DNA of 64,000 bases from Rhizophagus irregularis. Lineage: Eukaryota; Glomeromycota; Glomeromycetes; Glomerales; Glomeraceae. The notes below the pieces were generated by a model that did no database searches, was not told the origin of the DNA, and saw nothing but the letters and a program-made list of their open reading frames with translations. Each line of letters starts with the position of its first letter. The stretch's first letter is position 1. The stretch is from NCBI RefSeq assembly GCF_026210795.1, contig NC_089455.1:806001-870000 (forward strand), given 5' to 3'. Positions 1-64,000 of the stretch are shown in pieces. The translations under genes were made by a program, and so were the position numbers.

Positions 1-2337
1 TTGATTTCCATGTGACACCATTTCGTGCAATCTACATTAGTAACCGTCAACAATATCATTGGGTCGATTACCTTAACCTTGTAAATCAAATCAATAATCT
101 TTTTTTTTTTTAGGCAAGAGAACATTCATATCATTTGAAAATTCCCATCGATTATTCAGCAGTTAAACAAATATCGTTGTCAATTTTCTTTTTTTAAATA
201 TCACTATCTAATCTCAGCATAATTATTTTGCGGCTGTGTTTACTATATTTACTTCAGTGTGAATAGTGATGGGATTCCCATGGAATTTACAGGAATTTAT
301 CGGGATCTGTGCAAAATTTTTACATTAGTAATATTGTACAAATCTCATAAAATTCCGCGTAACTGAAGGTGTGAACGCGTTAAAAAGGGTTACTTCTTTC
401 GTGTTACAAATCTGCCAAAATAATAGCTGATAATAGCATACTTACTGTATTTATAGTACAACATATACAAAGACGGATGACTCTAAATGTCTAACATAAT
501 GGTATTTCGAGATCAAATAATAACTGCATGATCTTGTGAGTCTGCATTTTAATACAGTTATTGGTAGAGCATATTCATCTCAGTGGCATACATACTCAAA
601 TAACAATAATTTAAATACTTTCATCATTTGGGGTAATTACAATTCGAAAATAAAAAAAATATACCGTATTTGGTTGGGAGTTTTTACTAGCTTTGTTACT
701 TGTAGGGTCATGAGGGATTCTCTTGCGTATTTTTCATATGAAATTTGACTTAAATGAATAAATGATGATGTGCGGCTTTTTTTTATCCATGCTTACATGA
801 GTATTGCGTAGTGAGTATGACCTTACTAAATATATATATTCTTATTCAGATTTGGTTTAAACGCAAACGATCTCAAGTTCGACTCGTTTTTGATGTTTCG
901 CGTAATTTAACCAATTAAAAAACGATGTTTAATTTTAGATGAATTAGATGAATCATCATATCTCGATAAACTTTATTTACTTTATTTGCTCATCACACGA
1001 ATTAAAAATTCTTCGGTTAAAACCTTAAATAACTTAAAAATATGTTATTCGAACGAGTTTTAAGAAAACAATTTATTATTTTTTTTATTAAAATAAAAAC
1101 AAAGAAAATATGTAAAATGACTTCATTAATTTTAGATTAGAAATTTTTATAGTGATTCTATTGTTGTGTTTCCATTGTTTTGATACCTGTGAAATTTATG
1201 TATGATACGTAGATATGCACACAATATATTTCTTTTTGACAATATGTTCGATATATTTTACGCCAAAAAGACAAAAAGAGAAAAGTCTACCCGTTATCGC
1301 ACAGATCTGTCTATCACGTGGAAAATTTATACTATAACTTGAATTTGAATCAGAGGATAAGAATATCGCGTTAAAAAAAAAAAAAACTTGGGATTCGTTG
1401 ATTATAAATACACACGCACATATATCAACAAGAGAAAAAGAAAGGAAAAAAATTTTATAGTGAAAACTCGCTAAAAAATTATACAGAAAAAAAAAATATT
1501 TGAGGTTAATACTTAAATAGGTTATTATAGACAAAAAAAAACTAGACTTAAATTTAAATAGACTTAGATTTACTATTCTGATCTAATTAATTTACTACTT
1601 GTTATATACTGTATGTATTTCGGGTTTTTATAATTTGAGCAGTCAGTATTGCAACTTTTTAATACTCACATCAAAGTTGAGGAAGGAGTATCACATGATC
1701 TATAATGCCAGCCAATACTATGTGTACGTGTGTTAATTCCAATTTCCAATATATAATTTCTTCTTTGAATGGATGCAACAGATGAATGAGATAAAATAAA
1801 AATTTCATCAACATTATTAAATCCTTTGATAAGTGAAAATTTAATATAAAAAATATAGTATCTCACGAAAATGTAATAATAGTGACATGCATTAATCATT
1901 ACAATCTATATGAGCTTCTTCAACGAATTTACATTGATAAATGATAACCCAATTCATTTTAATTACAATGCTTGGAAGTTGGAACTCCGCAATCATTATC
2001 AATCTATGAGCTTCCCCAGCGGGTTATTCATTTTATTTACGATGGAATTCCGCGTTTCATTATTCAAACGAAATATTGTAACAACATCATATGATTTTGT
2101 ACGTCTAGTAAATTATAATTTAGGTAATCTCATTAAAAAAATAGAATTCACAATAAGGAAAAAGTTACTTTATGAACCTGAGTCTGGATTCCGAAATTCT
2201 TAAACACATGATAGATTTATCAAAATAAGAAATTACTGTTTTGGAACTTTATAATCAAAAATGTTTTATATAAAATTGGACTTCTTTTTTGCTGAAATCA
2301 ATCGTATTTTATAGAATATATATATATATATATAAAA
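1..2337. other. Non-coding AT-rich stretch
   Basis: I see no convincing gene here. Short open frames exist on both strands, but they lack family motifs, splice-consistent continuation or plausible starts. The only structure found is the diverged repeat at about 1146-1335, which recurs at about 5152-5290. The last 50 bases before 2338 are an AT-dinucleotide run directly upstream of the acyl-CoA synthetase start and presumably belong to its leader. Confidence 0.6.
1146..1335 (+). repeat. Diverged dispersed repeat, copy 1
   Basis: This stretch and about 5152-5290 share several blocks in the same order and orientation, including TATAGTGATTCTATTG, ATGATACGTAGATATGCACA and ACAGATCTGT followed by a CGTG block. 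The two copies bracket the acyl-CoA synthetase gene as direct repeats about 4 kb apart. No terminal inverted repeat or target duplication was found, so the element class is unknown. Confidence 0.6.
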
Positions 2338-4924
2338 ATGATTTTCAAATCCAATTTTCCTGATATTGATATTAAAAAAATCGGAATTTATCAATTTATT
2401 ACTAGTAATCTTCATGGAATTAAAGACGATGAAATTATTTTTATTAATGGTATAATCGATGAAAAATTAACCGAAAAAAAATTAACATTCGGTCAACTTA
2501 AAGCTAATTCAAAGAAATTGGCATTTGGATTGATAAATAAAATCGGATTTAAACGTGGAGATGTTTTGGCAATATGTTCTCATAATCATGTAAGTGATAG
2601 CTATTCTGTGGTATATATAAAATAAATATTATAACTTTTTTTTTTCTTTTTCTTTTTTAGATCGATTATCCGGTAGTTATCTTTGGTGCAATTGCAGCTG
2701 GTAAACAAAATTTATCATAAAAAAGATCCAAATATTTTTTTTAGTCCAAAATTTTTAACTTTTTTTTTTATTTAGGAGGAATAGTAACAACGGTCAATCC
2801 AAATAATACATCTAAAGAATTTGCCTCTCAATTAAAAGATTGTGGTGCATCTGTTATTATATGTCATCCTGATTATCTTAAAAAAGCTATCAAGGCCGCA
2901 GAAATAGCAAATATTCATGAATCCAAAATATTTTTATTCGACGAAAATGAAATCAATGGTTTTCTACCTTTCTTATCCTTACTTTCTGATCAAGAAATTA
3001 ATCCAGTAGAATATACACCGGAAGAAGTAAAATCAACTACAGCATATTTATGTTATAGTTCTGGTACTACAGGGAAGAGTAAAGGAATTGAAATCACACA
3101 TTCTAATATGGTTTCAAATTTAACACAAATAAATGATTTTGAAGACCAAATAAATCATGAAAATATTTTTATGGGATCTCACGTAAGTAATAGTTCGTTT
3201 TTTTTAATAGAAAAAACACGTACTTATACCGCTTTATTAAATATATAATTTTTTAAAAATTAGGATTTTTTCCATATATACGGATTAACCTTTCTTATAC
3301 ACTTTATTATTATTAAGGTCTATACAAAAAGTTTTGTCTTCATTCTTTCTGTCACAAGCTAATTTATTTTCTTCTCGCATTTTTGATTTCGATTTTTTTT
3401 TTCCATTACAATTTCAAGGGAGCTTCATGTGTTATCCTTTGCAAATTGGAATTTGAATTGGAATCATTTTGTCGTATAATTCAACATTATAAAGTAAATA
3501 TAGCTCCAATTGTTCCTCCTATAATTTTGCTCTTAGTTAATAAGATCAGTTTAATAAAAGGTATTTAAAGTAGAGATAATTTTCCGTTGCTTTTACTGTA
3601 TAGATTTTATCATTATTGTATCTACTCGCTATTGTTTAATTTTCATAACCTTATTCATTATTTTAAACAACCATTGTATTTAAATTTTACCTATACTTTA
3701 CCCTATAGAGAGAAAATATGATCTATCAAGTTTAAAATTAATTATAAGTTCTACTGCTCCTTTAAGTGGAGATTTATGTAAAGAATTTGTTGAAACTTAT
3801 AACGTTCCAATCAAGCAAGCATATGGTACATATTTGGAACTTATACATTTTTTCTTTTATACTCGAAATTTAATATTTTCTTCTTTTCTTTTAGGCTTAA
3901 CTGAAACATCTCCATTTGCAACTGCGATGAAAACTCATGAAATTGTCGATGGTAGATTGAGAGATAACATGATCTTTTTGTTATTCGCGATATTTACGCA
4001 TTTACCTCAATTCTCATCTTAATTTTTTTTTGTTAGGCTCGATTGGAGTTCTCATTCCAAACATGGAATGTAAGGTAATTTCAGAAGATAATAAAGGTAA
4101 TTGTTATTTTATTATTTATGATAAAGTAAAGACAATTAAATTAAAAATAAAAAAATTCAATTTATTAATAGAACTTGGATATAATGAATCTGGTGAATTT
4201 TGTTTTCGAGGACCAAATATTATGAAGGTAAATTTTTTATGATTTAAAATCAATAAAATAAAATTAAATATGTACGTTTAGTTATACGGTATATATATTT
4301 ATTTATATTTATATAGGGTTATCTTAACAATAAAGAAGCTACGAAAGCGTGTATTGATAGTGATGGTTGGTTCCATACTGGAGATTTTGGATATGTTGAT
4401 CCTCAAGGTATAATATATTTATCTAAAAAAAAAAAAATAATTTTAAAATAAACTAAATTTATAAAAAAAACCAACTTGTCTTGTAGGAAACTTTTTTATT
4501 GTTGATCGCTTCAATGAATTAATTAAATATAAGGTAAGCCGAAACAAATAATCAATTATCAATCTATGTTAGATGCTTTTCTAACAAAAACTTGTGATAA
4601 ATATAGGAATTTCAAATTATTCCTTCTGAACTTGAATCAATTTTGCTTACTCACTCATCAATTAATGATTCCGCCGTAATTGGTATATATTCTGATGAAC
4701 AACAAACTGAATATCCGTTAGCATATGTAGAATTGAAACCAGATAAAATTCAATCTGATCAGTTAAAAGAAGAAATTAAGGATTTTGTCTCTCAAAAAGT
4801 TGCTCCATATAAAAAATTGCATTGTGTTCATTTTATCGATAAAATTCCAAAGAGTTCTACTGGTAAAACTTTAAGAAGATCATTAAGAGCTAAAAATGAA
4901 TGTGTTAAGCAATGTTTATTGTAA
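2338..4924 (+). CDS. Acyl-CoA synthetase / 4-coumarate-CoA ligase-like (ANL family)
   Basis: ATP-dependent adenylating enzyme that activates a carboxylic acid to an acyl-AMP and then an acyl-CoA. There are twelve exons: 2338-2589, 2661-2700, 2776-3182, 3264-3317, 3419-3560, 3709-3825, 3895-3951, 4037-4096, 4172-4227, 4317-4407, 4487-4533, 4607-4924. They total 1641 nt, giving 546 residues, normal for the 4CL-like group. Visible ANL motifs in order: the phosphate loop YSSGTTGKSKG (exon 3), YGLTETSP spanning exons 6-7, DGWFHTGDFGYVD (exon 10), the hinge region VDRFNELIKYK (exon 11), and PKSSTGKTLRR with the catalytic lysine near the C-terminus. The substrate cannot be told from sequence; medium-chain fatty acids or aromatic acids are both possible. 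The C-terminus ends CLL, not a canonical SKL peroxisomal signal. The start is the first ATG after an AT-repeat leader. Confidence 0.93.
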
Positions 4925-6226
4925 CATTAGTTGTAAAGGTTTCTAATTTATATTTTTAAATTCAGTAGTATTTCATTTATGATTGATTATTATTATATTT
5001 AAAATCATTAATAAAATCACTATTCCATCCATTACCAATGAATGACACGAATCTTGAACTAATTTTATTCTCAGGCAATGCTACCAATAGTAATATGCAT
5101 GATTTTATTCATAAACGAAAAATAAAAGTTTCGGAAGGTTCATAATTTTTTTTTATAGTGATTCTATTGATGTACATGCATTGTTTTAGTACCTGGGATG
5201 ATACGTAGATATGCACACTTGTTTCTTATATATACAGTATACGCCAGAGAGGACAGATCTGTTTGTCGCGTGAACACTTAAATATTGAAATGGAGAATAG
5301 AAAGGGTAGAAATAAGGTCAGGTCATTAAATCTATGACCTATTTTAGGTCAGGTTATGTCTTACGGTGTCCGGTCCAATGATCTGACCTGATCCATTCAG
5401 AGTTCTAACAACTGAGACAAGAAAAGTCTTTTACCCTGAAGCTAAGAAGAAGCTATATGGTAAACCCCTCTATAATTATGCCTCTTAGGACCACCCAATG
5501 GTATGATTATAATAAGGTATACCTATTGGTAAAAAGTATTAATCCAGTACTTCCATATATAAATAAATATGATTCTACAAACAACTCTCTATAAATGCAC
5601 TTCCCCTTAGGACTGGATAAAGCATGCGATTACAAAGGATGTGCATTTATAAAGAGTAAATAATTAGAGGTCATATATACTTTGAGACTGATTGGATTTT
5701 TCTTTTTTCATTTTATTTTGTCAGCAGGGTGTTTCTTTTTTATGGTTTCTTATGAGTGGCCTTATTATTAGCAAACACTTGATATGGGGTTGATCTGTAG
5801 ATTCGTCTTGGATAGTTTATTTTATTTGATTTTTCTGTATTTATAATCTCTTTTTAATAAACAAACTTGTGTCAGTCTTTGCCATTTTTTTAAAAAAAGA
5901 AATATTTTGATTTTTGGCTTTTAATTTTGACTTTATATATAACAAGAAGTAAACAAATGATGCTTAATTTGAATCATTAGGTAAGACTTTCAATCATCTT
6001 GTTATTAAAGTAAAATCTTCTATTTGACAAAATTTTTGAAGGATATTCATATTAACAAATAATATTTTTATAAATAAAGATAGCAATTGTAACTTCTGAT
6101 AAGACTTTTGCTTCAAGTTATTTCGTTAAATAATCCATTGCATTACAATATATTTGTTTCTATTTTTAAAGTATAATAAAGATCCTACTATATCTATTTC
6201 AATTTGATAAAAAAGTTCAAAGGCAG
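4925..6226. other. Intergenic, repeat-derived
   Basis: No gene seen. It contains the second copy of the 1146-1335 repeat (about 5152-5290). Next, about 5300-5409 has several AGGTCAGGT and ACCTGA words like those of the hAT-type MITE at 16585-17346, probably a diverged relative. A short foldback follows, with arms at 5587-5604 and 5638-5657 related to CTCTATAAATGCAC. The remainder is unremarkable AT-rich sequence. Confidence 0.5.
5152..5290 (+). repeat. Diverged dispersed repeat, copy 2
   Basis: Second copy of the repeat at about 1146-1335, same orientation, sharing GATACGTAGATATGCACAC and ACAGATCTGTTTG-type blocks with small indels. It lies just downstream of the acyl-CoA synthetase gene. 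Confidence 0.6.
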
Positions 6227-6234
6227 GTATAGGA

Positions 6235-6528
6235 AGGACCCTGGACATTACATATATAACTCAGAGGGTAACTTTTTCGCAGATTGACCTAAATTTTACA
6301 AAAAAAAAATCAGTTTTTTGCAATTATCTTGGCATCCAGTGGTCCAATTTATACAAACTATTTTTTGTTTTGTAGCTCTCATCAAGCTCTACAAAATAAA
6401 AAAAATCTGCATGAATCGGATCACTGGATGCTGAGATAATCGCAAAAATGGAAAATAAAAAAAGAGCAAATTGGGTCTTTTTTGGCAAAAAGTCAGTTGT
6501 GAGTTCTATAAGAGATGTCCAGGGTCCT
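6235..6528. mobile_element. 294-bp foldback MITE with perfect 8-bp TSD
   Basis: The element starts AGGACCCTGGACAT and ends ATGTCCAGGGTCCT, perfect inverted ends. It is flanked by identical 8-bp target duplications gtatagga at 6227-6234 and 6529-6536. The interior folds back too: GCATCCAGTGGTCC pairs with GGATCACTGGATGC, and TTTTGTAGCTC pairs with GAGCTCTACAAAA-like sequence around a small loop. It has no coding capacity. The 8-bp TSD fits a non-autonomous hAT-type or similar element, although the AGGAC ends are atypical for hAT. Confidence 0.9.
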
Positions 6529-6536
6529 GTATAGGA

Positions 6537-7793
6537 TATAATAGTTCTGTTCTTTTATATTTTTCTTTTTTTTAACATTGATCATACATTTGAACATATG
6601 CTCTTATATTTTCATACATTTTCATACATTTGAGACTAATAATACTTTAAGTATATTTTTTTGAACATTATAACTGTAGTAAAATGTCCAGCTGTTAGAT
6701 CATTATGCATTATAAAAAGAACAGGTTCTGTTTTATAGTTTTTGATTATTCTAAGTAAATTATTTTATTGTCTTTTGTCTGTTTTGTAAATAAAATTATT
6801 TTTAATAATAAAATTTTTAGAAAAATTGATAAATTTGCACTTTTATTGTGATATTAAATTTGGTAGTAGTTATTGTAATTATAAATATTAGTAAAGATTT
6901 TGGTATTATTGTAGTTTTATTTTTGATAGTTATTATTAAAAATTAATTATTTTAATTTAATTGTTATTAAGTTTTAATAAATATATATTAGATAATAGAA
7001 TAAGTATATAATAAATAAATAAAGATTTTTAAAAAAATGTAATTTGTAGATCTGCAGCTTTTTGAATGGTAATTAGAAAGAAATTTTAAAGGTATTTTTC
7101 AAATTTCTTTAAATTTTTGTTTTTTTTTTAACAAAATATTACTAACTAATAAACGTTTTTACTTTTTGTAGGTTTATAAGTTCTTGGGATGCAAATTTAA
7201 ATAGTTGTTTATTGAATTGAACTAACTGGAATAATGTTCAAACTATAATAATATATAGTAAAAAAAAGAGTAAATTAGCTTTAGCTTTAATATTTATTAA
7301 TAATAAAATTACTATAAATCGCTAAAAGCAATTATTATTGGTATCATATGATTTTTAATAATATATAATTTGTCACTCCACATTACACTCTCCTTATTTT
7401 TGTTTTTATTATGTATTCTTAGAACTTAATATTTTTTAGCATGAAAAATCCTTCTATTTGTTACACTTATTTGTTACAAATCATAATTCTGGTCAAATTT
7501 TATAATTTTGCCCAAAATATTTTTTTTAAAAAATTTGAGTAATATTATATAATTCAAAAAAGGCAATTTCTATATAGATCATTTAATTTTGGCTAAAATT
7601 AAAAAATCACATGATACTGATAATAATCGCTATTGGCGATAAATAGCAAATTCCTATTTATTAATAAATAGTATTATCTAAGGATTAAATAATAAATAAA
7701 TAAATGGAAGGACTAACTCATAGGTTATACAATCTGATTATTATTACTAGAATTAATGTCTCAAAAAATTATTGCACAAATTAAACGCATATA
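6537..7793. other. Non-coding AT-rich stretch
   Basis: Very AT-rich with short homopolymer runs. I found no open frame of substance, no inverted repeat and no RNA gene. Confidence 0.55.
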
Positions 7794-7968
7794 CAGTCAA
7801 CTCTTGTTATAACAAGCCTGGAGGTTACAGGCACTGAAAACTTCGCTATAGAGTATAGTGAAGATTTTAAGAGATTTGATTGGTTAATTCGTTATAACAA
7901 GGGGAAATTTATTATAGTTGTCTGAAAAATTCACTATATCAAGGGTTCGTTATATCAAGGTTTGACTG
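7794..7968. mobile_element. 175-bp Tc1/pogo-like MITE
   Basis: The ends are CAGTCAACTCTTGTTATAAC and, on the other strand, CAGTCAAACCTTGATATAAC, flanked by TA at 7792-7793 and 7969-7970. TA target duplication and CAGT ends are typical of Tc1/mariner/pogo-type non-autonomous elements. It is too short to encode anything. The element at 12504-13060 has related ends. Confidence 0.85.
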
Positions 7969-7970
7969 TA

Positions 7971-8646
7971 TTAAAATGTATAAAAATTTTACTTTTTTTA
8001 ATTTTTTTGACATACATACATAAAAAAAGCAGTTAATCTCACAAGTTAAGTTTATTCATACTAGTTTTATATAGGTGAAGTATTTTTATTTATATTGGAA
8101 CATTATAGCTTTTGTAAATGTTATTTTTTTTCTTGGAATAAGGCAAATAAGCCTAATTTATTTTATTATATTATTTAACATATTTATAAAATGCTATTTG
8201 TTAATTTTATTGTAAATTTTTAGAAAAATAATAACTGCTAACTGTTTTCTATAAATTACATTGCAAATATTTGTCCTTTTGATATAACTTCTTTAAAGAA
8301 AGAAAGTTTATTAATAGTTACTAGTGTTCACCTGTTGTCTACGACAACAGTTAATATGTAATTCCGGCCAGAATTAAAAGATCTGCAAAGAATTTCCTTT
8401 TTTGGAAATTTGAGCAACACAATTTTTTTAATTTCTCTGAAAAGTAACAGAAGACAAAATTTCCTTTTTTTGGAGATTTGTGTAACTGACAATTTCCTTT
8501 TATGGAATTCTGCGTAACTCAAAATTTCAGTTTTTCGCCAGAAATAAAATTTCCTTTTTTTGGTCTTGTATAACATTGGCGACGAATAGGAGTAGGGTTA
8601 CACAATTCAAATGACTTATTTATATGGTTAATCTAAACATAACGCC
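7971..8646. other. Intergenic with degenerate short repeats
   Basis: No gene. Between about 8385 and 8570 the motif AATTTCCTTTTTTTGG and variants recurs several times with short spacers, giving an imperfect repeat block. The interval ends at the hAT-1 target duplication cacgtgat (8647-8654). Confidence 0.5.
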
Positions 8647-8654
8647 CACGTGAT

Positions 8655-11099
8655 TAGGGATGTTAACGGTTCGTTCCATCCAGTTTTCGGTCCAAAAACT
8701 GGTGGTTTGAGTACAAAACCGAACCGTTATAGGTTTAGAGCGAGAGTTTGAACCGAAGTTTGGACTGAAGTTTAGACCGAAGTTTAGACCGGATATTTAT
8801 AGTATTTTATACGAAAATTGTGTAATGCAGATCATGAATTTAAATATATCGTATATCGTCAAAAAATTTTTTATTATAAGAAAAAAAATTACCAACAAAA
8901 TTTCACATAATGTAAAAAAAAGGAAAAAAAAAAGACATATTGCAAGTATTGATTCAATTTTCCATTCTTTCTTTTTCGATATCCAATTTTTCATGCATAT
9001 AATTGCCCTTGCCGTTTCAGGATCTAACCTATTTCTAGTTTTTGAAATAGTTAATCCCGAAATTGAAAATGCCCTTTCTGATGGAACCGACGTCGCTTGG
9101 ATTGTTAAATAATCCTTAGCTATTTGAGATAAGTACTGGGTAATCCTTTTCATAAGTTTTCCACCAAATTAAAGAACCTGTATTACTATCTACTGGAGAA
9201 TTTAAGTATCGATCTAATTCATCATGCGATACTTCTTGACGAATATTATTTGGATTAAGTAAATTAAGAAAATAATCACGAGATGATCGTGCTGGTGCTG
9301 ATGGTATGGTTTGATTATTTAAGGGTAAATATGACAAATATAATTCTTGTAATTTACTAATAATTTCAGTTATATCATTATGACTAAATAATGTGGTTTT
9401 GTAGCGTGGATCTAATATTGAAGAAGTAATGGAAGATTGATTCAAATATTTGTCCCAATAGGCTTTCAATTTATTACAAATTGCTGATGCTATTGCCTTT
9501 TGTGTATGTGATTTCCTCTTTGATAATGATCCAATTTTTTAAACATTCCATTAAAAACCAATCTTATATCACCTTGTGTAGGATTTTTTGATGACGATAA
9601 TAAATTGGTTGCTTCATACATAGGTTCTAATACCTTTGCTAATTCCTGTAAAAAAAAAATAATAATTAATAAATATATAATTATAAAATAAAATAAATAA
9701 TAATTTATAAAATAAAAAATACCTTAATATGTCGCCATTCAGATATTGTTGGAAATAAATCTCCAAGTTCTTCAACATTTGTTGTTGCAAGTAATTCTGA
9801 AACACCCTGCATTAAGATTTGTCTATTAATCATAAAATATGTGGAATTCCAGCGAATGTCTATATCTAAAATTGGTTTAAGAAATTTAACTTTTTTAAGG
9901 GTACAAATTTCTGATAATTTATCCAAAAATAATGGTGAATTCTTGATTTTAACAACAAATTGACGAAGTTTTTTGATTTCATTTCCAACATGACTCATTC
10001 TTGCTTTTACTGCTAAATTTATAATATGTGCAGCACATCTGTAATGAGTAAAAGCCATATTATTAAACTCCTGATCTAATTCAGTTGCTAGTTGATTACC
10101 ACATGCTATCATGTTGCTTCCATTGTCTGTAGTTAATGCAAGAATATTATTACTGATACTAAACTCTTCAAGAATTTGTAAAAGCTTGCTAGTAATTAAC
10201 CCAGCTGTATGAGAACCATTTACAGGAATTAAATCAAGTAAGAGATTTTTTAATTCCCAATTGTTGTTAATATAATGCATTGTTACTCCAAGATAACAAT
10301 CTTTTGAGATTTCTGAAGTCCAAATATCAGTAGTAAGAGAGATTTTTGAGTTAATTTGTGAGACTTCATTAATTAACACATTTTTTCTCATTTTATAATT
10401 TTCTATGAATTTTTCCTTTAAGGTTTGTCTGCAAGGTAAAATATAGTGGGGATTCAATTTATTAATTAATAATTTGAATTCAGGATTTTCAACAATGGTA
10501 AAAGGTTGCAAATCAGTTGCAACAAAATCAACCAAAGAATCTGTGATAGGTTTAGATTTTGATGGAGAGTAAGGTTTAAAATGTAAAGTAGTTTGGCGGG
10601 TTTCAGGTTTTTTATAATGTGATGGATGTTTTTTAGTTAAATGACGTCGAAGTGTAGATGTTGGATTACCAGGTGAATAAAGTTTTGCACACAAAATACA
10701 CTTATAGTTTGTAATTAACCAACTTTCCTCATCTTGAATTTTTTGAAAAAACTCCCAAACATCTGCTGACAATTTCTTATTTATAATTCTTTCATCATCA
10801 GATGCTAAGGAATCATCTGATAAATTATTATCGTCATTTTCAAAAACTCCCGACATAGTTGTAATAATGCAAGGTGATATAAAAAAATGTAAGAATGTAA
10901 AATCCGTTATTCTTTTATTGTAAAAAGTTACGCGTGCAGATACACGTAACCGTTAATTGAACCGATCTAAAACCGGTTCACTAAACCGGTTTCTATCGGT
11001 TCGGCTCTCGGTTTGGTTTGACGTTTGAACTGAACTGAAACCGGTCCTATGATCAAACTGCGGTTCGAACCATCCAATCATAAACTGTTAACATCCCTA
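8655..11099 (-). mobile_element. Complete hAT transposon (hAT-1), 2445 bp
   Basis: Terminal inverted repeats TAGGGATGTTAACGG at 8655 and CTGTTAACATCCCTA ending at 11099 are flanked by identical 8-bp target duplications cacgtgat at 8647-8654 and 11100-11107. Both subterminal zones are rich in CGGTTC/GAACCG words, as is common for transposase-binding sites of hAT elements. The single gene inside runs on the minus strand and encodes a BED-finger hAT transposase with frame breaks. The structure is intact at the DNA level, so the ends could still be mobilised in trans. Confidence 0.95.
8797..10856 (-). pseudogene. hAT transposase of hAT-1, two frameshifts
   Basis: Transposase gene reading leftward from ATG at 10856. 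Exon 1 is 10856-9723 and an intron at 9722-9646 has GT..AG ends. Exon 1 holds an N-terminal BED zinc finger (CILCAKLYSPGNPTSTLRRH), the first catalytic aspartate region LTTDIWTSE, the second in TTDNGSNM, and the CAAH motif. Exon 2 continues in frame, but a 1-nt shift occurs in an A-run near 9533-9541, and a second shift near 9135-9141 separates the middle from the C-terminal hATC dimerisation region (SVPSERAFSISG). After the shifts the reading continues cleanly, so these are recent point lesions, not wholesale decay. The frame also reads past hATC into a low-complexity tail. No functional transposase is expected unless the homopolymer shift is a sequencing error. Confidence 0.88.
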
Positions 11100-11107
11100 C
11101 ACGTGAT

Positions 11108-12503
11108 TGCAGTGTTTTTTAATATATAGATTGCTATTTTCTAATTACTATGATCTAACATTATTTAATAAAAAAAAGAAAATATGTAAAATAAAAGTTT
11201 TATTATATTTTCAAATAAAGAATATATAATTAAATTATAATTTTTAAGAAATAATTTTCAGTTTTTAAATAAATTTACTTATAAGTAATTTTTTAAATTT
11301 TGTATAATATTATTGTTTTTAATAAATTACTTATTAGTAAACTTATTTAAAAACTGAAAATTATTTTTTAAAATTATAATTTTTAGCTTATAATTTTTTA
11401 TTTTTATGTTTTCTTAAATTTTTTTTTGTTAAAATAATGCTAAATCACAATAATTAGAAAACAGCAATAATATAAATTATCTCTAACTTATATTATTTAC
11501 TTTAATCTCTATTACTTTCTGATTACTTATTATAAACTTAAGAAAAATTTAAGAATATTTATATAAAACAAAATATAAGAAAAATAATATAACTAAAATA
11601 AATAAGATACATAAAATAAATAAAATAAATAAATAATATAAATAATAAAAATAATAAAAATAACATAAATAATATAAATAATAAATAATAAATGTAATGT
11701 TAATAATTAACAAATTATTTGATTATATATATAATGATTGATTTATTAATTAATTATCTAATCTGATATCTATAATTATATCAAATATAAGTTATCATTT
11801 GAAATTATTTAGTAAATGCTAAATGGTTACTAATGATAACAAATAGGAAATAATTTGAATATTATTTGGATATTTGGTTGATTTCTAATTTGTTATTATT
11901 TGATTAGTAATATTATACTTAATATAGTTAATAGAAATTCTTGTTAAAACCATATGTCCATATTAAGCCTATCAGTTAAAAAAGAAAGTAAGATTAAAAT
12001 TAATAGAAAATTAATAAATTAATAGGATTTTAATTTAATGGTGATTTTAAATCTGATCTTAATAAATCTAACTACAAATATTAAATATCAGATTTGGTTA
12101 CCTTATCATAATGGACAAATATTTTATTTAAGCCTTTTTAAAGACGATTTACTTGTGTTTCATATATAATTATAATGATACTAAATTAACTTTATACTCG
12201 CCTCTTCAAATTATTAGAATATATAAAAATTAAACTTAAAGAACTTTTCAGAAGTACAAAATTTTCTTATGACTTTTCAAAGGTAGTAGTTACTTTTCCT
12301 AAAAAAATTGAATTGTATAAATTATAATATCAAGATTTTTATTACAAACATTTAAATAATCACTAATAGCTAATAATTTGATTTCAGTATACAATACAAA
12401 TAATCAAATTTTTTTTTTCTACATGTACTTTCAATAGTTATTATTCCAAATTAATTTAGCTGAATAATATTATTGAATTCAACTTATTTAGATATTATAT
12501 ATA
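11108..12503. other. Intergenic with an imperfect foldback
   Basis: No gene. About 11232-11291 and 11321-11384 form an imperfect inverted repeat sharing ATAATTTTCAGTTTTTAAATAA-like sequence around a loop of about 30 bp, possibly an old MITE without a recognisable target duplication. From about 11580 to 11700 the sequence is ATAA/TAAAT low complexity. Confidence 0.5.
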
Positions 12504-13060
12504 CAGTCAACTTCTATATGAACGTCATGTTGCTACTAAAACTTCGGTATATAGTGATCTTCGGTATATCAAATCTTTTTATATACCGAAGTTTATATAA
12601 TTTTTTTAGAAAACTTTATTATATTAAGATTAAAATCATGTGACTTTATTATACTATGAAAATCGTTACATATTTTACGTTTAACAAATTTTACAAATTA
12701 CTTGTTGCTAATTTAATTATCTAATGTTCATATCTTTTAAAGTAGCCAAAGCAGCTAAATATTTAACTTCAAAGTAACGTTAATACTAAAAAATAAAAAT
12801 GAAAGAATAAAGTTGCGAAAGTTACGCAAATTAAACATCATTTGATCATATGATTTTGATCTTTGGTATAACGAACTTTTTTTTATTATATACTATTATA
12901 AACAGTAAAAATGAAAACTTCGGTATAATGTTATATAAAATTTTATAATAAAGTCGGTATATCAAAAGATTTTAATTATTAATGAAAATGGTTATACAAA
13001 AATTTTTGGTATATAGTGATCTTCGGTATATCGTGGCTTTGGTATATCGAGAGTATACTG
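12504..13060. mobile_element. 557-bp Tc1/pogo-like non-autonomous element
   Basis: Left end CAGTCAACTTCTATATGAAC; right end, read inward, CAGTATACTCTCGATATACC; flanking TA at 12502-12503 and 13061-13062. The subterminal zones repeat the word CTTCGGTATA many times on both strands, as expected for transposase-binding sites. It has no coding capacity. Its ends resemble those of the 175-bp element at 7794-7968, so both may use one pogo/Tigger-like transposase family. Confidence 0.85.
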
Positions 13061-13062
13061 TA

Positions 13063-13990
13063 CTTTATATCCTTTTAAACTTATAAATTCAAATTATATA
13101 ATTTTAGTTATTACAATCAATAATAATAATAATATAGAAGTAGGTTGGTGTAGTTATTTTAATAAACTGAATAATAATGTTATCAAAAAATATATGGATT
13201 GTATTTTTTTCAATGCAAGTGGTAGGACAGGACAGGACACTCTAAAATGTATTTAGATTTCTTAAGTACTGTAATAATGATAATTCAGAAACTGGGATCT
13301 TATATATAGTTTAACAAAATAAACTAACAGATATCAAGACACTTGCTCCAATAATCATTGACTAAACTTTATATAATCATGAATATGAAAAGATAACACT
13401 GATTTAAATATATTAGATATACATATTGTTTAATTGTTAGTTAATAGATTCAGTTTCTTATATAATTAATATAAGGTTACCAAAGTTATGGTAGATGATT
13501 TGATTAATAATTGAGCTTTACTTTTTTTAACAAATAAATGCATATGCAAAAAACCTGTCTGTAAAGTGTAAAAAAACAGTGCATTTGTATTTCAAAAACA
13601 ATTTCAAGATTTCTATGAATACATATATACCAGCCATATACAATTTATATCTGGTACATTTATTACCATTTTTAATTTGTAATACTGGCTGATATGTTTT
13701 CTGTTTTTTTGCATAGCAAATGAAAGAATATATATCAATTTAGTATCTTCTAAATTTTTTCAAATCCTTGGTTTTACCAATAAAGAGTGTTGTGAAATAA
13801 GTAATAAATACCTCTTCAATAATTTGGATGCAATGTATTATAATATTCTGCAAAGAAATTAAATAATTTATTTATTAATTGATAAAGTAATATTTTAATT
13901 TGCAAATTATTATTATGTAAATGTATAAACATAAACATTGTATAATTAGAGTTGGCTCTAATTAAAAATAATATAAAAAATAATGTAGTA
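13063..13990. other. Non-coding AT-rich stretch
   Basis: No gene, RNA or element boundary recognised. Short (AAT)n and TATA-rich tracts only. Confidence 0.5.
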
Positions 13991-15540
13991 ATGAACGTAT
14001 ACCGTATAGAAAAAAATATCTTAAATTGTTCCAATCTTGTTTTTTAAATTCTGTTAGACGTAAAAATGTGCAATCAGTTAAACTGTTGTATATTATACTG
14101 AGTATTTAATATATATTTGAAATATTTAACATTTCAAAGCGGATATTCATCAAAGAATAAACTTTCAAATTTTCACATTTTTGCCAAATATTTAATATAA
14201 AAAATCATGTATACCATATAGAAAAATACATCTTAAATTGTTTCAATCTTGTTCTTTAAATTTTGTTAAACATAAAAATGTGCAATCAGTTAAACTGTTG
14301 TATATCATATTGAGTATTCAATATATGTTTGAAATATTTACCATTTCAAAGTAGATACAGTGTGTAATAAAAAAAACTGGAATATTATTAATATAATAAA
14401 AATGTGTATTATATGTTCAAAATAAATCTGATTTTCCTTGTGTAAATTGAATAATAAATCTATAACCAAGATCTATATTATGATATCTTTTAAAGTTATA
14501 ATTACTTTATTATTTTTTTGAAAAATTTTGCTGTAAATATTTACTTTGAACAGAAAAATATAATAAAAAAATAAATTAAGATTACAAAGCATTTGAATAT
14601 TGAATTTAAATTAAAAACATTCAAATATTATTAAGAATAATGTAAAAAAGTTGATACCAAAAAATCAGCAGTATAGAAATATTTATGGTAGAATAATGAT
14701 GAGAAATTTACTTTTCAAAATTCCTCAATTTTGGTATATAGTAAAAAAGCTAAAAATTATTCAAATTACATAAATGTGTGTAATTCGCTCAAAATAAGTC
14801 CAATTTTTATCATTTAAAATGCAAAATAAACTTGAATATTAGGGCTACATTTTGACATCTTTCATGATCATAATGCTTTTTTACTTCTTGAGAAAATTAA
14901 CTACAAGTGTTGATTTTTGAAGAAAAAATATAATTTGAAATTTGTAAATTTATAATGAATACAAAGTTATTGAAAATTCTCAAATATTATCAAGACCAAT
15001 AGAAAAGTATAAATTAAAAATTTTTTTTGACTATCTACTACACTTTATGCAAAGAAATACACATTAATTTTAAATTAGTTATAAAAAAGTTTTAATCTAA
15101 AAAATTATTATTATAAGTTTAATTATAAAAAAATTACTGCATTAAACACTATTTTTAATTTACCATTGATAAAATCTACAGGTTTTCAGCTTTTGAATAA
15201 GCTATTTTACATATAATTTGGTGCAATCATCATAGTATTACAGACAATTTTTTAATTCTGATTTTTTTTTTTACACATTGTATTCATCAAAAAATAAACT
15301 TTCAAATTTTCACACTTTTGCCAAATATTTAATATAAAAATAATGTATATCATATAGAAAAAAACATCTTAAATTATTCCAATTTTGTTCTTTAGATTCT
15401 ATTAGACATAAAAATGTGTAATCAGTTAAACTGTTGTATATCATACCAAGCATTCAATATATGTTTGAAATATTTACCATTTCAAAGCGGATATTCATCA
15501 AGGAAATAAAATTTTGAATTTTCATACTTTCATCTTCTGA
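13991..15540. repeat. 212-bp tandem repeat, about three copies
   Basis: A unit containing CGTATACCGTATAG, GTGCAATCAGTTAAACTGTTG and ATTTCAAAGCGGATATTCATC recurs with a period of 212 bp (anchor positions 13996 and 14208). The third copy has its anchor at 15344. Subtracting the intervening 923-bp insertion plus its 2-bp duplication gives a spacing of 211 bp, so the third copy was originally adjacent. A partial fourth copy begins near 15490. No coding capacity is evident. Confidence 0.85.
14358..15280. mobile_element. 923-bp TA-flanked non-autonomous element inside a tandem repeat
   Basis: Left end CAGTGTGTAATAAAAAAAA; right end, read inward, CAATGTGTAAAAAAAAAAA; flanked by TA at 14356-14357 and 15281-15282. 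The insertion site is known exactly because sister repeat copies keep the empty site: GGATATTCATC is intact in copy 1, while here it is GATA, insertion, TATTCATC. The interior has no open frame. It is most consistent with the Tc1/mariner superfamily. Confidence 0.92.
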
Positions 15541-16576
15541 GGTAACTAAAGCTCACCAAATATTTATAAATACTTCATTTTATCTACTGCAAGTTGCACA
15601 ATTTGATTTAAATGTTTTTTATTTTCTGAATGAAGTTTATTTACTATGTTAAAAGTGAAATCAATTAACTTTTTGAGTCCTTCATTGGCTATATGTCTCT
15701 TTTCTCTTGAAAGTCATCTTCATTATTTTCATGTTTTTTCTTTATTGGTAAAGCATATTGTTCTGTAAATTCAGAACTTAAATTCCATTTTATCATCAAC
15801 AATGATTCAAATGAATCTTTGTTACCTATTACTTTTTAATAGATAATATATGAATATTTAAAATACTGTATAAATGATATCTTTATGAAACTTACCTAAA
15901 CAATCGACTAATTATAATACCAAAGTTGAAAGCTTTTGCAATTTTTTGTCAGTCTATTTTCCTTCTGATTTTATTATTATTTCATATGTATGATAGTTCT
16001 TTGCTTCAATTTTAAAAGATTGAAGAATATCTAACAGTTTTAACTTATACTCGCCACAAAACAGTATTTGGTCAAAATGAGAAATAATAAACAAAGAAAT
16101 ATGTTTTGTAATGAAGTTTAAAGATACAATATATCTGCATCAGAAAAATCTATATTTCACAGAAGATTGCATTTAAATGCAAAATCTTTTATAGTGTCAG
16201 AAGAAATGTAATCCCGATTCTTCACAACAAATCTAAAAAGTACTTTCTAAATATGTTCCAATATTGGTTCTACATATGAACCTTATTTGGATGTTGAGAA
16301 TGAAAATTTATGTGGAATTTGTAATGATAAATTATCCTTCTTTTCTTTTTTTATTTTCTGCTCATTTAATGAATTTATGTTTTGATTTTCTTTAATATTT
16401 GTAGAAACTTCATGTTGTTTATTGTTTGAATTTTACGATTGTATGGAATTTGTCCTATAAGAGATATTGTACTGAACAACATGAGCTTTTTTGAACATAG
16501 CTTGGTATTCTTTATTGACAACCTTTAATATTTTTGCTTTTTCAGAATTATTAACATTAACCAATGCATTTAGATA
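15541..16576 (-). pseudogene. Decayed coding-like segment, probable distal part of an old CMC/KDZ transposase
   Basis: On the minus strand short runs of plausible protein appear in shifting frames, for example EFTEQYALPIKKKHENN near 15740, a segment with FCGEYKLKLLDILQSF near 16020, and a Lys-rich helix (NNSEKAKILKVVNKEYQ) near 16530. I do not recognise these segments themselves. They are collinear, on the same strand, with the relic at 37643-38100 once the hAT-2 element and the 16585 MITE are removed, so I infer one ancient gene. Many stops and shifts make it non-functional. Confidence 0.4.
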
Positions 16577-16584
16577 CTTGTATT

Positions 16585-17346
16585 TAGAGTTCCGAACAGG
16601 TTGACCAAATTCAGGTAACCTGACAGGTTGACCTGAATTTTTCAGGTCAGGTTTAGCAATTGCAATTCAGCATCAGTTCAGGTTGTAACATCAGTATAAC
16701 CTGAATGACCTGTTGATCTGAAACTATGATTTTATATAATAAGTGAGTTATGGTATTATAATTCACTTTTTATATTGATTTTATATAATAAAAGTGAATT
16801 GCGATATTGGGATTCACTTTTTTATATTGATTTTATATAATAAAAGTGAATTGCGGTATCGGAATTCACTTTTTTATATCGATTTTATATATAAAAAGTG
16901 AATTGCGGTATCGGAATTTACTTTTTTATATTGATTTTATATATAAAAAGTGAATTGCGGTATAGGAATTCACTTTTTTATATTGATTTTATATATAAAA
17001 AGTGAATTGCGGTATAGGAATTCACTTTTTTATATCAATTTTATATATAAAAAGTGAATTGCGGTATCGGAATTTACTTTTTTATATTGATTTTATATTT
17101 AAAAAATTAGTTGCGGTATTGCGATTCACCTTTTTATATGATTTTAATATAAAAAACTGAATCACAATATTTCAAAAAAAATGTTTTGCACCATTTTTTT
17201 TTGATATTTTAATATAAATCCTGAAAATTTTCAGGTTTCAGTTCAGGTCAGGTCAAACAGATAATCTGACCTGACCTGACCTGAAAAAAAATTTCAGGTC
17301 AGGTTTATCAATTAACCTGACCTGATCTAACCCATTTGGAACTTTA
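16585..17346. mobile_element. 762-bp hAT-type MITE carrying a minisatellite
   Basis: Left end TAGAGTTCCGAACAGG; right end, read inward, TAAAGTTCCAAATGG. Flanking 8-mers cttgtatt (16577-16584) and ctcgtatt (17347-17354) differ at one base, consistent with an aged 8-bp hAT target duplication. Both subterminal regions are dense in CAGGTCAGGT/ACCTGACCTG, and the centre is a 52-bp tandem array. No coding capacity. The host sequence is the decayed minus-strand gene on either side. Confidence 0.82.
16728..17165. repeat. 52-bp palindromic minisatellite, about 8 copies
   Basis: Unit begins GATTTTATATATAAAAAGTG and contains AAAAGTGAATT and AATTCACTTTT as inverted arms around GCGGTATCGG or GCGGTATAGG, so every unit can form its own hairpin. 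About eight and a half copies are present, the outermost ones most diverged, as expected for array growth from the middle. Confidence 0.9.
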
Positions 17347-17833
17347 CTCGTATTCTTTACGTACAGCTTCATCATTTTTCATCAAAGTTTGTAATGAAGA
17401 CTTCAAGACCTGTTTTTTATTTTTTTTCATGAGAGGTTTTAATTAGAGGTTGGAATCGACCAAAAAAACCTTAATTGATTAATAATCGATTAACTGGCTA
17501 TCATAATCGAATAATAATCGACTAATTAATCGAATAATAATCGACTAATTAATCGATTAATTAATCGATTAACATATAAATCTTGCGTTAATTATTTTAT
17601 TTATTTTATCTAGTTTAACAATTTTAACCCACGCCATAATTTATAATTAGTTTTTCAAAATATATTTTATTTATATGAATACTTAATTACAGAATTTAAT
17701 AAATAATGTTAAAAAATAAATAAATAAACTAAAATATGTAAATACTTAATAAAGAAGTATTAATTTACTTTTTCTAAATTTAATAAATAAAAATTATTAG
17801 TTTACTATAAGAAAACATTTCAATTATGTAATT

Positions 17834-18416
17834 AGAATATTACCTTATTAGCAGCAAGTGTAAACATATCAATATATTTTGAATTTCTTTTAATGAAAAG
17901 AATTTCTTGAAAAACTTTTGGACTAAGGCATATTTGTTTATTTGTCATGCTATTTCCAGCATCTGAAAATAAGCGTTCACTAGGAACAGAGGTTGCTGGG
18001 ATAGACAAGCATTTGCGTGCTAATATTGATAGTATGGGAAATCTTTGCTTATTGTGATTCCACTACTCAAAGGGATTAGTATTAGGAACTGCTTTTTCTG
18101 TTTTATTTTCATCAAGATAATTATCAACTTCATTTGCTTTTTTTTTACATTTTTGACTTTTATGAAGTGTATTAAAAATTGAATCTTCCGCTAATTGATT
18201 TCTGGTTGATGGGGCTTCATCAGGCAATTCTTCATCTTGATTTATTTTAAATTTTAAATCTTCATATATATGCCGTAGTTCAATTTCAGTTTTTGTTTTT
18301 AATTCATCATCTGTTAAAAAATCAAGATCTTTGTACTGAGGATCTAAAATTGTTAAAAAAAGTGCATATTGATTAGGTTTTTGCCAATAATGATTAAGTG
18401 ACTTAATGATTGTTAC
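17834..18416 (-). pseudogene. hAT-2 transposase, C-terminal part
   Basis: Continuation of the hAT-2 transposase left of the 17-kb insertion. Reading leftward from 18416 it gives SLNHYWQKPNQYALFLTILD, an acidic linker, an in-frame TAG at about 18064 just before a WNHNKQRFP segment, and then the hATC dimerisation region IPATSVPSERLFSDAGN with conserved spacing. It joins in frame to the part at 35458-37384 when the insertion and one target-duplication copy are removed. Only one nonsense codon is seen in this part. Confidence 0.85.
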
Positions 18417-18759
18417 TAAGGTTGCTTGCCGAAATCTGTTTGGCCTAATACCGAAAGGTGAAACCTCTTATATAGTGCTGAAATGCCAAAACGCTGAAAC
18501 TGTGAAACCTGTCAAAATTGCGAAACTGCCAAAACATGCCAAAACTTCTATAATAGGTTTCTCTGTAGTTTTAGCATAGTTGATCATAAGATTTGCATAT
18601 AGTTACGCCAAGTTACACGAATTAATAATATAATTTAGATGATTAAATAATCTACAGATAAAAAATTAAACTTCAATATTTTACCGTCGTCTTAGTTCTT
18701 TTAAGCTTTATCTACTTTACAGAAACCTTGAATTTTTAAACAATACCGAATTGATATAA

Positions 18760-19540
18760 TAATGATGTTAAATAAATATCGTGGCGATATCGATTTGCAA
18801 ATGATATCATTATGATATCGCAATGATATCATTTCAATATTAATTCAATATATCGAAATGATATCGTAAAGATATTTGTTTGAAAAAATATCAGATCGAT
18901 ATCATTTCGATATTGTTATAACAACAATGAATTTTTTGAAAAATGGGAAGTAAATACGATATTAATATGATATCGTTCCAACATTAATTCAATATCAATA
19001 TGATATCGTAAAGATATCACTTTATAATTATCTAATCGACATCATAACGATATTGACGAAACATCAAATCGATATCATATCGATATTTCGATATTGTTAT
19101 AATAATAATGAAAAATAGAAAGTAAATACGATATTAATATGATATCGTTCCAACATTAATTCAATATCAATATGATATCGTAAAGATATCACTTTATAAT
19201 TATCTAATCGACATCATAACGATATTGACGAAACATCAAATCGATATCATATCGATATTTCGATATTGTTATAACAATAATGAAAAATAGAAAGTAAATA
19301 CGATATTAATATGATATCGTTCTAACATTAATTCAATATCAATATGATATCGTAAAGAAATCACTTTATAATTATCTAATCGATATTGACAAATAACGAA
19401 ACGATATCATTTTGATATTGTTATAACAATAATGATTTTTTTTTAATAAATGCAATATCAATATAATATTATTTTAATATTAATTCAGTATCAAAATAAT
19501 ATCAAAATGATATTATCTATAAAAATATCAAATCAATCAA
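18760..19540. repeat. Left subterminal array, 172-bp units
   Basis: The unit starting TAAATACGATATTAATATGA recurs at 18951, 19123 and 19295, a constant 172-bp period, within a wider field of GATATC and CGATAT words. The third copy degrades after about 19420. It mirrors the array at 30360-31310 near the other end of the CACTA-like element. Confidence 0.85.
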
Positions 19541-21539
19541 ATATCGTTTTATAATATTTTAATAATTTGTAATCTAATTTAAAAGTTAATTTCAATAGAT
19601 TTAAGTTACCGGTTATTTATTACAATAACAATTTTAATTACAGATAAAGTATACATTAGTTTAAATATTATATAACAGATAAAAAAAATATCAATAAATC
19701 TATAATAAACTAATTCAATAAATTAGAATTATGAGTTAAATTGGTGATGTAAGTCAAAACATTATGCCTTAATACTCCAGAATCATAACTCATCAACCCA
19801 AAGTTGAGGATTAACCGCACTAATTGCTTTAGATTCAGCGACACTGCCCAAGTTGGATGGGGTGTCGCAGGTACGCTTTAAGAAGGACTCGCTACGACTC
19901 TATTGCAAAAAGGATAAGTATATTCGAAAACACCAGACATAAATTCACCTCAGAAGTTTGGCGGGAAACCCCTATAAACAACTGCAGTTTCATCATTACC
20001 AAAATCATTGAATTTAGGGATACAATGAAAAAGTTCATGAGAATGACGGCTTTAAAAAAAAAATACAAATATATTCTCAACTTTGACAATTCACCCTTAT
20101 TCTTTGGCCTGGAATTCTCATATGACTGCATTATTGTTGTTTGTAATTTGATCCATTGAATCCACCATAAATTGCCTGGCAAAGCGAACTTTTATTAGAC
20201 AACTATAGCTTCATCAACAAACGTTGCAATGTGTTTGGACGAATGACATCCTGTTTAATAAATTTTAAATGGGCAAACGTGGACCTAAAACCCATTATAA
20301 GGTAGGCTGCAAGAAGTGCAAAGCAACCTACCTAACCCACGAGTGGGTCTAAGGGTTAGGGAATTAATTACACGCCAAACACACACAAGTTGGTATGGAG
20401 TTAAAAGTCTTACAAACTAAAAATTATTTTTGCCACTTAATTCTCCAATAATCAATGTTATAAAAAAGTTACTTACGACTTAAGCCTACTTAATTATATA
20501 TAAAACGACACTTCGAACAGACAGAGCTTTCATGATATATGAGAATATCCCATCATGCCTATTTTAACCTTTGATTAAAGGATTTTCGTTGCGTTAATTA
20601 TATAAGCTTTACGCCTATATAACATGAACTTACACCTATATAATTCAAGTCCGCCTTTTCCTATAACACACTATGCACGACGGCAAACGGTATAGGAGGA
20701 AGACTCTACTTTCAGAAAGAAAGTTTTTTTTTTCAAAAAAAAAACGTACAAATAAATAGCGGTTAAATAAAATAGTGGTTAAATTGACTTTTTAGGAATT
20801 AATAGGCCTTATAGCCTTATATTATACGCGATCATTTAATATACGCGATCATTTAATCAGACAATTTATTAAATTTGGTATTACACGAACTTGATCAACC
20901 TGATAATTATTTAGTCTCTTTATAGGTGGATATTTCTTAAATTATCACCTGAACTTTTCAATTTTTTGCAGAATCGAAGATGGAAACCGGAAAAGTATTC
21001 TGATTCAGAATTTTTTTTTAAGAAATGTGTTTGTTATTTTGTAAATTACCAGTCAGAATTGGCTTAAACTTTAAAGTTCTTACTTTACGCAAATGTTACG
21101 CAAATGTATTCTTTTTGATCTGTATAAGAACGTCAAATATATAGAGATATTTAGGCCGTATATACTAAAGAAGAAACGTCATATAATAACCATTCCATTT
21201 TTAACAAAACAACAATTACTTTTTAAACTTGAAAATGTTATATCTTAGACAAACATTTTATAGTTTTATACATCCATTTTATTTTATATTATTATCACTC
21301 GACATTATGGTATAATGTTTAGAATAATGATGTTTCATATTATCATTTGCTTGTAAAATTTACTAAATTTATTCAATGTAATATCGTTATAAAATGCATA
21401 ATTTTATAAAAAAATTAGAGCGTTTGCTAAGATTTATAACTATGTATAATTTAATATTATTATTAATAACTATGATTAAAGGATATGAAGTATCAGTACA
21501 GTATAAATAAAATAACTTACCGATAAAGAATCAACGATC
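19541..21539. other. Unassigned segment of the CACTA-like element
   Basis: I recognise no gene. The part 19740-20720 is less AT-rich than its surroundings and has frames on both strands without motifs. At 20331-20361 CCTAACCCACGAGTGGGTC and then AAGGGTTAGG form a short hairpin. A 17-bp sequence containing ATACGCGATCATTTAAT is repeated directly at 20824-20858. No tRNA-type A or B box was seen. Confidence 0.5.
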
Positions 21540-22333
21540 TTATTTCCGCTCCTAGAAGGGATCGTTAATTTTTTGGTCATATTATCTAATTCTTTAACGG
21601 CGGACAAATTTTTTCCGTTTCACGAAACCTTAAAGGTTTCTCTTACGAAATCAACCAAGGTATTGAATCCTCCATTTCTTGTTAATTCTGAAATATTAAC
21701 AGCTACAAGCTGTCGGCTTAAAATCTTTTGGACAAATTCTTCATCAACGTAATCTATAAGTTCCTTTTGAGATAAACTTCCAGTAGATGCTCTATAATTA
21801 AATTAATAATTAATACAAACAGCACTATTTGGTTAGCTACGAAACAATTAAATAAATACCTGTTTTTTCTTATTTCTTTAAATTCTTCTACAGAAGTTAA
21901 AATAATTTGGTTAAACTTATTTCTGAAATCGATAAAAAATTTTCGGGTTTTTTCGAGGTAGCTTTTTAGCTTCGTTCGAATGTATTTTTATTTTGAAAAT
22001 TTTTGTTATCAACTCATCAAAAACTTCACCACGCGGACTTCTTGCACGTAAAAAAAGACATGACACTTTCGTCCCATAGACGAATTTTATCCTAAAATAT
22101 TAAAAATACATTATTTAAAAGATTTAGACATAATAAAATCATGTTAATTTAATACTTACGTCCGTAATTTTACTGGATGATGAGATAGCAACATCCGTAT
22201 TGTTCATTTCTAGTGCCAATCTTAAAATTTCCAGATGGTCGACGAGCCAAGCAACTATTTCTAAATTTGACTTTGATTGAAATACTTCGGGTTTTTTATG
22301 ATCTTCCGTCTTACTCTCATCATCATCATCATT

Positions 22334-22377
<44 letters not shown>

Positions 22378-22690
22378 TACTTCTTTTTTCATTTACTACT
22401 ATAACTTCTTTATCAGCAGATTCGGCAGCTTCTTTATTACTATTTTTACTTTTTTTCATCAACTGATTGGCTTTCTCAATGTCAATATCTCTTCTTTTTT
22501 TCGTAATTTGTTTTCTTTTCGATCCTATTATACATATTTTTGGTATTTATTAATTATTCTTCTTACATATAACTATATAAGCAAAACTTACTATAAATTT
22601 ACAAAAGAGTTATATCTACATACCTCCTTCAACTTCCATTTCTTGATTATCATCAGACGATTTATTAGGTAATTTACGTTTAGTCGTCAT
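21540..22690 (-). pseudogene. Unrecognised gene with poly-aspartate tract, frameshifted
   Basis: Reads leftward from ATG at 22690. Exon 1 starts MTTKRKLPNKSSDDNQEMEV and ends at a GTATGT donor near 22622. Exon 2, to 22160, has a Lys/Arg-rich start (SKRKQITKKRRD), a run of 14 aspartates encoded by (GAT)n, one Asn and further Asp, then a helix-like segment LEIVAWLVDHLEILRLALEM. Exon 3 starts at 22091 after a consensus acceptor but shifts frame in a T-run near 22055 and again near 21915. Exon 4, from about 21793, reads RASTGSLSQKELIDYVDEEF and continues to a stop near 21628. Splice sites are good and the lesions are both in homopolymers. I do not recognise the family. Its position inside the CACTA-like element makes it a passenger or second element gene. 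Confidence 0.5.
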
Positions 22691-23913
22691 AATATAAAAA
22701 AAAAATATGAGCGAAAAAAAAAGTGGAACAACCTTTTTGTTTAAAAGTAGGTGATATTTATCGAGAAAATATGAATGAATAAAAAATGTAGAGCAACTTT
22801 CTTGCTCAAAAAAGTAGATGATAAATATTGAATGAACAAAAAAAGGGCGAGGCTTATCATGATATAATTTTGAGATTTTAGCTATTGTAATTATGATTGT
22901 AGTATTTAATTGGAAAATATACATAATCTTAATATCATTGTGTATCGTGTAGAATGCAGGATCAGTTAAAAATATCAGGAGATGGGAAAACTAAAAATTA
23001 TGATTTCTAGAAGATCGAAAATTAAATTTAATTAATATAAATAAATTATTACAATATCGAATTTCATTCAGTGAAATTTTTTTTTACATGGAAGATTACC
23101 TCAAATCGATTTTACGGTTTCAAATTTATTATATTTTTCAGGCTATACGTGGAATGAGAAGAAAAATAATGGAAAGGTGAGAAGAAAAATGATCGGTAGA
23201 AGAAAAGGAGTGAGAAGAAAAATGATCGGTAGAAGAAAAGGAGTGAGAAGAAATTAATGGAATATTACGTTTTGAATTTCCATTTTTATGTGTGATACGA
23301 TGACATGCAAGAAAAAAAAATTTATAAGATCCTGGTACTCTTGACGGAAAAATAACTGAGCCAATGAACCATGTGATGATCCTATCTAACTAAGCCATAT
23401 CTATTTAGTGTAAGCCTCTGGATTGATTACATAAAAAATAGATGGGATCTACAGTAGTAGATATTTGAAAAATACCAATATATTGATTGAAATTGTGAAA
23501 TTACTGATAGGAAAGAGTTTTAATACATATTGGTGTAATCAAATATCGGTATATAAAGTATCAACTATTCAAATAATACAAGTCATGTGCAACTAATCAT
23601 TTGTTTAATTGTTCGATAATATTCCTAAAACGGAGTAAATTAAGATCGAATTAAGTTCGTTACGGTGTAAATTAAGGTTAGCTTAAAATTCAGTATAATT
23701 GTAATATATCATCGCAGTGTAATATGAAATATAATCAAGGAAGGACATGCGTGATTTAAAATATTATATTTTATAATTATAAAGTATAAAGATAACATTT
23801 TAACTCATTTTTTATTAATAGAATTTGTTTATTTATTTTTATTTATATATATTAATTAATGCAGTATTACTATAATTATATTTTTAAAATAAATTGATAA
23901 ATCAAAAAATTGA
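22691..23913. other. Non-coding stretch with a short tandem duplication
   Basis: No gene recognised. A 33-bp unit starting GTGAGAAGAAAAATGATCGG is repeated 2.3 times at 23177-23255. Elsewhere there are only AT-rich tracts. Confidence 0.5.
23177..23255 (+). repeat. 33-bp tandem repeat, 2.3 copies
   Basis: Exact period of 33 bp, with unit starts at 23177, 23210 and 23243. The unit is purine-rich and contains ATGATCGGTAGAAGAAAAGG. The copies are nearly identical, so the duplication is young. Confidence 0.9.
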
Positions 23914-24323
23914 GTGTATTCAATGTTAAATAAATTAATTAAAGATGATTGCATTAGAACTAAAAAATTTAGGCAAGATCGTAAAAATAAACTCAAAGAA
24001 ATCAAAAAAAAATATGTGTGTATTCAATGTTAAATAAATTAATTAAAGATGATTGCATTAGAACTAGACAAGATCGTAAAAATAAACTCAAAGAAATCAA
24101 AAAAAAATTATGTGTGTATTCATTGTTAAATAAATTAATTAAGGATGATTGCATTAGAACTAAAAAATTTAGACAAGATCGTAAAAATAAACTCAAAGAA
24201 ATCAAAAAAAAATTATGTGTGTATTCAATGTTAAATAAATTAATTAAGGATGATTGCATTAGAACTAAAAAATTTAGACAAGATCGTAAAAATAAACTCA
24301 AAGAAATCATAATAAATTTATTA
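23914..24323 (+). repeat. Four-copy repeat of about 105 bp, mostly frame-preserving
   Basis: Unit begins GTGTATTCAATGTTAAATAA and recurs at 23914, 24018, 24114 and 24219, spacings 104, 96 and 105. The last two spacings are multiples of three, so the plus strand stays open from copy 2 through copy 4 as a 35-residue repeat (YSMLNKLIKDDCIRTKKFRQ and so on). The minus strand also stays open. It lies directly upstream of the SANT-RS pseudogene. There is no evidence that it is translated. Confidence 0.85.
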
Positions 24324-24377
24324 TAAATATAGAGCCTTTTCTTGACATTTTCCCCATCAAACTAATAATATTTAATA

Positions 24378-24965
24378 ATGGCAGCATTAAACTTAAACGC
24401 AAATCTTCCAGTATACATTCAATGGCCCGATGATGCTGCTTTGACCTTAATTCAGCGTCGTCGGGCCTATCAGCCCTTATTCACCACAACGAGGTTACAT
24501 AACTAAAACCAATTATGGCGTGGAATTGCTCGTGATATACGAAACAACCACATATTCAGGCCAACTAGAAAACAATGTAGAGAGAAATGGAATGCGCTAA
24601 AGTCGGGGTACGAGAATTTAGAGAGATTAATAAACAGAAATCCTGAAGGATATCCCACTCGTACCCCGACTTTGCATGACGAGAGATTCCACCAGGAACT
24701 CTCTGACGAGTTTTGGAGAGTGGAGCGTAAGTATTTATTATTTAACTGATTTTTTCATTAATTCATTGCATTTATATTAATACTTGCTTTGTTTTAAGCA
24801 TTAGTCCGGGCCGCCCGGAGAAATAGGATGGATCGTAGGACATACGAGTATAGAGAGCGCAGGCGCTCTCGCTCCCGATCCCCCTACTACCACCGAGAGC
24901 GCAGGCGCTCTCGTTCTCGATCTCCCTACCACCGAGAGCGCGGGCGCTCTCACCGACGTCATTGA
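24378..24965 (+). pseudogene. SANT/Myb-like plus Arg-Ser-rich protein, copy 1, one nonsense codon
   Basis: Exon 1 is 24378-24726 and exon 2 is 24799-24965, with consensus GTAAGT and AAG splice sites. Together they encode 171 residues apart from an in-frame TAA at 24504-24506 (codon 43). The N-terminal half resembles a Myb/SANT-like (trihelix) DNA-binding domain, with the recognition-helix-like segment KQCREKWNALKSGYENL. The C-terminal half is Arg/Ser-rich with RSRSRSP repeats, like SR-protein tails. It is paralogous to 34512-35090, sharing MAAL at the start, the KWNALK.GYENL core, the intron position and the RS tail. Exon 2 is much more GC-rich than its surroundings because of CGC/CGG Arg codons. 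With only one lesion it may be recently inactivated, or translated from a downstream start. Confidence 0.75.
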
Positions 24966-25433
24966 TTTTTTATTTTTTATTTTATTATTTTAATATATTT
25001 TATTTTATTTTATTATTATGTTTTATTTTATTTTAATATTATGTTTTATTTTATTTTATTATTATATGTTTTATTTTATTATATGTTTTATTTTATTTAA
25101 TTATTATTATGTTTATATTATTATATGTTTTATTTTATTTTATTATTATGTTTTATATTATTATATATTTTATTTTATTTTCTGATTCAATAAATGACTA
25201 TTTTCGATAATATTATTTGTCATACCAATTGTCATTAACCGGTATAATTGACCCTAAATTTTGTGTAGCCAAATCGGCAGTAATTTAACCGAATTGATTA
25301 CTTAATTGCATTTTTTTTTTGCCGACACACTAATAGTATTTAATAAATTTAGTTCTAATTGAATTTATAACAGATACTGTGGTAGTGGTACCACTGGTAA
25401 TTATGTTCTAATTAAATTTAAATTGTTATAAAG
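24966..25433. other. Low-complexity spacer
   Basis: About 24970-25185 is a degenerate (TTTTATTTTATTATTATG)n array. The rest is AT-rich spacer before the transposase start at 25434. The 3' untranslated region of the SANT-RS copy and the promoter of the transposase presumably lie here. Confidence 0.55.
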
Positions 25434-28400
25434 ATGAGAAGACGATATAGTCACAACAAGCCAATAGAGCCAATTCGAATTCAAAATCAGTTTTCTTACA
25501 GCAAACCTAATGAGACAACAGATTCTGACGAGAGAGTGGCAATTCGTTCGCCTGTACGTTCACCTGATAATGATAACGATGACATGGACTTTCAGTATGA
25601 TCATAAAGATGATTTAAGTTTTCAAGACATTAATGATGACGATAATGCATATGGATCAATTAATCCTCAAGACTACAATGATGAGATGATATTTTCGCAA
25701 GATAATGTCAATTCATCTGATACTGAAGAGGAAGAAGAAAGTGATAACGAATACAATTATGAAGAGGAGGAAGAGGAGGAAGATAATAATGAAAACAATG
25801 ACGAAGAGGAGGAGGATGAAGGTAATAATGATGATAATAATAATCAAGTGGAAGAGGAACGTAATAACGATGAAGAGGAACGTAATTACGATGAAGAGGA
25901 ACGTAATAACGAAGAGGAAGAAATACATCAAATCGTTGAAGCGTTAGATGAAGACAAGATACCGTTCTGCAATGGTCAATTTGCACCATACTTTGATAAT
26001 TATACAACTACGGCATTATTTTGCTGGCTTCAGAAACATAATGTTTCTACGAAAGCATATGAAGATCTTGTCGATATCATTCACAATTCTCAATTTGAAC
26101 CTACCCATGTGGTAAAAAATATCCGAAGATTCCAATCATGGAGAAAACGTCTTCCTCTCCTACCAATAATAACAAAGTCTATTAAAATTTCACCAAAAAA
26201 AACTCCATCAACCTCACGAGGATCAAAACTTTCGTATCAACTCTCAATTAGTGAAATTATATGGCGTGTTCTTAATAATCCGATGCTAATGAAGCATATG
26301 TATTTTGGACCCGGCATTAATTCTGAAGAAAAATCAGAATTTTGGCATGGAAATTTATGGGGGAATCCCCACTTTTTGGACAACACGAAATATTAATATC
26401 AGAAGGTTATAAATTAATACACTTTGATACAATTATAATTTATTATCATTGATAATATTTATTAAAGTTATTTATTTTTAATAAATAGTATTGTACCGAT
26501 CTGGTGATTTTGTTTACTATCATGATGATAATGGTCAAAAAAAACTTGGAAGATTAAGATCAATTTTAAAAAATCATGATGGATATTATCAGTTACGAAT
26601 TCAAAAAATTTTGGAATATAGTGATTTACCCGGAAATTTAAAAGGGTTACCAAGACAACGTCGTTCTATTACCGGTGAAGTATGGTTACAAGACGAACCA
26701 TTTTTAATTATAATGACTTCTCAAATTTTAGAAAAAGTAACTATATTGATGATGTTTCAACATCAAAATATTCCTGATGGTTCATTGCGGATTAGTGAAA
26801 TAATTTATAAATGTAATGACCGTTGGCACGTTCGTAATGTAAAGCTTTCATACCTACATCCATCTGATTACATTTCTATTAGAAATCCACCATCATCATC
26901 TACGCCAATCTATAAGCTGTTTTTAGATCTTTATTATGATGATTTTGGTACATTTAGAAATGTATACCATTCTCTAGGTGGTGTTTATGTACAGTTTGGA
27001 AATATGCCAGCACATCAAAGAAAGCTAATAAAGAACCATTTTGTTATTGGGTTTATCCATTTGGAGGAAAATTTGACGAATTTATGATACCGATTCATTT
27101 CAGAAATGAAGGAATTAGAGAAAGGAAAGGTGATGACTGTCCAAGGACAAGATGCATGGATAATTGCTGGTTTAGGCGTTGTTACGGCAGATTTACCTCA
27201 AGGTAACGATATGACAGGAGTACTAAGGTATTTTTTCAACTTAGTTAATAATATAATAATATAATTTTATGACAACTATTAAAATTTTTTAAAAAATAAA
27301 TTTAGACATAATGCAAATAAGGGTTGTCGTACTTGTAAAACTACTAAAGAATCATTGAGTGCTCACAATCAGAATATCGTAACAACATTACGTTATCATC
27401 ATATTACAGACGAAGAAATCTTAAAAATTTCTTATGAGACTATAATGTCAAGAAGAGATCAACTTTGTACGGAATATGGTTTACGATCATTACCTAGTAT
27501 TTTAGATAAATTAAAAAGGGAAAGACATTTACAGACGCTGCAGGATGTTTATCATGCGACTGCAGGAAAGATTGGGCGGCTACTAAAATTAACTTGTGAA
27601 TTATTTTCACGAAGGAGAAGATAATTTTATCGAAATTTGGAAAAATTTTGAAATCCCAAAAAGATGGTCTCGCTTACCAAATCCGATTACTCACTACAAT
27701 AGTTTTATGATGTCAGATTTACTTAGATTAGCTATGATTATGCCATTTTTGTTAAACCAGTTTTTAAAAGAATCAAGTATCAAACGTAATGAAACAGCCA
27801 TGATTCAACAAAGAATTGATGCATTTCGAGTTAGTTCAGTTCCAAAAATTATTATATCTTGTTGGATACATGTTGCAAAAACTATGAAAGCGGTTTTTAA
27901 CAAGAAATTTACATCAGATAGCTATGAGGAATTGCAACAATGTCTTGAAGAAGAGTTTTCAATCCTTCCAAAGGTATAGTTACAAATTTGATATTGAAAT
28001 GTGGAATAATTTCAAATAATTAACAATATTTTACTTTTTATAGGTTTTTGTAAATTTTGTTAATTTACCAAACATACACGTTAATATGCATCTTTTGATG
28101 CATGCTAAAACCTTTGGAACACTTATTAATACCCAAGTTGGTATAAAAGAAATGGTCCATCGTATTTTTAAGGGGATGGTACCAAAAACTAATTGCAAAA
28201 ACATAGATTTAGATTTATTAAAGCGTTACAATACTTTATTTGCAATTCGACATTTAGCAGATGGTGGTATTGATCCAAGATTTAATAGATCTTGTACTGG
28301 ATTTACAAATTCAAATTTTGGACAATTATTTTTAAATTGGTATGTTACAGAAGATAAATATTCAACTGAAGCAACTGAACAAGTTCAAGACGATGATGAT

Positions 28401-29047
28401 GATACAAAAAGTAAGTATTTTATTGCATATAATAGTACATGTTTGATATTTATATTTACTAATCTTTTAATTTAGTTATATCTCCAGTAAACTTTATTTC
28501 CAATATTTCATTAAAAAAAAGAATGCCAAAGCAGGAACGTGATAAACTTCTTTTAACTTTACATAATTTTAAAACTGAATTGTTTTTATCTTATGTGGAT
28601 ATGAAGTTTGAGGCGGCACTTATAAACTCTTCAATTAGTTGGTACAAATTTGCATCATATATGATTGAAGAAGAAAATGGTATCCTTTCAAAAGTTCACC
28701 TACATCTCGATGATTTTATCACAATTTATGAAGAAGATCATGAAGAATCTTATGCAATAATCAAAGGTATCTTTCAACATAAGGGTAACAATAACAAATA
28801 TTATGCATTTATTGTTGTAGATTGGTTTGAAGATACTATGGTTGAACATTCAGTATTAAAATGTCCACTTTACCGTCTCCAAGCAACAGGAGATAAATGG
28901 AAACGTATTTTTCCAATTACTGTAATAGATAATGTTCAAAAAGTACATTTTATTCATAATTGTAATTCAGAAAGGTGCCAACTACCAAATCATGATACTA
29001 CAAATAGAATTTGGATAAAAAATAATTTTTATTTTACAGCCATATAA
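25434..29047 (+). pseudogene. CMC/Plavaka-KDZ-type transposase, several frameshifts
   Basis: Five exons: 25434-26405, 26489-27227, 27306-27973, 28044-28410, 28477-29047. The N-terminus has a long Asp/Glu/Asn-rich stretch. The core shows marks of the CACTA/Plavaka/KDZ group: YRSGDFVYY, the aspartate-containing LFLDLYYDDFGTF, GVYVQFGNMP, the second aspartate region TADLPQGNDMTG followed by the zinc-binding pair GCRTCK, and DVYHATAGKIGRLL. Breaks: a 1-nt shift in the G-run near 26360, compensating shifts near 27050 and 27090, and another near 27610 after LLKLTCELF. Frames resume cleanly after each, so the gene is recently broken or the assembly has homopolymer errors. It is presumed to be the mobilising enzyme of the 12.6-kb CACTA-like element. 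Family assignment rests on remembered motif patterns. Confidence 0.75.
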
Positions 29048-30359
29048 TTATATTAATTATATAAATATAATAAAATAATTATTTTAATTTGTATCGTATA
29101 AAATTTTAACCAATAAAATCATATGCATGATGTAATAATAAATTAAAATTAACCAATTAAAATCACTTTAATTACATGCATGTGATATCATGCATGTGAT
29201 ATCTAAAAATAGCTAAAATTCGCGTTTATTAATGAGATTTTTTTTGTTTATTTTCAAAAATACGCTTTTCTCTTGTCTTTTATATTAATACTTTACGGTA
29301 TTTTAGTTCGTCTCTTCTTTTTTCTTTTTAAAGTATACTTTAATTATCTTTTTACAATATTAACAATACTTTGGGACACTTTAGTTTATATATTCAACAT
29401 AGTAAGACACCCACATACGAAAAGCAAGAATAAAAGCAAGAATAAAGAAAAGAAAATGTACCCGCCACTCACATACGAAAGAAAAGAATAAAAGAAAGGA
29501 AAATGTACCCACCTACCCACATACAAAAGAGAAAAAAGCCGTTTTTTAAATAAATAGTGGAGCTGTTAAGCAAGGTATGAAAATAGGATATACGCGTATT
29601 TTTCATATTTTTTTTACAATATGTTGTGGTTTGAGTATTTTTTTGTTAGACTGTGGTATAAATGTGAATATATTTTTCAACGGCCATGTATCTATTGCTT
29701 GTTAAATATATTTGCAATTTCTTTGTTAGACTGTGGTATTACAATATGAAGTGTGAATATATTTTTCAACGGCCATGTATCTATTGCTTGTTAAATATAT
29801 TTGCAATTTCTTTTGTAATATTTGCTTTAGCCTGGAAGAAAATGTTGTAAAATAGGGCTGGATATTTATGGCATTTTCCACCTTCCAATTACTTTGTCCG
29901 GGGGTAGCCTGACAATTTGTCGTTGTCCGTCAGTCGTAGCAACCAGCATTTTTTTACAATATTATGATTTTAAGAAACAAAACACTTTCAAAAAAATTTA
30001 AAGAAAGAACTAACTTAAAAATATTATCATTTTTATTATTCTTTACAAAATCCCGGAATTACCTGCTCTAACTATTATCCCAAGGTTATGTATTAAATTT
30101 TAAATATATTTTACAAAGAGTACATTTTATTAATCATGATTGTTTTTTTTATTTTTTTTATATATATATATATATATTTTAAAATTGAAAATGACGTATC
30201 CATCCACTCACATACGAGAAGAAAAGAATAAAAAAGAGAAGAAAAGAATAAAAAAAAAGGAAGAAAAGAAACGTACTCCACTCACCCATAATAATCCACT
30301 AATAAAAAATTATTATTATTAATGTATAATAAATAATAAACATATATTACAATAAAAAT
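29048..30359. other. Non-coding interval after the transposase
   Basis: No gene. GATATCATGCATGTGATATC near 29186 is a perfect palindrome. About 29645-29814 is a tandem duplication of an 80-90 bp unit containing TTTTTCAACGGCCATGTATC. Purine-rich blocks containing ACATACGA(G)AAGAAAAGAATAAAA recur near 29415, 29470 and 30210. The interval leads into the right subterminal array. Confidence 0.55.
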
Positions 30360-31310
30360 ATTTTTGTGATGTTAATTCGGTGTTAATATAATATCATTAC
30401 GATGTAGTTACGATATTAAATAAATGTAAAACATTTTTTGTAATATTAATTCGATATTAATATGATATTATTATGATGTAGTTACGATATCAAATAAAAT
30501 TGTAATATTAATTCAATGTTAATACGACATCACTACGATGTGGCTACGATATCGAATAGATGTAAAATATTTTTAATATTTTTGCAATATTAATTCGATG
30601 TTAATATGATATCACTACGATATGGCTATGATGTGGTTACGATATCAAATAAAATGTCAAATATTTTGCAATATTAATTCGATGTTAATATGATATCACT
30701 ACGATGTGGTTACGATATCAAATAAAATATCAAATATTTTGTAATATTAATTCAATATTAATACGACATCACTACGATGTGGTTACGATATCAAATAGAT
30801 AAAATATTTTTGAATATTAATTCGATGTTAATATGATATCAATACGATGTGATTACGATATCAAATAAAATGTCAAATATTTTGTAATATTAATTCAATG
30901 TTAATACGACATCACTACGATGTGGTTACGATATCAAATAGATGTAAAATATTTTTGCAATATTAATTCGATGTTAATATGATATCACTACGATGTGGTT
31001 ACGATATCAAATAAAATGTCAAATATTTTGTAATATTAATTCAATGTTAATACGACATGGTTACGATATCAAATAAATGTCAAATATTTTTGTAATATTA
31101 ATTCAATGTTAATACGACATCACTACGATGTGATTACGTGATAATATTTACATCGCATAATGATCGCTGCGATATCGCAGAGATATCGAACTAATCAATG
31201 TCGAATAAATATAGTTACGACTAACTTAACGACGTCGAATCTATTTTTTATCAAAATATCGTAATGATATCGTAATGATATCATTGCAATATCTAATCAA
31301 TATCGATTGT
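30360..31310. repeat. Right subterminal array, about 70-bp units
   Basis: About ten units each contain AATATTAATTC, then GATGTTAATATGATATCA or the variant AATGTTAATACGACATCA, then CTACGATGTGGTTACGATAT. The two variants tend to alternate, so the higher-order unit may be a dimer of roughly 140 bp. The array faces the 18760-19540 array across the CACTA-like element. Confidence 0.85.
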
Positions 31311-31541
31311 AAACTCCAAGTTTCAGCAAAGTAGTGGTAGAATTTTCATTTCTAACTCCCATATTAATATTATGATATTACATGTCTTTGCAGTTTTTTT
31401 AAGTAGCTTATATTCATTAAAGGAAAATGCGTAACATGCATTTAATAAACCCAATTCTGTCATCTCCTTTAACACTGAACTAAAGTTTCTTTTACTTTCT
31501 TCCATTTTCTTAATAATAAAATTAATAATAAACTGTTTCAA

Positions 31542-33850
31542 ATGACTGATCACATAGAAGATTCACCCATTAAAAAGAAAAATAGAGAAGGTCAGCCACC
31601 TAATAGCATTTGGAAAGATATTAATAAAGGAGAAGCTGTTGGTTCTGGCAAATTTGCCGCCTCCTGCAAGTACTGTAAGAATACATGGTCACGCGGTGAA
31701 GTTTCAAAGCTCGAAGAGCATCTTTCAAACTATTGTCCAGATGCGCCAGCAGCAGTTGTTAGAAAGTATATGACTAAAGTAATGGAACGGCAAGATAAGT
31801 CCAAGTCATCCAAAAAAAGAAAATACTCTGAAGGTCAAAGTAACATGAATGATTACCATGATTCAACAGAGCTTAACGAATAAAGATGTACACGAATTAA
31901 TCGTGTATTAGTTAAATTTTTTATTGCGTGTGGAATTGCATTTAGAATAGTAAAACATCTCTTTTTCATCAATTTTATAAAAGAGCTTAATGTCGGGTAC
32001 AATACACCAACAAGGGAAGTATTAGTAAATCAACTACTTGAACGTGAATTAGCTCAAGTGAACTTTAAAGTTAATTCTGAGCTTGAAAAGGAAACGAATT
32101 TAACGTTAGGTTTGTTAAATTAAATAGGCTATCATACGTAATTTTTTATTTAATCTTACTTATTATATAATATTAATTTATAATTTAGTCTTTGATGGTT
32201 GGACGTCTGGTACACATCGTTCAATTTGGAACTTCATTGTAATGACTCCGTCACATAAAGAATATCTTTATCAACTTTCTGATTTGTCTGAAAATTCGCA
32301 CACTGCAGAATATTTAGTTACAGACTTACAGTAATTGAAAAGGTTATAGAAGGTATTGGAGAAAATTGAATATGTGCTATAGTTTTCGATAATGCGGGCA
32401 ATGTTCGTAATGCACGAAAAATTATACATGAGAATCATTCAACGATTGAGAATGTGTGATGCGTTGCACATTCTATCAATTTAATTGCATGCGATATCGT
32501 CAAGAAGAAGTTTGGGAAACGTTTATTAAAACATGTTAATATTTTGACAACCTTTTTTAAAAGTTCTCATCAGGCTAATGCAAAACTTGCTCAAATAATT
32601 AAAGAAAAAGGAATTAGTGGAGGAGGATTAAAATTATATTGCAAGACACACTGGACTACTGCTAGTGAATCCGTAAATTCAGTAATAAATTTGGAATCAG
32701 CACTAAAAGAAATGGCCAGTGATCACGATAAAGTGCTAACAAATGACAAAATAAAACCGATTATTCAATCGAAATTTTTTTTTCAAATTTACGAGTTCTT
32801 GGATTTGTTCTAGATCCTCTAAGAAAAGCGGTACTTTTATTAGAATCGAGAAGAGCTACACTTGCAGATTGTTTCCTGAGCATGGCAAGATTTGCAGCTA
32901 CATTAAAAAATTTACCCAAATCATTAAATCCTGCATTCCGAAGTCATTGTATCAAAGTAATAAATGAAAGATTTGATGAGTTCGATGATGATAAGTATAT
33001 TACTTTTTTTTTATGGATCTCAGATTTAGAAACGTGCTACTTAAAAAATGCGCCCTCATGAGAATTATCAAATGTGCAGCTTCAATCAGGAAAAATTTAG
33101 GTTTTGATCATTACGAAGCTGAAACTTTATGTGATCAAATACAGAAATATATTAATGAGCAAGAACCATTTGACCTAGATATCAGTTTTGCTAAAGATAA
33201 TCCCATAAATTGGTGAAAATATATTAATACCAAACCAGAACCAGATGTTCTGCCAAGAATTGCAAGTTATCTATTTGCAATATGTCCTAACTCAGCAACT
33301 TGCGAATGTGGATTTTTGACTTTAGGATGGCTATTTCATAAACGTCGCTTAAATCTTAATGTGGATAAACTAGAATCCATGTGCAAATTAATTTTGTATT
33401 GGAAATCTAATTCAAAAACTGAACTTGGATTTTATGGAATTGATCAAAAAAAGAATACTCGTCTTAGTGATGATGAGATCAATATACGTATTGCAGAAGC
33501 TTTTGCAGAAAATGATTTGACTATAATATAATGAGGAGCAAGCTTCTACTCAGAGATTAACTACAAGCGGCGAAACAATACCTGAAGACAATTGCCGTGT
33601 AGTAATCGAAAGTCTATGGATTGATCAATTTATTAATTTATCGCATGATTCAATTACTAGTGAAATCGGCAATATTCCAAGAGATATATTGGATGATTCA
33701 GATGAAAATAATGCAGAAGATGATGAAGTTGATGATAGTGGTAATAACAAGAGAGCTGGGGAAGGTGACTATGATTATGATATAGATGATGTATTAGGTA
33801 TGGATGATGGTGATAATAATGACGATAATTATGATGATAATGAGGAATAA
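31542..33850 (+). pseudogene. BED-finger hAT transposase relic (presumed hAT-3 transposase)
   Basis: The first open segment (31542-31883) encodes a BED zinc finger, CKYCKNTWSRGEVSKLEEHL with downstream Cys. It is followed, with stops and shifts, by a region containing VFDGWTSGTHRSIWNFIVM (first catalytic region, near 32190), VAHSINLIACD near 32465, DPLRKAVLLLESRRATLADC near 32813 and the hATC-like RIASYLFAICPNSATCECGF near 33255. In the last, the usual Glu-Arg of SxxxER is changed. The tail is strongly acidic and ends at a TAA at 33848-33850. This hAT lineage differs from hAT-1 and hAT-2. It is clearly dead, with at least four in-frame stops. Confidence 0.8.
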
Positions 33851-34511
33851 TAATAATGAGAAATAATTACAATAGTTAATCCAATGAGAATTAATTCTAA
33901 TATCATGTGATTTAAATAACGATACTATTTAGGAAATAAATGATGTAATTATGCAGGGCAAAATATTCGTGATCAAAGTCCAGTTAACATATAATTATGC
34001 AGGCAATTGTAATTTTATATTATATTTTAAAATATTGCAATTTAATTAAGGAATAAGCATAAGCATATTATATTTTAAAAATAGTGCAATTTAATTAAGG
34101 AATAAGGATAAGCATATTATATTTTAAAAATAGTGCAATTTAATTAAGGAATAAGGATAAGCATATTATATTAGAATCAATAAGTTTTAAGGACTTCGTT
34201 AATTAAATTTATTACATTAGATCAATAAATTTTAAGAACTGCGTTACAAAAAAATTTAGAACTGCGTTAATTAAATTTATTACATTAGAATCAAAACTGT
34301 GTTTATTTTGTTACAAATACTTTAATTATGTAGAATGTTATTATGTTCATCAGTTCATGTTTTAAACATTATAACGAATTTTAAAATTAGTATAAATATT
34401 ATGAAATTTGAAGTATATAAGATTTTTTTTTTGCAATTCAAAACTAAATTGTATTTTAATTTTCAAATTGTATTTAATTTTCAAGTTACGAAAAAATCAT
34501 AAAAATAAAAA
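33851..34511. other. Spacer with a 49-bp tandem repeat
   Basis: No gene. About 34015-34175 holds three copies of a 49-bp unit containing GCAATTTAATTAAGGAATAA (anchors 34037, 34086, 34135). Downstream, ATTAAATTTATTACATTAGA occurs twice near 34200 and 34269. The remainder leads to the SANT-RS gene. Confidence 0.6.
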
Positions 34512-35090
34512 ATGGCGGCATTAATACCTTTTGTTCCACCGCTACCACCAGTATTCCAATGGATGATTAACGCTGCTAGGCAATTAATCGCCGAGCGAAG
34601 AAATATACATCAGCAATTCGAAAGAATTTCAAACCGTCATCATGTAAATGCATTGACAATAATAGCAAATAGGGTGTTTGCTGCAACCGGATTTGCAGCG
34701 ACACCCAGGCAATGCTCTACAAAATGGAATGCTCTCAAACGAGGTTATGAAAATCTCAGTAGGATAATAAATAATAATGATGACGACATTCCTATTGTAA
34801 GCCCAAATAGTTTTGATAGAGCGTGTTTCGCTGATATGAATATGAATGATGAATTTTGGCTACAAACTGGTAATTATTATTAATTATTATTTTAAATTAA
34901 TTTTATTTAGGCAATTCATTCAATTCATTAATATTTTTATTGGATTTTAGATCTGTTTAGACGAGAGTATCGACAGCAACATGCTGCGTATGATCGATGT
35001 CGATATGAATATAGATTGCGAAGGAAAAGAAGGAGGTCGCGATCTAGGTCTCGATCAAGAAGTAGAGATAGAAGTAGAGATAGAAGATGA
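34512..35090 (+). CDS. SANT/Myb-like DNA-binding plus Arg-Ser-rich protein, copy 2 (intact)
   Basis: Exons 34512-34869 and 34951-35090 give 165 residues. The N-terminal 115 residues carry a Myb/SANT-like (trihelix type) fold signature with the helix RQCSTKWNALKRGYENLSRI. The C-terminal 45 residues are Arg/Ser-rich, with RSRSRSRSRSRDRSRD-type repeats. Beyond the TGA at 35088 the same RS/RD repeat continues in frame to 35184, so this stop may be a nonsense change (a sister unit has TGG) that only trims the tail. It is the only apparently intact cargo gene in the 17-kb element and is paralogous to the copy at 24378. A DNA-binding accessory role for transposition or expression is an inference; the RS tail could bind RNA or splicing factors. 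Confidence 0.78.
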
Positions 35091-35457
35091 GACAGAAGTA
35101 GAGATAGAAGATGGGATAGAAGTAGAGATAGAAGAAGAGGTAGAAGCAGGTCCTCACATAGAAGATAAAGATATTAAATTTTAATTTTTATTATATTTTT
35201 AATCGTATATTTTATTAGTTTAATATTAAATATTATAAAATAAATATTTACATACAAAAAATTATATTGTTTTTATTCTTATAAATTGTTTAAATGCCGA
35301 AACTCTAATTAAATCATATAGAAAGTATTGCCGAAACGCCAAAACAGTTTCGGCAAGTTACGGCAGTTTCACGATTTTGATAGGTTTCGCAGTTTCGGCA
35401 TTTCTTGATGATTTTGCGAAACTAGTTTGCAAATTCTAGTTTTGGCAAGCAACCTTA

Positions 35458-37384
35458 ATTGTCACTAATACTCTTTTAATTATTTGGTCTGAATTCGCAG
35501 ATTCTGGTTGAGATTTCTGTAATATATTTTCAGAAATATTTTGTGATTTCCTTGATGAATCACTATAATTAATTTTCTTTACTTTTTTATGTAAATTGTG
35601 TTTATGAGGCCTAATAATTATTGGTTCATTGCTTGTTTCATCTGATTCTGAATCATCTGAAATTTTATTTTCTTCTTCTGACTCATCAGACAGATTTTCT
35701 TTCATATTTTCTAATAAAAAACATTAGGTAAATTTATTATATATTAAAAAAAATCTAAATATATAAAATTAACTTACCACTATCATCAATAATAGTAATA
35801 TTATCAAGATTGATATCATTTAAATCTTCAATTTCAGTATCGTAATTTTCTTTTAATTTGGTCTTATAAATTAGTTTTAATGTTTCAACAATTGGTAATA
35901 TTGATGAAATTGTTACATATTCAACTCCACTAAAATAAGTTGTCATTTCATCAAATGGTTTAAAAAGCTTGCATAGTTCTTTTAAGAAAATCCATTCTTC
36001 TTCACAAAGCATAATTTTTTGCAATCGTTCTCCATCAATTTTATTACTTCTATCATCCTCAAGATGTAAAGTTGCATTTAGACGAATAATTGGCTTTTTT
36101 AATTTAATTAACCGTTTTCATGAATTATATTTAGAATTCCAATGTGTTGGTACTTCATTAATATTTTTAAGTATATTTGTAGTTAAATTTTCAAGTGGTT
36201 CATCATTAGAATCATTATCTAAAGTTTGGCTTTTTTTATTTAAATCATTTTGTACTTCTTGAAGTCATTCAGATTGTTTTGGTGATTGAAAAAACTTGAC
36301 TAGCTTTCTATAATGTTTAACTTGTTTACTAATTGACTTTAAAGTATTAATAACTGTTAACTGTAACGTATGTGCTCTGGCATGTAATATTTGTATCTTA
36401 TCGTTCTTTTGATTTAAAATATTAACGAGTTTGCTTTCGTATTACTTACATTGATATCATTCTGCTTTTAGAATAATGTTGATACCACGAATGATATTAC
36501 TATATATTTTTCCAAATATTTAGATATAACTACTGCTGTATGTGGATATTGTATGCTTTCAATGGTAATTAGCATATCATAAGGCTTAAAATTTTCATCT
36601 ACCTAATGTCCAGTAATTCCAATATATCCTGCTTTACTTCTTGCCATCCATAGGTCTGTTGTAATTGAAATAAATTCACAAGTACTAATTATTAATGATA
36701 ACAATTCTTTAATTCCAAGTTTGTATACATCTGTAATTAAAGTTTTGATCATTTTATCATAAGGGATAGAATATGATGGATCTAATCCTAGAAGAAGTTT
36801 TCTAAATCTATTACTTTTTAAGATATGAAAAGGTTGGGAATCAGTGATAATAAATTCAAGCAATAATATATTTAATTTATGTTGATGTGATTTTCCATGA
36901 GATTTTGCTTTACCAAATATTGAGTCAATTTTCGCTTGTTGTACTTTTGGTTCCTGATAATGTAAAGTATCACAATTAATTTATTTTATTATTTATAATA
37001 AATAAAAAATTTAAATACTACCTCTTGTTCTTCTCCTTCAGTTATATTATGCAATGAATTTAGGTGATATTTCATATTTAACGTAAAACTAAGATATTTA
37101 TAAGTTGCGTTACATGGTTCTTCTTTCCCATTTTTTGTTATAGACATTATACATCGTACTTTTCCATCATCAATTCTTTCAAAATACTTCCATACAAAGC
37201 TCTTTTCGGACTTAGATAATTTTAACTTTTTCACTTGCTGCTGTTGACTATTAAATGATGATCTTTTAGAAGTTGTAGTGGAAGATGCAAACTTTGATGA
37301 CCCAGATAAAGATTCTTCAATATCTTCAATATTCCTATAGTCAATATATTCAGAAAAATCATCATTTGGTTCATTATCATCCAT
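35458..37384 (-). pseudogene. hAT-2 transposase, N-terminal and middle parts
   Basis: Reads leftward from ATG at 37384. An acidic N-terminus and poly-Gln precede a BED-like domain (FVWKYFERIDDGKVRC with downstream Cys and HLNSLH). After an intron-like gap come a segment with LLGLDPSYSIPYDKMIK and the first catalytic region FISITTDLWMARSKAGY. The middle (36600-36030) is broken by many stops. Open segments resume at 36024-35755 (KLFKPFDEMTTYFSGVEY) and 35705-35458, where the 17-kb element interrupts after QIIKRVLVT. The rest lies at 17834-18416. The gene is dead because of the middle lesions as well as the insertion. Confidence 0.82.
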
Positions 37385-37642
37385 ATTAAATAGCCACTTT
37401 ATAAAGATGTAATATAAAATAAAGGTTTATTTTAAAACAATATTTATTATTATTATTATTATTAAAAACAATTTATAGTTTTAAAACAATATTTAAAATA
37501 ATAATTTTTTTTTACGAAGTCAATCTAACTAAATATATTTAAAAAAATCTATTTTGAGATAATCTATATTTTTAATCGATTAATCGATTTTTGAGGTATC
37601 TTAATTGATTAACCTTAATCGATTCCAACCTCTAGTTTTAAT

Positions 37643-38100
37643 TTAAGCAGATTTTTGATAGTTGCTTCTAATGATTCTTTAATATTATCCTTGAGATTTC
37701 CTTTGAGCCATTTGGATAATTTAGTCATTGTAAAAAATATTGCATGAATGTCAAATGTGGCAATTCTTGACATGTAATTTTATACAAGATTTCAGGTGAC
37801 TATTTAAAGAAATCTAATTGGTATATCTAAGGTTCTGCATTATAATAATAATCTGATATAATGACTATTTTTAAATTATCCAGTTTACTTAGCAGTTTAA
37901 AATGAGGGAAGTAAGAAATTTGATGAAAATATTCATCAAAAATCTTCAGCAATTCTGTTTCTCTGACTTCCTTCAAAATATCTTATATAAAATCCAATTG
38001 ATATTTGAAGAGACCGAGATCAATATAATGCATATAATCTGGAATGCAAGCTTTATAAATATTTAAATTTCTGTGAATTTATTAATCAAGTTTTAGTTTA
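37643..38100 (-). pseudogene. Old CMC/KDZ-type transposase relic split by hAT-2
   Basis: Minus-strand reading gives NIYKACIPDYMHYIDLGLFK followed by YQLDF, a stop, KEVRETELLKIFDEYF and HQISYFPHFKLLSK. The MHxxDLGLF segment is characteristic of CMC/KDZ-like transposase families that I associate with glomeromycete genomes. Several in-frame stops follow. The hAT-2 target duplication sits directly downstream, so hAT-2 landed in this gene. The likely continuation is the decayed sequence at 15541-17443. This is the oldest layer of the nest. Confidence 0.65.
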
Positions 38101-38195
38101 ATAAATTTAAAATCTGTAAATTAATATTAATAACACATTGATCAATTTAGTATTAATTTAGCTTATGAAACAGTATATTGATTAATTTAATGTTG

Positions 38196-38510
38196 TTTAC
38201 TAAAAATTGCCAATTTTTTGAAATATTTTTATAGACCTAGATAAAGATTGTGCAATTATTTTGTAAGATTTTTAAAATATATCAAGATATTTTTGAGGTA
38301 TTTTTGAAATTAAAATATTAAAATAATATCAAAGTTAATTATATTATAATAATAAAATAATAATAAAAGCATTATGATATTATTTTGAATTATTTTTATA
38401 AACCTAGATACAATACAATTACAAAATAATAACAAAAGTATAATAAAACCATTTTAATGTTTTAGTAGTATTTTAAATTATTACAAAAAAAATTGGCCAT
38501 TTTTAGTAAA
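38196..38510. mobile_element. 315-bp palindromic MITE
   Basis: Left arm TTTACTAAAAATTGCCAATT and right arm, read inward, TTTACTAAAAATGGCCAATT are inverted. An internal pair containing AAACCTAGATA or GACCTAGATA and ATTTTGTAA-like blocks extends the symmetry. No convincing target duplication was found, so the superfamily is undetermined. Confidence 0.75.
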
Positions 38511-39488
38511 GTAGCACCTTGTTCAGTATTGCAAATTTTAAGCCTTACAACTGAAGACTTCCTCTTTTTGTTACTATAAACAGGAAGAGGAAGCAGTAAT
38601 AAAACTCTCTCCCTATATATACCAATTGGCCTCTACCTGTTTACAAAGGAGGGCAAAAAAAATTTGAAGTACATTCTTATTGGTTTATACTGTCAGTAAG
38701 TCTATAACGAAAACCATTTTCAACATCTCAGTCATAAAGATACGTGCCATCCTCAACTGAAGTAGTGATGGTTAAAGTAGACATGACATTATTTAATCCA
38801 AGGAGAATTTGAATTTAATCCGTCATCTACATTTCTTACATTGGCATCAATAATTAATCTCGATTCTGATTTTATACAAGTACCAATATCTTCTGACCGT
38901 AAGGTTTCATTCTCAAAACCGACATGTAAATGTTAACGTTCTTAATTAAATTTCTTTCTTCATCATCGAAAACTCTGTTGCATTCGAGATTTTCTCTGTT
39001 ACTCAGTGGAATTGAACTGAAATTATTAAATCAAAAGCATTTAATGTTAATTATACAATATAAATTCGCAGCAGAAAGTTTGTGAGAGCTCTTATATGAA
39101 AATGGTGAAGGAACTAGTTATTGGTAGCCATAAAGCAGCAGAAATTGGAAGTAAATATGCGAAATGGCCATGTTAGTATTAATCTGCACCGGAAAGTGAG
39201 GAATAAAAGGTTCCGATTTGACACTAGTGTTATTATTGTTCTGTATTCTCTGACCTGAGAAAGAAACATTTATCAAACTTATACGGCCAGTTGACCAGAA
39301 ACCCAACATTGTTGCAACTAGATTTCTCTAGAATAAAAGAAAGAAATGGTTAAGACGGATTAAGTAAGAAGGCGCAAATTATCCCGCTGATCTGGATTGA
39401 CTGTTAATCGCTTCCATCTTTCATATTGTTATAGAAAATTCCTTCTCTATAAAATAAAATAAAATAGTCATAGTCATAATTTTCAACA
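38511..39488 (-). other. Intergenic with coding-like minus-strand fragments
   Basis: Between about 39020 and 38680 the minus strand reads, in shifting frames, ENLECNRVFDDEERNLIKNV, SEDIGTCIKSESRLIIDA and LTITTSVEDGTYLYD, interrupted by stops. This looks like a decayed gene of unknown family. A 63-residue frame at 39309-39118 (start MLGFWSTGRISLINV) lies just upstream on the same strand and could be its first exon. I cannot identify it. The last 150 bases are presumably the promoter of the gene at 39489. Confidence 0.4.
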
Positions 39489-39903
39489 ATGAAATCCACA
39501 AAATCCTCCTCTGCTACTACCAATCAACTTGAAAAATCTTCCAAGTTATTAAATTTACTTCGAAGAGTTAATACCGTAAACAAATCCACTTCGATTTCCA
39601 ATAATGAAATTCAAAATAAAAAAATGAAAATGCCATTAACAAAAAAAGGCATTAAAAAATTCAAGGATAAATTAAAATATACACAAAAACTTAAACAACT
39701 TGAATTAAAAAAACAATTATTAAAAGAGAAGGAAAAAGAACAAGCAGGTCAGCAACTATTTCGATTTTATATATTTAAATAATAAATATATCATAATTTA
39801 TCGAACTTTGTGATTTTTTGTAGATAAAGAGAAAGCGAAGCAAACTAATTTCGAAAAAAATTTACAATATTTTACTTTTTCAACGAAAAAAGTAAATCAA
39901 TGA
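39489..39903 (+). CDS. Small basic coiled-coil protein, unrecognised
   Basis: Exons 39489-39747 and 39824-39903 give 112 residues, with TAG acceptor and frame kept across a GTCAGC donor. The protein is Lys-rich. A Ser/Thr-rich N-terminus precedes LLRRVNTVNK, then a long amphipathic Lys/Gln/Leu helix (FKDKLKYTQKLKQLELKKQL) likely to be a coiled coil, and a short C-terminal segment with FEKNLQYFTFSTKK. The composition fits a nucleolar or ribosome-biogenesis factor, but I do not recognise the family. It converges on the SYLF gene, with 301 bp between the two stop codons. Confidence 0.7.
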
Positions 39904-40204
39904 TTGTGTTCAAGAAATAATTTTCAAACTTTTACGCATGCTCAATTAGATTTAATAAAATCATTTTAAAGAATGTAAATGAGAAATGTTTTAATGTTTA
40001 TTGCTTGTATATGAAAATATATATATATTATATATATAAAAAATAATTATATATTATAGTTCATTTCAATAAGTATATTATATAAAAGAAACAAAGCCTA
40101 CTTTTTCAATCGTGAATAACCTCGAATGAATATAAAAAAGTGAGAAATGCTAAAACGAAAGAAATGCTTTATCTAATACTAATGCTAAAAAAAATAAAAA
40201 TAAA

Positions 40205-41160
40205 TTAACGTGATTCTCTTTCTTCAGCTTTCTTGATAGTTTCGTACAATACACTAATAGAGCTTGGAGCTTTATCAGTTTTACCGGATAAAATTTCCTC
40301 GGAGGAAATTTCTTTATTATAGAAGGTCTTGTTTGCATCCTTACGTTCAATAATTATTGTTCCTTCAACTGATACGCCCGCAAAGAGGCCTTTTGATTTA
40401 CTATATGAAAAGAGAGCTGCACCTTCATATAAAGAACCAGAGTATTCATGACCAAACCCAACAGGACCTGCTGAAACCGATAGGTTTCCTCCTAAGGTAA
40501 CATTTTCTCCACGGCAAAAAGCTTTAACAGCATCATCGGTGTTAAGAACAATAACAAAATCAGTTACATCGGCACCTAGCTGTGCACCAAATCCAACACC
40601 ACCGATATTAATCAATGATGGACAAGACCAGCCTCCCTCGGGGATTCTTTAGGGAAAGAAAAAAATATTTAGATCATGAACCGCGCAAAAAATTAGAATA
40701 CGCGATGAAAATTACAAATAATACAAATAACTTACTTTGCAACTACTAAGCCCGAACCCATACGGCCAGACCAAAAAAAGCCTGCTTTGATTGCAGTAAA
40801 GATAGCTAATCCTTTAGCATTGCATATGACATCTTTTGGAATTACATTATCCAATCCACCTTCAGTCTTTTCGGGATCAGTAAAACTAGACAAAATTTTA
40901 TCAGCCTTTAAAACCTGCGAAACAAAGTCGGCAGGCAAAGGAGAGTTCACATTATTGTTCGTTGCAGTTTTTTGAATATCGTTCGTGACCTCAGTTGCAA
41001 TACTTCTGGCCCTTTCTACACCATAATCGACTTTAGATGATACGCCTGGGAATTTTTCTTTTAACTCTGTGAAAATTTCGGACACTTTTGCTGTTACATT
41101 TGCAGTAGTTGTTTGTGCGGTAGAAGCAGTCGTATTAGCAGTTTCGGTAGTTGAAGCCAT
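40205..41160 (-). CDS. SYLF/Ysc84-like lipid- and actin-binding domain protein
   Basis: Two exons, 41160-40736 and 40646-40205, encode 288 residues. A Thr/Ala-rich N-terminus (about 25 residues) precedes a helical region. The SYLF (DUF500, Ysc84/SH3YL1) domain follows, from DVICNAKGLAIFTAIKAGFF through SGRMGSGLVVAK, GGVGFGAQLGADVTDFVIVL and SVSAGPVGFGHEYSGSLYEG to LFAGVSVEGTIIIERKDANK. Family members bind phosphoinositides and actin at endocytic sites. This one lacks a C-terminal SH3 domain, so if it works at membranes it must be recruited through the SYLF fold itself. The start is the first ATG of a long open first exon. Confidence 0.92.
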
Positions 41161-41893
41161 TTGAAAATTATTTTTTTTTTAACGGGTTATTAATATCTTT
41201 ACTGTTAAAAAGATTTTCTTGGTTTTTTGAATTCCTGGGAAAATTTTTTTATTGTGAAAGGGAAAAAGGACGACTATTTATATTTGATATTCTATTATAG
41301 TATATCACCTCATCCCAAAAAAGTAATAAAGTACGTCATGTTTGTGGAAATTTCGCGTGAAAATTTTTAAAGTTACATGTGTGTTTTTATTTAAGTTTTT
41401 ACCCGTAAAATTTGTTGACCGAATTTGTATTATTACGAATATCCTATATATCCTATGAACTTCTTGGAAAATCTCATGAGCGTACAATTGTACTGTAAGT
41501 TCATATGTTAATTTGACAAAAGCAGATTACAATTAAAAAATTAACGCCTTTGATAAATGTTGGGCGGTGATTTGGGCTGTTTTTCTTACACAAGCTTTGA
41601 CAGCTGATCTTATAAATTTGAATTGAAGATCTTAATATCCCTCCAAATACATATCATAATTTTCAACATATAAACATGTGCACTTTTCTTTAAAAAGTGA
41701 ATAATAAACTACGTGTGGCTGAATGGTTCTATTGATGAATTAATATAATGTAAATCATTAACATTTGACATTTGTATGAAGATCAAGATCATATCATTTA
41801 GTCACGTGATATAACATAATAAATTGCTGATATCACACGGAGGCCTGTTGATATCACGAACCTATATATTACTTTTACCTAATTTGTTATAAA
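41161..41893. other. Intergenic spacer between SYLF and EngB genes
   Basis: No gene seen. The part next to 41160 is the presumed promoter of the SYLF gene. The motif GATATCAC occurs twice near 41830-41855. Confidence 0.5.
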
Positions 41894-43319
<1,426 letters not shown>

Positions 43320-43471
43320 TTTATATATTTGTAAAAAAGACAGCAAAAAAGAGAATTTTTTAGATAATCTATGATCGACATAATTATTTGCTAAGCCACC
43401 GAGTCTAATTTTATAAACATTCAGAAAAATTTTCACTAATTTTTTTTGAATTATCATACAGTATATAAAAA
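43320..43471. promoter_or_regulatory. Bidirectional intergenic region, EngB / bL33m
   Basis: 152 bp separate the EngB start codon (43319, minus) and the first coding base of bL33m (43472, plus). Both products serve mitochondrial ribosomes, so a shared promoter is plausible. No specific motif was recognised. The minus-strand frame stays open across it, which weakens the EngB start choice slightly. Confidence 0.5.
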
Positions 43472-43870
43472 AGTAAGTCAAATGAAAATTTCTCTTCGCT
43501 GAAATAATTTATTATATTAATATATATTTTTGTATATAATTTATATAAAGTGGCAAAGAAAGCTAAAGCAAGGTAATAATTTTAAATAAAATAAATAAAA
43601 TATTATTATCGAGAAAGCTAAATTATTTCAATTCATTTTAGGACAACAATAGTAAGGCTTGTTTCATCAGCTGGCACAGGATATTTCTTTACAAAAATTA
43701 GACCACGTCAATTACCAAAATTATCGTTTGTCAAATTCGATCCGAAAGGTATAATTAATATTTTCTTTAAAAAAAATTTATTTAAAAAATTCTGATTACC
43801 ATTTTTTATTTTATTTTATATACATGAAGTTGGTAGAAGAGTTTTATTTACCGAACAAAAGAATAGATAA
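43472..43870 (+). CDS. Mitochondrial large ribosomal subunit protein bL33
   Basis: Protein of 56 residues. It reads AKKAKARTTIVRLVSSAGTG, then YFFTKIRPRQLPKLSFVKFD and PKVGRRVLFTEQKNR, a textbook L33 sequence. Coding exons: 43551-43572, 43642-43748 and 43830-43870, preceded by a one-base contribution at 43472. No ATG directly precedes AKKAK: the sequence is AAAG|TGGCAAAG. A perfect GTAAGT donor stands at 43473 preceded by A, and removing 43473-43550 (78 nt) creates ATGGCAAAG. The start codon therefore seems to be split by an intron. The alternative is GTG initiation. Confidence 0.88.
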
Positions 43871-44011
43871 ATAATTCGATGATTTTTTAATGTTTAATAA
43901 AATATATTGATAATAACCTTTTGTTATTGATCAATTAAAATAAGAATTTTAAATATTAAAATATTATCTATTATATTTTTTCGGGGATCAGTAAAAGAGA
44001 AAATTTAAAAT

Positions 44012-44436
44012 TTAAACTTTATTTTCCAATTTCGATTGTTCCTCTTTCTTTTTTTGTTTCTCGAGAAGGCGCATTCTTTTCATATAACTTATTATTACAA
44101 AAAAAAAATCATTAACACGTATCATTTATAAAAAAAAATTACGTATTTTACTACAAAGGAAAATCGCAAAACTCACTCTTCATATTGACATTTTTCCCAT
44201 GAGTGTTTTTCATCTTCACATTTCCATGGTAAATACCAAGTTTCAGTACGGCATTTATTTAATGATATCAGTAAATGTGCACAATAATCTCTATATCCTA
44301 ATGGAAGTTTTGCTTCAGCCATTTCTTTTTGCGTAGCTATCATTTCTATATTCATTTTAATAAATTAAAATTTGTTAAAAATAATTTTTTAAGCAAGGAA
44401 AACAAATAAAAAACCTGGAGGTCCATCTGAGGTCAT
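44012..44436 (-). CDS. NDUFB7: NADH:ubiquinone oxidoreductase subunit NDUFB7 (B18)
   Basis: Accessory subunit of mitochondrial complex I on the intermembrane-space side. Exons 44436-44415, 44345-44177 and 44087-44012 encode 88 residues. The twin CX9C signature is complete: CAHLLISLNKC and CEDEKHSWEKC, the pattern oxidised by the Mia40 import pathway. LPLGYRDYCAHLL and the C-terminal YMKRMRLLEKQKKKEEQ also match the family. The short first exon (MTSDGPP) makes up most of the N-terminus; animal homologues are longer there. Convergent with bL33m (141 bp between stops) and divergent from the U1C gene (152 bp). Confidence 0.92.
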
Positions 44437-44588
44437 CTTTAATTTTATGCTGATAGAAAAAAAATTTAGCTTTTTGGAACTTATATAATTTTAGGTTTGA
44501 ATCCTCACGTGATTCAGATATGAAAATAAGGTAAACTTGATCGAATTTTGAATTATTTTTTTAGTTTTTTTTATATTTTATTTGAATA
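44437..44588. promoter_or_regulatory. Bidirectional intergenic region, NDUFB7 / U1C
   Basis: 152 bp between two divergent start codons (44436 minus, 44589 plus). It is AT-rich with a TCACGTGA palindrome (in CCTCACGTGATTC, near 44506), an E-box-like CACGTG core that could bind a bHLH factor. Function is inferred from position. Confidence 0.5.
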
Positions 44589-45763
44589 ATGCCGAAATAT
44601 TATTGTGGTAAGTTTATAAAATCCATTTTTTTTCTTTTTTTTTCTTGTCAAGAAAACTTCTAATAACAACGATTCTTTAGATTACTGCGATGTATACCTT
44701 ACGCACGGTAAATATTTTTTATTTTTTGGTTTTTTCTTTGACTTTAAAAGAAGTGCTAATACTTATTTGCATTTTTGTTAGATTCCTCTTCAGTGAGGAA
44801 AGCTCACAATAATGGCAAAAATCATATTATGAACGTAAGGAACTATTATGCTGGTAAGTGATATTTAAAAAAAAACGCTTTTTATCAAATTTTGAATGAT
44901 AATGATAATCAAACTTTCGTACTATTATTATCACATGGATCAATAGAGTTAGGACAAGATAAAGCACAAGCAATTATTGACGAAATCACAAAGGCATACG
45001 AACGAGCTGGACAATCGGGTAAAATTTATTTCTATATGAATAAAATTTTATATAAATCTTGTTAGTAATTTACTTTTCTTTCAGGATTTCCACCTCAATA
45101 TGGATATGTTCCCGGTATCCCACCAACGCCGTCTCCGGCAGTCCCAGTTGCAGCAGCTCCTCAATTTGGCGGTAAATTACAAATACTTATTTTTTCTTAT
45201 TTTTTCTTATTTAGTATTAAATGAGTCTCATTTTCTCCATTTTAGCCCCGGCACCAATAATGTTAGGTCGTCCTCCCACTGGAGTCGGTGCACCTGGCAC
45301 TGTTCCTGCTCCAGGACTTTCAGCACCACCTCCAGGCATAGGATCAGCACCACCAGGAATGGGAGCACCTGGGGTTGGAGGTCCACCTTCAAGTGCACCA
45401 ATGATTGACACTGAAACATCACCAGGAATTCGACCACCTATGGTTTCACCTACATCGTTGGGTCCAAATTCGACAATGCCTTCAAATCAACAATATGGTA
45501 CACCAACAGGATACATGAGACCTTCAGGTCAAAGTCCAATTGGAGGATATCCCACAACACAAGGTCCTCCTGGATCTCAAGGTAGTATTCCTCCAGGTAG
45601 TGTTCCTCCTGCTTCTGTGCCACCTCCCGGTGGTGCTAATTATCAACAATATCCAGGTGGACATTCTTCACAGCATTATCCACCTGCTAGCAATGGATCA
45701 AATTCTTCTAGTTCTTTACCGCCTCAACCTTCAAGAGGTGTTAAAAGACAAATGGAAGAATAA
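44589..45763 (+). CDS. U1 small nuclear ribonucleoprotein C
   Basis: U1 snRNP component that stabilises pairing of U1 with the 5' splice site. Six exons: 44589-44607, 44681-44707, 44782-44853, 44947-45018, 45085-45171, 45246-45763; 264 residues. The N-terminal matrin-type zinc finger is spread over the first three exons: MPKYYCDYCDVYLTH, then SSSVRKAHNNGKNHIMNV and NYYA, with both cysteines and both histidines present. A helix (LGQDKAQAIIDEITKAYERA) follows, then a long Pro/Gly-rich tail from FPPQYGYVPGIPPTPSP onward, ending near SRGVKRQMEE. Length and layout fit fungal and animal U1-C proteins. Four of the five introns lie in the first 140 codons. Confidence 0.95.
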
Positions 45764-46775
45764 ACATATATTTTTCTCATTTATTATTCTTTTTCTTTAT
45801 TTCAGTACTGACAGATATATGGCAAGTGCATTTTGATTCTTATTATTTAAAAAGTTATATGCTTACAATTTAAATTGCTTTTAAGTCTTTTAACAAATAG
45901 AAATTAAAGAAAACTCATTTGTGATGATTTAAATCAGGAAAAATTATTGGATGAAATAAGGTTAGAGAATAAATGATTTTTTTTTCTTCTTATTTCTTAT
46001 TTATTATATTTAAATTTCATTCATTTTCATTTTTCTTTTTTTAAAAAAAATTAAAGGAAAGAAAGTAATAGTAGTAATAAAGTAGTAATTTTGCATATTA
46101 TAAACATTAATATATAGATATGTTTTTGTGGATAAATTAATAGATAATAAAAGTTTTAATTTTAAATAAAAAAAAAATTAGTTTATAATACGCATTATAT
46201 GAATTCTTAAATTACTTATTCATCGCCTATAGTGTATCGTCTCTGGGCAAAATTACGTAATGCCGGCCACAATTAAAACATATGACATTTAACAAAGGAT
46301 GTGATATTACAAAAACAATTTAAAAATTATCTATTATTCTACTATCCGAAGAAATGTTTAATGAAATAAGAAAGTATATATAAAAAATTACCAGTTGCAC
46401 AATTAATTATGTAGATTTCTTATTAATGTTTACTTATGGATATAAAGAAAGTCATTTAGCAATATGTCATATTTATTCTTTTATGTTGGGACGTAAAATT
46501 TCATCTATCTTTTTTCTGGTCACATTGGCCCATTTATAACGAAAAAAGGAAAATATTTAATAAGATCACTCTGACCATTTATAACTAAAAAAGGAAAATA
46601 TTGGACAGATCTCGGAAAACTTAGATATCCCAACTTTGAATTTGAAAAAAATACTATTGACAAGCTTATGGATTCAGACAAATCTACTATTACAAATGGT
46701 GGGTATTATGTTTGTATTTAGGATCGACGTTGTAACTTTTCTAATTAAATTTATATCGATTTCCGCGCTGCTCAA
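45764..46775. other. Intergenic, no gene recognised
   Basis: The first 150 bases are presumably the 3' end of the U1C gene. Near 46520-46720 some plus-strand frames look coding-like (for example KYWTDLGKLRYPNFEFEK), but they are not connected to a gene. The region just before 46776 should hold the first exon or leader of the next gene, but I could not find an in-frame ATG. Confidence 0.45.
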
Positions 46776-47474
46776 GTGAAGTTTAACGACTTTACAAAAA
46801 TCGGGTTCAGAATAGGAAAAATATTGTCGGCTACCTTATTAACTAAAGCACGTAAACCTGCATATAAATTACAAGTTGATTTTGGAGAGATAGGAAAAAA
46901 GGTGTCCTCGGCTCAATTGCCTGCTAATTATGAAGTGGACCAAGTAGTGGGAAAGACGGTTGTAGGCGTTGTTAATCTTCCACCACGCCGTATTGCAGGA
47001 GTTAAATCGGAAGCTTTAATTGTTGGATTTCCTGATTCACAGGGTAACGTTTTTCTTCTTAATACCCGTTCTCAGGAAACAGCCAATGGCAGTCAATTGG
47101 CTGAGTGCGGTCAACATGTCGACGAGATTAATTATGATGACTTTCAAAAGGCTGATATTCGGTCGGCAACAGTCCTATCTGTTGAACCATTAGAAGAAAA
47201 TGAAGGTGCTTTCCACGTAAAATTAGATGCTGGAAAATACGGAGAAAAATTGGGTTTCTTGAATGATATTGATCAAGAAACAGTAAATACTCTGATTGGT
47301 AGTCAAGTAGCAGCGCTTTTAAATTTGGAACCTGAAGATATACCAGACCAGCGATGTAATACTCTTTTACTCACGTTTCATGCCGTTCAGAGTGACAATA
47401 CTAAGAAAGCTATTCGTCTGCCATTGGGAGTAGATGGAAATGGGCAAGTAGTTAACGGAGAAAAACTTTTCTAA
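46776..47474 (+). CDS. Tandem CsaA-like tRNA-binding-domain protein, start uncertain
   Basis: One long open exon of 232 codons with two CsaA/Trbp111-type OB folds. Domain 1, residues about 3-108, is well conserved: FTKIGFRIGKILSATLLTKA, KPAYKLQVDFG, GKKVSSAQL, VVGVVNLPPRRIAG, KSEALIVGF. Domain 2, about 116-232, is more diverged (YDDFQKADIRSATVLSVEPL and so on). CsaA-type folds bind tRNA or act as export chaperones in prokaryotes. No ATG starts the frame: it opens after a TAA at 46746 and the plausible start is GTG at 46776. The sequence AAG|TG also allows an intron acceptor there, with a first exon upstream. It has no internal introns, unlike its neighbours, and is less AT-rich, so descent from a bacterial gene is possible. 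Confidence 0.75.
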   Translation: MKFNDFTKIGFRIGKILSATLLTKARKPAYKLQVDFGEIGKKVSSAQLPANYEVDQVVGKTVVGVVNLPPRRIAGVKSEALIVGFPDSQGNVFLLNTRSQETANGSQLAECGQHVDEINYDDFQKADIRSATVLSVEPLEENEGAFHVKLDAGKYGEKLGFLNDIDQETVNTLIGSQVAALLNLEPEDIPDQRCNTLLLTFHAVQSDNTKKAIRLPLGVDGNGQVVNGEKLF

Positions 47475-47722
47475 GTTTGAATATAGGATTAGAGCCCCCT
47501 CTATAGTCACCCCCTCTATAGTCACATCCCCCCTTATAAGCACATTTACATTGTCCCAGTTACTAATAAGCTTATTAGAAAAAACCCCTCTTTAGTCACG
47601 CCATATAATCACACCAATTTTTTTTGGTCCCGAAGGGTGTTGTAGTTTTTAAAACTTCAGATCTTGTTGTAAATTGATATTTTTTTTTTATAAAATGTGA
47701 AATTTTTTTTTATTATACATAG
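47475..47722. repeat. Short repeat block CCCCTCTATAGTCAC
   Basis: Directly after the CsaA-like stop, CCCCCTCTATAGTCAC occurs twice in tandem (about 47493-47526), followed by related CCCCTCTTTAGTCACG and CCATATAATCACACC near 47585-47612. It may be part of an element end or regulatory. No target duplication was identified. Confidence 0.5.
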
Positions 47723-48056
47723 CCAATATTTTTATCCTAATTATGTGACCAATTCTTCTCTCGAGCCAGGAGAGACTTATGAATTCTATCGTTCAGGAGG
47801 ACCTGGCTTCAAGCTTATAAATGAAGAAAATTATCCTGAATCAATTAAAACTTTCTTATCTGATGAGCTTTGTTATATTATTAAAATATTATCAGAAGGA
47901 AAGTATTATGTTCTTTTAGAAATATGGTCTGCAAATTCGATTAAAGCGCTTACCATTGTACAAAAAAATTATAAATATTATGGAATTGATGTTTGTTCAA
48001 GAAGCAACCCAAAATTTTGTAGAGAATCATATCTAATAAGGCCAAAGTTAAATTAA
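47723..48056 (+). CDS. Unrecognised terminal exon or gene fragment
   Basis: An open frame of about 110 codons begins after a plausible acceptor (ACATAG, 47717-47722) and ends with TAA at 48054. It reads NSSLEPGETYEFYRSGGPGF, then SIKTFLSDELCYIIKILSEG and ends YLIRPKLN. The composition is protein-like, with alternating hydrophobic and charged residues and two cysteines (CSRSNPKFC). No start or upstream exon could be found, so it is either the last exon of an undetected gene or a fragment. No function proposed. Confidence 0.4.
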
Positions 48057-48791
48057 TATCATTTTTGAACTTAATTCTTCTTTCGAGGCTTTCAACATAA
48101 ATGAAAAGGTTTTAATTGTCTTGCCCTTCAACTTGTTTGGAAATTTGGGAAACCCTAAAAAAATATTAGAGAGGCTCTTTATACCTTGTCAAGATTTTAT
48201 TATAAGTTATTATAAAATAAATCGTACTTCATACTTAGCAAAAGAAGAATATTATAAGAATTGTGAATACAAAACTTAAATTACACGAATACTATAATTC
48301 GGAGTATATCGAGTATATCGAACGTTCATGAACTGGTGAAACTCCTTTTTAAAATCAAACTCATCTAATCAACCACCAGACGCGAGCCGCAGTGGATGAA
48401 AATCAAATTTGTGTAACCATAATCGTAATTCGTGTTTTACAAGCTATTTTTTTTTTTAAAGATCTTTAGATCTTTAATAAGTAATTATTAAATCTATTAA
48501 TTCTCGTTCATTCGATGCTTTAAAAAATTTTCTTACGCATTCACTACGCGTAGATTAATTTTTCTTTACTAATAATAATGGACACATTTTAACTCGGTTT
48601 AATAATGAATAAGTTTTCCAATTAATCAAATTGATAAATTGGTAGATAATATTTTATAATATAATAAATACTTATAATTATTTATCATCTAATTTATAAT
48701 TTAAATACAATTTATCTGGGTCTATTAATGAAGTTACTTCTTTTCTATCCTAACCTGCACTAAATAATAATAAGTTCCATTGATTCTGAAA
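48057..48791. other. Intergenic spacer
   Basis: No gene recognised. It presumably includes the 3' end of the phosphofructokinase transcript near 48700-48791. GTATATCGAGTATATCGA is a short direct repeat near 48303. Confidence 0.5.
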
Positions 48792-52881
<4,090 letters not shown>

Positions 52882-53682
52882 TTTTATAGCTTCTTGGTAA
52901 TTTTAGATACGGTACTATCTGCTATACACATCGTTTATTTTTTTACGGCTAAATATCTGCGTAATTCAATGATAGTGGTGATCGCATCAGAGATTTTAAA
53001 AATCATGAGATAATTATAAATGGTAACAATATTAGTTGATCTTGCATATAGCTAGATAACGCGCGTTAACTTTTTTTTTTTTTTAAAGATGCATATAAAA
53101 TGTTCGAGAATAATCCTATAAACAGGTACCGGGAAAATTCAAAAATTTCTGGTTAATTTCAATGTTCACGTCTTTTAATTTCGTTTGTTTAAATTATCTG
53201 TATTGTTAATATAATTTCTTAACTTGCAGATGAAACATTCTTTTTGCACATGAAATTCAGTGGTTATGAAAAATTATCGACAATAACAAGTTTTTTATTT
53301 GATTAATTTGTAGAATAAGTAATAATCATTTACAGATGAATGGATAAATAAAAATATTTCAGACATAACATATCAGAACAACAACATACGATCTTTTATC
53401 AATATAGTTATCAATATATTGATCGCCTTATTTAATAGCATATCGAATGTTACTGATTAGTACTGATTAGAAACCAATAAAATCATTTTCACAATTTATT
53501 TCTAAATTTATTTGATAGTGACATCAAAAACTTCATTACTTCATTAGACTGACTATCCCTGTAATAACGTACAGAGTCAACGTCAATCAACTGCCTTATC
53601 TGATTCTCGAATATTAAGGTTTTTCTGTGATCATCCCTCACACATAAAATATCGTTTTTTTTTTATAAAAAAAAAATTTGAA
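52882..53682. other. Divergent intergenic region, PFK / GRASP
   Basis: About 800 bp between two divergent start codons, with no gene. TACTGATTAG is directly repeated near 53451-53470, and 53085-53110 is T-rich. It presumably contains both promoters. Confidence 0.5.
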
Positions 53683-55638
53683 ATGGGAGGAACTCAGAGT
53701 ACAGCAGCTAAAGGAAATGGATATCATATATTACGAGTATTTATTAAATAATTCAATTTATTTAATTAGAAAATTCAATTTCAATATTAATTTGGTCAAT
53801 TTATATTTATAAATAAGGTACAAGAGAACTCACCTGCTCATACTGCAGGAATAGAACCATTCTTTGATTATATTGTTGGAATTAACGGAATTCAATTGGT
53901 ATGATTTAATAATATAATAGAATTAATAGAATTTTTCATTTTTATTTTTATTGAATAATTAATATAGAATAATTATTTTTTGAAAGAATATTGATAGTCC
54001 ATTCTTTCAAGAACAATTATCACAATATATCGGTAAAGAAGCTATATTATTGATTTATTCTACAAAAGAACAAGAATTTAGAGGTATATTAAATATTTTT
54101 ATTAAAAAATTTAAAAATTTAATAATAAATTCATTGAATTGATCTATTATTTATTTGAATAATAAAATAGAGGTGAAATTAATTCCAAATAGAGATTGGA
54201 CAAGTAATCCTCAAGATGGATTAATTGGTAAGAATTATAAGAAACAACGCATTTTTTTTTGTAAAAAAAAAGACCAAATTTTTAATTGATTTGGTTGAAA
54301 ATAGGTTGTAGTATTCGATATTGTTCATATGAGGTAACTAATATTTTTGTATTAATAAATTATAATAATTTTTCCAATCTAAGTTTTTTTTTCCCTATCT
54401 AACAATATTATATAGAGTATTAATGAACATGTATGGCATATTTTGGATCTTGCTCCGGATAGTCCAGCAGAAATGGCCGGTTTGGTATAGAGAGATTTTT
54501 TTTTTTTGTTCACTTTCTCTTTATTAATTAGAAATATAGATTTTTTTTCTAAAGTTATAATTTATATTTAAAGGTTCCATTAACAGATTATGTGATCGGA
54601 ACCCCACATGCTACTTTACGTAGTGAAACAGATTTTTATGATTTAATTGAAGAATATTTAGGAAAATCTCTTCGACTTTATGTATATAATGCTGATTATG
54701 ATGTTTGTAGAGAGGTATGATAATAATATTAATGAAATATTCAATAATTCTGAAAGGTTTATGTTCATTAATTTATTATTATTATTATTAAAAAGGTTAT
54801 AATCGTTCCAAATCGTGAATGGGGTGGTGAAGGATCTTTAGGTTGTGGAGTTGGTTATGGGTAAATATGACTTACCAATATAATGATGGGTTTAGTTGGA
54901 TATACACAGTGAAATTCAATAAACCGGATCTTCGATAATTCAGATCATAAGTAAAATATGAGTTGAGTTCTGGAACGGATTATTATATCTGTTTTCGATC
55001 CAGATTTCTGGACTTATATCGAATTTCACTGTGTATTTTTTAACTTACAATGTTTTGGACAAGGTTCTGGATGTAAGAAAAAGTGAATCCTATCCAAAAC
55101 CAATTGCTCAAAATTTGTTCAAAACTGTCAAATTAATTGATACTAATATTAATAATATTCTCCATCTATACCTAGATATCTTCATAGAATACCAAAAACA
55201 AACAAATTTAAATCACATGAACAAGAATTTACATTACCATGGAATACTTTAGCTCATCAAGTACCTCCTACTAATTCACAATATCAACATTATAATCCTG
55301 AAAATGATACTATAACACCAACATTATATCATGTTGAAAATATTAATAATGAACAAAATGTTGAATTTTTTACTCCTGCAAATCTTCAGATGATTACAGA
55401 TCCATCGACATCATCAACTATTAAGAATAAGAGCAGTGAAAATGAAAATATAATAACATTAGGAAACTATTCCGATGAAAATAATAAAACAATCCCTCAT
55501 AATATAAATGAAAAGAATAATAATGATAAAGAAATCAATGAAAAAGATGTTGAAGAAGAAGAAATTATTAATGAAAAACAAGAATATTATAATAATGATA
55601 TCATTAATAATGGTAATAATAATAATATAAAACAATAA
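53683..55638 (+). CDS. GRASP55/65-like Golgi reassembly stacking protein
   Basis: Nine exons: 53683-53736, 53818-53898, 53987-54083, 54171-54227, 54305-54333, 54416-54484, 54574-54714, 54796-54860, 55176-55638; 351 residues. Starts [20 protein letters not shown], with Gly2 in a context suitable for N-myristoylation, as in animal GRASPs; budding yeast Grh1 uses acetylation instead. Two PDZ-like GRASP domains follow: [20 protein letters not shown] to [10 protein letters not shown], and [20 protein letters not shown] to [13 protein letters not shown]. The C-terminal exon is Pro-poor and Asn/Glu-rich low complexity, unlike the Ser/Pro-rich tails of animals. The family tethers Golgi membranes and supports unconventional secretion. 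Intron 8 (315 nt) is enlarged by a 129-bp MITE. Confidence 0.93.
54905..55033. mobile_element. 129-bp TA-flanked MITE in GRASP intron 8
   Basis: Ends CACAGTGAAATTCAAT and, read inward from the right, CACAGTGAAATTCGAT, flanked by TA at 54903-54904 and 55034-55035. It sits wholly within the intron, which is otherwise about 185 nt. Tc1/mariner-type by ends and duplication. Confidence 0.88.
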
Positions 55639-56354
55639 TTTTCTTTTAACATATTTTTTAGTAAATTTTTTTTTTTAAAAAAAATCAGTAGTTTTATACT
55701 AAAATATATATATAATAATAATTATTAGTTTAATATATTTTGGAAATTTTTTTTTTTCCCCGGGGATTTTGTTTTATAAAATGATTAATAAACAGTTTTT
55801 TTTTTTGCAATGAAATTTTATAATTTATAATTTAATTTTATTTTTTACTGTATCTAATAATATTGTTATATTTATCATATATATTTATACATGTTTTCAC
55901 TGTACCTAATTATATTGTTATTTTTATTGTATATATTTATATTAATTATATATTTTTATTGTATCTAATTATATAGTTATTTTATCATTTATATTTTATA
56001 CATGAATATATATATATATATATATATTCTTTAAAAAAAAAACAAATTACCATCAAATATTTATACAAACAATATATATACAGTATATACAGTATATATA
56101 AGATAAAATAGATTAAATATCCAACAGATCATGTAATAGAATTTTAATCCAACAATCAAATTAATCAAATGGTCCAAAATATAATTGATACAAGTAGCAG
56201 TTGTAAGTAAAATGTTAAAAAGTAATGTTTGTTAAAAGTAATGTTATTTGATTTTTGTATAATATGTGTGTATACAACTTGTAAATTACAATGAAAAATA
56301 TTTTATATATATATAAAAAAAAGAAGAATTTACTCATTAATTACATATTTTAAT
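55639..56354. other. Convergent 3' intergenic region
   Basis: Lies between the stops of GRASP (plus) and the MAPK kinase (minus). Strongly AT-rich with (AT)n and TTTATTGTATATATTTAT-type tracts. No gene. Confidence 0.55.
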
Positions 56355-57904
56355 TTAAACCTTCCATTCCCAAACTTGTTTAATCCATAACTCCAATTTT
56401 ACTTGTCTTTGTGATGATAATTGAATAAATGGATGATCAAGCATTTGCTTAGGTGTAGGTCGTTTTTCTCCATCTTTTTCCAAACTATATATATATATAA
56501 AAAAAAGAAAAAGATTTAATTAGTAACTTGAAAAAAAAAGTAAGTAATTAAATGTTTTAAAAAAATTCCCATACCAAATCTTTAAGAAATCTTTAAGTTC
56601 TTCGCTCCATTGATATTCGTCAGAAAGTGTAGGAGCGGGTAAGTTTGCAATATATGTAACTAATTCAATCGGAGACAAAAAGGAAGGAAATGGAAATCGA
56701 TTCTGTGCAACTTCCATTATCGTTAATCCTAAAGACCATACATCAGCAGATACCTTATATGGTAAACCTAGAATTCGTTCTGGCTATATATTTAATTAAC
56801 AATTGAGTTGAACAAAAGATTTCACAATGTATAAGATTCAACCAATAATTTGTTACTTACGGCCATATAATAACTAGTTCCTAGAAATGTATCTGCTACT
56901 GAAGAAACTAATTCACCCGATACTCCAAAATCGCAAATTTTTATCTCTCCTTTTTTAGTTACCAAGATATTTGACGGTTTTATATCTATAAAAAGAAAAA
57001 AGTAAATATTTAACCATATGTTATATATTTGAATTATAATTATATATAAAATTCCAACCTCTATGAATGATTTGTTGACTATAGAGGTATACCAATCCTT
57101 TAAGAACCTAATGTAAATTTACAGATAAATTACTAGTTGCATTTAAATTTCGAATAAAAATTGATTGAAAAAACTTACTGATTCGGCAATTTTGCCAAGG
57201 ACTTTTTCACCGATTCTTCCTTGTCTTTTGCTCACATTTTTATAAATGGCATCTAAACTACCACCCTCACAATATTCCATGAAAATTGCAATTGATGAAT
57301 CACTATCTTCCAAAATAGCACCATAATATGACACAATATTTGGTGAATGACATGTACGAAGAAATTGAAGTTCACGAAGAATTTGCTTATATATTTTTGG
57401 GTCTAGGACAACATTGATTTTCTAAATAAATGTTTATATAAAGTAAAAATGAATGTAATGACAAATTATTAATTATTTCAATGATTTCAACTATTTCATT
57501 CAACGCACCTTTTTTGCCATTATGTGGCCGGTTGATATATTTTCTACTTTGGAAACTGTCCCACCAGCACCTTCACCCAACCTAGACAATTCTCTAAAAT
57601 TAGCAGGGTTTATTTCTTCACCATCTGGAGCAGTAACTTTAACAGATTCGTCATGAAAAAAATCTTTACTGTCGTCTTCTAGTGGTTGTGGAGTTATCCT
57701 TCCCATCACAGAGATAAGTTCATTAGTCTGTTGTTGATGAGTCGTGCTAGATCCATTTGAATTTGATATAGGGACAATAAGTGGAGAAAGAGAAGACGGA
57801 GCTGAAGAACTGGGGGTAAGGGAATTGGTAGGGATGTTGAGACGACCTGGGAGATTGTTGCGTGCAGTACGTTTGCTAGCTGGAATAGCTGGAACTGACG
57901 CCAT
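56355..57904 (-). CDS. MAP kinase kinase, Mkk1/Pek1-like
   Basis: Dual-specificity kinase of a MAPK cascade. Six exons: 57904-57509, 57421-57179, 57107-57059, 56985-56861, 56783-56575, 56484-56355; 383 residues. A Ser/Pro-rich N-terminus of about 90 residues precedes the kinase domain: Gly loop [11 protein letters not shown], the ATP-binding lysine in GHIMAKK, catalytic loop HRDIKPSNI split by an intron, DFGVSGELV, an activation segment with Ser/Thr in [17 protein letters not shown], and [20 protein letters not shown]. The GEGAGGxVxKV loop and activation segment favour the cell-wall-integrity branch (Mkk1/2, Pek1) over the Ste7 or Pbs2 branches, but that assignment is by eye. The C-terminus ends QVWEWKV. 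Confidence 0.93.
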
Positions 57905-59024
57905 TGTTTAATGTTTTGACTTTACCGAATAATTATAAAAATATATTCACAATATTATATATAACTTTAAAAGTTATGTCAGGGAATAAATTCGTTTTTT
58001 ATAGAACAAGAGACAGTTTCGATATTCCTTTGATTACTGTCATAAGAAATAAGTTTAAAAATTTCTGGAAATTCATTGTGTAATAAAAAATATGTTGTGC
58101 ATCCGAAATTCTTGAAATGTGTGACTGCATAGTGACAGCACTGACAACTTATTGTCAATTAAATTTGGAACAGAGGTTGATATAATTCACGTGAGTGATC
58201 TCTATGTGCAAGGGCTAAGGCTAAAATAGAGAGAGGAATCCTCTTTAGGCAATGTTAGATGTATCAAATGGTATAAATGGTTTGGGCGTGATTGTAATAC
58301 CTAACCGCAACACATGCATTTTCACACGTCGCGCAGTTTCACACTCGCACTTGTAAAATTAATTATCACACGTAAAAATAGAAAAACGGTACTGTATAAT
58401 TTTAATTATTAATAAAGAAAAAATCGTTCTATTTTTTTTTTATTGATATTATGTACAAAACCCCATTAATCATAAAAAATGTATAATCTTTATTTCTATA
58501 CAAGATTATATTTTTTTTTCTCTAATCTAATTCCGTTTTATCTGCACTCCTTTTTTTTTTTTTGGTAATGAATAATTAATTATTAGGTAATAATACGATG
58601 GTATATTAAAATGGACTGATACTTTTGGGATTATTGATTTGAATTATTTGAGATAAAATAAAAAAAAAAATTAGATTGATTTTAAAAAATTATATCTGGA
58701 AATACAGTTAATAAATAAATGATGATAAAAAAATTATTATTTTTTTTTTAATAAAAAAAAAAGAATATAATTTTTTTTTAATGTAAAATAAATGAATAAA
58801 AATAAGAAAAACTCAAACGAACCCTAAATAAAAATTAAAATAAAAAAGTGACCAAAAAAAAAGAAATGAAATTGGAAATGCATATATATATATTTACACT
58901 ATACATAAAAGAAAATGTCTAAAATGATAAGTACTTTTTTTTTAAAAAATAATGCCGAAACTATAAACTAAACCTCAAAAAAGCAGTTAAATGTAAATAA
59001 TAATAAATAATACTAAATATACAT
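57905..59024. other. Intergenic, no gene recognised
   Basis: 58000-58400 is relatively complex sequence, probably the MAPK kinase promoter. 58400-59024 is A/T homopolymer-rich and probably the 3' untranslated region of the coiled-coil gene. No tRNA or other RNA gene seen. Confidence 0.55.
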
Positions 59025-62000
59025 TTAATAAATATGATAAGTTTTGTAATAATCAAGTAAAAAACCAAATTTTGTTGTACCTTCACTTATATTAAATATA
59101 TAATCAATCGCGATAAATAAAAGAGTAATTAATAAGACTTTAAAAACGAACAAAACCCAAGATTGTTTGGTTAAAGATTGATGATTTTTAGATGATTCTC
59201 CCACCGCGTTGTTGTTATTGATACTGTTCGTCGCCTTTAATATTAACAAATAAGTATAGAGAGTAGAAATGGGAAGAGAAAATGGATTATGTAATTTTTT
59301 ATGGTAATTGATTGATGGTGATTGGTGAAATATATCAAAAATTTGATCAATTTAATCGCCTTTTCTCCAAAATAATCATTTAATTTAATATATTAATTAT
59401 GATCTATTACCGTGCTGTTCCTCTTCGAATTTCTTTTCTTAACAGTAATCCATCCTTCATCGGTATCTTTCTTTGGCCTTGGTACGGGCTGATTATTACT
59501 ACTATTAATTTCATTAGACTCAATAGTATATGACTGTAAAGGTTCAATAGCGCTTTTACGTTTTTGTTTAGTATTTTGTGGTTCAACAACGTTTGATGTT
59601 GATGTAACATCATTTGATGCATCCCCATTTGTCATTGCTAACGATTTAGACGAAAATTTGGGAGATCGCGAAGTTATAGACGTAGGTGACGTAGGTGACG
59701 CTGGTGAAATAGGTGAAGTGGATGTTGACCCCAATTCTTTACACTTTTTCTCTAACTCATGCGCTTTTCTTAATGATTCAGCTTTTTCGGTTTTTAATTT
59801 TCCATTCTCAGCTCTCAATTTTTCAACATCTGACATTAATTTATCTACACTACGAGCTATAAAAAGAGGAAATAAAAGGAAATTAATATAACAAATCGAA
59901 AATGCGAATATAAAAAAAAAAATTAAATATGATGAATTATATACCTTTAGGGCTTAACTCGGCAACTTGTTTTTGTAGCATGGAGTTATTATTTTCGAGT
60001 TGTTTTAGTTGTTCTAAATACGGGGAGGGGGTAGAAAAGAAAGAATAGAGAAGATTAAAAAGTAATCTCTGAAAAATACGTCGATAGACACGTCAATAGA
60101 CACGTCGAAAGACACTTCGAAAGAAGATTTTTTCGAGATACCTCGAGAGATACCTCGAGAGATACTTCAAAGAAATACCTCAAAAAATGTTTCGAGAGAT
60201 ACCTTCAAAGAAATACCTCGAAAGATACTTTCAGAAAATTGATTATATAATAATATACATACCTAATTTCTGAGTTAAAGTATTATTACGTTTCTTTATC
60301 CAATCTTCTGCATCTTTAGCAGCTTTCAATTCAGCTTTAGTACTAGCTAATTCACTTTTCAAATTTTCCACGGATTGGAATTCGGATTTGAATTGCGCAA
60401 GATTTTCACTTAAAGAATTATATTGTTCTTTTGGAACCATATTAGATAATGAATTCTTTTGTTGTTGAATCGTATTTTCTTTAGATTCAAGTTTTAAACG
60501 TAAATCTTTTATAGCATTACTTTGATTATCTAAATCATTTTTAATATTATGTATATTATGTACAGCACTTCCTAATTCAGATTTAACATTTTCAAGTTCA
60601 CGTAAAGCTTCATTACGTTGATCAGTAACAGATTGTAATTCTAAATTTGCAAGATTTAAAGTAGAATCACGATTTGAAAGATCATCATTAAGTTTTTTAA
60701 TTTGAAAAATCAATAAATCATTTTCTTGTTGAATATTTTTCAAACGATCTTGAACTGATTTATCAACAGAATTTTCAGTTTTAGCGATTTCAACTTCTTC
60801 TTGTGATTTAATTAAATCCGAAGTTAATTGATTGATTTTATTTTCATATTCCTCTTTTGTTAAATTAAGTTGATCAAGTAATTTTTCATAATCAGTATTT
60901 TGTTTTTCTCTTTCTTCAAGATGTTTTTTAAGAAGATCAGATTCTTTAATTAAATCAGATTTAAGTTGATTAATTAAAACAACTTTATCAGAATTTTCTT
61001 TAATAATTTTTTCAGATTCTTCATTAATAGATTTTAAACGAGATTTAACATTATCAAGTTCTTCTTGAATAGATTGATTAGATTTCATATATTTTTCAGT
61101 TTCACTTTTACTTGAAGTTAAATCATTATTTAATTGTTGAATATTAGAAAGAAGTTGATCCTTTTGAGCTTTTAATTCATTAATTTCATGTTTATTAACT
61201 TCCAAAGCAACACGAGATTCCGATTGATATTTATTAACAGAATCTTGAGCTTCTTGTTTATTAATAGAAAGTTCTTTTGTTAAATTTTCTACGCAAGATT
61301 TTTGATCTTGAAGTTCAATTTTAATTTTTTCCAATTCAGATTTTTCATTAATAATTTCTTGTTTAGAATTTGATAAATCAGATTCAAGTTGATTAATAGT
61401 AGAAACTTTTTGATTTAAATCATTTTTTAATTGTTCCAATTCTTTTTCTTTTTCAGTTAAAGCATCATTTAATTGTTTTTCTTTCTCAGCCAAAGCGTCA
61501 TTTAATTCTTTTTCTTTCTCAGCCAAAGCGTCTTTTAATTCTTTTTCTTTAACGTCATTAACGATATCACGTGATTGCTGATCGGATTTAACGTCATCAA
61601 CAGTATCATCATCGACAACAACATTATTAGTATCTTTATTATTATTAAGATTATTAATATCATTAGTTAATTTTTCAACTTGACTTAATAAATCTTTATT
61701 AAGTTTTTCAAGTTCCAATTTTTGTTGACGTTCAACTTCTTTATCTAATCTAATTTTATCCAATTCATCTTTTAATTTTTGAACCGATTTTTCACCATCA
61801 TGTTGAGTTTCATCAGGTAAAGCAAAACTTTTTCGATTTTTAATGTTCATGTTCATAATACTATTTCTTTTATTATTAACAGTATTATTATTATTATTAT
61901 TATTATTATCATCGATGACGATGCTATTTCTGTCTTTCTTTCGGAGACTTTTCATTTTTGATAATAAACTATTACTTTTATTATCTCCGTTTTCGGTATT

Positions 62001-62036
62001 GGAACCGTTACTCGAAGTTTTACCTAAAGGTTTCAT
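59025..62036 (-). CDS. Long coiled-coil protein with C-terminal membrane anchor
   Basis: Exons 62036-60263, 60013-59945, 59856-59411, 59234-59025; 832 residues. An N-terminal basic, Ser-rich region (LLSKMKSLRKKDRNSI) with an Asn run precedes about 500 residues of heptad-like coiled coil. This includes a nearly exact repeat ALAEKEKELNDALAEKEKQL near residue 180 and many LNQKVSTINQLESDL-type segments. Exon 3 carries another coiled segment, then a Ser/Thr/Pro stretch (SPISPASPTSPTS) and EGWITVKKRNSKRNS. The last exon has a single hydrophobic helix (WVLFVFKVLLITLLFIAIDY) about 25 residues from the end, the geometry of a tail-anchored protein. The layout suggests an organelle tether or golgin-like protein, but I recognise no specific family. 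Confidence 0.8.
60040..60235. repeat. Degenerate 12-14 bp repeats in intron 1 of the coiled-coil gene
   Basis: Words such as GACACGTCGAAAGACAC and GAGATACCTCGAGAGATACC recur around a dozen times. They lie entirely within the 249-nt intron 60014-60262. Probably a decaying minisatellite that lengthened this intron. Confidence 0.75.
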
Positions 62037-64000
62037 GATTTTTTTTAAAGGTACAAGATTAAAATAGGGAATATATTTAGGGTTTTCTTTTTTTTTTAGA
62101 AAAAAAAAGTGCGTCTTTTGATAAAAATAGGAATATATAATAAATAAAAAAAAAAAAATATCAAATTTTTTTTTTTTTTAGAAAAGGAGAAAAAAGAGGG
62201 AGAGGGAAATAAGTTTTCTTTCTTATTCTGTTGTGGCTATATATATATATATATATACACAAATTAATTTTTTTTTTTATTATTTGCCACTTTTATAAAC
62301 GGAAAAATATTTATGATATATAAATGATATAACCGATATAAATTTGTAAAAAAAAGGGATGATTGATGAACAAATATAAAATAAAATATATATATTTTTA
62401 GTTTAAATTATATTTGTTTTTTTTTTTTTGTTTTTATGTTTTTATTTTGTATTTGTTTATCTCTCTCTCTCTTTTTATTTTTTTTAACCGGGGGGTTTTT
62501 TTTTTCTTTTTCTCTCGTTTAAAAAAGAAAAAAAAATTTCAAAAAATTATTTTTTTTTAGAAAGAAAAAGAAAAATAACAAGGAAAAGAAAGCGTTATTT
62601 AAATAGTAAAAAGAAAATATATATTACAATATAAACAATATTTGTCCAGAATGTCTATGCGACTTATGCGGGGAGGAGATTAATGAGATTAATGGGAAAT
62701 CTGGGAAACAGTTGAATTATTTTACCTATTATGTATTTTATATAATTTATATTACCATTATTGTAAATATAAAGTAGTATAAAATTGATTAAGTACATAA
62801 AGTACATACGTAAATAAACTATTTAAAGTATTAGTTTATTTTAATATTGTAACATTTAGTTGTTAAAAAAAAAAATGTTGCATGAACATCCATCCTTTCT
62901 TTTTTTTTCTTTTTTTTTTTCTTCTCCAAGAAATCCTTGGCCTCCCTTCTAAATAGAGTTAATTATGTATCATGCACACATGCTTTTGTTTTACAAGAAA
63001 AGTTTTATTATATAAACGTAATTTTTATAATAATATTATTTATTTTAAATATTGTTGATAATAAATATCTATTATTTATTTATTTATTATTATTTATTAT
63101 TTACTTACTTTATTATGTATATTATGAGGAGAAATGTAAAAAGAATGAGGAGAGGGAGAAAATGATCGAATTTTGATATATCTCTCTTTCTCGGAATAAT
63201 TTTAAAATAAAATATAATAAAAAAAAAAATGCAAATGATCAAATTCATTCTAATAGTATGTAATGAAAAAAAAAACTAAAAAATTTCAAACAGATTCTGA
63301 AACGATAATAATTGAAATTGTTCGATTTTAAAAAATAACCTCTTTTGGATTAAATAAAAAATATGTAATTTTTCATTCCGCATCAAAAGAAAAAATAATA
63401 ATTTACAATGATTGTTAGAAGAAAATAAAAAAAATATTTTTTTAAATTACTTTTTATTATTACACAACAAAATATATCATTTATCCTATATAAAGGAATT
63501 ATTAATAAATTTATTTTTTTTGTAAATATTAAATTATTACAATTTTATATATATATATATATATATATAAAAGAAGCGAGATTATTAAAGTTAGATTTAC
63601 GATACATTAAAACAAATATTCTTCCTTTCTTCTTTTACCACCGATTCTCAATTGCAGATATGAAATCATTTTTCTTACGTTTCAAAAAAATCAAGTATAG
63701 AATCAGGTTTAAAATCTTGTTTATAAACTAGTTTATTCAAGGTCTAAACTCAGTTTAAACTTAGTTTGAACGCATTTACTTCTGATACACTTTATTTGTT
63801 ACCCCTCTTTTTTCCATTATACATCCATTATATATATTATATAATCATAATAAACATATTATATATATATATATATAACATAATAACATATATAACATAA
63901 TAACGTATCATTTATATATATATAACATAATAACATATATTCTTGTATATAACATGCCATATATATATTATATACCTCTCGAACTCGAACCATCAATTAA
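62037..64000. other. AT-rich upstream and terminal region
   Basis: No gene recognised. The first few hundred bases are presumably the promoter and leader of the coiled-coil gene, full of A and T runs. (AT)n microsatellites occur at 62239-62260, 63548-63570 and 63858-63878, and ATATAACATAATAAC is repeated several times in the last 150 bases. Confidence 0.55.

Follow-up and report, generated by a model that had tools for sequence, protein, structure and literature searches.

Three DNA transposons nested in a decayed gene, probably of Rhizophagus irregularis, with a young Plavaka-related element at the center

The window analyzed here, a stretch of 64,000 nucleotides that very likely derives from the genome of an AM fungus, contains a locus at which several mobile elements lie one inside another, and the question is how they came to be so arranged and whether their order of arrival can be read from the DNA. 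The explanation that we favor with high confidence is that three cut-and-paste DNA transposons landed successively at one place, probably in R. irregularis. The earlier note on this DNA described a four-layer nested transposon; the nesting and its relative chronology are upheld by empty sites and by sequence divergence, whereas the identification of the outermost layer as a transposase is not. From outside to inside, the layers are a decayed low-copy protein gene, an element denoted hAT-2, a second hAT and a 12.6-kb element, and the outer features are as follows.

15385–17442 (about), minus strand: larger part of the decayed host gene (tblastn with the ORFs of a relative on contig C1, 36–62% amino acid identity)
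16585–17346, no strand assigned: hAT-type MITE (ends read; empty site in C1)
17444–37634, minus strand: hAT-2, whole span (inverted ends, target site duplication (TSD), domains, empty site in C1)
18417–35457, plus strand: second hAT, whole span (ends, TSD, copies without the insert, empty site in C17)
31479–33528, plus strand: transposase gene of the second hAT, fragmented here into short frames (zf-BED 5.6e-4, slightly below the cut-off)
34509–35168, plus strand: Myb/SANT accessory gene of the second hAT (Myb_DNA-bind_4, 5.2e-7)
37635–37728, minus strand: first codons of the decayed host gene, severed by hAT-2 (70% amino acid identity over 33 residues at the start of the C1 ORF)

Judging from its relatives, the outermost layer is the decayed remnant of a gene from a small protein family, not a demonstrable transposase. 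Its DNA is 70% identical to the C1 relative over 15367–16419, and in C1 the match to 37635–37736 starts 23 bases after the match to 17348–17406; this relative lacks both hAT-2 and the MITE and is thus an empty site for both, at about 70% identity and as a paralogue rather than an allele. The coding homology on the right spans only 37635 to about 37736, with a Met codon seen by eye at 37728 on the minus strand, so that the proposed extension of this layer over 37643–38100 is not borne out; the left part, previously placed at 15541–17443, spans about 15385–17442 and is broken by the MITE. That this layer is itself a transposon, namely a CMC/KDZ transposase relic that would make the nest four transposons deep, appears quite unlikely. 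The surrounding DNA is rich in transposable elements, the similarity was noticed in the earlier note, and a transposase lacking any Pfam model is conceivable, but up to E=1 no Pfam transposase model recognizes either of the two ORFs of the better-preserved C1 relative, and the family is small, with 16 genome matches (all 30 candidates scored) that comprise the query itself, four in the window and 11 others, the best of which is 50% identical. Moreover, the predicted model of the gene product is all-helical and of low confidence (mean pLDDT 45.7), too poor for a fold search. Casual inspection around this layer showed neither inverted ends nor a duplication. By eye, an R..AH motif in the predicted product may recall HEPN domains.

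The MITE, a further insertion that the earlier note had overlooked, is flanked by duplications that are alike at seven of eight positions (cttgtatt at 16577–16584, ctcgtatt at 17347–17354) and contains a 52-bp satellite (16733–17155); its left end recurs in at least 39 other copies among the best 40 of 269 candidates scored.

The next layer, hAT-2, retains two pieces of its own (17444–18416 and 35458–37634), with the ends TAGAGGTTGGAATCGA and TCGATTCCAACCTCTA, an exact 8-bp duplication, gttttaat, at 17436–17443 and 37635–37642, and matches to Dimer_Tnp_hAT (2.1e-17, 17835–18062) and zf-BED (6e-6, 36992–37426). On the strength of this 8-bp duplication, the inverted ends and the predicted transposase domains, hAT-2 is assigned to the hAT superfamily. 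A complete relative on C17, with its own exact duplication TTTTCCAA and a hAT transposase domain match of 2.6e-22, lacks the second hAT; it is the one near-complete relative, at 80–82% identity, among the best 40 of 91 candidates scored. The gttttaat boundary of hAT-2 that had been proposed thus stands, with inverted ends and duplication at both sides, as does the proposed location of a 17-kb element, flanked by attgttac/attgtcac, inside the hAT-2 transposase gene: the flanks at 18416 and 35458, when tested for joining elsewhere, are joined in C17.

The second hAT amounts to about 4.4 kb of its own sequence (18417–18714 and 31332–35457), with the ends TAAGGTTGCTTGCC and GGCAAGCAACCTTA and duplications alike at seven of eight bases (attgttac, 18409–18416; attgtcac, 35458–35465). 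The duplication is exact over 8 bp in eight of the nine other copies in which both ends were read, L007 being the exception; the count leaves aside L012 and L014, the true right end having been read in neither. The decayed transposase gene matches open frames of 214 and 572 amino acids in the copy L006, which encodes predicted DUF659 (6.3e-21) and Dimer_Tnp_hAT (3e-5) domains, both above the cut-off, and zf-BED slightly below it (9.4e-4). With the 8-bp duplication and these domains, the element is likewise classified as a hAT. It differs from a consensus of eight copies at 163 of 4393 positions; 119 of these differences are C>T or G>A, and 56 of 297 CpG dinucleotides are changed. This decay may reflect methylated CpG, against which stands the finding in PMC8647823 that older and short copies, together with many hAT copies, show low CG methylation.

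At the center of the nest lies an element of 12,617 bp, with the following features.

18715–31331, plus strand: Plavaka-related element (empty sites, other copies, end pattern)
18715–18735, plus strand: left inverted end CTTTACAGAAACCTTGAATTT (end pattern)
18937–19515, no strand assigned: left subterminal repeats, units of 172 bp and 33 bp
24507–24965, plus strand: Myb/SANT accessory gene (Myb_DNA-bind_4, 2.5e-6; exons presumed)
25422–29044, plus strand: Plavaka-related transposase gene in several frames, exon joins presumed (relatives, profile comparison)
26485–26880, plus strand: BAH-like segment of the predicted transposase (mapped from the relative L060 through the C5 ORF; alignment A2)
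30438–31138, no strand assigned: right subterminal repeat array, unit of about 73 bp
31311–31331, minus strand: right inverted end CTTTGCTGAAACTTGGAGTTT (end pattern)

The earlier note had this element splitting the second hAT and gave no evidence for its ends; the borders can now be set at 18715 and 31331, with TA at 18713–18714 and again at 31332–31333. In at least 22 second-hAT loci, those common to two listings of at least 39 other loci each, 18714 meets 31332 with an overlap of 2 bp. All 11 fetched copies show the same junction, and as one of them lies outside the 22, there are at least 23 empty loci. By eye, the left side of the element is rich in gatatc from about 18780. Other members of the family are present on C15, C5 and C28; for the copy on C28, the adjoining 9 kb did not contain the left portion. 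The end pattern, CTTT...AAAG, has 353 genome matches compared with 15 for a control, and among pairs of ends chosen by spacing from the listed part of these 353 matches, the flanking 2 bp agree in seven of 11 compared with about 9% expected from base composition, the duplications being TA, AA or TT. The four pairs that lack a duplication are the one on C15 and three on C6. One of the C6 pairs has a mutated end; in the other two, which are perhaps mispaired, the left end is doubled. The window element differs at five of 2274 positions (0.22%) from a consensus built on 10 other copies, the compared stretch being only partly represented in two of them.

The putative transposase of this element appears to contain an inserted segment with a BAH fold. 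In the model of L060, a relative about 40% identical to the innermost family, residues 118–261 or thereabouts match BAH structures, the best with Z 13.9 and rmsd 2.6 over 128 residues. All 50 structural matches listed (Z 10.1–13.9) are BAH proteins or BAH-containing enzymes or complexes, among them DNMT1, MET1, DIM2, ZMET2 and MTA1, which we take to be BAH-containing. It is improbable, in our estimate, that the segment is instead another small beta-barrel. Such a reading could appeal to the low overall confidence of the model (mean pLDDT 56) and its derivation from a relative, to a Pfam BAH match of E=0.11 in just one of the nine members of alignment A2, and to the lack of a sequence match between the A2 profile and solved chains up to E=10, but the block of residues 131–250 is modeled with pLDDT 71–91, and the structural matches are uniform. 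One search of a library that lacks most subscription papers turned up none in which Plavaka and BAH are mentioned together, and BAH has no occurrences in the available text of PMC12730594 and PMC11244446.

With respect to its class, the innermost element is Plavaka-related and not a canonical CACTA element. Its own ORFs have no match to the Pfam Plavaka model PF18759; the relatives L060 (2.5e-5, 24.1 bits versus a cut-off of 26.3) and L063 (0.0063) match it weakly, matches also occur in two of the nine members of alignment A2, and the profile of the catalytic region aligns with Plavaka over 101 columns (hhalign probability 86.9, E 4.2e-6). A CRxC motif is invariant in all seven rows of A2 that reach its position, after an invariant DLP, and inspection of the next frame by eye suggests HxxxH and E; in the CMCT group, C(2)C and H(3–4)H motifs lie between the second D and the last E, according to the accessible part of PMC12730594. 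When viral contigs were searched for the transposase, two sequences matched the pattern, but they are not related to it. The earlier description of the element as CACTA-like with subterminal arrays is right about the arrays; the large size, these arrays and the C(2)C that follows the second acidic motif, a trait of the CMC-type group, would suit an ordinary CACTA/EnSpm element, but this assignment is highly improbable given the 2-bp duplication, the CTTT...AAAG termini and the similarity to Plavaka, and we reject it on the ends and the duplication, CACT(A) ends and a 3-bp duplication both being absent.

The idea that the whole 15.5–38 kb arrangement is one composite element moving as a unit, for which the contiguity of all parts and their inclusion between hAT-2 ends with an exact duplication could be cited, has negligible probability and is rejected, given that the parts occur separately: the second hAT without the insert in all 11 fetched copies, hAT-2 alone on C17, and the innermost family on C15 with no adjoining hAT sequence. 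No second copy of the arrangement was found among the matches listed for the individual parts or for a 17-kb query, the latter a weak test that covered the best 2 of 866 candidates and in which the window itself was unlisted. The earlier note had called for uninterrupted copies of each element to be sought; those of the second hAT and of hAT-2 just described were recovered.

Returning to successive insertion, the nest is genuine, and empty sites within the same genome support its order: C1 lacks hAT-2, C17 lacks the second hAT and the loci described above lack the innermost element, all of them paralogues in one genome and not alleles. Because the joined flanks occur in these paralogues, the junctions did not arise by chance. 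Divergence agrees with the nesting order, at 3.7% from the family consensus for the second hAT versus the much lower value for the innermost element, a comparison that sets different families side by side, with consensuses built from few copies picked by score. These borders, duplications, paralogous empty sites and concordant divergences are direct observations. The chronology read from this single locus holds for this locus; C5 has both inner families nested in the opposite order, and the order therefore belongs to the window locus. In the C5 nest, the inserted hAT (about 1.7%) and the host element (1.45%) are not separated by dating. This reverse nest cautions against inferring family ages from one nest.

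The sequence of events would then be as follows. In a host gene belonging to a small family, hAT-2 would have landed close to the 5′ end, and the hAT MITE in a separate event; a second, multi-copy hAT would later have entered the transposase gene of hAT-2; and most recently the Plavaka-related element would have entered the second hAT, duplicating TA. Each element was presumably moved by its own kind of transposase. The BAH-like segment would be expected to contact histones or nucleosomes and so could bias the landing or action of the innermost family. Furthermore, the Myb/SANT genes of the second hAT and the innermost element are related to each other, and both have an RS-rich stretch after a likely intron. 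A rather unlikely conjecture unites these features in an undescribed Plavaka-type lineage that would have taken up a BAH domain between the N-terminal region and the catalytic core of its transposase; the domain would read host chromatin and so let the element insert into silenced DNA, old transposons for instance, or act from within it, and repeated mutual nesting with hAT elements would be the route by which a Myb/SANT gene with an RS-rich tail came to be common to both superfamilies.

The nest is ordinary in kind; the lineage with the putative BAH domain is its interesting part. The locus shows cleanly how DNA transposons can be dated relative to one another, and it brings to light a multi-copy element of recent age with a transposase that seems to bear a chromatin-reading domain. 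Some retrotransposons carry chromodomain integrases; if confirmed, the BAH-bearing transposase would be their DNA-transposon counterpart and a case of chromatin-guided insertion in a setting of highly CG-methylated transposons. About half of the AM fungus genome is repetitive, according to the part of PMC11075540 available, and the transposons of R. irregularis are generally highly CG-methylated (PMC8647823, in part).

Among known systems, the innermost family is closest to Plavaka, with which it shares the weak Pfam matches of its relatives, the profile similarity, the 2-bp duplications and the C(2)C past the second acidic motif, whereas its termini are CTTT...AAAG instead of the TGT..ACA or CATCA..TGATG given for PlavakaA/B in the accessible part of PMC12730594, its own ORFs lack a Plavaka match, and its transposase contains approximately 144 additional residues with a BAH-like predicted fold. 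The TA duplication at the window site also recalls ESTA, the TA-duplicating CMCT elements of rust fungi described in part of the same source, but, in a comparison by description alone, the duplication here may also be AA or TT. The two hAT elements resemble their superfamily in the 8-bp duplication, the short inverted ends and the zf-BED, DUF659 and C-terminal dimerization domains, and differ in that hAT-2 has just one near-complete relative among the matches listed and that the second hAT includes, in addition, a Myb/SANT gene that has an RS-rich stretch. Nested blocks of transposable elements in plant genomes permit relative dating, as does the nest in the window; here, in contrast, the elements are DNA transposons, and the same two families nest both ways within one genome.

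The nest proposed in the earlier note was confirmed, and its order is supported within a single genome (146.7 Mb, 32 contigs, the scope of all genome comparisons; the window occupies C27 806001-870000) by paralogous empty sites on contigs C1 and C17 and at no fewer than 23 loci of the second hAT family. The nest is ordinary in kind. Its layers and neighboring features are as follows:

9705-10952, 415-residue open frame that includes a BED zinc finger and may encode a further hAT-derived protein
16585-17346, hAT-type MITE containing a 52-bp satellite (about eight copies), within the outer gene
17444-37634, hAT-2
18417-35457, second hAT, within hAT-2
18715-31331, innermost element, within the second hAT
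49039-52418, exons of a phosphofructokinase gene, near the nest

With respect to the outermost layer, contig C1 holds the single long relative of 15200-16585 (70% DNA identity; all 35 candidates scored), and one stretch of about 1.6 kb there contains matches to 15367-16419, 16388-16544, 17348-17406 and 37635-37736, in that order. This collinearity indicates that the C1 locus lacks both hAT-2 and the hAT MITE, the left end of which occurs in at least 39 other copies (40 of 269 candidates scored). The C1 relative has open frames of 359 and 160 residues; in the window copy, the Met codon, read by eye, lies at 37728 on the minus strand, hAT-2 cuts the gene after about 31 codons, and stops are present. 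The family is small, with 16 matches genome-wide (the query itself, four in the window and 11 others, the best of which reaches 50% identity). The CMC/KDZ label that the earlier note attached to this layer is unsupported, given that a Pfam search with both C1 frames up to E=1 yielded no transposase match. A transposase of an unrecognized type is conceivable; nonetheless, because the family is small, stops are present and Pfam detects no transposase in the C1 frames, this layer is best called a decayed gene. Just upstream, 13981-14357 holds a pair of diverged pieces from the gene's 3' part (86 and 91% identical to parts of 15281-15530), and 15200-15290 is the adjoining end of a dispersed repeat with 31 short matches over the genome.

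The hAT-2 element is bounded by the exact 8-bp target site duplication (TSD) gttttaat and encodes Dimer_Tnp_hAT (E=2.1e-17) and zf-BED (6e-6) domains (Pfam). Its relative on C17, the only near-complete one among the matches listed (40 of 91 candidates scored), retains both ends, is 80-82% identical over the longer pieces, and has its own exact TSD, TTTTCCAA. The joining of the 18416 and 35458 flanks in a hAT-2 relative, a check suggested in the earlier note, is borne out: C17 runs through uninterrupted and is thus an empty site for the second hAT (continuous AATTGTTCCTAATACTC vs. ATTGTTAC, insert, ATTGTCACTAATACTC in the window).

The second hAT family is abundant: each of two probes detected at least 39 further loci (40 of 217 and 40 of 187 candidates scored). 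At 22 loci common to the listed matches of both probes, 18417-18714 joins 31332 onward directly, with a 2-bp overlap. The same 18714/31332 join was found in all 11 fetched copies, 10 of which are already among the 22, hence the minimum of 23 loci without the innermost element. Exact 8-bp TSDs flank eight of the nine copies with both ends read (L007 is mismatched; L012 and L014, in which the true right end was unread, are left out of this count). In copy L006 two frames are open, one of 214 residues and one of 572; the longer one matches DUF659 (6.3e-21) and Dimer_Tnp_hAT (3e-5).

The joined flanks of these copies set the borders of the innermost element at 18715 and 31331, each flanked by TA. 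It terminates in imperfect inverted repeats, CTTTACAGAAAC / CTTTGCTGAAAC; the pattern of these ends was matched 353 times in the genome, and its reversed control 15 times. Contig C15 has a copy that is nearly complete and contains extra internal DNA, and C5 and C28 carry long parts of the element, which indicates that the 12.6 kb is one element and not a patchwork. Among 11 paired ends, the window counted, seven have a matching 2-bp duplication (TA, AA or TT), compared with about one of 11 expected from base composition; the four in disagreement are on C15 (one) and C6 (three). An 89-bp direct duplication at 29637-29813 is present also in copies L001 and L002. The abundant MITE-like repeat at 38196-38513 (at least 45 other places at E<1e-80; 40 of 263 candidates scored) has a family member inserted in the C28 copy (L002 7919-8296).

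The relative divergence of the layers, about 20% for hAT-2 (from its nearest relative), 3.7% for the second hAT and 0.2% for the innermost element, agrees with the nesting order, with the proviso that the compared families differ and the samples are small. The window second hAT differs from an eight-copy consensus at 163 of 4393 positions, 119 of them C>T or G>A, with 56 of 297 CpG positions changed vs. 107 of 4096 elsewhere; the consensus copies differ among themselves by 0.02-1.84%. Given that transposons of R. irregularis are reported to be mostly highly CG-methylated, with older, short and many hAT copies less so (PMC8647823), methylation-driven decay would be a natural reading of these changes. 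Set against a consensus built from ten other copies, the innermost element shows 5 differences in 2274 positions (0.22%). The reverse nest is found on C5 (L015, L017, L018), where a second-hAT family member lies 105 bp inside an innermost-family copy with the exact TSD ATGATATC. Thus, the nesting order belongs to the locus itself, and the active periods of the two families probably overlapped; the C5 divergences (about 1.7% for the hAT and 1.45% for the element) do not discriminate the order of the reverse nest.

A Pfam search with the transposase frames of the innermost element gave no transposase match. The genome contains at least 150 matches to this transposase (147 of 253 candidates scored), some with longer single frames. 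Two of nine aligned relatives show weak Plavaka matches, both under the curated cut-off (L060, E=2.5e-5; L063, E=0.0063), and the alignment profile matches five R. irregularis Plavaka proteins (probability 86.9%, E=4.2e-6, 101 columns) across the DLP motif and CxxC. The E.W.G..W and YL..GN motifs are 180 residues apart in L060 vs. 36 in the Plavaka proteins L043 and L044; in the remaining three Plavaka proteins and in L065, the other BAH-type protein compared, at least one of the two motifs went undetected by the patterns. The predicted L060 model, weak overall (mean pLDDT 56), places a beta-rich domain between the motifs (residues 131-250, block pLDDT 71-91). All 50 of its structural matches listed lie within residues 112-262 (best Z 13.9, rmsd 2.6, 128 residues) and are BAH proteins or BAH-bearing enzymes and complexes. 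By sequence, the Pfam BAH model is matched at E=0.11, no better, and the profile search against solved chains gave no match. The open frame of the C5 copy aligns across the segment, and the window copy shares 91% identity with that frame. Taken together, these results make it very likely that the transposase of the innermost family is Plavaka-related and carries a BAH-like insertion, for which a BAH function may be predicted. This lineage is the part of the nest worth following; among the open-licence papers searched, none treating Plavaka together with BAH was found.

Plavaka, CMC and hAT families are known from R. irregularis (PMC11075540). The termini given for PlavakaA (TGT..ACA) and PlavakaB (CATCA..TGATG) in PMC12730594 are not those of the innermost family. 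Furthermore, the second hAT (34509-34880; with the RS-rich stretch, 34509-35168) and the innermost element (24507-24746; with the RS-rich stretch, 24507-24965) both carry Myb/SANT genes, the products of which are 46% identical over 56 residues (pair E=9e-17). In both, an RS-rich stretch follows a likely intron, that of the window second hAT holding a stop. The two transposons belong to different superfamilies. TET/JBP genes are described as passed between transposon superfamilies (PMC12730594), and the Myb/SANT gene may be another accessory gene that different superfamilies have in common.
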